Origin: Ananas comosus | Lineage: Eukaryota > Streptophyta > Magnoliopsida > Poales > Bromeliaceae | Length of the DNA: 64,000 nt | Assembly: GCF_001540865.1 (NCBI RefSeq) | Contig: NC_033635.1 | Location: 6,378,678 to 6,442,677, forward strand | Direction of reading: 5' to 3' | Part shown: positions 1 through 64,000 of the stretch, in pieces | How positions within the stretch are numbered: position 1 is the stretch's first letter | Layout: every line of letters begins with the position of its first letter | Notes under the pieces: generated by a model | Databases searched by the model: none | The model's input: the letters and a program-made list of their open reading frames with translations, nothing else | Told to the model about the DNA's origin: nothing | Program-made: the position numbers and the translations under genes

Positions 1-1
1 G

Positions 2-480
2 TCTTTCTTGAAAAACATCATGACGTGGCTAGGATTCAACGACAAATGGTGGACTTGGATTGAACAGTGTGTCCGTAACGCCAAAATCGCTATCTTGGTA
101 AACGGGACACAGACTAAGTGGTTGAAATAAAAAAAAAGGCCTTAGACAAGGAGACCCCCTCTCTCCCTTCCTCTTCTTGTTGGTGGCAGACTGCCTCTCA
201 AGGCTGACCGAATCAGCTAAGAGAAACAACCTCCTCTGCGGAGTCGGCAGTCTGATAATTGCCAGACAGTCCTCCTACAATATGCCGACGACACAATCTT
301 CTTCTGTAAGCCCAGAAAAAATGTTATTAGAAGCATCCGGTTCATGTCGAATATTTTCGAGTAGGTCTCTGGGCTCCGGATTAATAAAGATAAGTCCGAA
401 CTTTTTTATTTAGGACATAACCACAGAAGGCGGCCAGTCTAGCAAACACTCTGAGGTGCAGAGTCGGAACCCTGCCAATT
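2..480 (+). pseudogene. LINE reverse transcriptase palm, broken
   Basis: Translation from base 2 gives SFLKNIMTWLGFNDKWWTWI, then a segment ending NGTQTKWLK and a stop at 128-130; this matches the plant LINE RT region around the D-W-x-F motif. After a frameshift the next frame gives GDPLSPFLFLLVADCL (about 150-200). A further shift gives the catalytic YADD at 281-292 followed by TIFFCKP. At least two frameshifts and one internal TAG (about 361) separate these blocks, so no active polymerase can be made. The YADD box itself is intact. Confidence 0.8.
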
Positions 481-486
481 TGCTAC

Positions 487-1128
487 TTGGGTTTACCCCT
501 TTCCTTTAAACATCTAAGGAAAGAGGACTGGTCCATTGTCATTAACCGTATCGAGAAAAAAATTGAAGGATGGAAAGCGAAACTTCTCTCCCAAGGGGAA
601 AGACTCACACTAGTTAACTCTGTTCTCTCTAGTCTGCCGCTACACTTCTTATCTATCTTCAGAGCGCCAAAATGGGTCCTCCAACCGATTGAAGCTTTAC
701 GAAGAGCCTTCTTCTGGAAAGGCAACTCTAAAGTCAATGGAGAGGCCTGCCTAGTGAGCTGGAAAACAGTCTGTAAAAGTAAACGGGACGGAGGTCTAGG
801 GATCAAGGATCTGGAAGCTATGAATCTGGCACTTTTAACCAAATGGTGGTGGCGCTTCTTCAACGAACCATCAACGCCTTGGAACAAGCTGATTAGATCA
901 CTATACTACACTAAACGAACACCTCTTCACGAAGGAAGATCCTTCCTCCCTTACTCGCAATGGTGGAGGAGTGTATTGTTCTACCGGGACATCTTCAAAT
1001 GTGGTACAATCTACAAGATAGGAGACGGTAGAGATATTAGGCTCTGGTCCGACATATGGTTAGGAGAAACCTCCTTACGCACTCAGTTTCCAGAAATCTA
1101 CAACTATGTTAAAAACAAGGATGTTTGA
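487..1128 (+). pseudogene. LINE RT thumb / connection region
   Basis: A 213-residue open stretch contains the block typical of plant LINE RTs after the palm: WSIVINRIEKKIEGWKAKLL, then SQGERLTLVNSVLSSLPLHF, then GGLGIKDLEAMNLALLTKWW. It continues the element begun upstream and ends at TGA 1126-1128; coding similarity resumes in another frame by 1222. The open length reflects chance preservation in a decayed element and not a separate gene. Confidence 0.8.
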
Positions 1129-1221
1129 GTGTCTCATTGCTGGAATCCTAATGGGTCGAGATGGCGTTTCATCTGTTGCGGATTTGTTGCGAATCATACT
1201 GCAGATAGGCACTGAAGTCTG

Positions 1222-1809
1222 TTGGAGCTGAAGAATGCGTTACAGGACGTCCAACCTCTTAGCAGGCATGATTGCGTCCACTGGCGCTGGACGACAAATC
1301 TGCAATTCTCCGTCAAATCCCTCTACCTGTTTCTCATGGACACAGGAATGAGAGATTCGACGAGCATATCTATCTGGAGAACGAAAATTCCGATTAAAAT
1401 CAAAGTTTTCATATGGCTTCTACTTCGGAAGAGAATTCTCACTACGGATAGGCTCGTCAAATGGGGGTTGCTTACTGAGCAGCTTTGCGTTTTTTGCGCC
1501 AATGCCATGGAAACTTGCAATCACCTCTTCAGTACATGTGTGTTATTCAGATATTTACTATTAGTCTTGGATGAACTCGACATTTTAATTGAGCCTTTGG
1601 AGGCGGACCAGGGACTGTGGGAAAGGTGTCTACGCTTCGAAAACGCCAAGAAGATAATTAAGGGACTAACCCTTCTTGCATCTATCTGGTGGATAGTCTG
1701 GATCGAAAGGAACAACATCATTTTTAAAGCGATATACACCACACCTTACCAGATGGTTGAACGGATCAAATCACTAAGGCAGGATTGGATCGATCTTGGC
1801 CAGCACTAG
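1222..1809 (+). pseudogene. LINE C-terminal zf-RVT domain
   Basis: A 195-residue reading frame matches the zinc-binding region found at the end of plant LINE RTs (zf-RVT): FSVKSLYLFL, IWRTKIPIKIKVFIWLLL, then the Cys/His cluster CVFCANAMETCNHLFSTC, and a Trp-rich tail with IWWIVWIERNNIIF. The Cys-x2-Cys...His-x-x-x-x-Cys spacing is intact. This is the true 3' coding end of the element; the TAG at 1807-1809 is followed by the 3' UTR. Confidence 0.8.
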
Positions 1810-2121
1810 ATAGCTAAACTTCGGTTGCCCGCACTGGACTTTCGGCGGTGTGACTTCTTCTTTTCTTTCTTTTTCTCTCTTTTTTCCCTGCTGCTCTGTT
1901 TTATCTCGCTTTTTCTTGAGGCCTCGGATGCTTCCACCTTGTATGCTTAATTCAACTTTCTTAATGAATAAAGCGGGTAGCGTGCTACATTTTCTCAAAA
2001 AAAGAAGAAGAAAGATATTAGGTTGTAAGAAAGGTGTAGACGATATTTTGATATGATGTTAAGGGCTCAGAAGTGATCATGTATTTTATCATGAACCACA
2101 AAATTTGTATAAGTAGTATTA

Positions 2122-2381
2122 GGCTTAATTTGGTATTGAGGTTTATCTTAGGCTTTGTTTGGGATTGCAGAGAGATTGCATTACGTGCGGTAAGAAAGTA
2201 TGTTGGAAAAATACTCTGTTTGTTTCCGTACGAAATATTGCGTTCCGCATATCGCGATGAGTCGGTTACGATATATTTTTTGCGATCCCACCGGAGAACG
2301 CAGAATCATATCCCTATATACTTTTTCCTCAACTCCATTTTATCTAATAGCGTTAGATAAACCTCAATACCAAACTAAGCC
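2122..2381. mobile_element. Tourist-like MITE with TTA target duplication
   Basis: GGCTTAATTTGGTATTGAGG at 2122 is matched in inverse at the right end, where the complement of 2362-2381 reads GGCTTAGTTTGGTATTGAGG. The inverted terminal repeats are about 28 bp with one or two mismatches. Both sides are flanked by TTA (2119-2121 and 2382-2384), the 3-bp TWA duplication made by PIF/Harbinger transposases. At 260 bp it has no coding capacity and would be mobilised in trans. Confidence 0.82.
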
Positions 2382-2384
2382 TTA

Positions 2385-2855
2385 ATCAAACAATTGATAT
2401 TTAAAAAATGTAAATTATATTATATTTGATATATTTGAACAAATACATATATTTTTAACGAACAAATATCTCCCACGGCAATTCTATAAAGAGAATCTAA
2501 TAGGATTGTGCTCAAAATTTTAAAATTTTTCCTCTCTAATGAATAGATCCCCCATCATTCTCCTTTGTCCATTCTAATTTTCAGGCTTAACTATAAGTCG
2601 TGGACTGAAAGAATTCTCCAAATTATTATGATTTAGCCCTAAAAGGATTCTCTTGCACTAAATCCTTCCTCTCACTGCCATGAATCGACGGTCCACTTTG
2701 GGTGCTCTGCTTTAATTGCAGTGGTTCTTTTTTTTTTCTTTTTTTTTTTAAAAATATGGGAGTATTTTTAGAGAAGGAGAGCCATTAGCTCCACAAGTAA
2801 CAAAAAGTTAGGAGGTTTTCATAGAGCACAGAGACAAACTTTGTATTGAAAGAAC
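2385..2855. other. AT-rich intergenic DNA, no gene seen
   Basis: Low-complexity AT-rich sequence with poly(T) stretches near 2727-2750. I see no ORF with family similarity, no RNA gene and no clear repeat boundaries. Confidence 0.6.
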
Positions 2856-2875
2856 TTACCCAGACCACTCTCTGT

Positions 2876-2915
<40 letters not shown>

Positions 2916-3248
2916 ATCCGGTTCACATAGACATGGGCATAGTAACAAATAAAAGAGGTGTTTCCATTTCACAAAATTTGAGGGGAGGCTATCAAGTTGG
3001 ATCCATGTAGGAGCAACATTACTAAAGCGAAAGAAAGACGAAGAACCCTCAGAATGTACAAGCCACATGAAAAGGTCCTCTCGTGAGCCATAGTAAGAAT
3101 AATGCATAGGGATATTAGTGAAATTAATATGCTTGAGAATAAACTTACAAAAAATTGCATTTGTTTCATCAATCTGTTCGAGGTCATCGATGATCTCCTT
3201 TTTAACTAGTTTGCTTGGAACCTTATCAGGGATTATCCCACTTCTCAC
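2856..3248 (-). other. Poly(A)-tailed insert with an unrecognised 130-residue ORF
   Basis: On the minus strand a 130-codon ORF runs directly into an uninterrupted run of 37 A (a T run on the plus strand, 2878-2914). A homopolymer tail at the end of a sequence suggests a retroposed transcript or a LINE/SINE 3' end. The residues before the tail (RSGIIPDKVPSKLVKKEIID; IPMHYSYYGSREDLFMW) resemble no family I can name. I found no target-site duplication, and the ORF may be spurious. Confidence 0.35.
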
Positions 3249-4425
3249 TTTGCTTGCTATCCTCCCAGCTACTATATACTGAAGCCCATGATTCTCAACC
3301 CTATGTTGGCGTTTTAGCTAGTTTTAATATTTCAGGTATTGGAGAAGCTTGAGCAATGCAAGTTGGGGAGGCGAGGTTGGTGTTAGCTTGCCCAGCCCCG
3401 TCTAGTGATGGGGCTTGATCCTGAAGCCATGGGAGGGAGTGCCTCTCACGATTTTGTTGATTCCATTGATTTCTTCGCCCTATCTATGTATGATCTTCGT
3501 GTTGCAATGGTGCAATTAGATTCAATTCAACCAAATAAGCCGTCGCATCATTCCAGAACTTCACACAGTGCTCTATTCCTGGAGAAACGGTCAACTGTGC
3601 TATCATACCTAAACTTCTACAAAATTTTCACTCCAGCATTAATTTTTTTTCACAACTAACCCAATATTTGTAAATTTCTATAAACTTATCAAATTCACCT
3701 ATGTAGTCATATTTGCATAAAAAATTCAACGATTTTTGCGCTTTTATAAAAATGAGCCACTTTTTTAAATTTTACACATTTGATCCAAATTTTTAGTAAA
3801 TTGACTAAAATATCTTTATTTCTCTTTTTCTCTTTTTTTTTCGTTCGTCTTTCTCCTTTCGGCATCTCTCCCTTCTCAGCATTTCTTTCTCTCTTTCTCC
3901 TCCCGTTTTCTCTCCCTTCTCCTCCTACTCCATCGTCCCCATGTTGTTGCGGCGCTCCTCTCTCTTACTTTAACCACGCCTCTGTCGATGCCAATTTGGA
4001 TATGCCACAGATCGTGGAGATGAGGTTGCGATGGAAAGTGAGGCTGCGGTAGAAAGCGTGGCCATGGACGGTGAGAACGACGAAAGTGTTGCAGGATTTG
4101 AGGACGACGGGGAAGGAGAGCGTGTCGGGGCGAGGAAGGGACAGGAGCGGGGGTGGCGGATACTACAAAGGGTGATGGAAAGGGCGCGGTAACAGAAAAT
4201 AATATAGAGGATGGAAGGGAAAAAAGGAAGAAAATAAATTTTTTTTTTCTTCTGGAAAGGCCCTCATGTACCATGACTACTATAGGAAAGGCCAAAGAAG
4301 TAGAGAGGAAAGAAGAAAAAGTAAAAGTTGCACTTTTTGAGACTAAGTTGCACTGTATAGGGCTAAATTGCACCATTTATATATATATATTTGAGACTAA
4401 GTTGTTGAAAATAAGATCAAATTGT
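3249..4425. other. Intergenic DNA without a supported gene
   Basis: Contains a pyrimidine-rich block (about 3815-3950) and a purine-rich block (about 4140-4330) that open overlapping ORFs on both strands by composition alone. The ORF at 3405-3659 has no recognisable domain. AT-rich otherwise, with a short (AT)n at 4379-4392. Confidence 0.5.
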
Positions 4426-4798
4426 TAGTTAGATTTTTTAGATAAATTTGTTTTTATATAGTTACGAGGGATAAACTTTTAAGTTGTTAATAAGTTTAGA
4501 TTTTGATTTTTTCCATTATTATCCATATACATGAGTTGAGCACTATAGAAAGGCTAAAACTATGTAGAAGTACAAGTGCACCGCGAATTTATTAATTATT
4601 CTCCACATTAATAAAGATATATTCTCTTCATTTTTATTTTATTGTTCTATTGATTAGTTAGATTTTTTAGTTAAATTTGTTTTTATATAGCTACGAGGGA
4701 TAAAGTTTTAAGTTGTTAATTAGTTTAGATTTTGGTTTTTTTCATTATTATCCATATACATGAGTTGAGCACTAACAAAAGGCTAAAACTACGTAGAA
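4426..4798. repeat. Direct repeat, two copies of about 143 bp
   Basis: The block beginning TTAGTTAGATTTTTTAG and running through ATACATGAGTTGAGCACTA to AGGCTAAAACTA occurs at about 4426-4569 and again at about 4654-4798, with a handful of substitutions, separated by about 85 bp. It is either a local duplication or part of an unnamed AT-rich element. Confidence 0.75.
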
Positions 4799-4834
4799 CA
4801 AGTCTGTAGGTTATGAAACCCTAGTATCTATCTT

Positions 4835-5084
4835 GATAATATCACACCTAGAGGGGGCGAATAGGTGTTTAGCCCAAATTTGCAAATCTCAATGTAATAA
4901 AAAATAAACGCGAAAAATAAAAATAGCACACCGAGATTTATGTAAGAAAACTCCAATTTGGAGAAAAACCTACGGGACCAATACGCGAAATAATAATCCA
5001 CTAAGAGAAAAGATTACAAGGTGATTACCGACTCCACGGATTCGACCTCTCTTAACCTTCTATGGATCTCGCGCAAGCCTCCGG
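4835..5084. repeat. Dispersed-repeat fragment with CTAGAGGGGGCGAATAGG motif
   Basis: The stretch starting ATCACACCTAGAGGGGGCG and including a CCAATTTGGAGAAAAACC block resembles a common plant LTR-retrotransposon terminal sequence, probably Copia-type; I cannot name the family. It ends where a gypsy LTR begins at 5085. Confidence 0.4.
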
Positions 5085-6221
5085 TGTAAGGAAGTGAATT
5101 CTCGAAATGCGAGAGTTGGACTTCGATTAAAATCGACTGATTGTCAGTTCGGTACGCTTTGGAAAGGCCGAAGGCGTCAGAAACCCAAAAAGTGCATTAG
5201 AGAAGGCCACCGGGAGCGAGTTGTGAAAATTCTGCAAAGTGCAGGATTTTTGTTCTTGGGGACCGGTCCCTGGTGGGAGAGACCGGTCCCCGTAGCTTGG
5301 AAAATGTGGCAGAAGACTCTGCGCACAAAACTTGCTCTCGAGAACCGGTCCTTGGTGGGAGAGACCGGGCTCCGTAGGTATGCAAATTGAGCAAGGGGCT
5401 GTCTTGTGAGAGTGTGCTCTCGGGGACCGGTTCCTCATTGGAGAGACCGGTCCCCGTACGCGTGGAAAAGGGATAAGGGCCCTTTTCTGTAAATAAGTCA
5501 CTCTCGGGGTAGCCCGAATTTGCCCAAGTTGGGCTGTGCATTATTGGCAAAGTTGAGGAGCTTTTATACATTTGTAGCATAAGTTGGGGGTATAGGAGGG
5601 AGTGAGCCCTCTCTCTTTCTCATTTCTCTCCCAAACTCAACCCTAGCTCTCTTTCTCTCTCTAAACTCTCTTCCTCTCTCTCTAGAAGGTGAAGAAGAGA
5701 AGGATTTTGGTTGAGAAGCAAGCAAGGAGAGGGGTTTTCATCATCTTCTTCTTCCTCTTCACCATTGGAGCTAACTTTTGGAGGTTAGCTTGAAGCTCAA
5801 CCATGGTAGATTTCTAGGATTTAGGTCTTTAAGCTCTAGAATGGTTTAAATAGAACTCTAGCTTGCTAGAGAGATACTTTATGTATGAGTTTGGAGGTTT
5901 AGAGTTTGATTCTTGCATGATTGCAAGTTAGGGCTCCAAAATGGAGTTTTTGCTTTGTAGTAGGGTTTGATCTAAATTGATAAAGTGTAAACCTAATTGC
6001 TAGGTGTTTAAATATATTGGCGAAGACGGTTCGACAATTCGTCGAGTGGGTGCAAAGTTATTGGCAAAAAGGACCTTCTGAGCTTCGTTACCGCCTGGGA
6101 GGCCGAGACGACATCGTAAAGTCGCCGAATCGCATTCCTAGAGTCGTGACAACGCCAGAAGGTGGGTGGTGTCATCCCGAAGTAACCGGGCTCCTCTTTA
6201 TGTCTTAGTGCATTGTAATCT
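5085..6221 (+). mobile_element. LTR fragment (ACCGGT group A), 5' part
   Basis: TGTAAGGAAGTGAATTCTCG at 5085 matches, in inverse, the end of the solo LTR finishing at 18696, so this is an LTR start in the plus orientation. It contains the group A ACCGGT array, a TATA-like TTTTATACATT at about 5562, and a pyrimidine-rich leader. At about 6221 it breaks off against an LTR in the opposite orientation; the 3' half with the hairpin modules is missing. Confidence 0.75.
5262..5451 (+). promoter_or_regulatory. ACCGGT palindrome array (5 sites)
   Basis: Five ACCGGT cores, mostly in pairs of the form GGGGACCGGTCCCTGG...GAGACCGGTCCCCG, lie about 110 bp upstream of a TATA-like box in the U3 part of the LTR. 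One further site has decayed to ACCGGG. A regulatory role is inferred. Confidence 0.55.
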
Positions 6222-8228
6222 CGCTAGGACTGTCCTCTGAGTAACTCAACCCAGTGATGACAAACTTCGGAGCGCATCGCCCGAGGGGGAGCGACCACCC
6301 TCTAGCAAGGACTTATAGTGAGTGTGATCAATCCTTAACTCTAAGGATATTCAGTTCAATCTGTTCCTTAACTCTAAGGAATTTATGCACAAATGATCCT
6401 TAGCTCTAAGGTTGAATGTCATTGTGTCAATCTCAAGTTCTTTGCATTCTTTATCTTTGACCATATCATTACACTAACTCTAGTGTTCTTTACATTCTTT
6501 ACTATCGTTCATATCATACATTAACTCTAGTATGCTTTGATGCCCGACATTTAATGTTATCTCTAGCCATTGTTCTTTATGCCACATTTTGTTGCTAACT
6601 CTAGCAATTGTCATTCTTTGATGCCTCACATTTGCTAACTCTAGCTTTTATCATTCTTTATACCACATTTTGTTCTCTTGATGCCACACACTAGCTCTAG
6701 TGTTCTTTACGTCAATCTTTATGCTAACTCTAACTTTTATTCTCACATTTCATTGTCCTCATGTCATATGTCACTTGTTCTTTAACTTCACTATACTCTT
6801 ATCTCTTTTTACATGCACATATAGGGTTAATACATTCTCATTGGTTCTCAACCATCTCATGATGCACTTGAACTCACAAAATGCAAACATTCACATATTT
6901 ATAATCTCATTACCCTAATCATGCATCCAACAATTATATACATATGCTCAAGAAGTGACACATTAGACATAAAGGGACTTCCAACAAGTTTGGAGAGCAC
7001 CACCCACCTCGTAGGCTTTCTTAGGTGCTATGGTGAATTTCTTAGAATTTTTAGACTCCTAGTTCGTCACTTGCGGCAAAACGAAGCCAAATTAGGCCTT
7101 TTTGCTCATAACTTTACGTAGCTTTTCGTAACGTTAATCCGAGCGCACCATCACGTCGGAAATACCCCCAATTAGGGTTTTAGAGGGTCAATTTCACTTT
7201 GAAACCCTCACAAGCAAAAGCTCCAAATTTGGGTGCTCTAGCTTCACATATACCAAATCTAGAATTTTGATCTCTTAGAGAAGCAAAAAAAAGCTTCAAA
7301 TCCTCTAAAGGTTCCATAAAAATCATTCTCAGCTCAATCCAAACCCTAGTTTGGATTCTACCATGAGAGAGGTTGAAGCTCACCTCTAAGCTTCACCACA
7401 TATACCCAATCTATGGTTTTGATCTCCTAAGGAAGCAAAAGAAATCTTCAAATACTCAAAAGATTCTACCAAAACCATTTCTAGGTCATTTGGTTCTCAT
7501 TCTAGGGTTTTACCGTGAAAGGGATCAAAGCTTACCTCAAAGCTTTCCTTTCTTTGTGCTAGAGGTGAAGGAAAGGGAGTTACTTCACTCCTTCTTCTTC
7601 TCCACCTTCTTTCTCTTTTTCTTCTTATTCTTTTCCTTTCTTTCCCTTTCTTTCTTTTTCTCCTTCTTGTCTTCTAGAGAGAGAAAGAGAGGAGAGAGTA
7701 TGTGAGAAGGTGAGAATGAGCGGAATATCCCATAACCCCTCATAGCATAACCCACATAATGCATTTTTGCAAATAAACCCCTCAACTTTCACTTTATTAA
7801 ACTGCCAGAACTGGACAGTTTTCGTGCTCAGGGACCGGTCTCCCCGACATGGGACCGGTCCCAGAGTGCTTTCCCCGCGGGCAGCCAGGGCCCTCGCGCA
7901 ATGCAACCGGTCTCTCCCAGAGGGACTGGTCTCTCGGGGACCGGTCTCTCCCCGCAGGGACCGGTTCCCGAGAGCTGACTTTCTGAGACTTAGTCGATTT
8001 CTCAGCTTTCTCATTTCTCACGCGTTCGGGGACCGGTCTCTCCCACCAGGGACTGGTCCTCGAGAGCACAAAAGCTGCAGTTTTCAGATTTTTGATTCTT
8101 TAGCTCTCGAAAACCTCCCACTTTTACTCATTTTAACACCTTCGGACTTTCCGAAGGGTACCAACCTCGCACTTTGGTCAACTTGACTAAAGCTCGATAT
8201 TTATTTTCCACATTTTCGGTATATTACA
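6222..8228 (-). repeat. 3' LTR of the minus-strand Tekay element, truncated
   Basis: Aligns closely to 14139-16164 of the 5' LTR, from CTAGGACTGTCCTCTGAGTA at about 6225 to the terminal TTCGGTATATTACA ending at 8228. The part that would carry the hairpin modules and the TGTCACGCC end is absent, replaced by the oppositely oriented LTR fragment ending at 6221. Confidence 0.85.
7834..8057 (-). promoter_or_regulatory. ACCGGT palindrome array (6 sites plus 2 decayed)
   Basis: Six ACCGGT cores lie in the U3 region of the 3' LTR. Two further positions read ACTGGT where the other LTR of the same element has ACCGGT (positions near 7929 and 8052), the change expected from CpG methylation and deamination. 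Confidence 0.55.
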
Positions 8229-8243
8229 TTCTCCACCCCTCAA
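8229..8243 (-). other. Polypurine tract
   Basis: On the minus strand TTGAGGGGTGGAGAA ends exactly where the 3' LTR begins (TGTAATATACCG). Plus-strand DNA synthesis of the element would prime here. Confidence 0.8.
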
Positions 8244-9767
8244 AATAATTTTGTTCGCGAAATTACACATACCTTAACTCGTCGACACAAATAGATGCGG
8301 ATACTCTCTTCGCATAGTCTCCTCGAGCTCCCAAGTGGCTCTCGCACCGCATGGTTGCTCCATTGGACTTTTACATATGAAATTCTGCAACTCCGCAGCT
8401 TTCTTTCTTCTCTATCGAGGATGCACACCGGGTACTCCTCATAAGACATATCCTTATGTAACTCCACGGGCTCATACTCTAATACATGTGTCTAATTGCG
8501 AATATACTTTCGGAGATTTGACATATGAAACACGTTGTGAACTCCCGCGAGTCTCGTTGGTAGTGCGAGCTTGTAAGCTACCGCACCCACATGCTCTAGT
8601 ATCTCAAATGGTCCAACATAACGGAGACTTAACTTCTCGCGGACCCCAAAACGCTTGACTCCTCGCATTGGTGATACTCTTAAAGATACGCGGTCTCCAA
8701 CTGCGAACTCTAAGTCCTCTTTGCTTGTCGGCATAACTCTTTTGCCTTGACTGCGCTGTTGCTAACCGTTGACGGGCAAGGCGAACTTTCTCTTCTGCCT
8801 CCCTCACTACATCCGGGCCAATAGACGTTCTCTCGCCCACGTCGCTCCAATGAATTGGAGAACGACACTTTCGTCCATATAGTGCCTCAAATGGCGCCAT
8901 CGTGATGCTTTCTTGATAACTGTTATTATACGCGAACTCCGCCATTGGCAAGAAATCATGCCATCCTCCTTTGTAATGTAGCACACACGCTCGAAGCAAG
9001 TCCTCAAGGATTTGTATCGTCCGCTCCGACTGACCACCACTCTGAGGATGGAACGCTGTACTGAAGTCGAGCCGTGTGCCTAGCGCGACTTGCAAACTCT
9101 TCCAAAAGTGAGATGTGAACCTGGGGTCTCAATCCGATACAATTGATACCGGAACCCCATGAAGTCTCACAACCTCATCGAGATAAACTTGATCTAACTT
9201 GTCTCCCGATCACGTAGTATGAATTGGCAAGAAATGAGCCGACTTCGTCAGTCGATCCACTATTACCCATATCGCATCATGTCCACCTTGAGATTGAGGC
9301 AGACCGGTAACAAAGTCCATCGCTATATCTTCCCATTTCCAAATGGGTATAGATAGACTTTGTAGCTTGCACGCCGGAAACCGGCGCTCTGCTTTCACCT
9401 GTTGGCGCGTTAGACACTGCGCCACGAACTCCCCAACATCTTTTTTCATGCCTGGCCACCAATAATGTACTTTTAGATCTTGATACATTTTAGTGCCGTC
9501 AGGGTGTATGCTATAGGGAGATTGATACGCTTCTTGCATGATTGCCCTTCGAATGTCATTATCTTTAGGCACGCACCATTGATTTCGAAATCGGAGTGCG
9601 CCATCAGTTCCAATGCCAAAATCCTCGGCACTACTGTTCCCAACTTCACCTCGTACCTTTTGAAGATAAGGATCCGAAGCTTGTAGTTCCTTGATCCTTT
9701 CCAATAGGGTCGGTTGCACAACTAATGCGGCAAGTGTAGTCGGCACTCCCGGCGCTACCACTTCCAA
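8240..9767 (-). pseudogene. Integrase and chromodomain-like tail of the minus Tekay element
   Basis: Integrase inserts the cDNA. The N-terminal zinc finger region (HPDGTKMYQDLKVHYWWPGM, then QCLTRQQVKAE) has lost one Cys: the usual CLTCQQ reads CLTRQQ. The catalytic core is visible as DFVTGLPQSQGGHDAIWVIV, DRLTKSAHFLPIHTT, FSTAFHPQSGGQSERT and MAEFAYNNSYQESI. It is broken by a TGA at about 9207 (from a Trp codon) and another where an Arg codon CGA became TGA (about 9130), then by a frameshift near 8730. The tail after the GPFEILEHVGAVAYKLALP block ends in the degenerate chromodomain motif ISYVKVQWSNHAVREPLG. Confidence 0.85.
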
Positions 9768-9776
9768 CCCAAGTCT

Positions 9777-10817
9777 TTACATTTCTTCGTGCAATAGCGG
9801 TTGAGGCGTAATTGCCATCGCTAAGTTCTCCGCCGATTTTCTACTTAGAACATCGGCCACGACATTGGCTTTTCCCGGGTGGTATAGTATAGTGACATCA
9901 TAGTCCTTAAGCAACTCTAACCACCGCCGCTGTCGCATGTTCAATTCCTTCTGGGTGAACAAGTATTTGAGACTCTTGTGATCCGTGTAGATCTCACAAT
10001 GCTCACCATATAAGTAATGCCTCCAAAGCTTTAGCGCGAAGATCACCGCGGCTAACTCGAGGTCATGAATCGGGTAGTTTTTCTCATAACTCCTTAATTG
10101 GCGCGAAGCATATGCAATGACTCTCCCATTCTGCATTAATACACACCCGAGACCAACATACGAGGCATCACTGTACACTACGAAGGTCTCCCTCGGAGTC
10201 GGCAAGGCAAGCACCGGGGTTGACGTCAACCTATTCTTTAATTCTTCGAAGCTCCGATCGCAATCGTCGCTCCAAACATACTTTACTCCTTTATGGGTAA
10301 GGCGCGTTAGTGGAGTAGTTATTTTAGCGAACCTCTCCACGAACTGCCGGTAATAGCCCGCAAGTTCGAGAAAACTACGGACCTCCGCTACACTTATCGG
10401 GCGAGGCCAATCCTTGATTGCCTCCACTTTCTTCGGGTCTACCGAAACTCCGTCGCCCGATACCACATGACCCAAGAATGTGACCTCCTTTAGCCAAAAG
10501 TGACACTTCTTTAACTTAGCATAGAGCTTCTCTTGTCCAAGTATTTGTAGCACAGCTCTCAAATGCTCCTCATGCTCCTCTTCACTCTTTGAGTAAACCA
10601 ATACGTCGTCTATAAACACCACAACGCATCGATCCAACAACGGCCTGAAGACTCGATTCATCAAGTCCATAAATGCCGCCGGGCCGTTAAAAAGCCCAAA
10701 CGGCATTACCGTGAATTCATAATGGCCATACCGCGTACGGTACGCCGTTTTGTGCACATCCTTCGGCCTAATCTTTAGTTGATGATACCCCGACTGGAGA
10801 TCAATCTTTGAATACAC
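9777..10817 (-). pseudogene. RT palm to RNase H of the minus Tekay element
   Basis: A 346-residue open stretch starts [18 protein letters not shown] in the RT palm, with [12 protein letters not shown] and the catalytic FIDD at residues about 68-71. It runs through the RT connection ([20 protein letters not shown]) to RNase H ([51 protein letters not shown]). RT catalytic Asp residues and the RNase H Asp are present. It ends at a stop before the integrase block. A frameshift near 10800 separates it from the RT fingers encoded upstream. Confidence 0.88.
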
Positions 10818-11491
10818 CTTTGACCCTTGCAGTTGATCGAACAGATCGTCATCCTTGGCAATGGATACTTGTTCTTAATCGTTACTTTGTTCAACTCGCG
10901 ATAATCCACGCAGAGTCGAAGTGTGCCATCCTTTTTCTTCACAAATAGCACCGGAGCTCCCCACGGGGACACGCTTGGCCTCACAAAGCCTTTATCGAGC
11001 AAGTCTTGTAGTTGGGCTTTTAGCTCCACTAACTCTACCGATGCCATTCTATACGGAGCCTTCGAAACTGGTTCCGCCCCGGGAATCAAGTCAATAACGA
11101 ACTTGACCTCCCGGTCCAGTGGCAATCCCGGTAACTCCGCCGGAAACACATCCGGATACTCGCACACTACCCGAATATTCTCTAACTCCGTGTACTCTTT
11201 CTGAGGGTCTACCATGGTTGCCAAATAGGTCTTACACCCTCCTTTGATCATCTTCTTCGCCCTCACCGACGATATGGTCGCCGCGAAGCGCTTGCTTTTG
11301 CATGCTTGGTACACCAATTCTTCTTGACTAGACTCACGAAAAATGATCACCTTGCTTTCACAATCTATGACCGCATAGTACTTGGAAAGCCAGTTGGTTC
11401 CCAAGATAACATCGAATCCCCACATCTGATCTAGACTAGCAGATCTATCGGCATAATCCAATCGCCTATTTGCACTGGACAAGCCAAACAC
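10775..11491 (-). pseudogene. Protease end and RT fingers of the minus Tekay element
   Basis: The C-terminal part of the protease domain ([18 protein letters not shown]) leads into the RT N-terminus ([76 protein letters not shown]). The frame then shifts near 10830, just before the palm. The start of the open frame is not a real start; it lies inside gag-pol. Confidence 0.87.
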
Positions 11492-11925
11492 TCCTCGTGC
11501 ACTCTGAACGAATGTTCCGGCGCATTAACCCACCAATAGTCATAACTATGCACTACTTTGATACCATGAGTTTTTGCAAAAGATGCACCAATGAACGAAT
11601 GTGATGCACCAGTATTGAATAAAGCTCTAGCTCTAGTGCCTTTAATCACAATTATACCTGCCACGACATTGTCAGGTGCTGCAGGCTGCTCCTCTACTCG
11701 AGCGGCAAAGACTCGGCCGCTAGGCGCTCTCGATCCCTCTGGCTGACGCGGTGATGACGCGCGCCCAACCGACATTGCTGGTGGCAACCCCGCAAGCTGT
11801 CTCGGGGTAGTCGGTGCTGACGCCACCGTCGGCGCAGACGACGTCCAGCTCGGGCACTCCCGGATAAGATGTCCTGGTTGGCCACACTTGAAACACTTGC
11901 CATCGCGCGACGGGCAAGTCGACAC
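11431..11925 (-). pseudogene. Gag zinc knuckle and aspartic protease, active-site Asp lost
   Basis: CFKCGQPGHLIREC (residues 11-24) is a CCHC knuckle that packages RNA. After a Pro/Ala/Ser-rich linker comes the retroviral-type protease block. Its catalytic triplet reads N-T-G at residues 104-106 ([10 protein letters not shown]), where the family has D-T-G; the codon at 11616-11614 is AAT, one G-to-A change from GAT. The protease would be inactive. The frame ends at a stop and continues in another frame. Confidence 0.85.
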
Positions 11926-12999
11926 TCGGTGCTCTCCGCCACTAATGACGCACCGAGATGGTCTCCAGTTCCTTGACTGCTGTCGGGGATACCGAGGGGG
12001 TTTCTTAGCATTTGGCCGGCCCGCGGCACCGCCCGCCGTTTGTTTCTTGCCTTTATCCTTGCTTTCGGCCGTAGCCTCCCGTTCCTCTCGTACATGGGTG
12101 CTACCGTGCTCCGCTCATAATGCTCTATCAAAGACCTCCACAAAGGTCGTCAACTTCAAAATCTGCACCTTCTCGTATATCCTCGGCTGGAGTCCTCGTA
12201 AGAACCAATCAGCCCGATCCCAATCATCTCGAACAATATCGGGAATGCAGTCGATAATGTGGGAGAATTCCTGCTCATATTCATCCACCGATCGATCACC
12301 TTGCCTCAGCTTGCGAAACTTCTCTTGTAGTCTCCGCTTTACTGTATCGGGGAAGTAGTTCGCGAACACCACCCTTTTGAACTCCTCCCAAAGCATAAGC
12401 GGAAGATCGGTAGGTCGATCCCGCTTGACTCACTTCCACCACACCATCGCCGCCTTCTTGAGACAATGGGTGGCGAGGTACACTTTATCCTTCTCCGAGG
12501 TATTTAGATCCTCGAAGAGCATTTCCATCGAGTCGATCCACGACTCCACGCCGCCGCCTCCACCAAACAGCCTTCGAAGGTAGGTGGGTCGAACTTCTTA
12601 AACTGTATGAGAGCCGCCAATGTGCGCTCCCGCTGAGCCTCTACCGCCGCACTATCGGGATTTGAGGTTCCCGATCCGACCGGCACTACCGTAACTGGCA
12701 CCGCAGCGACTGGCTCAGCCGCCGCCGCCACTCCCTCGGCCGCACTCAGCACGACCATAGGGGGCACAGGAGGCTCGGCGCCCACTTGAGCCTCCGCCTG
12801 TTGACGCTCCAAAGATTCCTGGAGCCGTTGAATCTGCTCCCCCTTGGCGTTGAATAGACTCCGCTTGTTGCCGCACTACGCCGATAAGCGCGGCCATCTG
12901 CTCCCTAAGCTCTCCGTCGCTACTCGCTCCAGATCGCTCGGGTGCCGCATTCGACTCCTCAGGCATCGACCTTGTCTGCGGTCGACCACGAGTTGCCAT
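11926..12999 (-). pseudogene. Gag of the minus Tekay element, multiply frameshifted
   Basis: The probable gag start is MATRGRPQTRSMPEESNAAP at 12999. An Ala/Gly/Pro-rich N-terminus is followed, in other frames, by the retrotransposon gag block (AALIQFKKFDPPTFEG; then WEEFKRVVFANYFPDTVKRR, LRQGDRSVDEYEQEFSHIID, and WFLRGLQPRIYEKVQILKLT). At least three frameshifts and one stop break it. The equivalent block in the plus-strand element (27280-28494) shows the same motif order. Confidence 0.82.
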
Positions 13000-13300
13000 T
13001 GCTTCCTGAAAAGAAGCAACTCACATTAGCTACATGACCAACATTACTCATCCATACCCAATTCGGCGAAAGCAACTTATGTATTCGTTCTCCCCAAGCA
13101 TTATGTCGTCGGCCGCCCGACACAAAACAAGGAGTAGGGAACGAACATCGATTCAAACTTAGCCTCTAATCACATTAGAGACATCCCAACTTGACCCAAT
13201 CACATGCTTTCGCTAACTTTAATTCCACGTCACTCACGTTTCCTAGATACTTAAGGTCTTCCAATCCTAAGGGTCTCTAGGTCCATTCCTATTCTTTCAC

Positions 13301-13316
13301 TTTGGCTCTAATACCA
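13301..13316 (-). other. Primer-binding site (initiator tRNA-Met type)
   Basis: On the minus strand TGGTATTAGAGCCAAA lies 7 nt after the LTR end. It matches the complement of the plant initiator tRNA-Met 3' end (TGGTATCAGAGC) with one mismatch (C to T). The 300 bp between here and the gag start is untranslated leader. Confidence 0.75.
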
Positions 13317-13832
13317 CAATATTTGTCACGCCCCGGGACCGATACCAATTTGGGCCGGCCCGGGCATGTCGAACAGACGCCGAACGGACAGAGTTTTCCC
13401 TGTCCGCCCAAGGCTCATCACCTGTACATTTTCAAGTAACGAAAAGCACTAGCGGAAATATATACAAACGGCTTACACGAGGGTAAGCAATAGCCATGAG
13501 TGAAAGAAAGGAAACTAAACATCTACACAAGTACTATGATTCTCTTTTGATCACATACATTGCATTTAACTTGTACATTCATAGTTCTTTACATACTATT
13601 CATCATTTCTTTTTACATCACTTTTACTCAAAATGAAACATTACATTCTCCTTGAAATAAATATCACATTCTTTTTTCTTTACATCTCACTTCATCACAT
13701 ACAAAAGATGAAGTAGGGGAATGCTACTACAAAATGTAAAACTCGACTTGGTAGTCACTGTCTATGGCGCGATACCTTTACCGCGGTCGCTCGCCGGCTC
13801 GCTCGGTCCCGGCTCTGTGGAAATAGTGGGGT

Positions 13833-13853
13833 AAGAACTACAACGAAGTTCCC
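13833..13853 (-). other. Conserved LTR hairpin (GAACT/AGTTC)
   Basis: Stem GAACT 13835-13839 pairs with AGTTC 13847-13851. It is 18 nt upstream (minus strand) of an acceptor-like CAG at 13817-13815 and about 510 bp from the LTR 3' end. Confidence 0.6.
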
Positions 13854-15762
13854 AATAGGTTTGGCTCCAATCTCACCGACTTTCCCACTATGACTAACTC
13901 AGGCATAATAGAAAGAATAAGCAAATAAGTAGCCAACTATACGAATGCAACTAATATGCCTGAACAATGCGATCAATAAAGATGCTCAATATAACTCATG
14001 AAGAATGCATGGTCTTTGTTCTTTGTTTTTTATTCTTTGTTCTTGTTCTTTCATTCAATCTCAAGGCTAACTCGGTGGTATCGCCTCATTAACTCATCAA
14101 CTCAAAATCCATGATCGCGGTCTCTCAGCTTCCTCCTGCTAGGACTGTCCTCTGAGTAACTCAACCCAGTGATGGCAAACTCCGGAGCGCATTGCCCGAG
14201 GGGGAGCGACCACCCTCGAGCAAGAACTTATAGCGAGTATGATCAATCCTTAACTCTAAGGATATTCAGTTCAATCTGTTCCTTAACTCTAAGAAATTTA
14301 TGCACAAATGACCCTTAGCTCTAAGGTTGAATGTCATTGTGTCAATCTCAAGTTCTTTGCATTCTCTATCTTCTACCATGTCATTACACTAACTCTAGTG
14401 TTCTTTACATTCTTTACTATCGTTCATATCATACATTAACTCAAGTATTCTTTGATGCCCCACATTTAATGCTATCTCTAGCCATTGTTCTTTATGCCAC
14501 ATTTTGTTGCTAACTCTAGCAATTGTCATTCTTTGATGCCTCACATTTGCTAACTCTAGCTTTTATCATTCTTTATACCACATTTTGTTCTCTTGATGCC
14601 ACACACTAGCTCTAGTGTTCTTTACGTCAATCTTTATGCTAACTCTAACTTTCATTCTCACATTTCATTGTCCTTATGTCATATGTCACTTGTTCTTTAA
14701 CTTCATTATACTCTTATCTCTTTTTACATGCACATATAGGGTTAATAAATTCTCATTGGTTCTCAACCATCTCATGATGCACTTGAACTTACAAAATGTA
14801 AACATTCACATATTTGTAATCTCATTACCCTAACCATGCATGCAACAATTATATACATATGCTCAAGAAGTGACACATTAGATATAAAGAAAATTCCAAC
14901 AAGTTTGGAGAGCACCACCCACCTCGTAGGCTTTCTTAGGTGCTACGGTGAATTTCTCAAAATTTTTAGACTCTTAGTTCGTCACCTGCGGCAAAATGAA
15001 GCCAAATTAGGCCTTTTTGCTCATAACTTTACATAGACTTTTCGTAACGTCAATCTGAGCACACCATCGCGTCGGAAATACCCCCAATTAGGTTTCTAGA
15101 GGGTCAATTTTACTTTGAAACCCTCACAAGAAAAAGTCCCAAATTTGGGTGCCATAGCTTCACATATACCAAATCTAGCGCTTTGATCTCTTAGAAAAGT
15201 AAAAGAAAGCTTCAAATCCTCTAAAGGTTTTATAAAAACTATTCTTAGCTCAATCCAAACTCTAGTTTGGATTCTACCATGAGAGAGGTTGAAGCTCACC
15301 TCTAAGCTTCACCACATATACCCAATCTATGGTTTTGATCTCTTAAGGAAGTAAAAGAAAGCTTCAAATACTCAAAAGGTTCTACCAAAACCATTTCTAG
15401 GTCATTTGGTTCTCATTCTAGGGTTTTACCATGAAAGGGATCAAAACTTACCTCAAAGCTTTCCTTTCTTTGTACTAGAGGTGAAGGAAAGGGAGTAACT
15501 TCACTCCTTCTTCTTCTTCTCCACCTTCTTTCTCTTTTTCTTCTTCTTCTTTTCCTTTCTTTTCCTTTCTTTCCCTTTCTTTCTTCTTCTCCTTCTTGTC
15601 TTCTAGCGAGAGAAAGAGAGGAGAGAGTATGTGAGAGGGAGAGAATGAGAGGAATATCCCATAACCCCTCATAACATAACCCACATAATGCATTTTTGCA
15701 AATAAACCCCTCAACTTTCACTTTATTAAACTGCCAGAACTGGGCAGTTTTCGTGCTCGGGG

Positions 15763-15986
15763 ACCGGTCTCCCCGACATGGCACCGGTCCCAGAGAGCTC
15801 TCCCCGCCGGCAGCCACGGCCCCCGCGCAATGCAACCGGTCTCTCCCAGAGGGACCGGTCTCTCGGGGACTTGTCTCTCCTCGCAGGGACCGGTTCCCGA
15901 GAGCTGATTTTCTGGGACTTAGCCGATTTCTTAGCTTTCTCATTTCTCACGCATTCAGGGACCGGTCTCTCCCACCAGGGACCGGT
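15763..15986 (-). promoter_or_regulatory. ACCGGT palindrome array (7 sites)
   Basis: Seven cores in the U3 part of the 5' LTR, some as near-perfect GGGACCGGTCCC palindromes. One repeat unit has decayed to GGGACTTGTCTC. This is the better preserved of the element's two arrays. Confidence 0.55.
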
Positions 15987-16685
15987 CCCCGAGAGCACAA
16001 AAGCTGCAGTTTGCAGATTTTTGATTATTTAGCTCTCGAAAACCTCCCACAATGCACTTTTACTTATTTTAACACCTTCGGACTTTCCGAAGGGTACCAA
16101 TCTCGCACTTTGGTCAACTTGACTAAAGCTCGATATTCATTTTTCAAATTTTCGGTATATTACATAAACACTTGCATATGGATATTAGGATAGGTGTCAT
16201 GCCCTCGCCCCGAGGCCACTACCAATTTGGTCCGGTTCGGGCGCGGCGGACGGACGCCGAACGGACAGCACCTTGCCTGTCCGCCCAAGGCCAAACAACC
16301 TGATCAAGTACAATTAAGCGCCCAGGAATTGCTTAAATAACATACATGATCAATACGATGCACACAAGTGTAATACAGCTAAGAGCAAGAACCATAAGTG
16401 ATATACAAGTGTATAAAGAGAGATAGTCTAACTATTACAACCATTCCATAGTTACATCATTTGATTACATTACATTTTTATCTTCCAAAATGTAAATACA
16501 TATTTTTCTCCAAAATACATCATAGCTCTCCAATGCCTATCCAAAATATACATCTTCTAGTACACGAAGGTACTCTATATGCAAAAAGGAAAGCTACTAA
16601 CTACTCACTTAGGGCGCTATGCTCTTGCCGCGATCCTCGCTCGGCTCGCCCCTGTATGTACCTGTACTCCAAAACCACATGAGGT

Positions 16686-16709
16686 GAGAACTATATAAAT
16701 ATAGTTCCC
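16686..16709 (-). other. Conserved LTR hairpin (GAACTATA/TATAGTTC)
   Basis: Perfect 8-bp stem 16688-16695 with 16700-16707, loop TAAA. Acceptor-like CAG at 16664-16662, 24 nt downstream on the minus strand. Confidence 0.65.
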
Positions 16710-18268
16710 AGTGGGTTCGGCCGCCGACGCCGCCGGTTTTCCCACTAGGTCTAAGCTGGCACAAATAGAGAGATAGATAGATATATAGAAAAATGAACTG
16801 CAACTACTCTATCATGCCATCAATGATAATAATGCATGCAACAACTACTATCATGCTAGTATTATGTCATGAGTATAAAAAGGTACATAGCAATGTAAAC
16901 TACAACATACACTATGTCTACTCAAGATAATGTTGCAAATCTACTATGCATTTCATGTTTATTACCCAATCTACTTGGCTAACTCGTAGGTTATGCCCAC
17001 GACTCACTCTCAATCTCATAGGTGAGGAGAAGCTGCACTCGCACACCGAGATCGTCTGCGGGACAACTATGTCTGCCCCTAGTGAAGTACTCCGGAGACT
17101 CGTGCCTTGGTGGAGCGACCACCGACAAGCAAAACAGACTAGTGAGAATGATCCAATCATCACAAGAAGATACCCTATCTACAAGGGTCAATGTGCCTCT
17201 GCTGTACAATATACAATGCATCCTAGATGCTGGGACCACTACTATCCCAAGAACCATGTCATGTTTACTACACTAGACTCGATGCCACTCGTTCAGTCGT
17301 TGTAGTAATATCTTCTAACTAGTCGATATGCCACTCGTTCAAGTTTAGTGTTTCTACTACACTAGTCAATGCCCCTCTACTAGGCTATGTCCAAGTTCAT
17401 CACTTTTGCCATTATAGGATTCTTTGTCTCAAGACCCAATCCTCATGCCTCCATAGTCCAAGTGTTAAGCCCATACCGCTACACTACTAAGTAACCATGC
17501 AAGGAATGGAAACATACTTCTACTAATCCTATAATGCACAATCAACATATGATGAATAAAATTAACTTAGATATAAAAGGAAACCCGGATCCTTCGGGAT
17601 GACACCCCCCACCTCTTGAGGGTATGGAGGCTCTAGAAATGCCCTCCAACGGGCGTTACGACGACTTCTCGGCCTCTTAGGTCGAAATGAAGCTTAGTTG
17701 GCCTTGTTTCGCCAATATCTTTTCACCCGTTTGACGAATGAAAAATCCGACTTCGCCCCCACGTTTAGGCATCTAGCAATTAGATTTACAAGGCCTCAAA
17801 TGAGATCAATCTCATGATTTACCAAAAAAACTATTTTGGAGCCCTAGGGTACACATCTTGCTATTTGCCATTTGGAACCCTAGCTCTAGCTTTAATACAC
17901 AAACAATGGTGCTAGAGGTCCATTTCACCCATTTTCCAAAGCTCAAAACCCAAAAACCCTAAGTTCCATAAGCTAGGGTTCAAGAGCTTATCTCTTGAAC
18001 TACTCCAATGGTGAGGAGAGGAAGAGGAAGATGCTCCAAGCCTCCTTGAGCTTGATCTTCTCCTCCTTCTTCTTCTCTTTTCTTCTTCTCCTTCTCTTTT
18101 CCTTCTAGAGAGAGAGAGGGAGCAAGAGAGTGTGAGAGAGGGAGAGAGAAATGAGAGGCTGAGGGAGAGAGAGGGCCCATATGCCTCTCTAATGTAACAA
18201 TATCCAGATTAGCCCCTCAACTTTTGTCTCCATGCACTGCCCTCACTGGGCATTCTGCGCCCAGAGGG

Positions 18269-18458
18269 ACCGGTCTCCCCGACCTAGGACCGGTCCCCGA
18301 GAGCCTCAGCCTGGGTCACGCGTTCGGGAACCGGTCCTTCCCTGAGAGACCGGTTCCCGGGAGACCGGTTCCCTCTTGAGAGACCGGTTCTCGAGAGCTG
18401 GGATTTCGGGACTTAGCCAATCTTGGCTTTTCTCGCTCGGTCACGTTCGGGGACCGGT
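18269..18458 (-). promoter_or_regulatory. ACCGGT palindrome array (7 sites)
   Basis: Seven cores, including the run GAGACCGGTTCCCGGG followed at once by another AGACCGGTTCCC. Nearby GATCGGTT (18472) looks like a decayed copy. Confidence 0.55.
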
Positions 18459-19033
18459 CTCTCCCTGCCAGGGATCGGTTGCCTCAAGAATCCCCGCAAC
18501 CACCAGCCGATGGGAACGGTCCCCGAGAGCAATTTTGCTCCTGTACAGGTTTTGCACTATTCGCTCTCGTGGACTCATTTTTAATGCACTTTTGGTGACT
18601 TTGACATCTTTGGCTTTTCCAAAACTCACCAACCCGACCCTTGGTCGATTCTGGATGAAGTCTAACTCTCGTATTTCGAGAATTTACTTCCTTACAATAG
18701 GTGGATTCCCGACTGAATAATAGCCCTAGTGGATAAGGTATCCTCGAGTTGAGAGGATTGGATCATACTCACTGTCTGTTCAGAGCTTGTGGTGGTCGCT
18801 CCACACAAGCGTGCGCTTTGAAGTTTGTCACACGAGGGATAGCCTTATAGGGTCCAACTGTAACATACCACATCCCTCGTAAGTCGTGCCGAGTTCCGTC
18901 GAAACGAGCAGAACACGGAATTGAACGAGTTACAGTGGACCCTAAGTGCATTGGAGTTCATAAATGGAGCAAAAAGGGACCCGGAGAGCAAATCTGGAAA
19001 TCTGGCTAAGTCCCAGATTTTGAGCTCTCGGGG

Positions 19034-19230
19034 ACCGGTCCCTGAAGGAGAGACCGGTCCCCGTACGCGTAGCCTGCCAGGAAATCCTGAGGCATCCGGT
19101 CCCTGGTGGTGAGACCGGTCCCTGACGGGCAGACCGGTCCCTCGCTGCGCAACAGCCGAAAAACTCGAAAATTTGGCTAAGTCCTGGAAAACCCCCGTTC
19201 GGGAACCGGTCCCTGGTCGGGGAGACCGGT
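19034..19230 (+). promoter_or_regulatory. ACCGGT palindrome array (6 sites)
   Basis: Six cores, in GGGACCGGTCCC / GAGACCGGTCCCC pairs, end about 75 bp upstream of the TATA-like box. One unit reads ATCCGGTCCC. Confidence 0.55.
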
Positions 19231-20822
19231 CCCCGAAGGCGAAAATTGCCCAGTCTGGGCAGATTGATGGGAAACAAGTGGAGGGGCTTATGTGCAATTG
19301 TTACAACACTATATGTGGCCCATCCCCTCTCTCCCACAGCCATTTCTCTCCTCCTCTCTCATTTTCTCTCTTTCTCTCTCTAGAACTCCTCTAGAACTTG
19401 GAGAAGAAGAAGAAGAGTTTGAGGAAGAAGGTGGATTTTGGTGCTTTGGAGATTCTAGGAGCTCTCCAACAAGAAGGATCTTGGTGGAGCTTGGACTAGA
19501 GGTGAGTTTTGTGAGGTTTCCCTCTAGGGTTTGGGTTTTAACTTAAGGAATTGGAGCTTTGTGCTCCTTAGAGGTATTAGAAGCTCTTTTGAGCCATGGA
19601 TACCATGGAACCCATGAGAGCTGAAGGTGCTCTCATGGTGAATCCTTGGAGATGATGTTTGGAGCCCTAGGGTTGGTACCAAAGGTCTAGAAACCTTACT
19701 AGGATGCTTCTTAGATGATCCTAAGCTATCCTTTGCTTAGGGTTGGGATCGATTCATGGGGAAACCCTAAATGGCAACATTAGGGCTTGAATTTGGGGTT
19801 TTTGCCCTAGGATTTTTCGGGGACAAATTGACCCTGTAGAAACCCAATTGGGGGTGCCCAAAACACGTCGGACAACTTCGTTTAATATTTCGAAAATGTT
19901 AGAGTATAGTTCATGTACAAAAAGGCCTAATATGGCACTATTTGATTATAGGGCGCGGAATCGGCTTTCGTAAAGTGCGGGGGCCTTAATATTCTACACC
20001 CACACGACTCACAGAGGTGGGGGGTGCACGCCGGAATCGTTGGATTCCCCTCTATGTCTATTTCTCTATTTTTGAGCATATATATATATATATATACCCA
20101 TTCATGCATAGTAGGGTAGCTACATGTGGAACTTGGTTTGATTTCATTTTTATGCTTCTAAAGTAGTTGAACGTAGAAGAATGATAGAACCAAAACGGAC
20201 ATGTGTGATTGGACCCTCGAGATGTGTGAACATAAGTATGGACTTGGACATTAGAAAACAAGGGTGTCATTGACATAGAAACAAGAATTGCATTGAGAGA
20301 TGAACCATTGAATATAGTTTAACCCACGTTGACATCGTCGAAGGTAAAGCCTTGAAAGTGACAAGAATAAATAGATAGAGACCTATCATAATATTGGCAT
20401 TGTGACTAATGGCTATGAGTCCTCAAGTTGAGGATTAGATCGATACTCACCTTTCGTCTTGGCTTGAGGGAGGTCGCTCCCCCTCGAGCGGTGCGCTCCG
20501 GAGTTGGTCACCACTGGGCGTGGTAAAGTCCCACCAGTTGACGGTCCCCAGGGAGGTTCGAGTCCCCCGTTATTAAGGGATTATGGGTTGTGAGTTATTG
20601 GGGTTAACAGAGTTAACCGGTAAGATTGGGTAAGAGCTAGAGTTTGATTATGATTGGAGCATGCATGCATTTCCATTTTCGCATTGAAATTGTATATCTA
20701 CTGACTTTTTCTTGCAGGCATAGTATTAGTTGCATTAGTAATGGTTACTTTTCTTCCTTTGAAATACTTATGCCTGGATAGACCTAGTGGGTAAGTCGGC
20801 GAGGTCGGATGCCGAGCCCACT

Positions 20823-20843
20823 GGGAACTTCGTTGTAGTTCTC
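20823..20843 (+). other. Conserved LTR hairpin (GAACT/AGTTC)
   Basis: GAACT 20825-20829 pairs with AGTTC 20837-20841; the outer GG/CTC extend it with one G-T pair. Acceptor-like CTACAG ends at 20861, 18 nt downstream. Confidence 0.6.
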
Positions 20844-21861
20844 ACACCACTAACCCTACAGGTCCTAGCACGAGCGGGGCGGCGGAGGACCGAGGCAAGG
20901 GTTTGGCGCCGTAGGTAGCGGCCACCGGGGACTTTATGCATTTTGTAGTCATTCCCTTTTGTTATACATGTATCAACTTTATTTTGTTGATTTAGGTATG
21001 TAAAGTGAAAACAATCATGTATTTGGTGGATGACTAAATGTAAAAAGATATGATGGTTGAATGGAATGTAATAGTTTTACATTAGCTTTGTTTACTTGAA
21101 TTTGGTTTAAATGAAATCAAATATCATGTGTAATCTATATTTAGCTTAGAGCTTTCGCTTCCGTTGTTGCTTGCCCTCGTGCAAGCCTTGTATTATATTT
21201 GCAATTCTCTTGTTAATTGCCTAATTATGTGTATTGTTAGAGCCTTGGGCGGACAGGGGAGGCTCTGTCCGTTCGGCGTCTGTTGACGTGACCCGAACCC
21301 GACCAAATTGGCGGGGATTGGGGCGTGACACCAACAGACGGGTTTGCTGAGCGAGTTGAGTCTCCTTACCCATAAGATGCATGTGAGTCGTGGGCGAACC
21401 TCAGGGTTGGCCAAGGATTGGTTAAGCCAAAAGAATTGATGAACAAGTAAATAGCATTACTTCTTGGACATAGTGGCATGTTAGTTGATTACCTATCACA
21501 TTGTGCATGCATACATTGTATATGATTTCGGCATAATAGCATAGCTTTCTTACTATATCGTTACTGTTTTTACATATCTATCTATCTATCTGCTTGTGCC
21601 TACTTGGACCTAGTAGGGAGATCGGGGGAGTCGGCGGCCGAACCCACTGGGAACTATGGACTATTGTGACGCACTAGACCTTGCAAATTGTGGGGTTTGA
21701 GTGATTGGTTGTGTTCTGAGCTTTTCCAGATTTTCTGGTGGGTCGTTGAAAGTGTTCCGACCTATGGTTCGAGTCCCGAGAATTGTGGTTTAAACCTGTG
21801 TACCAAAATCTAAAAAGTTAGATTTTTGGTCAGCCTTCGGGTAGCCTTCGGCAGGCTGTGT

Positions 21862-22015
21862 ACCGGTACGGGCTTGGTGGCTGTACCGGTATGGGGTTGA
21901 TGGCTGTACCGGTACAGGCCCGCATACCGGTACACAGACGGCTTTTCGGCCAAACCCGAGGCTCGGGTTTGCATTTTCGTGGGTGGTGTACCGGTACACA
22001 ATTTCGTGTACCGGT
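21862..22015 (+). promoter_or_regulatory. TGTACCGGTACA palindrome array (6 sites)
   Basis: Group B array: six ACCGGT cores, three as the full GTACCGGTAC dyad. It ends about 55 bp before a TATA-like ACATATATATTACACC (about 22071). Each full dyad also holds two GTAC cores, the sequence recognised by plant SBP-box factors; whether they bind here is unknown. Confidence 0.6.
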
Positions 22016-23708
22016 ACACAGTGCAGATTGGGACTGTTTCGTGGAGGGGTGTTTTTGCAATTGTTGCAACACATATATATTACACCCCAGCCCCTTTAGA
22101 GGGTTTTCTTGTGCCCTAACCAGAGGAGATAAGGTGAGACTCTCCCCCTTTGATCTCTTCTCCATTTTTGATGGATTTTGGTTGGTTTTGATCTCTCCTC
22201 TCTTCTCCACCTTGTTTTTTGTTGGGTTTCCTCTATTGTTGAAGGCTTGGAGCTTGGAGAGGAGCTTGTTTGAGAGGAGATTTTCAACTCCACTTGGCTT
22301 GGAGCTTGGTTTGGGACATCTTGTGAGGTGAGTATTCATGATCTTTCTTTTAGAGCATGTTTTGGTAGTTTTCCTCTTTGGAAACCCTAGATTTTGGATT
22401 CTAGGGCTAGGATTGGGATTTTTTGATTTGAGGGCTTTGGAGCCAAATTGATGGGTTTAGAACCTTTGTTTAAGTTTGATTGGAAGGACTCTAGCTCCCA
22501 TTTAGAGATTGAGAGAGCTTCCTTCGCAATCGGTGAGTTTTCTTCAACCCTAGCCCGAATTGGTTAATGATTGTGCAATCCGTTGTTCGTTCGTTTGGGT
22601 AACACTTGTTCCTACATCCTTAGGGTACTAGGAGGCTAGTGGACACCTTCGTTCGGCGAAACGAAGAGTTCGAAAAATCGGTGGGTTTGGCTTCATGATT
22701 TGGGGGCAAAATGGCCCCTATGAGTAAAATACTTGTCTTTTTGTGAAAGTAAATGCATATTCATGCTAGATAGAATTTGTATGAATTTTGGAACGCTTAA
22801 AACCCATGCATTATGTGTCATGAGAACTTCGCTCTATGTAGTAGAGCCTTATTTGTAGTATGCATGCATGTGTTCCGGATTCTTTATTGCAACTTGAAAA
22901 TATGTCTCTTATGTGGGAAAATGACTAGAATCATGCAATCTTAAGCATAATTGTCATGCTATGACTTAGTGAGCAAAAGTGTCATAAAGGGGCACTTGAA
23001 CTAGAAAACGGTTGAACTGCAACTTAGAGACATGATGATAGGCCATTGTACATCTGCTATATTCCATGTTAGAGACATGATGACATAGAGATAGGCCATG
23101 ATGACATTTGACATATTCCATGTTTTAGACATGAGGACTTGGTACTTGAGACAGATCATTGCTTGCTTGCCATTGTGCTCATTCGCACATGCTTGTGAGG
23201 GTCGCTCCCTACAAGCCGGCACTCCGGAGATAGCCATCGCGACATATGCTCACCCGTGCGGGATTGGGCGCCGAAGTGGATTGCCGTGGGGGAGGCTCAT
23301 CCCTAGAGTGGGGATGTTCACTACCACGGGGCCATTAGGCACGGCGGAGGCCAGACAGCCTTCGGGTGGGTCTTATATGATTGGGACTTAGTGACAGAAC
23401 ATACTACGTGAACTTTAAAACTATTAAAGTGGACTTGGATTAGAATAGTAAACAATGACATCTTTACTATTTTTGCATTGAGGACATCGGGTTGGGTGCA
23501 TTTCTGTGATTATGCATGTCATACATATCCATGTACATCCATGATATAGTTGCCTTATTACTTATGCAAATCATACTAAGTAGAGACTTTATGTTATAGT
23601 AAGTTACATTTTACTTACCTTTCGCTTTACTACACTGTTAGTCACTGACCTCTTTTTATAGCTTTTGGGCCTTGTGACGCAGTTCACTGAAGTCAGTAAT
23701 TGCCCACT

Positions 23709-23731
23709 GGGAACTATTTTTAATAGTTCTC
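23709..23731 (+). other. Conserved LTR hairpin (GAACTATT/AATAGTTC)
   Basis: Perfect 8-bp stem, loop TTT. Acceptor-like TTTCTTTCAG ends at 23759, 28 nt downstream. Confidence 0.68.
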
Positions 23732-24577
23732 ACGCCCCTATTTTCGTGATTTCTTTCAGAGCCTTCTGCACCGGCGGAGGCACGGGATCGCGGCAAGGGA
23801 ATCGCATAGCTAGCTAGCGAGAAGTGGTTCTTTGCCTAGGTGGTTTACTCTTTCTTTTTGTAAATGAGAGAGAGTGAGAGATTTTGTATCCATGTATAGA
23901 GACCACCTATGTATCTACCTTTAGCACTTGTATTGAGATTTCCATTGTATTACTTTATGCCTTTATTAGTGGATTCCAGCTTTGTGTTCTTTTCTCTATT
24001 GTAGAACTTAGTATTATATTATGCTCTGATACTCCTAGATGTCCTTTATTATTGCTTCAATTATCGTTGTTTTAGACGCCTTATATGTTTTAGACGTATG
24101 GCGGGTCTGGACACGTGCCGTGCGGGCTTCTGCTGGTGTCACGCCCGGGTACCAGCGGAAGCATATCCGGTACGTGAACAGACCCGCCATACACCTGCAG
24201 TATATAAGGCGTCTACAAACAAGCAAGTCGATAGGAAGAAGATCATAGAAAATTCTAACCTGATATCAGAGCAAAGTACAAGTCAACAATACAATCAACA
24301 ATAGAGTAAAGGAGTATAGTCCAAAAATCTCAACCACAAGATGAGTATCACAACTAAAGTGACTGTCCAAAAGTACATATACATCACGGGGTATACAAAA
24401 GAATAGGTACAACGGTGGTCTATCTATACATAGGGACATCACCCTCGGCCGTAGCCCGAGTAGCAAGGTGATCGACTAGCACGCTCCTAGTAGTCCCTAG
24501 CTAGGCGCGACTCCCTTGCCACGATCCCTAGCCTCTCCTGTAAATGGCTCTGTAAAAAACAACCACCAAAAGGGCGT

Positions 24578-24600
24578 GAGAACTATTAACAATAGTTCCC
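24578..24600 (-). other. Conserved LTR hairpin (GAACTATT/AATAGTTC)
   Basis: Perfect 8-bp stem 24580-24587 with 24591-24598, loop AAC. Acceptor-like TTTTTTACAG ends at 24550 on the minus strand, 28 nt downstream. Confidence 0.68.
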
Positions 24601-26603
24601 AGTGGGTAAGCCGCCAGCCTCGGCGAATTACACCACTAGGCTCAAGATGTACTAAATGAAAGCAAAAACAATAATTTGCATGATGTATAAGCATGATGCT
24701 AATAAGTAATAAGCATGTAATCAACATGTAATAGCTTTCTACAGTAATGAACCATTTGCATAAAAGAGATATAGCAACTTCTGTAATCATGAACATAGAC
24801 ATGAGTATAAGCACGAACATAAAAGTGACTACTGTACACTTTAAGTAATAAACATTCATTACTGTCCTTTTTCATTTAGTACTTTCCTTTCATTCACAGG
24901 GACCTACCCAAGGTAGTCCAGCTTGCGCCGCGCCTAATGGCCCCGTGGTAGTATACACTCCCCACGGCAATCCACTTCGGCACCCAATCCCGCACGGGCG
25001 AGCAACTGTCGCGTAGGCCAACTCCGGAGTGCCGGCTTGTAGGGAGCTACCCTCACAAGCGTGTGCGAATGAGCACGATGGCAAGCAAGCAAATTCCACT
25101 GTCCACATGTCTCAATTCTCATGTTTTCATTTGCAATGTTCTCGCTCTCGATCCTTTGATCGACATTTCAGTATAACAAATATTAACAACAACTAGAATC
25201 CACTAGTTTAGTAAGCATGCAGGAGTAATGCTAATTTACATATGGCATTAGAATCTTTCACTATCATGGCACTATCAACATAGGCACAAGCATGTCATAG
25301 TTCTCTACTTCAGAGTCAAGAGAATGTCATTGTTCTCTACTTGTAATCAAGCGAGTAAAAAGAGAATGTCATTGTTCTCTACGTTTCATGAGCATAATAA
25401 CGTGTCTCATTATTATTCAACTAAACCAAACAGGAATATGAATACATTTAGGCGTGAGGATTCTCTACTTCATAGAGATTCTATGTCAATATAGTAAATG
25501 TTATGATGACGAATTCTCAAGCCCTTTAGCTATCACATAAGCACACAACTAACACATTTCTATAATACATATAGAACATAGAGGAGCTTCACTTGCTCTG
25601 GTTAGGTCCGACCCACCTAGTACTAGGCTCCAAAACAGTCCAAGGAGTTCCAAGGATCAGCTCCACTAGGTCGCAATCCTGCTGAACACGAAGCATACAT
25701 ATCGTATCAAAATTACGATCGAAAAGGCCAATTTCGGCGCAATTACACTTTGTACATTGGAATAGCTTAAATCCCTGTTTTGGCTTAGTTCAATACCTCA
25801 CGTTAAGCTTCCAGAAGGCCCTCCAAGGCCAAACGAAGGCGGTCCAAGGGTCAAACACCCTCTTGCTGCGAACAATTCCGAAACGACATCAAACTCATCA
25901 ATAATAGCAATTATGGTCGGAATCTTGCAATTTCGGCTTCCTAACTGCAATTCTTACTTACCTTAGGGTAGAACAACTTCCAAACCAGCTTCAACGAGTA
26001 CACGTTCAGCTCAACGAGGCTCGAAGACCTGCTGCGAAGTCAACGTACAAAACTGCATCAATTTGATCGCATAAACCGTGTATAGTCCGAAATAGCTTCA
26101 TAAATGGCTAATTATCCTAATTAAGCTTTAAAGTAGCTTAACCCTGGTCAAAGAAGGTTAATTCACAGCTAATTAACCCATATATACATGCTGAAATCTC
26201 AGGTTAAAACAGTTGGAAGCAAAAACATGAAATCAATACACAAATCGACCAATAAAGCGCCGATAACGGAAAAATCAAGTCGTTTACCTTCTCAAGCTTC
26301 CAACCAGCACCTCACTGGTCCAGGGCTGCGAAAATCCCTCCAAAACGCTCTCTTGCACGTGCACAAAGGTGCTGCGACGCTCGCAACCAGCGAAGAACGC
26401 GCGCGGCGACGAAAACGAGCGAAATCGGCGAATTCGATGTAGAGAGAGAAAAACCCTAGAGAGAGAGAGTGAGGAAGGTGGGAGAACCTTTCTCTGAGCC
26501 CAGCACCCTCCACTGAACATCCCTGGTCGAGCTGGGGTCAAGTGGATAGGTATCAAGTGTGAAATGACCGAAATAGCCCTGCTGCCACGAATTGCCACTG
26601 TGT

Positions 26604-26631
26604 ACCGGTACACCATAGCGGCTGTACCGGT
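26604..26631 (-). promoter_or_regulatory. TGTACCGGTACA pair (2 sites)
   Basis: Two perfect 10-12 bp dyads spaced 22 bp apart in the U3 of the solo LTR; a GTGTACCGGTACAC and a CTGTACCGGTACAG, so the flanking base pair covaries while symmetry is kept. Confidence 0.58.
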
Positions 26632-26837
26632 ACAGCAAGCAGAAAAGGCTGATTTTCGCCAGTTCAATGCACTTTCTCACTTTTCGCATTCCAATCATCC
26701 TCTAACTTATCCAAAAACTTGTTCTAACCTTTTAGAACATGTAGGAGTGATCCACACACCATTCCACATACTCGAACTCCGCAATTTGCAAAAGTTCAGT
26801 GTATTACAGCTGGGTCCCGGGACATGACAGATTAATT

Positions 26838-26850
26838 TGGTATCAGAGCC
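26838..26850 (+). other. Primer-binding site (initiator tRNA-Met)
   Basis: TGGTATCAGAGCC, 8 nt after the LTR end, is a perfect complement to the plant initiator tRNA-Met 3' end. Confidence 0.85.
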
Positions 26851-27169
26851 TAGGGTTGAGTCTTAGGGGACCTAGCAAACCTTAGGCCGGTTGGACTGTA
26901 GGAAATAGGCTCGTGAGAGACGAGGTCTATTCGATTTGTAAGCGGGAGTATCTTGATTGGGTATCTTTAATAACTCTAGGAAGTGGAGTTAAATTGAAGT
27001 GTATAGCTTCTAACTTCGCGGAGGGTTACGTTGGCGGCCGACAACATAACATCGGGAGTTAGTGGTGAAAAACACTTCCTTACTTTCGCATGATTTGGGT
27101 TTTACTTTGAGCGGGGATGCGTTGGCGTGGATTTTTACTAACTTACGCTTTTATGATGTTGTAGTGAAG

Positions 27170-28494
27170 ATGCCGATTACTCGCTCCCAATCTGCCGGTG
27201 CGGACTATGCGGCAAACTTTGAGGAGGTCGAGACCTCCACGAGACCTCCGCTACCTCCGGATCCAGCGAGGTCCGTGAGTTGAGGGGCCAGCTTGCGGCC
27301 CTTACTGATTTAGTCACTCAGCAGGCGGAGGCGGCCCGACAGCAGACCGAGGCGGCGCGCCGACAGGAGGCGTGGATGAAGCGTCTGGAGGACCTACTAT
27401 TGCAGCAGGCGGCAGCTTCTAGGGAGACGCAAGCCCCTACACCGCCAGCACCAGTTGTGGACGTTGCACCGAGAGCGCTGTCCCCCGCACCCAGTTCTTC
27501 GCGTGCGGCGCCTGTGGCCGCACCCCAGGAGGAGGTTTTGGCGCCACCACCTGTTCAGAGGCCCCCAGCTGGAGCGGCATTCCCTACCTTGGTCGAGGGG
27601 GCGGAGCGAGATAGACTGATGGAGCGCCTCAATGAGTTCAGGAGGCGCAGCCCCCGAGTCTTCGACGGCGAGAAGGTCGACCACTGGATCGTGGAGAAGT
27701 GGTTGATGCATATGGAGAAGCTCTTCCGCGACACCTTCGTGGAGGAGAGGGACAGAGTTTGGCTCGCCACTCACCACTTGGATGGCGAGGCCTACCGCTG
27801 GTGGTTGGATCTCTAGGAGCACCCCAGCACTAACTTGGTAGCTATCACTTGGACGAGGTTCAAGGAGCTTCTTTTGGCGCACTACTTCCCGACCAGCGTC
27901 AAGAGGAAGATGGAGTAGGATTTGCGCAGCTTGCGCCAGGGTGACAGGACTGTAGCCGAGTACGAGAGGGAGTTTTCTCGGCTTCTGCACTGCGTGCCTT
28001 TCGTCATGCGGGACGACGAGGATAAGGCCCGCATCTTCGAGCGAGGGTTGCGACCGTCTATCTTCCGGTTTGTGCAATCCTCTAACCTCCAAACCTACCG
28101 GGAGGTGGTGGATCGCGCGCTCATTATGGAGAGCAGCTCGGCGGATGTCCAGGAGCAGCGAGAGGCTAGGGACAAGGGTAAGGCCAAGAGGCCTGCGGCT
28201 GAGGGTGCGAGCCAAACGCACTCTAGGAGGCCGCCAAAGCATCCGAAGAGCCAGCAGCGTGGACGCGGCTCAGCAGCTCAGCAGGGAGGTTATGATCAAC
28301 GCCGGCCCTCCCCGTGCGTGATCTGTGGTGGTCCTCATCACCCACCGCAGTGTCCACAGCGGGCGGGCAGGTGCTTCCAGTGTGGCCAGGAGGGCCACAT
28401 GCGGACTGAGTGCCTGAGGGGTTCTTCACCGGCACCGTCGACTGCATCGGCACCGGCTCTACCAGCCGCCAGCCAGGGGACTCCGTCAGCATAG
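27170..28494 (+). pseudogene. Gag of the plus Tekay element
   Basis: The likely start is ATG at 27170 (MPITRSQSAG...). A one-base shift near 27278 moves the frame; then an open stretch shows a Gln/Ala-rich coiled region (QLAALTDLVTQQAEAARQQT), a Pro/Ala linker, and the gag core (SPRVFDGEKVDHWIVEKWLM; HLDGEAYRWWLDL; LRQGDRTVAEYEREFSRLLH; IFERGLRPSIFRFVQSSNLQ). Stops at 27814, 27916 and 28492 are all TAG where a Gln codon CAG is plausible. The CCHC knuckle CFQCGQEGHMRTEC is at 28372-28413, preceded by a second Cys/His cluster (CVICGGPHHPPQC). Confidence 0.87.
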
Positions 28495-28560
28495 TATCAG
28501 CCTGGGCGGCCACCCGTCCAGCGCCAGAGTGAGGGATCTCGTCAGGCCCCGAGCGGGCAC

Positions 28561-29485
28561 ATGTACGCCACTCAGACCGAGGAGGCGGTAGCAGCCGAGG
28601 ATGTTGTTGCAGGTATCATTTTACTTGATGGCATTAGAGTTCGTGCTTTATTTGATACCGGTGCATCGCATTCATTCATAGATCGGCTGTTTGCCGAGTT
28701 GTATGGCATCCCATTGGTTTCTTTATTGCATACGGGACATGTTGTTGTACCCAACCACGTTTTGGATATTAGAGAGTATAGCCCCAGTTGCCCTATTCGG
28801 ATAGGAGATTGGATTATGCATGTAGATTTGCTAGCCTTGCGCAAGCTGGGGGATTTTGACGTGGCCTTGGGCATGGATTGGTTGACCAAGTATTATGCCA
28901 CGATTGATTGCAAAAATCGCACGGTTACTTTTAGAGAACCTGGGCAGACTGAGGTGGTATTTAGGGGATGCCGGAGTTCGCTGTTTGCGATGACGATCAG
29001 CTCGTCTCGAGCTAGGCAGCTGATCAGTAGAGGTTGTGTAGCCTATTTGGCTAGTATTGTGCTGAGGGGCGAGGATGACACCCCTAGGATTGAGGATATT
29101 CCGGTGGTGCGGGAGTTTCGAGATGTGTTTCCAGCTGAGCTACCAGGTATGCCTCCTGATAGGGAGATTGAGTTTGGGGTAGATCTCGTCCCTGGGACTA
29201 CCCTAATCTCAAAGGCGCCCTATAGGATGGCACCGGCAGAGCTGAGGGAGCTGAGGGCACAGTTGCAGGATTTGTTGGACAAGGGCTTCATTCGACCGAG
29301 CGTCTTGCCTTGGGGAGCACCAGTTTTGTTCGTCAAGAAGAAGGACGGATCGTTTCGCCTTTGTGTGGATTATCGCGAACTTAACAAAGTCACGATCAAG
29401 AACAAGTATCCGTTTCCGAGGATCGACGACTTGTTTGATCAGCTTCAGGGATCGTGTGTGTATTCCAAGATAGACTTGCAGTCTG
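28561..29485 (+). pseudogene. Protease and first RT half (first copy of the duplication)
   Basis: Protease begins near residue 12 with the intact catalytic [10 protein letters not shown] (Asp codon 28654-28656), then [20 protein letters not shown] fingers follow ([40 protein letters not shown]). The reading stops being meaningful at the single N, 29486, where the sequence jumps back to its own protease region. Apart from that join this copy has no stop. Confidence 0.85.
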
Positions 29486-30236
29486 NGACATGTTGTTGTA
29501 CCCAACCACGTTTTGGATATTAGAGAGTATAGCCCCAGTTGCCCTATTCGGATAGGAGATTGGATTATGCATGTAGATTTGCTAGCCTTGCGCAAGCTGG
29601 GGGATTTTGACGTGGCCTTGGGCATGGATTGGTTGACCAAGTATTATGCCACGATTGATTGCAAAAATCGCACGGTTACTTTTAGAGAACCTGGGCAGAC
29701 TGAGGTGGTATTTAGGGGATGCCGGAGTTCGCTGTTTGCGATGACGATCAGCTCGTCTCGAGCTAGGCAGCTGATCAGTAGAGGTTGTGTAGCCTATTTG
29801 GCTAGTATTGTGCTGAGGGGCGAGGATGACACCCCTAGGATTGAGGATATTCCGGTGGTGCGGGAGTTTCGAGATGTGTTTCCAGCTGAGCTACCAGGTA
29901 TGCCTCCTGATAGGGAGATTGAGTTTGGGGTAGATCTCGTCCCTGGGACTACCCTAATCTCAAAGGCGCCCTATAGGATGGCACCGGCAGAGCTGAGGGA
30001 GCTGAGGGCACAGTTGCAGGATTTGTTGGACAAGGGCTTCATTCGACCGAGCGTCTTGCCTTGGGGAGCACCAGTTTTGTTCGTCAAGAAGAAGGACGGA
30101 TCGTTTCGCCTTTGTGTGGATTATCGCGAACTTAACAAAGTCACGATCAAGAACAAGTATCCGTTTCCGAGGATCGACGACTTGTTTGATCAGCTTCAGG
30201 GATCGTGTGTGTATTCCAAGATAGACTTGCAGTCTG
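28736..30236 (+). repeat. Exact 750-bp tandem duplication around one N
   Basis: Bases 28736-29485 recur at 29487-30236 without any difference that I can see, and the two copies meet at a single N (29486). Real duplications in an element this decayed should differ; the single N and perfect identity suggest unmerged overlapping contig ends. Confidence 0.85.
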
Positions 30237-30466
30237 GATACCACCAATTGAAGATCAAACCCGAGGATGTATCGAAGACAGCTTTTAGAACACGGTATGG
30301 ACATTATGAGTTCACAGTTATGCCGTTCGGGCTTACTAATGCCCCGGCAGCTTTTATGGATCTAATGGACTGTGTTTTCAAGCCTTATCTAGACAGGTTC
30401 GTCGTAGTGTTCATCGACGACATTTTGGTTTACTCTCGAAGTGATGCAGATACGAGGAGCATTTGA
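29487..30466 (+). pseudogene. Protease end and RT, second copy
   Basis: Repeats the protease-RT block and goes on through the RT palm: [40 protein letters not shown], and the catalytic FIDD (30408-30422). A frameshift near 30448, just after YSRSDADT, ends the frame at TGA 30464-30466; similarity resumes directly in the next frame. Confidence 0.85.
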
Positions 30467-32753
30467 GAATTGTACTCCAAGTACTTCGGGAAAAGGAGCT
30501 TTATGCCAAGTTGAATAAATGTGAATTTTGGCTTCGAGAGGTAGCCTTTCTTGGACACTTGATTTCTGGATCGGGTATAGCCGTGGATCCTAAGAAGATT
30601 GAAGCAATCAAGGATTGGCCGAGACCGACGAGTGTCGCGGAGATACGGAGTTTTCTTGGATTGGCCGGTTACTACCGGAGATTTGTCGAGGGATTTGCAA
30701 GATTATCTACTCCCCTCACGAGGTTCACGCATAAAAGAGTCAAGTTCATTTGGAATGATACGTGCGAGCGAAGCTTCCGAGAGTTGAAACAAAGATTGAC
30801 TACCGCCCCGATCTTGACCCTACCAGTAGCTGGAGCAGGGTATGTGGTTTATAGTGATGCTTCACTTAATGGATTGGGCTGTGTATTGATGTAGGATGGC
30901 AAAGTGATCTCGTATGCTTCTCGCCAACTAAAGGAATATGAAAAGAACTATCCGACGCATGATTTGGAGTTGGCGGCCGTAGTGTTCGCATTGAAGCTAT
31001 GGCGCCACTATATTTATGGCGAGCGGTGTGAAGTGTACACGGATCACAAGAGCTTGAAGTACCTGTTTACTCAGAAGGAGTTGAACTTGAGGCAGCGCAG
31101 ATGGTTTGAGCTACTCAAGGATTATGATCTTACTATTCTTTACCACCCAGGCAAGGCTAATGTGGTTGCGGATGTGCTAAGTAGGAAATCGACGGAAAAC
31201 TCAGCGATGCATTTGGTTACCCAACCGCAGTTGATCGAGCAGATGATGCGGATGGAGTTAGAGGTGGTGACTCCTGACACACCCTTGAGGTTGATGACAT
31301 TGGTTGTGCAACCTACTCTTATGGATAGAATTAAAGAAAAGCAAGCTTCCGACATGGAGTTGCACAAGATTCGAGAAAAAATGGTTGATGGTTGCACCGC
31401 TGATTTCCTAGTGGACGATCGAGGGTTGATGCGTTTCCGCGGACGGATTTGTGTACCGGCGGATTTGGGAATTAAACAGGACATTCTTTAAGAAGCGCAT
31501 CGAGCGCCCTATGCTATACATCCGGGAGGCACCAAGATGTATAAGGATTTAAAGCTGCTCTATTTGTGGCCCGGAATGAAAAAGGACGTTGGCCAGTTTG
31601 TTGCTAGATGTTTAACTTGCCAACAAGTTAAAGCTGAGCACCGAGTTCCCGCAGGAAAACTTCAGAGTTTGCCTATTCCCGTGTGGAAATGGGAGAAGAT
31701 CACCATGGACTTTGTGACATGATTGCCTCGCTCACAGGCTAGGTATGATGCTATTTGGGTGTTCGTGGATAGGTTAACGAAGTCGGCGCACTTCGTACCC
31801 ATTCACACTACTTGGACCGGGGAGAAGCTCGCACAAGTGTACCTTGATAAGATTGTGCGACTTCATGGAGTGCCTACTTCGATTGTATCGGATCGAGACA
31901 CCCGCTTTGTGTCTCATTTTTGGAGGAGTTTACAGGACGCCCTAGGCACCCGACTGGATTTCAGCACTGCTTTCCACCCCCAGAATGACGGGCAGTCGGA
32001 GCGCACTATCCAGACCTTAGAGGATATGCTCCGAGCATATGTGATTGACTTCCAGGGAGGATGGTCGCAGCATCTACCTATGGCAGAGTTTGCTTATAAC
32101 AACAGTTATCAAGCAAGCATCAAGATGGCGCCATTTGAAGCACTTTATGGACGGAAGTGTAGATCACCACTTCATTGGAGTGAAGTAGGCGAGAGATTGG
32201 CTTTAGGCCCTGATGTGCTCCAGGAAGCTGAGGACAAGGTTCGAATTGCTCGGGAGCGGCTTTTAACGGCGCAGAGTAGACAGAGGAGCTACGCCGACCG
32301 ACGACGGCGAGACTTGGAGTTCCAAGTGGGAGACCATGTTTTCTTGAAGGTCTCGCCGACTAGAGGAATCAAAAGATTCGGGATTCGGGGAAAGTTGAGC
32401 CCCCGTTTCATTGGACCGTATGAGGTTTTGGAGCGTGTAGGTCCGGTAGCGTATCGACTTGCTCTACCACCGAACCTATCGGGCGTACACAACGTCTTTC
32501 ATATATCGGTCCTTCGGAGGTACATTCATGACCTAGCTCACGTTTTGGAGGCTATACCAGGGGAGCTGCGTGAGGATTTGAGCTTCGAGGAGCAACCAGT
32601 GAAGATTTTGGCTCGCGAGTTGAAGAAACTATGGAATCGGGATATTCCGTATGTGAAGGTTCTTTGGAGCAACCATGGGGAGCGGGAGGCCACGTGGGAG
32701 TAGAGAGCGCGCTGCAGGAGCGCTATCCCCATCCTTTTCAGATGGAGCCTTGA
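30463..32753 (+). pseudogene. RT thumb, RNase H, integrase and C-terminal tail of the plus Tekay element
   Basis: One frame carries RT connection ([20 protein letters not shown]), RNase H ([37 protein letters not shown]), integrase zinc finger with CLTCQQVKAEH, and the D,D,E core (FVDRLTKSAHFVPIHTTW; TSIVSDRDTRF; NDGQSERTIQTLEDML). The tail includes GPYEVLERVGPVAYRLALPP and the chromodomain-like DIPYVKVLWSNHGEREATWE. Stops at 30892 (TAG), 31489 (TAA) and 31720 (TGA), and a late frameshift at about 32700, break it; the natural end is TGA 32751-32753. Confidence 0.87.
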
Positions 32754-32796
32754 GGTATGCTTTTGCTTTCGAGTTTCGTGGACGAAACTCCTTTTT

Positions 32797-32808
32797 AGGA
32801 GGGGTGAA
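32797..32808 (+). other. Polypurine tract
   Basis: AGGAGGGGTGAA directly abuts the 3' LTR start. The same motif precedes another LTR at 47413-47424. Confidence 0.85.
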
Positions 32809-33897
32809 TGTGACGCACTAGACCTTGCAAATTGTGGGGTTCGAGTGATTGGTTGTGTTCTGAGTTTTTCCAGACTTTCTGGTGGGTCGTTGACAGTGTT
32901 CCGACCTATGGTTCGAGTCCCGAGAATTGTGGTTTAAAGCTGTGTACCAAAATCTAAAAAGTTAGATTTTTGGTCAGCCCTCGGGTAGCCTTCGGCAGGC
33001 TGTGTACCGGTACGGGCTTGGTGGCTGTACCGGTATGGGGTTGATGGCTGTACCGGTACGGGCTCGCGTACCGGTACACAGACGTCTTTTTGGCCAAACC
33101 TGAGGCTCGGGTTTGCGTTTTCGTGGGTGGTGTACCGGTACACAATTTTGTGTACCGGTACACAGTGCAGATTGGGTCTGTTTCGCGGAGGGGTGTTTTT
33201 ATAATTGTTGCAACACCTATATATTACACCCCAGTCCCTTTAGAGGGCTTTCTTGTGCCCTAACCAGAGGAGATAAGGTGAGACTCTCCCCCTTTGATCT
33301 CTTCTCCATTTTTGAGGGATTTTGGTTGGTTTTGATCTCTCCTCTCTTCTCCACCTTATTTTTTGTTGGGTTTCCTCCATTGTTGAAGCCTTAGAGCTTG
33401 GAGAGGAGCTTGTTTGAGAGGAGATCTTCAACTCTACTTGGCTTAGAGCTTGGTTTGGGACATCTTGTGAGGTGAGTACTCATGATCTCTCCTTTAGAGC
33501 ATGTTTTGGTAGTTTTCCTCTTTGGAAACTCTAGATTTTGGATTCTAGGGCTAGGATTGGGAATTTTTGATTTGAGGACTTTGGAACCAAATTGATGGGT
33601 TTAGAACCTTTGTTTAGGTTTGATTGGAAGGACTCTAGCTCCCATTTGGAGATTGAGAGAGCTTCCTTCGCAATCGGTGAGTTTTCTTCAACCCTAGCCC
33701 GAATTGGTTAATGATTGTGCAATCTGTTGTTCGTTTCGTTTGGGTAACACTTGTTCCTACATCCTTAGGATACTAGGAGGCTAGTGGACACCTTCGTTCG
33801 GCGAAACGAAGAGTTCGAAAAATCGGTGGGTTTGGCTTCATGATTTCGGGGCAAAATGGCCCCTATGAGTAAAATACTTGTCTTTTTGTGAAAGTAA
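32809..33897 (+). repeat. 3' LTR of the plus Tekay element, truncated
   Basis: Near-identical to 21665-22753 of the 5' LTR, ending after TTTTTGTGAAAGTAA. The downstream 1.4 kb, including hairpin modules, is missing, replaced by AT-rich Helitron-like DNA. Confidence 0.88.
33006..33159 (+). promoter_or_regulatory. TGTACCGGTACA palindrome array (6 sites)
   Basis: Same six sites as in the 5' LTR, with base changes between them but every ACCGGT core kept. TATA-like CACCTATATATTACACC follows at about 33210. Confidence 0.6.
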
Positions 33898-33999
33898 CGC
33901 TTCTATACTACTTATAAAAGCGTGAGTTTTGAATTTTTTCTCTTTCCAAAAATGTCTCTATCTTTTTTACTAATATTGTCATGTCCAGTAATTTTCAAC

Positions 34000-34553
34000 T
34001 ATCCATTTTAAATAAATCTTTAAATAATAATTTATTCTCAAATATAGATTTTAAGTTTTCGCCATTGGATCTCATCCAACCAATAAAAATGAAAGTATCT
34101 ATCATTTTTGTTGATAAAAATACCCTATATATCCGTTATCTCCCATCTACGCCGCGTTTCTCAAATATTTTTCTTCTACCCACCAATCATGTAATACGTA
34201 AAACTAAACTTATCACTTATCTAACCTAACATAATATCCGCCAATCACGTAATACCTCTGCTAATCACTAAAAAAAATTAATACCCGCCCAATCAAAACT
34301 AAATCGTTAATTAAATATAATTTTAAATATTTTTAGCAAAATATTCAATGTTTAAATAATACCCACCAAAATATTCTCCGCGTTCTCAAATATAAAATAT
34401 ATTTTATCCATTTTAAATAAATCTTTAAATAATAATTTATTCTCAAATATAGATCTTAAGTTTTCACCATTGGATCTCATCCAACGAATAAAAATAAAAG
34501 TATCTGTCATTTTTGTTGACAAAAATATCATCCATATCCGTTATCTACTATCT
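34000..34553. repeat. Direct repeat, two copies of about 150 bp
   Basis: Copies at about 34000-34153 and 34405-34553 share ATCCATTTTAAATAAATC, the block CATTGGATCTCATCCAAC, and CATTTTTGTTGA, with scattered changes. Confidence 0.8.
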
Positions 34554-34899
34554 ACATTACTCAAATATTTTTTTCTATCCATAATACGTAAAACTAAATT
34601 TATTTCTTATCTAGCGTAATACCAGCCAATCATGTAATACATCCGCTAAATTTATTTCCTATCCAAGAGTTTCCTCAAATATTTTTTTTTCTCAAACGTA
34701 ATATCTACCAAAATTAAATTTTAAGTTTATAATGCCCGCCAAAATTTAATACCCGCGAATTTAATAATTTGAATTTTAATTCATGATAGTAGATTTTTCC
34801 TTACATAAGATAGTAGATTTAATTTTGACGAGTATTAAAATTTACGCGCCATAAAAGTATAGAATATTTCTAAAAAAAATTAATATTTGTCCAATCGTA

Positions 34900-35860
34900 C
34901 ATCGTCATCGTCTTACTCATCATCATTGCCTGTGCCGGAACATTGTCGCGTTCGCCACCTTCATTATAATTAAAGAGGTATTTTAATTCCATTTGAATTT
35001 TTTTTTTAATGTGCCTTTATACTATTTTAATATATCTTTTTTTTTTATTTTTTCTTATTTTCACAAATATGTTTCTCAAATATAAAGTATATATTTTTTA
35101 GTAATATATTTTTTTTATTTTTATCTATATTTTTTTAAAATATTTTTAAATATATTTTTTGTAATATACTTTCTCATTTGTCAGCACTGGTACATCGTCG
35201 TCATCATCGTCATCATCATCACCGGCACCGACATATTATCGCCTTCGCCACTTTCGCCGCCTTTGCACAATTGAAGAGGTATTTTGATCCTATTTGAAAA
35301 TTTTTCTTTTTTCAATATGCCTTTATACTGTTTTAGTATTTTTTTTAGTATTTCTCATTTTCACTTATATATTTCTCAAATATAAAGCATATATTTTTTT
35401 AGTAATATTTTTTTTCATTTTTGCTATTATTTTTCTTAAATATTCTCAAATATTAATTTAATAATATCCTGTTTTATTTATCTCTGTCGTCGACACTGGT
35501 ACATCATCACATCACTGGCGCCGGCACATTATCCCCTTTGCAGAGGTATTTTGATTTCATCTGAATTTTTTTTTTTGTAATGTGCTTCTATGTTGTTTTA
35601 GCATATTTTTTTTAGTATTTTATCATTGTTACCTATATGTTTTTCAAATATAAAACATATATTTTTTTAGTAATATTCTTTTTTATTTTTACCTATATTT
35701 TTCTCAAATATTCTCAAATATTTTTTTAGTAATATTATTTCTCATTTGTCCTCATTGTCCGTACCAGAACATCATCATCATCTTCCTCATCGTTATCGTC
35801 GTCATCAACGCTGACACATTGTCGCCTTCGCCACCTTCTATACTATTACTAACTTCTATA
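34900..35860. repeat. Four diverged tandem units of about 270-300 bp
   Basis: Each unit starts with an (ATC)-rich block such as CATCATCATCACCGGCACCG, then ACATTNTCGCCTTCGCCAC, then GAGGTATTTTGAT and an AT-rich tail with TTTCTCAAATATAAAG. Unit starts are near 34900, 35185, 35485 and 35750. The last ends in repeated CTTCTATACTATT. Confidence 0.75.
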
Positions 35861-35982
35861 CTATTTCAGTTTTCTTAGATGTTGTTAGAATGATTGTCCA
35901 AATCAATTACTCTTTATTTGTCTGGTGTTAATCGTCCTAAACTTGAAGGTAAAGTGTTTCTCTTTTTATCATTTCACATGAA

Positions 35983-36172
35983 AAAAATTATTAATAACTA
36001 ATTATTTGGATGGATTGAAACATGAATTGGATTAGATTGATCCGCTATGACAAGATAGTGCTAACACACATTGGCATAAAAAAATTATTAATAACTAATT
36101 ATTTGGATGGATTGAAGTATGAATCGAACTAGATTGATCCTCTAGGACAAGATAATGCTAACACACATTGGC
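35983..36172. repeat. Tandem duplication, 96-bp period
   Basis: AATTATTAATAACTAATTAT followed by TTGGATGGATTGAA and ending CACATTGGCAT occurs twice in succession with few substitutions. Confidence 0.85.
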
Positions 36173-36505
36173 ATGTGGAGAGACGCTATTGCAAACAATT
36201 CAGTTGTTGTATTAAAGCAGTGCACGTTAATATCGATAATTAGGATAAATATACTTTTTAATATTTTATTTTTTCTGTGGTATTTTAAATTTATTTATCA
36301 GAATCAATTTATTTAGCAAAGTTTTGCGAGTAAAATTGTGCTTAATCCACCTATTCCAAAAACTCAAGAAATAAAATTAAGCTAAAAATTTTTACTTATA
36401 TGAATTCTTATTAAATTTATATTTTTTATTAATTTTATCTATTCTGATGATTTACTAATATTTACTTTATTATTTTTCTTACTTTCAGTGTAATTTGTAC
36501 GGAAG

Positions 36506-36675
36506 NNNNNNNNNNNNNNNNNNNNNNNNNNNNNNNNNNNNNNNNNNNNNNNNNNNNNNNNNNNNNNNNNNNNNNNNNNNNNNNNNNNNNNNNNNNNNNN
36601 NNNNNNNNNNNNNNNNNNNNNNNNNNNNNNNNNNNNNNNNNNNNNNNNNNNNNNNNNNNNNNNNNNNNNNNNNNN
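36506..36675. other. Assembly gap (170 N)
   Basis: 170 undetermined bases between the Helitron-like region and an unrelated LTR end. The left boundary of that LTR and the right end of the Helitron-like unit are hidden here. Confidence 0.99.
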
Positions 36676-37325
36676 CAAACGGTAGAAAATATGCGGATCC
36701 GAGTGGGTTCGGGACATAATTATTATTTGTTTTGTTTACTAATTGTTGATACATCCGAGTGGATTTTATCGTTATTATTGACAGACATGTTTTATTTATT
36801 TTGCACATTATTATTATCATGTTCTATTATTGGATATGACTGTTGCGGTTGGATTTCTCGGAGGAGAGGGATTTATCCGGTACACGGTTTTCGAGGAAAA
36901 ACGGTGCGAAATTGTAGCTCTCGCGGTTAGAGCGACGGAGTGGAGATGCTCTAAATTATGACCTTTGTGGTTTCAAATTTAAATTATCGTTATTTTTGAA
37001 GTAGATTTCTTGTTAAGCATTGCGCTTACTTTTGTTGTCTACTATTTCAGGTACCGAGAGTCGGGGCGTGTGAGATAATTGGCCGGCGAGAACTCGTTAG
37101 ATAGATTTCAAATTTGGGACATATGATTTATTTTGACATGAGATTGATTATATGGACATTTAAGAGTTATTGTTTAGTTTCGTTTTAATTAATAAATTAT
37201 TTAGTTTTTAATTGAGATGGTGTCTTTGGATCAATTTAAGGCCTTCCGTTTTCGGAGGTTCTTCCTTTGAATTCGTGGCCGGTTGTTGCGGTTCAGATCC
37301 GAGCAGTCGGATCTGGGGCGTGACA
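36676..37325 (+). mobile_element. LTR 3' part of another gypsy family
   Basis: Ends GGATCTGGGGCGTGACA at 37325, followed by a tRNA-Met-type primer site, so this is the 3' part of a 5' LTR. The body does not align with the ACCGGT groups, and I see neither the GAACTAT hairpin nor the array in the part available. Confidence 0.7.
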
Positions 37326-37565
37326 GCTTTAGTTGTATCAGAGCCTAGGTTATTGACACCTTAGGGCAAAATGACACCATACTTAGGGATTTAGGACGCG
37401 CGAGTGCGTGGGATTCTTTTTGGACACGAGGCGAGGGTTTAGCAAAATTTTATGTCTTGATTGTGTTCTGTTTTGTAGACGATGCCTCGTTCTCAGAGGA
37501 CTGACACTTCGCAAGCTAATGTACCTGCTGATCCTATTCCACTGGGGGATCTACCGCCAGAGATG
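37326..37565 (+). pseudogene. Primer site, leader and first codons of a gypsy gag
   Basis: TGTATCAGAGCCTAGG (about 37334) is a primer-binding site with one change from the initiator tRNA-Met complement. After a 130-bp leader an ATG at 37481 opens a short gag start (MPRSQRTDTSQANVPADPIP) which is cut at 37565 by insertion of another LTR. The rest of this element is not seen in the window. Confidence 0.65.
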
Positions 37566-39369
37566 TAACACACTGAACCTATACAAATTGCGAGGTTCGA
37601 GTGTTCGAGCTGTGTGCTGAGCAATTCCAGATTTTCTGGTGGGTCGTTGACAGTGTTCCGACCTATGGTTCGAATCCTGAGAATTGTAGTATTTTATATA
37701 GCGCTAAGGTCACCAAAGAGTTGGACTTAGGCTACCCTCCGATTGCATTCTGCATATGGTGAAACCGGTGACACGTTGATGGTTGTACCGGTACACATTT
37801 TTGTACCGGTACAAGTTGATGGTTATACCGGTACACTTGTGCAGAATTTCAAACCCGAGGCTCGGGTTTGCTGTCTCGCGGGATTTGTACCGGTACACTT
37901 TTCCGTGTACCGGTACACTTTGGCAGATTTTGAGCAGTTTGAACTGCAGGGGGGTTTTCACAATTGTGCCACTTCTATATCATCACCCACGCCCCTAGGG
38001 CTCCTCCTTGAGCTTGCCACTGCAGGGAGAAAGGTAAGGGGGCCCTCTCTACCTTTCCACTTGGATTTTATCTCCTTTTACCTTGGATTTTGGTGGATTT
38101 ACACCTCTCTTTGCTCCTTTTGCTTGTTGAAGGCTTTTTCACCATTGGAGTTTGGTCTTGGAGCTTGTGGAGAGGGAGATCTCCACACTTGGAGGATTTT
38201 GAACCTTGTTTGATGCTTCGAAAAGGTTAGTAGCCCCTTCTCTCCCTCTAGATTGAAGTTTTATCGATGGATTTGGGATGAAACCCTAGAATGGAGATTT
38301 AGGGTTTGTTTTGGGCATTTTGAATCTAGGACTTTTGGAGCTTGATCACTTGGATTAGAACCTTCCTCTAGGTTGAATTGGAAGGGTTCTAGCTATCTTT
38401 TGGAGCTTAGGAAGAGATTTTGCACTAGAGGTGAGTTTTCTCCACCTTAGCTTGAAAAGCTTAATGTTTGAACTTAGTGTTGTTCGTAAGGTTCATGTGA
38501 CTCTTGTTTCTTTACCTTTAGGGTACTAGGAGGGTGGTGGACACCTTCGTCGGAGCAAACGAAGGGTTTCGTTTACCTTGGTGGGTTTGACTTCATGAAA
38601 ACGGAGCAAAATGGCCCCTATGCTTTCTAAACTCTTCGTAAAGTATTTTTGAATGCCAATCCATGCTAAACATGAATTATATGAATTTTAGAGCATTTAA
38701 AATGCATGCATTATGTATGATGAAAATTGCCCTCTATATAGTAGAGCCACCTGTGTAGACCGCATGCATTATGAAAGGTATTTAGCTTTGCAAGTTGAGA
38801 ACATGTTTCCTATGTTTGAAATGAATAGAATTATGTGTCAGGAACATAAAAATACCATGCTTGAACTCGTTGAACAATAGTGTCATAAAGGGGCACTTGA
38901 AACTAGAAAACCATGAAATTGCAACATAGAGACATGATGACATAGTGATGGGCCATCGTCACGGTTGATTCATATTCCATGTTTTAGACATGAGGACTTG
39001 ATACTTGAGACATACTGATACGCATGCTTGTCATTGTGCTCATTCGCACATGCTTGTGAGGGTCACTCCCTACAAGCCGGCACTCCGGAGTTGGCCATTG
39101 CGATACGTTCGCCGTGCGGGATTGGGCGCCGAAGTGGATTGCCGTGGGAAAGGCTCATTCCTAGGGTAGGGATGTTGACTATCACGGGGCCATTAGGCAC
39201 GGTAGAGCCAGACAGCCTACGGGTGGGTCTTATGCCAGACAGCCTTCGGGTGGGTCTCATCAGAGCTGAACTTTAAACAGTTAAAGTTACAAGATGATAT
39301 TGACTAGAGTAGTGGACATTGACATTATAGCTATTCACATTGTGGACATTGGGATAGTTGTATACTCAA
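37566..39369 (+). mobile_element. LTR fragment (ACCGGT group B)
   Basis: TGTAACACACTGAACC at 37566 begins an LTR with a group B array, TATA-like TTCTATATCATC (about 37972), donor-like AG/GTGAGT at 38431 and the CTCCGGAG module (39059-39090). It breaks off at about 39369 inside a minus-strand LTR, before the hairpin position. Confidence 0.78.
37764..37914 (+). promoter_or_regulatory. ACCGGT palindrome array (6 sites)
   Basis: Six cores, four in the TGTACCGGTACA form or one base from it; ends about 60 bp before the TATA-like box. Confidence 0.58.
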
Positions 39370-41422
39370 GTAACGAAAAGCACAAGCGGAAACATACAAA
39401 AACGGCTTACACGAGGGTAAGCAATAGCCATGAGTGAAAGAAAGGAACTAAACATTTACACAAGTTCTATGATTCACTTTTGATCATATACATGTATTCA
39501 TTTCATCCAACTTATACATTCACAAGTCTTTACATTTCATTACATCACTTGCATCATTTCTTTTTACATCACATTGCCTCAAAATAAAACTTTACATTCT
39601 TTTCTCTCTTTGCTTTATACATAGACATCTTCAAATATAAAAGATGGATACAGGGTAAACTACTAGCAAAAAGCAAAACCCGACTCGGGTAGTCACTGTC
39701 TATGGCGCGATACCTTTACCGCGGTCGCTCGCCAGCTCGCTCGATCCCGACTCTGTAGAAATGATGGGGTGAGAACTACAACAAAGTTTTCAGTGGGTTC
39801 GGCCCCAATCTCACCGATTTTTCCACTAGGTCTAACTCAGGCATAATAGAAAGAAAGCAGATAAGTAACCAACTATACAAATGCAACTAATATGCCTAAA
39901 CAATGCGATCAATAATGATGCTCAATATAAATTCATGAAGAATGCATGGTTCTTGTTCTTTGTTTCTTTGTTCTTTCGTTCAATCCCAAGGCTAACCCGG
40001 GGGTATCGCCTCAATAACTCACCAACTCAAAGTCCATGATCGCGGGCCCTCACCTTCCTCCCGCTAGGACCGTCCTTTGGGGAACAGCACCAACCCAATG
40101 ATGACAAACTCCGGAGCGCATCGCCCTAGGGGGAGCGACCACCCTCAGGCAAGGACTTATAGGCAAGTATGATCAATCCTTAACTCTAAGGATATTCAGT
40201 TCAATCTGTTCCTTAACTCTAAGAAATTTTGCACAAATGACCCTTAGCTCTAAGGTTGTATGTCATTGTGTCTCAATCTCATATTCTTTGCATTCTTTAC
40301 TTTGATCATGCAAATACACTAACTCTAGTGTTCTTTACATTCTTTACTTTCATTCATATCATAATACTAACTCTAGTGTCCTTTATGTTCTTTACTTTGA
40401 TTCATATCATAACACTAACTCTAGTGTTCTTTATGTTCTTTACTTGATGCTAACTCTAGCATTGTCATTCTTTATTGTCACATATTTGCTAACTCTAGCT
40501 TTTCATCATTCTTTATAGTATATTTGTTCTCTTGATGTCATACACTAGCTCTAGTGTTCTTTATATCATACGTTATGCTAAGTTTAGCCTTTCGTTCTCA
40601 ACATTTCATTGTCCTCATGTCATATGTCACTTATTCTTTAACTTTATATTGTTCTCTTCATCATACATGCATATATAGGGTTATTACAATCTCATTGGTT
40701 CTCAACCATCTCATGATGCACTTGATCTCACAAAATGCAAACATTCACATGATTATCATCTCTTTACCCTACTATGCATGCAACAACATACTCATGGATG
40801 CTCAAGAAGTGACACATTAGACATAAAAGGAATTTCAACAAGTTTGAAAAGCACCCCCCACCTCGTAGGGTTACTTTCATGCTACGATGATTTTCTTGAG
40901 ATTTTTAGACTCCTCGTTCGCTACCTCCGGCAAAACGAAGCCAAATTAGACATTTTTGCTCATAACTTTTCATAAACTTTTCGTAACGTAAATCCGAGCG
41001 CACCAACGCGTTCGTTTGGTCCCCAGTTAGGTTTCTAGAGGGTCAATTTCACTTTGAAACCCTCACAAGCAAAAGCCCCAAATTTGGGTGCCCTAGCTTC
41101 ACATATATCAAAACCTAGGGTTTGATCTCATTAGGAAGCGAAAGAAGCTTCATTATACTCTAGAGAGTCCATCTAAATCATTCTTAGCTCAATCAAAACC
41201 CTAGTTTGGGTTTCACCATGAGAGGTTGAAGTTCACCTCACAGCTTCTTCATATATACCCAATCCATGGTTTTGATCTCTTAGAGAAGCAAAAGAGAGCT
41301 TCAAATACTCAAAAGGTTCTACTAAAACCATTTCTAGGTCATTTGGTTCTCATTCTAGGGTTCTACCATGAATGGGATCAAAGCTTACCTCAAAGCTTCC
41401 CTTTCTTTGCTCCAAAGAGGAA
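39370..41422 (-). mobile_element. LTR fragment (group A family, minus strand)
   Basis: Matches 13430-15480 of the Tekay 5' LTR, from AAGTAACGAAAAGCACAAGC to CTTTCTTTGC. It includes a decayed hairpin (GAACTACAACAAAGTTTTC, about 39774-39792) and the CTCCGGAG module (40107-40142). It stops at the CACTA end at 41423, before the ACCGGT array. Confidence 0.8.
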
Positions 41423-41677
41423 CACTACAACAAAATATGCGTTTAGTGGCAAATTAATAGCGGCGATTATGAAATGGCTGCTATTGATCAATATTTGATT
41501 ATACTTTAGTGACAATTATTTTAAATTATAAATTTTTACCGACCAATATTAATGTATTAACTATGCCTATTCTAAATCCAATTAGGAATCCTAATAATAA
41601 CCCAAACCCGAGCCCACCCCAACCTAACCCGATCCCACCCCTCTCCACCACCATCACCTCCTCTCCGCCTCCCTCCA

Positions 41678-42258
41678 ATGGCGCCGCTCTCTCAAGCTCG
41701 AAACCCTATCATGCTTCCCCTCTCCTTCACCTCTCCTCTCTCCTCCCTTTCCTTCACCTCTCCGATCTTTCCTCCTAAATCGCCGTCGACCTCGCGTGCA
41801 CCGGCGCCCGATCTTCCTGGCCCCTCGTGCACAAGCGCCCGATCTCTCCTCCGTCTCCTTCTCTTCGGCGCCCTCCGATCCCTCCCTTCCCCCGCGTCGC
41901 CGCTTCTTGAAGGTGCGTCGCGTGACAGGTCGCCGTCACCAGCGACGTCTTGTCGTCGTCGGAGGCGGCGGCGGAGGAGGAGGCGGCGGCGGCGGCGAAG
42001 ATCGGGCGGTGGATCCGCGTGAAGGCGCCGCTCAGGGTGTACCACGTGGCAAAGGCGCCGGATCTGGATCTGGGCGGGATGGAGGGGACTATCAAGCAGT
42101 ACCACGGCGTGGGGAAGGGGAAGCGCATCAACGCCAATCTCCCCTTCAAGGTCGAGTTCCTGATCTGAATCGACGGCCAGGATAGCCCTGTCAAGTTCTT
42201 CGCCCACCTCCGGGAGGACGAGTTCGAGTACGTGCCCTCCTCCGATGGCCCTAATTGA
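41678..42258 (+). pseudogene. FTRA: Ferredoxin-thioredoxin reductase variable chain, broken copy
   Basis: The intact protein is the plastid FTR variable subunit, which caps the catalytic subunit that passes electrons from ferredoxin to thioredoxin. ATG at 41678 has a good context and opens a Ser/Pro/Arg-rich transit-peptide-like N-terminus. A frame change near 41905-41940 leads to an Ala/Glu-rich linker and the conserved domain IGRWIRVKAPLRVYHVAKAP, then DLGGMEGTIKQYHGVGKGKR and INANLPFKVEFLI. A TGA at 42166-42168 stops it; the same frame then continues SPVKFFAHLREDEFEYV to TGA 42256. Nearly the whole gene is present without introns, but two frame disruptions and one nonsense codon make it nonfunctional. 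High GC contrasts with the flanks. Confidence 0.85.
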
Positions 42259-43323
42259 GATCGCCCTTTTTGGGGTTTGTATCGGTGAGATCGGGGAACA
42301 AACACTAGCTCCTCCTCCTCCTCTTCCTCTGCATATTCATATCCTGATTCTTTGGAGTTTCTTGATATCGCAGATAATTACGACGCTTGCCACTGCGGTA
42401 GTCCGGTGGATTAAACTCTCATTGCAAGGTGGTATTTTATATCTTTTTATTCAAGGACTATTATTATTTTTTATTTATTATATCATTTTTTTTCCTTTTT
42501 TATTTTACTAGAATAGATTATATTTTGGTTCTCAATCTATAAAACGTGTGACATTTGGTTCTACTATTTTGAATTCTTCGGTTAACTTCATCATAATAGC
42601 AAGGCACTTCTACTTATTCATCAACCAAGTGAACCATGTGTAGAATAATGAGTGGTTCAATCACTGTTAGCAACTAGATTGTTGGTTCATTCCATTAGCT
42701 CTGATCTACACTTACAAAATTAAAGTACCGTTTATTGATTCCATTGGTTATGAGTATTTTAGAGTTTCTTAATTCTTTGGCACATTGGAATCATGATTTT
42801 GCGAATGACGCTTCAAGCTATATGAAGCACAGATTGTTTAGGTATTTGGCCTGGTATCTAAGTACTTACAGTGGTCTTTTTGATATGATTTTGCATATGT
42901 TATTTTACTAGTTTATAACTATATAAAGAAGCTTCTACTATAATTGTTCTCATCTTACATCTCTATGAATCTCTCATATTATGCTCTTTGTTGTGGATTG
43001 ATCAACCTCTTTCTTCGATTAATTGGTGAGTTTGGCATGAAATTTTGGTAACTAATAGTTTAATGTAGTTGGAACATGCTTTTGCTTGGAGCTTTTGATG
43101 CTTGTGGTTTTTTGGTTGTATGAGTGAGTCTAAAGACTACTTTAGGTGATTTTTTTGCAAGCGAATGTGAATGTTGAGAATTGGTTGAGTTGATTCTATT
43201 AATGTTATGTCTCACGAGTCTCTTGGTCACTACTTTTGCTGAGTAAAGTATTGCTGGTGTGTTAAGTTCTGGACTTTGTGCTTCCAAAACAATAAATTTA
43301 TCACTAGATGAATCACCCTATGT
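42259..43323. other. Non-coding stretch between captured fragments
   Basis: AT-rich sequence with no supported ORF. It could be 3' flank of the FTR fragment followed by introns of the AAA ATPase gene, because an acceptor-bounded exon lies further on; this is inference. Confidence 0.4.
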
Positions 43324-43585
43324 TATGACTTGAGAAGTCAAGTGTCAGATCCTTGTCTAGTCATCAATGTAGCATCTTGCGGATTCCATACACCACAGCC
43401 GCTAGTATATTGTACTTAATGTGGCTTCCTAAATGAATAGTGGCAGTGACTAGTGCTTATTATGACTTGAGATGTCAAGTGTGATATCCTTGTATAGTCA
43501 TCAATGTAGCATTTTGAGGATTTCATACATCGTAGCTGGTGATATAGTTTCTTCACATAGAAAGCTTTCTATATGAATAGTTGCA
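43324..43585. repeat. Tandem duplication, 137-bp period
   Basis: TATGACTTGAGAAGTCAAGT and TCATCAATGTAGCAT recur with about 85-90 per cent identity by eye at 43324 and 43461. Confidence 0.75.
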
Positions 43586-43731
43586 AATTTTATTAGCATA
43601 ACTGGTTTAGCTATTACATCAAAGGTAAATTACATCTTTATTGATATGCCGCTTGCCTAGAATGTACTTCACACAGATAAATTGTTCTCCTCTTTCTTTC
43701 ATCTTAGTTTAAATATCTCTCTTATGTGTAG

Positions 43732-43894
43732 GATATTTGTGGACCTTCCTAACGCTGGGAACCGAACGAAAATCCTAAAGATTATTTGTAATATGTCGAA
43801 ACCCGACTACATTGCTAATCTTGATCAAAATGACCAAGATGATGCAAAAATAGAAATTAAATGCTTCCAAATTAAATTGGTAGCTTGGGCATAG
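43732..43894 (+). pseudogene. AAA-type ATPase exon fragment
   Basis: After an acceptor-like TTATGTGTAG (ending 43731) the frame reads RIFVDLPNAGNRTKILKII. This matches the segment following the AAA core in plant ATPases of the spastin/ATAD1-like group (R-x-x-V-x-L-P-D-A-x-N-R-x-K-I-L-K). Similarity fades after about 20 residues; the frame continues to TAG at 43892 without recognisable family sequence. No Walker A or B motif is present in the window. It is a single captured exon, not a gene. Confidence 0.6.
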
Positions 43895-44928
43895 AGTTTA
43901 GCATGTTTTGGAAGTGTTTGGATGAATTCGGAGTGAGCTGGATGTGAGAAACGAGCTGCCAAAGCTGCTGCTGCCAGCAGGGACTGAATTGCGAACCTGC
44001 AGGGACTGAAATGTAAACTGTAGTATTGTAATGCACTTTTGCTGAATTGAAGGGTTAAAGAGCAATTGTTTGTTCTTGCCACTTAACCCCAGCCCCCTAG
44101 AAAATGTCCACGTACCAGCACCCCTCTCCAATGCTTCTTTTCATTTTTTTTTTCCTTTCTTTCTCTCTCAGCCCTTGGAGCAGAGAAGTGAAGAAAAGCT
44201 TGTGAAGTTGAGTTTTCTTGTTGTTGGAGCTAAGAAGAAACTCTGTGGGACTGAAAAGAAGGCTTTTGGAGCTGAGAAATCCCTTGGGGAAGCTTTAAAT
44301 CCAGGTAAGCTTGATGCCTAATTCCCTGGTTGAGTAGTATTAGTGATTGTGAAGCTGATTTCCAAAGTGATCTTGGTAGACTTGGGTTTTGAACTTGATA
44401 GGAGCTGCCGAAGTGGGAAACCAGCTGAGGAAGCTTGGAGTTCGAGGTAGAAGACTTGCTTCTCAGCTAGGATAAAGGGTAATTGCTTCATAGAAGCCTC
44501 TAAATGGTTAAAATTGATGTATGTATGCAGAAATTCAAGTAGAAGCTGTTGGTGGGATGCCTTGTGGAGGTTTTGGGCGCCCAGATTGAGAGAGGACCTG
44601 AGGGAGCTTCTTTGGTGTTTCGAATTTCAGAAAATCTGGTGGAGCCTTGAAGCTAGGTAAGATGGATAATTATTCCTTGGTTTAAGTGATATGAATTACT
44701 CAAAAATGGAATTGTAAATATTAGAATCACTAACTTTAACCTTGTATAAAGGGCTGAGAGGGGAAATGTTGAAGTGCTGAAATTACAACTTTGGTGGAGC
44801 TTCTTTTGGTGTTCTGAGCTGAAAGGAAGCTTTAGAAAGCTGAGAGCAACTTAGTAAAGCTTCTAATTCAGGTAAGAATAGTGTCTATCCCTGAATTGAG
44901 TAATGTTGGGTGTTATAAAGATGATTCC
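43895..44928 (+). mobile_element. LTR-like leader fragment
   Basis: Contains GGGACTGAAATGTAAAC, a pyrimidine-rich tract, and three donor-like AGGTAAG sites (44303, 44655, 44871) in a GA-rich leader similar in style to that of the LTR at 58302. Ends are not defined; it is cut by the LTR at 44929. Confidence 0.45.
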
Positions 44929-46766
44929 TGTAACGTATCACTTCCCCGTAAGTCGTGCCGAGTTCCGTCGAAATGAGCGGAACGCGGAAATGGATGATTT
45001 ACTATAGGCTAAAGTGCATTGGAGTCTATATATGAAGTATAAAGGGACTCAAGAGAGTGAAACTGTAATTCTGGAGAAGTTCCAAAAATTTTACTCTCGG
45101 GGACCGGTCCCTTGGGTGAGAGACCGGTTCCCGAATGTTGATCAGTCGAACGAGGTGAAAAATCAGCAAAGTCCTAGAAATTGAGCTCTCGGGAACCGGT
45201 CCTTCGGCGGGAGACCGGTCCTAGGAGACCGGTTGCGTCGGGGGGAGACCGGTCCCCTTCTGCGCAGAGTGCAGGATAGCTCTCGGGAACCGGTCCCTGA
45301 AGGGAGAGACCGGTCCCCGAGCCCGAAATTGCCCAGTGAGGGCTGGTTGCAGAGATGAAAAGTTGAGGGGTTTAAGTGCAAATGTTACATGAGATGGTTG
45401 TATAGAGGTGAGGGTTAGGGTTAGCCCTCATTTCCCTCACACCTAAACACAAGCCTTCCCTCTCTCTCTCTAAAAACCTCTCCTCTCCCTCTCCCTCTTT
45501 CTCTAGGGCTTGGACTAAGAGAGGTTTTGGAGGAGAAAAGTTTGGAAAAGAAGCTCTCCAAGGTGTAGAGCAAGCTTGATCAAGGCTTTGAAGGAAAGCT
45601 TTGGGCTCAAAAAGGTGAGTTCTTGTGATTTTAAGTTAGGTTTTGGGTTTTTGCTTCTAGTTGAAGCATTTAGGAATGTCTATGGTGGTTTTCCTCCATG
45701 TTTCGTCAAGCTAGGGGCTTGATTGGAAAAGATGACATTGTGCAAGGACCTATATTTAGGGTTTTATAATTTTGAGGTTCAAACTTGGATTTGATCTCAT
45801 TTTAACCTAATTGGTAGGTCTACGATCGCATCGGTGCGCTCGGTTCGGCGATACTACGAGCGTGCGTGAAGATATTAAGAAAACAAGCTGAAATAATACA
45901 GATCGTCGTAGCTCGCGGCGAACAAGTTTAGAAATCGTGAAACCTGGACCACGGCATCCTTGTGACACATAAAGGTGGCGGGTGCTATCCGGAAACACCG
46001 GATCTCTTTCTATGTCTATGTCCCTTCTTTGAGCATATTAGTATTATAGCATTTTTGCATGTAGGGTAATGAACAGCATATGTTGGTTGTAACAATTATC
46101 TGCGAAGATTATTGTAATGATATAGAACCATGTGAATAAGGAAAGTGAAAGACCCTATATGCATGTGAATGTGAGAAATGATTATGACCGTAGTAAACAA
46201 AGACGACATTGATATTAGTGACTCTATTGACATCGAAAAGAGAATAGTTAAACAAGGTTTAACCCGAGTGACATTATGTGTATTGTGGCATTAGGACCAT
46301 TATGACATCGGCAAATGATAGTATGTGCATGAATAGGTATTAACCATTCATCGGCATTGAGACAGTGAGAATTGTGACAGGTTGGCCAAACCTCCTCAAA
46401 TTGAGGATGGGATCATACTCACATGTATTGGTTCCGGCTTATGCGAGGTCGCTCCTCCACAAGCGGTGTACTCCGGAGAAGAAAAGCACCACGGGTGGAA
46501 GTGCCCGGCGAAGATCCTTCAGGTGGTTGTGCCTTGTGTCTCCCCCGTTAGACAGGATATGCGGACTGTGTGTTGGGATAAACCAGGAGCACCCCAGGTT
46601 GATTGGGTAAAGGCCAAAGGAATGTGAAAAGGACATGCATGCATAATTATCATGTATTTGAATATGAATATCTATTTGTGGATTACTTTCTTGCAGGCAT
46701 TGTATTAGAAGTGCATTAGTTGGTTTGTTATTCTTCTTTATTGAAATACATATGCCTGAATTAGAC
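44929..46766 (+). mobile_element. LTR fragment (ACCGGT group A), 5' part
   Basis: TGTAACGTATCACTTCCCCG matches the start of the solo LTR at 18859, and the next block GTAAGTCGTGCCGAGTTCCG is identical. It has an array, donor-like AG/GTGAGT at 45615 and the CTCCGGAG module at 46447-46480. It stops at 46766 where another element inserted, just before the hairpin position. Confidence 0.8.
45103..45314 (+). promoter_or_regulatory. ACCGGT palindrome array (8 sites, richest)
   Basis: Eight ACCGGT cores in about 210 bp, all within G/A-G-A-CCGGT-C/T contexts. Confidence 0.58.
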
Positions 46767-46942
46767 TGTCATACACTGAACTTTTGCAAATTGCGAAGTT
46801 CGAGTATGTGGAATGGTGTGTGGATCAATCCAACATGTTCTAAAAGGTTAGAACAAATTTTTGGATAAGTTAGAGGATGATTGGAATGTTAAAAGTGAGA
46901 AATTATATTGATCTGCGAAAATCAGGGTTTTCTGCTTGCTGT

Positions 46943-46970
46943 ACCGGTACAGCCATCACCTTGTACCGGT
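46943..46970 (+). promoter_or_regulatory. TGTACCGGTACA pair (2 sites)
   Basis: CTGTACCGGTACAG and TTGTACCGGTACAG, 22 bp apart, the same spacing as in the solo LTR of the same family at 26604-26631. Confidence 0.58.
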
Positions 46971-47137
46971 ACAGCATTGGCAGATTCGTGGCAGCAGGGC
47001 TGTTTTGGTCATTTCACACTTGATCCCTATCTATTAGACCCCAGCTCGACCTGGGATACTCAGTGGAGCCTGCTGGAGTCCAGAGAAGTGTTCTCCCATC
47101 TTTCTCTTTCTCTCTCTCTAGGGTTTTTCTCTCTCTA

Positions 47138-47237
47138 NNNNNNNNNNNNNNNNNNNNNNNNNNNNNNNNNNNNNNNNNNNNNNNNNNNNNNNNNNNNNNN
47201 NNNNNNNNNNNNNNNNNNNNNNNNNNNNNNNNNNNNN
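47138..47237. other. Assembly gap (100 N)
   Basis: Exactly 100 N, the conventional value for a gap of unknown length. Flanking sequences are the 5' LTR leader and the pol end of one gypsy element, so the true gap is probably several kb. Confidence 0.95.
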
Positions 47238-47370
47238 TGAAGAGATTGCGGAACCGTGAGATTCCCTATGTGAAGAGTGCTTTGGAGCAACACGACGAGC
47301 GCGAGGCCACTGGGAGTTGGAGAGCGCACTGCGGGAGCGCTATCCCTATCTCTTTCAGATGGAGGCTTGA
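47238..47370 (+). pseudogene. Last codons of a gypsy pol (chromodomain-like tail)
   Basis: KRLRNREIPYVKSALEQHDE followed, in a shifted frame, by codons matching the Tekay end (ESALRERYP...FQMEA, stop at 47368-47370). It parallels 32620-32753 of the plus Tekay element. Confidence 0.8.
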
Positions 47371-47500
47371 AGTACTTTACTTTTTGAGTTTCGCGGACGA
47401 AAACTCCTTTTTAGGAGGGGTGAATGTAATACACTGACCTTTGCAAATTGCGAGGTTCAAGTGATTGCTTGTGTTTCGAACTTTTTCATACTTGGTGAGG

Positions 47501-50047
47501 TGTCACGCCCGGGTCGATTTTAAAAGTCTTTTTAAAACAGAGTTGCGGAAAACGTGCCATTTTTTTTTTTGAAAATACCGTCTTTCTCAACCTGGCCACG
47601 CGACGTACAGACCCGCACATACAAAGTTCCTCTGTCACTATCGGACAGAGTCTCCTTTGTATTGGCACGGCGTACCAACAGATACAACAGGATCTCAACC
47701 AAACTCTACATTTAAACCAACAACAACCAAAGCATGATATGCATTTTCATACAGCTAACAATCCTTAGAAGATGCATGCCTCTAAGCACTCCTTAGGCGC
47801 TGGATGATGTAATGCACAATACAACAAACATCCTATTTAAAAGTGCTCCCACACGGAAGCTTTTGTTTTAAACTCTAATTCATTCATTCATAAAAACCGT
47901 TCGAAACCTTTTTAAAACTGTTTCCCACACGGAAACTCTATTTGAAAACCGACTACCTCGAGGGGTAGAAAACCACGATGCATAACTACAAGAAAACCAA
48001 ATCTCCACAGAACGCAAAACCACAGATCGAAAATCCAATCTCATGTATAATAAAACATCCATAATCTCATGCATAAACGGAATCACCACATTAACATCTA
48101 ACTGAACCATTTATTAAGAAAACTACTAAGTGCGGGAAAGAAATAACCAGGGTGACGGTCGCTACTGCCGTCTAACTAGATCGTCTCTCGTCGAGCCCGA
48201 AATCCAACTCCTCGTCTCTGTAACCTGGGGGGGGGAAAGGGGGTGAGAAACCGCAACCATGGTTTTCTCAGTGGGTACGACAGAGCCACGAAGGCAAGTC
48301 GTAATCACCGAAACCAAAGGAGATAGATAAACAAGTATATAACTGTAAGCTGATATGAAATAGAACTACAGTAGCTACAACAGATAAATAGGAAGCAATA
48401 ATAAACCTTCTACTGTATAGAAAACAATGCAAAGAATGCCTCAATGTACTGAACCAGAAACTGTACCCAATCTGTGCTGCTGATCGGTTCGTAGACCTCA
48501 AGCGCTACATGTCCTAACTCAGACCGCCTGATCCATCCGCCCCCGCAGGACGACCTATCCGGATAAGTAACCTCCGATCGGTGGCCAACCGATACCGGTG
48601 TCATGAATACCCCAAGTGCCGTGACTAAGTCATGCTGGTAATGCTCAACAAAAACAAACCCGACTAAAAGCCGTGCCTAGGCCGAAGCCAACAACGAGGG
48701 CGTACAATGCCAAATGAAATAAAAGCTAGGGCGTACAACGCCGAACCGAAATAAGATGCTAGGGCGTACAACGCCGAACCTCGATCAACCAGATCGAAAC
48801 ACAACCACAAGAGAGTCGATGTGTTGCCTGACCCAAGGTCCACAGAGATACTGAAATACAAATGCAACCTGCTCTACATGTCTATCATCACTAACCCATG
48901 GCAGTCAACGAAATACGATAGCCAAATGATACCAAACACTGACATGTAGAGCTAATATACTGGAATAGAAAAACAGGAAGAAGAGGTGAAACTCTCACCG
49001 ACTACCACTCGAGAGCACCACCTGTCACTGTCGGCTCGGAACACGGAGTACGCACAAGTCTACCGGACCTAAGAAGATCCACACAAGTCAGTATCCAAAC
49101 CACTCACCCAAAGCACGAGACTCACAACCCCCACAAGGATCCCGTAATCGGTTTCCCAAAACCGATCCCGTAACTCACGGAAGTCCCGAAAACACACACG
49201 GGACGCCGTCGGGACCGCACTAAGTGTCCGAACTCACACGACTCGTACCACGAGTCACCTGCTGCCCCAACATTCCAATTTGGATTGCCCTGGCAGTGAA
49301 ACACAAGGTAACACAACAATACGGTCATCGCCGGATAATCGTACGAATCCGGGTTTCCGGAGTGTCTATTTCGACACGAAACCCTCCGTCGCTCACCCAT
49401 CATCATCGACACCACAAAATGATGATGGTGACCAGCAACAAGGCTCAGCGATGAAACCACGAAGCAAAACCAAACACCGTCGGAAAGAATCCGAACCGAA
49501 ACGCGCGTTCTTTCGGCGAATTTCGCCGAAAAACGCACCGAAATCGACTACGATTCTCGCGAAAGCTAACGGACCATGACAATCAGTCGAGCGATCATAA
49601 CAAACTCCCACACACTGCCCACAGTAGCCACGCAAAGCAGCAATCGCATAAAGAGACCTCTAATTAACATAAATAATCGTCATTTTAATGTAATTTTGAG
49701 GCGATCAAGCGGCTCGTTCACGCAAACCGAGGACTTCAAGTCCGCAGAGACACGTACTGACAGGTCTCGACGTACCGGAGTCGGTGCTCACGATCCGGAG
49801 CACAGCGGCTCGCTGTGGGAAGCGCGGGAGCAACGCCGAAGGTTCAGCGAATAGCGCGCAGTCAGGGAGATCGCGCCGAACAGAATAACCGGACACTTCT
49901 GATCCAAGGGAAGGTGAGCTTGTGATCAGCACTGACCCACGATCACCGTGCTCAACCTCCGGAGGCATCAGGACAGCCTCGGATCGCCGGGTAAGCGTGC
50001 GCAAGCCCAAATCAGCAGCCCAAACAGGCTGAAAGGAGCGCAGCGGA
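47501..50047 (-). mobile_element. LTR fragment (group C, no ACCGGT array)
   Basis: TGTCACGCCCGGGTCG at 47501 is an LTR end on the minus strand. It carries a hairpin (48245-48269) and acceptor-like CAG at 48220-48218, farther from the LTR end (about 745 bp) than in other families. It runs to about 50047, where sequence continues as a plus-strand LTR. Only an isolated ACCGGT (48592) is present. Confidence 0.65.
48245..48269 (-). other. Conserved LTR hairpin, variant stem GAGAAACC/GGTTTTCTC
   Basis: Eight base pairs with one bulged T, loop GCAACCAT. Flanked by the same GTG and CAGTGGGTA that flank the other copies, though the stem sequence differs on both arms. Confidence 0.6.
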
Positions 50048-50865
50048 TGATTGACTCGAGGCCGAGTCGGGTGGTTAGCTTGATTAGGTTAATAGAAACC
50101 TAAAGGTAAGAGCTGAGGTAATAGAAACCTTAGAGTAATGTGAATTTGAGTTGTGAACTGAGGTAATAGAAACCTTAGAGTAAAGAAATATGAGCTAAGG
50201 TACCTAAGTAAAAGTAGAATTCAAATGATCTACTAGATGTTGCATAGAGTTGAATGACTTGCATATTGCATATTGTTAGGTCTAACATGTATTTCAATTG
50301 AATATATTTGCATTGTATATTGTTGAACTAACATATTGCAGGGCCTTCTTAGACCTTTTGGTCGAGCTTTTCCCTTGGGTGGCCGTACCCACTGGGAACC
50401 ATGGAGTTGGTTCTCACCCCACGTTGTTTTGGGGTGTTTACAGGTTGTACGAGTGCGGCGCGGCGGCGCGAGGCAAGGGCGTAGCTCCGTAGATAGCGCC
50501 CTACCCAGAGACTAGAGCTAGCAGTACCCCGTCGACATAGCTTAGGGGTTAAGGAATGAAAGGAACATAATATATCAAATTTGTAATGAGTAATTTGTAA
50601 TAACTAGATTGCATTTGGATGAAAAAGAATGTAAAAAGAATTGTAATGTAAAAATATGTGAATGTGAATGTATGTAATAATATAGGATGTGTTATGTTGT
50701 TGATACCTTCCTTATGCAATCTGTTTGTTGAATACTGTTCCTGGTTGGAACCTTCGTATTGTATTGATTGCGTTGCCTTAAATGTACAGGGGAAACCCTG
50801 TCCATTCGGTGCTGTCGGCGGTGTCGCGAACCTGACCAAAGAGGCGGGGGTCGCGGGTCGTGACA
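50048..50865 (+). mobile_element. LTR 3' fragment (group C)
   Basis: Matches, in inverse, 61984-62830: GAGTCGGGTGGTTAGCTTGA, the hairpin, an acceptor-like TTTACAG (50443), and the end hairpin ACAGGG-GAAA-CCCTGT (50786-50801). It ends GCGGGTCGTGACA at 50865. Confidence 0.75.
50394..50415 (+). other. Conserved LTR hairpin, variant GAACCA/TGGTTC
   Basis: Stem 50396-50401 with 50407-50412. Compared with GAACTAT/ATAGTTC copies, U-A has become C-G on both arms. Acceptor-like CAG ends at 50443, 28 nt away. Confidence 0.68.
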
Positions 50866-52480
50866 CATATGTTATCGAGTTATTGATTCTCTTGCATAAT
50901 CGTTTAGGTAGAATTTGAAGAGGATTGTATAAAGAACCATGATTGTTAATCTATTTTCTTTTCCTTTTCTTGGGCTGATTGCAAATTTAGTTCCTAGAGT
51001 TTAAATTGATTTCAATCTTTTGTCCTTACAGCTACATTTGTAGCAATTTAGTCCACAATCTTTGCAGCCCACAATAGTCAAATTCTTATGTTAGTCTCCA
51101 GTCTGAAATATGAGCAAACTCCACATACTAAATTTTTTTACCTAATCTTTCCTTTATATAATTTAAGGAGCTCTTGTAGTTTAATTATGCTTTTCTACTC
51201 TGTAAGTTCTTGTCAGAGTAAACTTAATTTAAAATGAGAAAGAACTACAAAAGCTCAATTGTACATTCATGCCCAATATATATGAACATGATAGACACAT
51301 CAATTTAAGGATTCTAAACTCTTAAAATCAACTACAAAAGCTTAATCTCGTAGTTGATCAAAATCCCAATTTTTGAAGCCTCGTAACATGCAACTAACTC
51401 ATCAAAACCTCTTAAAAATAAAAGCAATTCATATAACTATGTATTGGTCCCTAAATTCAAGTAGAAAGAACTAAAAGTTAATTATCAAAAATCTCATTTT
51501 GGGCTCTTAGGGTCCCAACCCTAAAATCACAAGAAAATTTCGTAATAGGGCAAAAACCCTCAATTTAGGACTTCAATATTTGAATATAGTGTCATAAAAT
51601 CTTCAAAAACTATAACCAATCCATAAAGGATAGCTTGGGACCTTCAAAGAGAATAGAAAAATATGCATGCAACTCAAAATATTCATTCTTTGATACTCAC
51701 AAAGCACCAAACCGAAAATTTACTTTGTTCTCTAGCTAGAGTTTCAACTTGAATATGGGTTTCCTTCTCCAAAGGTTCTGCTCCTAAATCCCTTCAATTT
51801 GAAGGAAAAATCCTTCATCTCATTACCAAGTAGAAGAGAGGAGAAATAGGGTATTGAGAGAAAGGGGAAAATGGAAGAAAAGAAGAAGGGAATGGGGATA
51901 GAAGAGTTTTTCTCTTCTTCCATTCAAACCAGCCCACTTAAGGGCGTTTCTATAATTTTACTCAATATTTTCTTGGGAAAAATTATGGTTGGACCAATAG
52001 TTAACGAGCTAAATTGATAAGCTATAATTTTAATTAGTAATTTTACCAAACTACCCATAACAGTTGGTGAAATCCTGAACAAGCTCGCAGCTCAGGGCTG
52101 TACCGACGACTATTAGAAAAATTGCAATAACTCTTTCGTCCGATATCCGTTTAAGGTGATTCAGGTTACGTTAGAAAGATAACTCGACGATCTTTCCAAC
52201 AAGACCAATTTCGCCTGAATCGGATGTCGATAACCTGGTTAAAAGTTTTCCCAAAGTGGCTGGTGGTGCAATAACAGATTAGACTCAACTGTTTTGAAAT
52301 TTTCATCCTCAAATAATTCGTTTCGAAATTTTCGTCCTCAAATAACATTTGTAATTAAGCTTTTAATTGTTGCATAAAGAGTAGTCTGATAATTAAGCAA
52401 TGGATATTTAGAAAAAGAAAAAAAAAACTCAAAACAATAAACCTAAAACAGAATCAAATTATACAATTAGAATGCTTAAT
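50866..52480. other. Non-coding region within the CACTA interval
   Basis: AT-rich, with a purine/pyrimidine leader-like block at about 51480-51960 (AACCCTAAAATCACAAG, then GA-rich, then CAGCCCACTTAAGGG) that resembles an LTR leader on the minus strand. No coding sequence supported. Confidence 0.4.
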
Positions 52481-52727
52481 TAGTTCAATGCATACCATAT
52501 ATCATAGTTCAATGAACACCCTGTTTCATAGATTTCAACAATTTTCTCGATTAAACTTGCGTGTCGGATCAAAGATAAGACGAAAGTTGCCCATTCCAAA
52601 CAGATTTGAGTCTAATATTGAAATTCTTGGACTGATTCGGCGAGATAAATGCGATATTGCGAAGTTATCATATCCAATCACACAAATGCTGCAACAAATC
52701 ATCAAAACAAGAAACGTGTAAGGAGAT

Positions 52728-52994
52728 TTAGCGATTAGGGCATACATGCAATCCGGAGATCGTATCCCAGCAGGATAGGGGCTTGATCCCCTCATCGTTG
52801 TAGAGGTTTTGGCAGAGCGAGAGCTTCTTCAAGTGAGAGAGAAGCGCGACGCGGGGATCGAGCTTGGATAGGCGATTGGCCGTGAGGTCCAACTCCTCGA
52901 TGTTCTCGGGGATCTCGACCTCTCCGAGATCGTGGAGTTGGTAGCTCATGAGATCAAGGCACCGCACCTCCTCCTCCTCGACCTCCTCCTCCAT
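52728..52994 (-). pseudogene. Exon 1 fragment of an SDS22-like protein phosphatase 1 regulator (PPP1R7 type)
   Basis: The intact protein is a leucine-rich-repeat subunit that binds protein phosphatase 1. ATG at 52994 opens an acidic start (MEEEVEEEEVRCLDLMSYQL), then PENIEELDLTANRLSKLDPR and ALLSHLKKLSLCQNL, i.e. the first two LRRs (LxxLxLxxNxL). The coding similarity ends at ISGLH, where CAT/GTATG looks like the exon 1 donor (GTATG intact). No later exon lies within the window, so only exon 1, part of intron 1 and the 5' flank with a (GA)n tract were captured. The exon itself has no frameshift. Confidence 0.78.
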
Positions 52995-53043
52995 TGGCTC
53001 TTCGTCTCTAGCAGCTCGAGCTCGAGCTCGTGGTGAAAAAAAG

Positions 53044-53048
<5 letters not shown>

Positions 53049-53093
<45 letters not shown>
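53049..53093. repeat. (GA)n microsatellite
   Basis: About 22 GA units just upstream of the SDS22-like exon on its own strand (CT repeats in its 5' UTR position). Confidence 0.95.
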
Positions 53094-53095
<2 letters not shown>

Positions 53096-53458
53096 GAACA
53101 TAAAGAGCTCAGAGATGGAGATCGAGGGGAGAGAGAGATAGAGAGAGAGGTTATTTGAAATATAGGGAGAGCTAATATGAAAAGTGTTTATTGCCCAAGG
53201 TTGGCCCATGGCCCAATTGATGGAAAAAGTTAATAAAATATAGTCCCATTGGTCCAATATTATTTATAAATTTGAGAACTATCATCATATATACCAGCGG
53301 TTTAGTAACTGCTACAATAAAAATAAAAAACGTTGGTATAATATACTTTTAGCGGTAGTTAGCCTAATTGTTGGTAAAAAAATTGTTGGAAGAAGCTCTA
53401 TTTATTGTAGTGAGAGACTGGTCCCCCCAGTGAGCAGTGTTGCGGCGGCCTTGGGGCA

Positions 53459-53598
53459 ACCGGTTCCTGACGGGCGAGACCGGTCCCCGAGCGCGTCCAC
53501 GCGGGGAGAGACCGGTCCCGAGCGGGGAGAGACCGGTTCCCGAACGTCGGGTTTTCGAGGCAGGCTGAGAGACCGGTCCCGTGCAGGGAGAGACCGGT
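53459..53598 (+). promoter_or_regulatory. ACCGGT palindrome array (6 sites)
   Basis: Six cores in 140 bp, plus a decayed ACTGGT at the very start of the LTR piece (53418). Confidence 0.55.
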
Positions 53599-55474
53599 CC
53601 CTCTGGGCGAAAATTGCCCAGACCGGACTGATGCAATATTGGATTTTTGAGGGCCCTCTTTGGATTTTGTTACACTAGAGGGCATATATGGCTACTTCTT
53701 CCTCTCTTCTCCCTCATTCCACCATTCCCTTTGCTCCTAGAGAGAGAAGAAAAAGAAGGAGAGGAAGAAGAAAAAGGAGAGAGCTTGTTGGACGCTTGGA
53801 ACTTCACCCACACTCTCTCTTCTTCCTTTTGGTGGCTTGGAGCTTGGATTTGGAACATTGTTGAGGAAAGATCTTGGAACCTAGAGGGTTTTGAACCTTG
53901 ATTAAAGCTTCTAAGAGGTAGGTAACTTGTTCTTTCCCCAAGATTTCATAATTTGAAGGGTTTTAGTAGATGGAACCCTAGAATGGGAATTTAGGGTTGA
54001 TTTTAGGGCTTTTTGATTTAGGGCTTTTGAGGCTAAATTTCTTGGATTAGAACCCTCCTTTGGGTTAGATTGGAAGGATCCTAACCTTCTTTCGGAGCTT
54101 GAGAAAGATTTTCTACTCCCTAGGTGAGTTTTTGCCCTATTCTTGTGATTGTTAATGTTTGAGCCTAGAGTTGTTCGTAACGCTTGTGTATCTCTTCGCT
54201 CATTACTTTTAGGGTATTTTGAGACTCGTGGACAACTCCGTTCGGCGGATCGGAGGACACTGCGACGGTTCGGTGGGTTTGACCTAGCCTGGCATATGAG
54301 AAATCCTCATATCTCATGTTTTATGCTCGTAGAGTAAAAATTCATGCATTACCATGATAAACATATTTATTGTGAATTTTAGGATGCGTAACATGCCTAT
54401 ATTATGTATAAGAAGTTTCGGGCCCCTATATAGCAGAGGGCTACCTTGTGGGACTTGTACATGATTGGCATCCTATTGAGACTTGGAATCATATTTCTTA
54501 TTGTGAAAAGGAGCATTACCTTCATGCATTTTAAACTATTTCTACTTGAGACTTAAAGGATTTTAGTAAGCCATAAAGAGGCATATGACAAGATTGACAT
54601 GTGAGATCGTGAGCTAATGTCATAAAGCGGCATTGAGCTCGGGTTGTTTGTGAACCTAATGGATAGGGCCATTGAGAGAATTGGAACATGTTGTGCATCG
54701 AAATGTCTAAGTGTCATAAAGGGGCACTAGACCTAGTGAGAGTTGGAACTTCACCTTGAGACATAGAACTAGATCGTTGGATGCTAGTGGCTATTACCAT
54801 GCTAGAGACATGATGATTGGATACTTGAGACGATGATTTCACTTGCTTGCCATTTGTGCTCATTCGCACATGCTTGTAAGGGTCGCTCCCTACAAGCCGG
54901 CACTCCGGAGTTGGCCTACGCGACTTATGTTTGGGCGTGCGGTATCGAGAAACCTATGGGGTCGGGAGGGATAGACTCATTCCTAGAGTGGAAATGCTCG
55001 AGCTACCACCGACACTTAGGTGGCACAAGCTGGACTACAATATGTAGGTCCTAAAATACGTTGGAAATAATGACATTGAACCGAAAATTGACTATCACTA
55101 CTAGATAGACTTAGTAGTTGGATTACCTTTACATGCTTATAGCATAGCGTTGGGACTTGTAGTATACATGATAATCTCATACATTGCATCATAGTATACT
55201 TGTTATCATGATAAAGCATATTCATCATACATTGGCATAATGGACCATGATACCTACTTGTTCGTTATGTTTAGACATATTAGTCATGCTTGGACTTGCT
55301 TCATTGGGATAAAGTATATGTACACACTTTCAACATCATGTTTATTTGTGATATAGTAGCTTAGCATCTAATTATGCTTTCATAATGCAATTATTTCATT
55401 ACTATTGCCTTGTTGACTTACCTTTTCTTTTGGGGCCTAGTGGTGCATTGAGCTGAGGTCAGTAATTGCCCACT

Positions 55475-55497
55475 GGGAACTATAAATTATAGTTCTC
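55475..55497 (+). other. Conserved LTR hairpin (GAACTATA/TATAGTTC)
   Basis: Stem 55477-55484 with 55488-55495, loop AAT. Acceptor-like TTTCTTTCAG ends at 55525, 28 nt downstream. Confidence 0.68.
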
Positions 55498-55910
55498 GCG
55501 CCCTCTGCTTTATGTTTTCTTTCAGAGCCTTCCACGCCGGGAGAGGCTAGGGACCGTGGGAAGGGCGTTGCTTCGAGCTAGCTCTTCTGCGAGAGACGAG
55601 TGGATAGGTGGTCTACCCTCGATGTTTTTATTTTGGAGAGGTTGAGAGCTGTACCAGTGCAATAGAGACCACCCCTTTTTGTACTATTTTAGGAGATGAT
55701 ATTGTACTACTATATGTTCTACTCTTATTGTTTCAGTATACCTCTTTTACCTTGTTATAGACTATAGATCTATCTGTGCTCTGATATCTCTAGATGTAGG
55801 TTACCTTTGGTTTTATTTTCCGCTGTTGTTGTAGACACCTTATATGTGCTGACATATGGCGGGTCTGGGCACGCTACCGGGAAGGCTTCTGCCGGTCCCG
55901 GGGCGTGACA

Positions 55911-56410
55911 AATTAGATGTCATCCATGCAAGATCAAGTTATTGTTTAACTTGTCTCTATAGGGTTCTATGTCACAAACTCATTCTCATGCATCCTAAGT
56001 TCACATGCCAAGCTTACTACGCCGCAATACAAGGGAGCATGCAAGAATAGTAAAAGTAACATCTAAATACCCTAACATGCATGATACTATATATGTAGGA
56101 TGTTCAACATAGAAATACTTAGACATAGGGAGAAGCCCAGTTGCTTCGGGATGACACCCCCCACCTTTTATCGCTATCACGAGGCTAGGGTTTCGATTTC
56201 GTGATTTTTGGAAGCTTTCGCCGCAAGCTGCGGCAATCTGTACCTTAACGGCTTCGTTCTTTAATATCTTCACGTAGCCTCGTTGTATCGCCGAACCGAC
56301 TTCGCCAACGCGTCAGAAAACCTAGAAATTAGGTTTATACATGATCAATTTAGATCAAAACCCCTCACAAGCAAAACCCCCAATAATAATAGTATCTCAC
56401 ACTATTTTTA
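55911..56410 (-). mobile_element. LTR fragment on the minus strand
   Basis: Resembles 17500-17960 of the solo LTR: GGGATGACACCCCCCACCT, then a flanking CTAGGGTTT and CCCCTCACAAGCAAAACCCC. No terminal ends are visible. Confidence 0.55.
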
Positions 56411-56468
56411 TTTATATTTATTTTTATAATAAATTCTGACATACTATATTCTACCGTAACTTCTTACT

Positions 56469-56810
56469 TTGAGGAGTTCGGTATCTTACAATAACCTACT
56501 ACTCGGACGCGATTGGATTCACGCGAACGAGTGCATGCCTTCTACACTCCACGGAAAGTTATTCCAGTGGATCGGAGAGAAAGTTGAAGAAATCCGGGCC
56601 GAGGGACGGCCCCAAATGGTGGACATTAACACCGAGGGAGTCGGCAATATCAATTGGGCCGACGCGGATCCAAATCAAATTTCCTTCGTAAGAGTCACAG
56701 AAGAAGGAGTCCAGTTGATCCTCACTAGAGATGAAGAAGCTTTGGTACCAGCCGAAGAGCTACCAAAATGGTTAAAATGGAATGCCAAGGACCAAGAACC
56801 GAAGCTTTAG
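56469..56810 (+). pseudogene. Tat-type protease/RT linker
   Basis: Starts in the middle of the protease C-terminus (YNNLLLGRDWIHANECMPST, a block that follows the protease in Tat elements) and continues into an acidic linker ending PEELPKWLKWNAKD-like sequence before a TAG at 56808-56810. Upstream protease motif D-T/S-G is not in the window. Confidence 0.7.
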
Positions 56811-56881
56811 AGGAGCTTCGGCCAGAAAAGCCGATCGATAAGATCGGCTGTGTGGTAAATTCAGCCTAAAAGGCCGAAAAG

Positions 56882-58301
56882 GTGGTAAGCAACAAGAAGG
56901 CCGAAAAGGCCAACGAAGAAATTATGAAGTCGATTGCTAAAACCGATACACAAGAAATGATGAAATCGGCAGAAGAAGCCGATGAATATATATCGGATGT
57001 AGCAAACAGGCGAACCGAAAAGTTGGACTTAGAAGAATCGCCTATCAAAGTCGGTGAAAAGAAATTGGAGACACAAGATCCACTAATTGAAGTGAACTTG
57101 GGGTCTGATGAAGATAAGCGACCGACTTACATTAGCGCTAAGCTTTCGGCTCAACAACAGGAGGAGCTGAAAGCATTGCTGAAGGAGTACAAAGACTGCT
57201 TCGCCTGGAGTTATGAAGAAATGCCAGGGTTGAGTCGAGAAATTGTAGAACATAGGCTATCCATTAAAAAGGGTTTCAAACCTTATAAACAACCGGCTCG
57301 TAGGTTTGAGCCGAGTATTGTACTCCAAATTAAGAATGAAATTGAAAATTTTTTGAAGCCCGATTTAATTAGAGCGGCCCGTTATGTTGATTGGATATCT
57401 AATATAGTTCCAGTACGAAAAAAGAATGGTAAACTTAGAGTTTGCATCGATTTCAGGATTTTAAATTTAGCTACACCAAAAGATGAGTACCCTATGCCTA
57501 TAGCCGATATATTAGTAGATTCGGCTGCTGGTAACGAAATCCTGTCCTTTATGGATGGACATATTAGGTACAATCAAATTTATATTGCCGAGGATGATGT
57601 AGCTAAAACGGCTTTTAGATGCCCGGGATCTATTGGAACCTTTGAATGGGTAGTTATGCCGTTCGGCTTGAAGAATGCCGGAGCTACTTATCAGAGAGCA
57701 ATGAATTTTATATTTCATGATTTAATCGGTAAAATGTTGGAAGTTTACATTGATGATATAGTTGTAAAATCCAAATCACAAGCCGAACATTGGGTTGATT
57801 TAAAGCTCGCCTTTGAGAGGATGAGAAAATACAAGTTAAAGATAAATCCCTTGAAGTGTGCTTTTGGAGTTTCAGCAGAAAATTTCCTAGGATTTTGGTA
57901 CATAAGAAGGGAATCGAAATTGATAAGAATAAAGCGAAGGCTATATCAGAATTGCCACCTCCAAAAAGCAAAAAAGAGTTACAAAGCTTATTGGAGAAGA
58001 TTAATTATTTAAGGCGATTCATATCTAATTTGGCCGGAAGAATATGAGTTTTTACTCCATTACTTCGGCTGAAAAGTAAGGAAGAATTTGTTTAGATGGA
58101 GGAACAACAAGGAGCATTTGAAAGTATAAAGAAGTATTTATCAAATCCTCCTATTCTCATGCCTCCTAAGCAAGGACAGCCGATAAAATTACATTTCGGC
58201 TGCGGAGGAAAATCTTGGGTGTTTGTTAGCCTAAGAAAATGAAGAAAAGGAAGAACAGGTCATTTATTACTTAAGCCAACGATTATTAGACACTGAGAAA
58301 C
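56882..58301 (+). pseudogene. Tat-type reverse transcriptase and start of RNase H
   Basis: A 376-residue open frame has an Lys/Glu-rich linker, then RT: SYEEMPGLSREIVEHRLSIK, FKPYKQPARRFEPSIVLQIK, VPVRKKNGKLRVCIDFRILN, MPFGLKNAGATYQRAMNFIF, and catalytic YIDD at about residue 290. FSFMDGH carries the first catalytic Asp. A frameshift near 57890 (LGF/WYIRRES) moves the frame; similarity goes on (IDKNKAKAISELPPPKSKKE) past stops to the RNase H start at 58301, where the LTR is inserted. Confidence 0.82.
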
Positions 58302-58634
58302 TGTAATACACTGAACTTCGGCAAATTGTGAATTTGAGGGTTGGAATAGTGAGTGGAACTCTTCTACAACTTTTGAAGGATTGTTGAGAGGCTTCTACAA
58401 ATTACTGGGGCAAACAGATATCTGGAAATGGAAAATGCATCGCAAATGCATGACTCAAATGCAATGCTCTGAATTGGGTCAATTGCGAAGTTCGAGTAAG
58501 GGGAATGACATTCGGAACCTTCCTACATGTTCTAAAGGGTTTAAAGATATTTATGAATGAGTTTGAGAGTGATTGGGATGTGGGAAGCGAGAATGTGCAT
58601 TGCTCCTGCGAAATTGGCCATTTTGCATTGGTGT

Positions 58635-58662
58635 ACCGGTACATGCATGATGTTGTACCGGT
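58635..58662 (+). promoter_or_regulatory. TGTACCGGTACA pair (2 sites)
   Basis: GTGTACCGGTACAT and TTGTACCGGTACAG, again 22 bp apart as at 26604 and 46943. Confidence 0.58.
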
Positions 58663-61436
58663 ACAGCAAGCAGCAGCAGCAGCTGCGTGGCAGTATGGGT
58701 TTTATGGTCTTTTCACCTTTCCAGCTTATCTTTGAGCTCCCTACTCGGCCCCTGCAACCAGGATAAGGATGCTTGAGCTCAGCAACAAGGGTTTGGAGTT
58801 TTCCTTTTCTCTCTCTAAGGGTTTTTTTCTCTCTCTATAAGGAATCAAGGGTTTAAGCTTGATTCATCTCTTTGCTTGATGTTTACTGGCAGAGAGTGTT
58901 TTGGAGTTGTTGTGGGAAAAGAAGGAGGAGTATTAAGGGGTATTTCGTGACCTTACACACTCTTATAGCTGGTTGAGGTTTTGGAAAGGTAATATTACTT
59001 AATTACTATTTAGTTTCAGGCTTAATGATGGAGTTAAGTAGGATTTGGTTCTTTGTTTTGTTAGCTGAATTGGGAGAAGCCACAAGACAGCTAGAGAAGG
59101 GGTTTAACTTCTGGAATTTTCTACTATAATTTCCTAGAAAGCTGAATCGAACTTGGAGAAGGTGAGTAGTTCATTATCTACCTTATATTGATCATATTTA
59201 TGATGTAAAGATAGAGTAGAGATGCTGATTTTGGGCTGATGCTCTCAGCTGTAGGTTATCCACTTAGAGCTGATTTGAAGGGTGGTTATGAGCTGAATTA
59301 AGGTGTGTAACCAGAGTCGAGGTGGAGGATTAACACTGCGCTAAACCTAGGTGAGAATTAGGTTGAATTAGAGTGTTCTAGTGATGATGTTGATGCAGTT
59401 TTTGAAGCTAATACGCAGCAGATTTATAACAGGGTATTGGATAACTTTCGGCTATATATTGAGAGCCTTTGGAGATGGAATTGAGCGTGCTAACCTGAAC
59501 CAAAACTAGGGTGCAAGCTGTGACCGGGTATAAGGGAAAATGTTGCTGAAAATGAATGTTTTGATATAAATTTCGATGCAGTTTTATAAGTAAATCGCAG
59601 CAAGGTTAAGACCTGGTTGAGCTGAATTCGGGACTCATTTGAGCAGGTTTGAGCTGAGTTTTGGGGAGCTTCTACATACATTGGAGAGTGGATTTAACCT
59701 CCCTTTTAACTTAGGTAAGTAATTACTACCTATTCGGTGAATAGATGAGATTTTGCTATAGATATCTAATTCAGCTTGTAGCTGATTTTGACTCATGAAT
59801 TAGGAACCTGGATGCTTGAATTGCTCACCGTGTGAGATTGACAAGAGGCATCGTTTAGCAGGTGGGTCGGACCTTCCCGAAAAGGGTGAATTCCCTCTAT
59901 GCCATCTTGGACATCTGGAATCGGAATCATTACATATTGTTTGATTAAATTTGGGCACGCTTAATTATGCATTTCATATTGAATAGTATTAATTGGGTTC
60001 TATTAGACAACAAGAGAATGACGTACTGGAAGTGAAATTAAGCAAGTTTACATGTAGTATGCAGGGTATGGTGTTTATATATTTGTGCCTCTTTGTTGGT
60101 ACTGTTTTTCCCATTCATGAGGTTACAACTATTATAACCTTCGAATTTGAGTATAATCTAGTTAAAGATCCGAAATTGAGCTTACATTGAATACCTCGAA
60201 GGACTTGTATATGAATCTGGTGAGAAGCATTTCATAGAATGTTGCATCTATTTATTCTAAACTATTGATTCTACTTCACCTGAACTGAACTCGTTAATTT
60301 CATGTTATGGTATTGATCTAGTTAAATAACTAGAAATTGGCATCATGATATACCTTGAAGGTTATTCTTTTATGAGTATCTAGTTTACAACTCCAATGGT
60401 TTACGAAACTTTACTTGTATAATCCAGTAGAAGTGTTTGTTGAATCCTGTTTACAAGTAGTAAAGGATGATGTTGAACTATAGGTTATGTGTCATGAGTC
60501 ATTGAACATATCTTTAGTAAACCACTTTCCTTTTATGTAAGGAATAGTGAGAGGACTATTAGTGAGTGTCCGAATGTAGCCTGATAGAATCACTAGTGTG
60601 ATGTAAGCTTAAACTTATTAAGTTGTACTGGCTATGGGTAGAGTTATGTTAACAAGTTGTTGATGGTGACTTATGAATGGGTACTACAGTGTCGACCTTG
60701 GGTCAAATTGAGATTCCATGTCAGAGACATGATGCCGTTGGAATATTTGTACCCTGGATTACAGCTTGCATGCCATTACGCTCTTTCGTACAAACTTGCG
60801 GGGGTCGCACCCCCCAAGTCCAGCACTCCGGAGTGGCTTAGCGACAGATGCTCGCCTATGTACGAAGTGAGCGCCAAAGTGGATTGCCGTGGGGAGTATA
60901 CACTACCACGGGGCCATTAGGCACGGCGCGGCTATGACTTATGACTTTACCTTTTGTGTAAGTCAATTGTGAATTGGGTTATGATAAGTCACCTTAACCT
61001 TAAATGGATATAGTAGCAAGAATACCTTTTGACCTTGGTCAAGTGAACTTATTGATGAACAAGCTAAAAGTTGACATCTTGATTAACTAGTGACTTAGTG
61101 ATAGAGTGTTACAGTCTTACTAGTATAGGAATAATTACATGATATCATCAGTTAGTCCAGTGACAATAAATTATCCTGCATACCATTTGACATATGACTA
61201 GTTATACTGTTACTTAACATGAATGATAGAACCTATCATGAGATACTATTACCGACAACTGGTGGTTATGTGGTTATTTAGAGATCTTAAGTAAATAGTT
61301 TGATTGAGCTATTACCAGTAAATAGCATGATTGATTTATTTAATACCTGCTGCATTTACTTGCTTCTTTATTACTGATTACTCATGTCACAGTTGACCTA
61401 GTGGTGTATTTCGCCACTCTCGGCAGCTTACCCACT

Positions 61437-61460
61437 GGAAACTATTGTCTAATAGTTCTC
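61437..61460 (+). other. Conserved LTR hairpin (AACTATT/AATAGTT)
   Basis: Stem 61440-61446 with 61451-61457, loop GTCT. Acceptor-like GCTTTTACAG ends at 61487, 27 nt downstream. Confidence 0.66.
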
Positions 61461-61844
61461 ACACCCTCTTTGTTGTTGCTTTTACAGAGCCTTCCACAAC
61501 GGAAAAGGCTAAGGTTCTTGGCGAGGGGTCAGCGGCTAGCTAGAGCTTTCTCGATGTTAAATAGATGGATGATGTTCGATAGATGGAACCACTCCAGATT
61601 TTCTAGTTCTGTATTGTGTTGTTAACGAGATTCTGTAAATTTATAATTGTTCCTTCCTGTTGTATTAAGATGTCGCGTTGTTTAAGTTTCAACTTTTAAG
61701 TTTTGCTCTGATTACCTGATTAGAATTGAATGCTTTTACTATATTGATTGTAGATGCCTTGTGTATACTTGAGTTGTGGTGTACACGGCGGGTCTGTGCA
61801 CACGACTGGTGAGCTTCCGCTGAAATCCAGGGCGTGACAGAAAC

Positions 61845-61983
61845 GATACTGGGCTATTGAAAAATTATACTTGGCATTGTACTACGCTTGTACAAAGCTG
61901 AGATATTATATTTTACCAACTGAGGTATCGGTAATATGCAAAACCGACCTGGTAAAGTATATGTTGGCCAAACTTGTATTAAG
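61845..61983 (+). pseudogene. Tat-type RNase H, continuation after the solo LTR
   Basis: The frame reads YWAIEKLYLALYYACTKLRY, typical of the RNase H of gypsy elements (the E-K-x-x-L-A-x-x-Y segment), and continues to 61983, where an LTR cuts it. It joins the 58301 end once one GAAAC is discounted. Confidence 0.85.
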
Positions 61984-64000
61984 GTGTCACGCCCCGCGAC
62001 CAACCGCCAATTTGGACCGAGTCGCGGCGCCGCTAACAGACCGCCGAACGGACAGAGTTACCTCTGTACGTCCAAGGCGTCGCAATCCAAACAACAATGA
62101 ATGTTCCAACTAGGAACGGATATCAATCTAGATTGCATAAGGAAGTATCAAATACATAAAACTTCTAGCTATTACAAGCATTCATTTCATTCGCATTTTA
62201 CATCACAGTTTCCTTTCTTTTACAATAGACTTCCAAATACAATTTAGGTTATTACAACACTAGTTGTACATGATTGATACATTTTTGTTTTCCTTATCTT
62301 CTAGTCCCCTAAGCTAGACTGTCTCAGGGTACTGCTACCTCGGTCTCTGTGGTCGGGCGCTATCTACGGAGCTACGCCCTTGCCTCGCGCCGCCGCGCCG
62401 CTCACACGGGTACCTGAAAACACCCCGAAACAACGTGGGGTGAGAACCAACTCCATGGTTCCCAGTGGGAACGGCCACCCAAGGAAAAAGCTCGACCGAT
62501 AGGTCCGAGGAGGCACTGCAACATGTTAGTTCAACAATATACAACAGATATATATATATATATTCAATTGAAATACATGCCGTGTCTCACGATATGCGAT
62601 ATGGAAATCATGCAACTCTATGCCACATCTAGTAGATCATTTGATTCTACATTTAATTGGCTACTCTTAGCTCATATCTTTACTCTAAGGTTTCTATTAT
62701 CTTAGGATCTCAACTCAGTCCACTAGCTTCTAAGGTTTCTATTATCTTAGCTCAAGCCTCTATCTCTAGCCCATGAGGGTTCCTCTACCCTATCGAAGCT
62801 AACCACCCGACTCGGCTTCTAGTCAATCATCTGCGGATAGTCCGCGCACTGGCTGCTTGTCAGCCTACCGCTCTCTCTGACTCAGCCTCATAGCGGCGAA
62901 GTCGTCGCACACCCTGAACACGGCTCGAGTCGCTTGACTTAGCCATCTGGCGGCGATCACGTTGCTCTTACCCAGCGTGAGCTCGAGGCATGACATTCCG
63001 TCTGGGGGCGAACGTATCGCACCTCACCCAACAACGGTCCATGTCAGACCCAGCCACCTGGAGGCACCCGCATTGTTCTTACCCAGCATGGATTCAGTCT
63101 ATCCTGGTGGTCTGATCCTCAATCAGCTTAACCATTCGGCGGCGAAATCGTCCGACAAACGCCACGACAATGGTTCAAGCCCCGGGCGGTGATCTCCATG
63201 TGATCGCCCCCAATCCTCCCTCGGTACCAAGCTCGGCGACGAAGTCATCGCACAAACGCCCTAGCCTCTACCAGGGTCATCACAAGTCCTGGGATTCCGG
63301 AATCTACTTTCCACAGGTCGAGGGTCCATAGCCAACCCTATACTGTCGACCTAGCTCATCCTAGTGGCTATACCACTATACCCATCAACCTAGGTTTCAA
63401 CACTCTAGGTTCTACGTCCATGTCACTTAACCTAGTTACAATTGCTAGGTTCTTGTCCTCTTAGCCTAGATGTCTATTTCTAGGTTTACTAGTTCGACCT
63501 AGGTTTACTAACACTAAGTTCGATGCCACACCTAGACTTGTTCGACTCTAGGTTCACTTGCTCAACCTATGTTCTTTAACACTAGGTTAGGTGCCACTTG
63601 ATCTAGTTGACATCCTAGTTGTCCAATCGAGTACCTCATATCAATCAACTCTACTCAAACTAGAGTTATCATCTAGTTTACATGCATATATATATAGCAT
63701 TATTCATATGCATCTACTTAGCATCTTCATCTATGCACTATTATTAACATGCATTCTTTACTTTTGCTAACATTATTTACATGTCATGCTCATCATGCTT
63801 GCTACTTAGCATTTTACTCTATGCATTATCATTCATCATGCATTACCTGTTCTTGTCTACATGCACATGCATCAACATGAGATTACGTTGCTTAGACATA
63901 AAGGGCGACCTAGTCGCTTCGGTAAGCACAACCCACCTTAGTTAGCTTTCCGATTGCTTGTCGACACTTGCAATAAGCCTCCCGCGGCACTCGGCACCCG
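61984..64000 (-). mobile_element. LTR (group C) running off the window
   Basis: TGTCACGCCCCGCGACC at 61984 is a minus-strand LTR end. It has an end hairpin ACAGAG-TTAC-CTCTGT (62052-62067), the acceptor-like CAG (62415-62413) and hairpin, and matches 50048-50865 in inverse. The upstream part (62770-64000) holds short tandem-like CTAGGTT repeats (63380-63600). The 5' end is beyond 64000. Confidence 0.78.
62442..62463 (-). other. Conserved LTR hairpin, variant GAACCA/TGGTTC
   Basis: Stem 62444-62449 with 62456-62461; same C-G replacement as at 50394. Acceptor-like TTTTCAG ends at 62413 on the minus strand. Confidence 0.64.

What the first reader, a model, noticed from the sequence alone, without database searches (positions are those of the whole stretch)
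13324..62463. A covarying hairpin sits 18-28 nt before a splice-acceptor-like site in ten LTR copies
Seen: in LTRs at 13833-, 16686-, 20823+, 23709+, 24578-, 48245-, 50394+, 55475+, 61437+ and 62442-, the block CCCACTGGGAAC...GTTCTCAC forms a short hairpin. Stem sequence changes on both arms together: GAACTATT/AATAGTTC, GAACTATA/TATAGTTC, GAACCA/TGGTTC, GAGAAACC/GGTTTTCTC. A pyrimidine-rich CAG (TTTCTTTCAG, GCTTTTACAG, TTTACAG) follows at 18-28 nt. Nine of ten lie about 400-510 bp from the LTR 3' end. Paired substitution with constant position indicates selection on RNA structure. Inference: it may control branch-point or acceptor choice of a leader intron. I know of no description of such an element.
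Basis: partly seen in the sequence, partly recalled or inferred. Interest (0 to 1): 0.86.

Follow-up and report, generated by a model that had tools for sequence, protein, structure and literature searches.

The report
Hairpin-gated Gag splice acceptor in LTRs
In a plant genome that is probably a pineapple relative, the long terminal repeats of a group of jumping genes carry a conserved RNA hairpin just before a splice-acceptor-like site; the short coding exon behind that site matches the tail of a pineapple Gag (coat) protein, so the hairpin likely tunes how much Gag-only message is made, which no RNA data here have tested.

Summary
The hairpin is real and covaries. All ten copies are present; an eleventh (39786-) was missed and a twelfth (21643+) is split by a nested LTR. 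In my hand alignment 100 of 110 stem cells pair; tree simulations without pairing reach this in 2 of 2000 runs.

New: the CAG opens a coding exon. In 10 of 11 copies it reads 2 nt, 15-17 codons, stop; 69% of differences (7 codons, 10 copies) fall on third positions. So the CAG is likely a true 3' splice site; CUCAC at the stem's foot matches a branch point 17-27 nt upstream.

Protein searches scored on this tail alone returned two pineapple records: P0001 (LTR-derived, other phase) and P0003, a Gag ending in the tail, joined just before the protease. There both Gag-Pol elements of the window read GCA G|GTAT, a donor in the phase the tail demands.

Best explanation: splicing from the Gag/protease border to the 3' LTR makes Gag-only mRNA, and the hairpin tunes this acceptor so that enough RNA stays unspliced. 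Two hairpins compete for one GGG; in 6 of 11 copies both folds lie within 2 kcal/mol.

No transcript was seen; the window's own genome could not be searched.

The parts
13833..13853 (-). hairpin B, copy c13848 (7-bp stem)
13762..13817 (-). acceptor CAG (13815-13817) and terminal exon ..PGPSEPASDRGKGIAP*
39700..39755 (-). acceptor CAG and terminal exon ..SGSSELASDRGKGIAP*
20823..20843 (+). hairpin B, copy c20817; hairpin A arm CCTAGTGGG starts at 20783
20859..20914 (+). acceptor CAG and terminal exon ..PSTSGAAEDRGKGLAP*
16686..16709 (-). hairpin B, copy c16704 (10-bp stem); hairpin A arm CCTAGTGGG starts at 16749
16609..16664 (-). acceptor CAG and terminal exon ..TYRGEPSEDRGKSIAP*
23709..23731 (+). 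hairpin B, copy c23703, in the 5' LTR of element A
23757..23809 (+). acceptor CAG and terminal exon ..PSAPAEARDRGKGIA*
24578..24600 (-). hairpin B, copy c24595; hairpin A arm starts at 24640
24497..24552 (-). acceptor CAG and terminal exon ..PFTGEARDRGKGVAPS*
48245..48269 (-). hairpin B, copy c48264, most divergent, compensated stem with one bulge
48172..48227 (-). acceptor CAG and terminal exon, in phase, but its peptide YRDEELDFGLDERRSS* lacks the RGKG motif
50394..50415 (+). hairpin B, copy c50388
50441..50492 (+). acceptor CAG and terminal exon; the one copy whose phase is off by one base
55475..55497 (+). hairpin B, copy c55469; branch-like A is G here; hairpin A arm starts at 55436
55523..55581 (+). 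acceptor CAG and terminal exon ..PSTPGEARDRGKGVASS*, matching the C-terminus of pineapple P0003 (90% over 20 residues, two of them read from before the exon)
61437..61460 (+). hairpin B, copy c61431; hairpin A arm starts at 61397
61485..61543 (+). acceptor CAG and terminal exon ..PSTTEKAKVLGEGSAAS* (degenerate motif)
62442..62463 (-). hairpin B, copy c62458
62364..62416 (-). acceptor CAG and terminal exon ..TRVSGAAARGKGVAP*
21643..21664 (+). 12th copy: 5' half of the hairpin, cut by the LTR that starts at 21665
28603..28618 (+). element A Gag/protease border GTTGTTGCAG|GTATCA: candidate donor after base 28612, one base into the codon
11652..11667 (-). element B Gag/protease border GTCGTGGCAG|GTATAA: candidate donor after base 11658, same phase

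Best explanation
The hairpin stands at the 3' end of what is likely an intron that would run from the Gag/protease border of a Ty3/gypsy retrotransposon to the CAG in its 3' LTR, and it is predicted to tune how often that acceptor is used. Shown: the stem covaries; the CAG is followed by a coding exon of constant phase with a conserved tail and stop (10 of 11 copies in phase); CUCAC at the foot of the stem matches the branch-point consensus (recalled) at a normal distance; both Gag-Pol elements of the window have CAG|GTAT at the Gag/protease border in the matching phase; a pineapple protein record is Gag joined at that border to this tail. Inferred: splicing joins the two, skipping Pol, and yields a Gag-only mRNA, while unspliced RNA makes Gag-Pol and is the genome. 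Inferred and least certain: the GGG of CACUGGGAAC pairs either upstream (hairpin A, leaving CUCAC free for U2 snRNA) or downstream (hairpin B, covering it), so the structure holds splicing at an intermediate level.
For: Covariation beyond shuffles, slid stems and tree simulation. Terminal exon: same phase in 10 of 11 copies, 15-17 codons then a stop; over 7 codons in 10 copies (48264 has no such motif and is left out, 50388 is read in its own phase), pair differences at codon positions 1/2/3 are 50/41/199, column-shuffle P 2e-4. In the exon's frame the reading opens only at +8 to +47 in 4 of 11 copies and at varying places upstream in the others, so the shared coding stretch starts at the CAG. 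CAG is the first AG after the branch-like base in 10 of 11 copies (P 2.4e-5 if the copies were independent, which they are not); branch-like A in 10 of 11, 17-27 nt away. P0003 (Ananas comosus var. bracteatus, 439 aa) was the only protein with E<=10 in a search scored on the tails alone (E 1.6 among 1868 candidates, so not significant by itself) and proved to be a Gag: Retrotrans_gag 1.4e-14, zinc knuckle 4.1e-05. Its residues 116-412 match the Gag of window element B (58%, E 2.5e-108) and 11-416 that of element A (43%, 4.9e-85), while 420-439 and 420-437 match the window terminal exons at 55519 and 23753 (6.6e-6, 6.7e-4). Its junction ..HVLA|E is the phase that one search had already demanded; both window elements read GCA G|GTAT there while the two valine codons before and the isoleucine codon after differ at third positions. 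A-form and B-form within 2 kcal/mol in 6 of 11 copies.
Against: No RNA data. P0003 may be a software gene model or come from an element with a deletion; its DNA was not seen. The other record found with the tail, P0001, has L before the tail, so it must join it in another phase, to LTR-derived sequence. The donor is weak by my matrix: (threshold 3.5) does not list it, and lists other sites, some of them in the same phase. No window element keeps both its Gag donor and its own 3' LTR acceptor: the 3' LTR matches of A and B end before the hairpin and the model finds no copy there. B-form is favoured by 2.4-5.9 kcal/mol in 5 of 11 copies, so the two-state switch is not universal; A-form only had to leave CUC unpaired and the middle G paired, so in 13848, 39786 and 50388 that fold is not hairpin A. 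Folding is not unusually stable in 7 of 11. c55469 has G for the branch A; c50388 is out of phase; c48264 lacks RGKG; c61431 has it degenerate; c16704 has an earlier AG. Two of five covariation measures are at chance, and the outer eight pairs without 48264 are weak.
Confidence: 0.6

Rival explanations
1. Leader intron: the acceptor is used in the 5' LTR, joining a leader exon inside the LTR to sequence upstream of gag, and the hairpin regulates that.
For: Donor-like AG|GTRAG-type sites at -1315 to -1716 in 7 of 11 copies, among 13 sites of score 5.0 or more in the upstream stretches of the 11 copies (over the whole window 0.22 sites of score 5.2 or more per kb per strand); pineapple records P0001 and P0002 resemble, by eye, the LTR reading frame that ends at such a site (21822-22331), and P0001 continues into the tail.
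Against: In those 7 copies the frame that could continue into the tail holds 0 to 31 codons before the site and no ATG; a leader would not explain a conserved C-terminus and stop.
Confidence: 0.2
2. The acceptor and Gag tail are real, but the hairpin serves another step of the RNA (packaging, dimerisation, export or 3'-end formation) and its closeness to the CAG is incidental.
For: A second hairpin with some paired changes and an invariant CUCCGGAG palindrome lies 319-605 nt upstream in 9 of 11 copies (the hairpin in 8 of these 9), so the region may be one structured RNA domain present only in unspliced RNA.
Against: The branch-like CUCAC is part of the foot of the 3' arm in 11 of 11 copies (one-base variants in 13848 and 55469) and the spacing to CAG stays within 17-27 nt.
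Confidence: 0.25
3. Common descent only: the stems are shared ancestry without present function.
For: Only about nine lineages; restricted to the outer 8 pairs without c48264 the excess is weak (27 and 56 of 1000).
Against: Copies of different lineages that align at all are mostly 60-72% identical around the site and the full stem exceeds simulation; double changes need more than one event at several pairs.
Confidence: 0.07
4. A donor just behind the Pol stop codon (TGA G|GTATGC, TAA G|GTATGT) is spliced to the LTR CAG, removing a 3'-UTR intron.
For: Present in two elements in the same phase; a third has GTACTT; B's site scores 6.8 by my matrix, better than the Gag donor.
Against: The stop precedes the junction, so the conserved tail would not be translated without readthrough; P0003 joins the tail to Gag.
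Confidence: 0.1

Closest known systems
BARE1 facultative splicing (barley Ty1/copia; PMC3735527, passages read)
   Same: One-ORF element; a facultative intron yields an RNA that encodes Gag only.
   Different: Copia superfamily; 104-nt intron inside the ORF that causes a frameshift; no LTR acceptor and no RNA structure in the passages read.
EVD/EVADE shGAG (Arabidopsis Ty1/copia; PMC8892269, passages read)
   Same: Spliced short Gag mRNA beside unspliced full-length RNA; the isoforms differ in localisation and translation.
   Different: Copia; splicing coupled to premature cleavage and polyadenylation close to the intron; no LTR-encoded Gag tail or hairpin in the passages read.
Drosophila copia spliced Gag mRNA (details recalled; that copia itself splices is mentioned)
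   Same: Intron skips Pol to give Gag only.
   Different: Other superfamily and host; no LTR-encoded, hairpin-fronted tail known to me.
Ogre intron (plant Ty3/gypsy; PMC6317226, passages read)
   Same: Plant Ty3/gypsy element with partial splicing that sets polyprotein expression.
   Different: There splicing enables translation of the whole polyprotein; here it would skip Pol; [quoted passage not shown]
Retroviral weak 3' splice sites with local RNA structure, e.g. in HIV-1 and RSV (recalled; one search listed no paper on this)
   Same: Structure or a weak branch site keeps splicing incomplete so that genomic RNA survives.
   Different: Unrelated elements; not in the LTR.

Membership tests
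U2-type 3' splice site | Branch-point match 15-40 nt before AG, pyrimidine-rich tract, AG-free interval | tested here: met
   Branch-like A in 10 of 11, 17-27 nt; tract 55-100% pyrimidine; first AG in 10 of 11; consensus recalled
U2-type 3' splice site | Coding exon begins at the AG | tested here: met
   Constant phase in 10 of 11, third-position variation
U2-type 3' splice site | Spliced RNA | not testable with these tools
   No RNA data held
Spliced Gag-only mRNA (copia/BARE/EVD strategy) | Donor at the end of Gag, in phase with the acceptor exon, stop soon after | tested here: met
   GCA G|GTAT in both window elements, though weak by my matrix; tail and stop
Spliced Gag-only mRNA (copia/BARE/EVD strategy) | Protein or transcript with that junction | tested here: inconclusive
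   P0003 has it at protein level, as a database record of unknown support
Spliced Gag-only mRNA (copia/BARE/EVD strategy) | Ty1/copia element | tested here: not met
   Gag hits Retrotrans_gag and, below its cut-off, Ty3_capsid; integrase-type stretch with SH3_Tf2-1 at the end of Pol; so it works like it but is not a member
Ty3/gypsy chromovirus, Tekay/Del clade | Chromodomain at the integrase C-terminus | tested here: inconclusive
   No Chromo hit on two short pieces that end at frame breaks; the resemblance of LTR end and primer-binding site is recalled
Known RNA family (Rfam 15) | Match at gathering score | tested here: not met
   0 matches; ten sub-threshold hits, none at the hairpins
Two-state RNA switch | Two mutually exclusive helices of similar stability, conserved | tested here: inconclusive
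   Within 2 kcal/mol in 6 of 11, B-form by 2.4-5.9 in 5 of 11; at least 8 of 9 hairpin A pairs in 5 of 11

The most novel reading that the evidence does not exclude
The LTR of these Ty3/gypsy elements encodes the C-terminus of Gag, and a two-state RNA switch at its branch site sets the Gag to Gag-Pol ratio of a one-ORF element: hairpin A frees the branch site and permits splicing to Gag-only mRNA, hairpin B covers it and keeps the genome unspliced.
Probability: 0.3. Interest if true: 0.87.

Novelty: new variant of a known kind. Interest (0 to 1): 0.68.

Why it matters
Most plant LTR retrotransposon groups encode the polyprotein in a single ORF (PMC6317226, passage read), and in the papers seen here a way to make extra Gag is shown experimentally for few elements (BARE1, EVD). 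An intron from Gag into the LTR would be an answer for a Ty3/gypsy group, would give a function to part of a very long LTR, and would make solo LTRs portable terminal exons with a structured acceptor. The hairpin makes the control step directly testable in a small reporter.

Tried and rejected
Rfam: nothing at gathering score. Collections that might hold plant elements: IMG/VR by pattern (0) and by Gag and Pol proteins (no confirmed relative). Coding exons upstream inside the LTR: a translated comparison and a donor scan gave LTR donors but no frame that leads into the tail consistently; the LTR-exon gene idea was kept only as a rival. Reading through the hairpin without splicing: rejected, the exon's frame opens only at +8 to +47 in 4 of 11 copies and at varying places in the others. 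The 'pol stop + donor' idea: kept as a weak rival. P0002, found with the LTR part of P0001, does not carry the tail. Hairpin A shows at least 8 of 9 pairs with CCCACTGGG (or its equivalent) in 5 of 11 copies, so I do not claim it for all. Literature: ten searches listed no paper whose title or abstract start describes this hairpin or Gag-to-LTR splicing in Tekay-like elements; subscription journals are mostly absent from that library.


Full report
What was checked. The window is plant DNA made of nested LTR retrotransposons of Ty3/gypsy type. An eleventh complete copy lies at 39771-39791 (-) and a twelfth at 21643+ is split by an LTR starting at 21665. A covariance model built from the eleven finds these eleven with E below 3e-7; its six further hits up to E 5 are weak reverse-strand echoes of five of the copies and the split copy.

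Is the pairing selected? On the MAFFT alignment 88.2% of 110 cells pair, against 83.0% when 3' letters are shuffled (4 of 500) and 46-54% when the arm is slid; double-change cells are 8 (1 of 500), but two other measures do not exceed shuffles. MAFFT misplaces one copy (48264); aligned by hand with one bulge, 100 of 110 cells pair, and simulation on a tree of the flanks with column-specific rates reaches this in 2 of 2000 and the double changes in 0 of 2000. Without that copy: 5 and 3 of 1000; without it and with the outer eight pairs only: 27 and 56 of 1000. One node of the tree has low support (0.229). So the case is good but rests on few lineages.

What lies behind the CAG. In 10 of 11 copies the CAG is followed by two bases, 15-17 codons and a stop; the eleventh (50388) is off by one base. 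RGKG(I/V/L)A stands close to the stop in 8 of 11 copies; 16704 has RGKSIA, 61431 a degenerate LGEGSA, 48264 nothing alike. Differences among the ten copies with a recognisable motif (50388 read in its own phase) over seven codons fall 50/41/199 on codon positions 1/2/3. This is a coding signature, and because the frame upstream of the CAG opens at varying places, the shared exon starts at the CAG. The exon before the junction must supply one base of a codon.

Branch site. The foot of the 3' arm reads CUCAC (CUUAC in 13848, CUCGC in 55469), a match to the plant branch-point consensus (recalled), 17-27 nt before the G of CAG; in 10 of 11 the CAG is the first AG after it.

Where the exon is joined. 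A search of 5.8 billion proteins scored only on the tails, with window peptides as length filler, found one protein below E 10 in each of two length ranges: P0001 (E 3.5) and P0003 (E 1.6), both from Ananas comosus var. bracteatus. Neither E-value is significant alone. P0003 is a Gag: Retrotrans_gag 1.4e-14 and a zinc knuckle, 58% identical to the Gag of window element B over residues 116-412 and 43% to that of A over 11-416, while its last 20 residues match window terminal exons. It ends ..EERHVLA|EPSTPGEARDRGKGIASS. The corresponding place in both window elements reads GCA G|GTATCA and GCA G|GTATAA: a CAG|GTAT donor, one base into the codon, as the exon requires. E in P0003 would be G from Gag plus AG from the exon. 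By my donor matrix this site is weak and was not in the list. P0001 has L before the tail, so it joins the tail to LTR-derived sequence in another phase; the records are not all of one kind.

Mechanism. I infer that splicing from the Gag/protease border to the acceptor in the 3' LTR makes Gag-only mRNA; for element A the intron would be about 6.3 kb if its 3' LTR were intact (offset of the 5' LTR acceptor applied to the 3' LTR start at 32809). In the window no element keeps both ends in cis. For the hairpin: 5' of hairpin B lies hairpin A (CCUAGUGGG..CCCACUGGG in its best copies). Both use the same GGG. In B-form the CUC of the branch site is paired, in A-form it is free. Constrained folding gives A-minus-B differences of 0.1, -0.1, -0.1, -1.6, -1.3 and -1.9 kcal/mol in six copies and 2.4-5.9 in favour of B-form in five; the constraint for A-form was loose, so in 13848, 39786 and 50388 that fold is not hairpin A. 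I propose that this keeps the acceptor at intermediate strength. This last step is the least secure.

Known relatives. Gag-only mRNA by splicing is shown for BARE1 and EVD (passages of PMC3735527 and PMC8892269); Ogre uses splicing to allow the whole polyprotein (passage of PMC6317226); C. elegans Cer1 encodes a nuclear protein from a spliced RNA (passage of PMC12786077). A long-read survey of sunflower retrotransposon transcripts (passages of PMC9784723) mentions Tekay but, in the passages found, no splicing of it. I found no description of an LTR-encoded Gag tail or of this hairpin in ten searches.

Verdict. Real, structured, and more interesting than reported: the hairpin fronts a coding exon that very likely belongs to Gag. 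The splicing itself and the hairpin's control of it remain untested.

Noticed in passing
CTCCGGAG at 14180, 17090, 20496, 23222, 25022, 39083, 40109, 46471, 49957, 54903, 60826: A second conserved block 319-605 nt upstream of the hairpin in 9 of 11 copies: a hairpin capped GGUCGCUCC (exact at 7 of the 11 palindrome sites, one-base variants at 3, absent at 49957) with some paired changes, then the invariant palindrome CTCCGGAG, 11 sites against 0.57 expected; could be a dimerisation or packaging element of the unspliced RNA. Its covariation was not tested against controls.
   Followed up: partly
32751-32760 (+), 8276-8267 (-), 47368-47377 (+): The Pol stop codon is followed by one base and then GTATGC, GTATGT or GTACTT, donor-like and in the phase of the LTR tail, then an inverted repeat and the polypurine tract.
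   Followed up: partly
about 1.3-1.7 kb upstream of the hairpin in 7 of 11 copies, e.g. 22328 (+): Donor-like AG|GTRAG-type sites inside the LTR; pineapple records P0001 and P0002 resemble, by eye, LTR sequence just upstream of such a site.
   Followed up: partly
21643-21665: Element A is inserted into the loop of a hairpin copy, in line with the title of PMC6911290 (seen in a search listing) that LTR retrotransposons often target palindromes.
   Followed up: no
28736-29485 and 29487-30236: A perfect 750-base duplication around a single N at 29486, which looks like an assembly artefact inside gag-pol.
   Followed up: no
e.g. 7834-8032, 15763-15981, 18269-18453, 21862-22010, 37764-37909, 45103-45309, 53459-53593: Clusters of the palindrome ACCGGT (73 in the window) in several LTRs; function unknown.
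   Followed up: no
gag of element A, from 28162 (+): The Gag stretch EARDKGKAKRPA resembles the LTR tail EARDRGKGIA; may be chance or a duplicated peptide.
   Followed up: no
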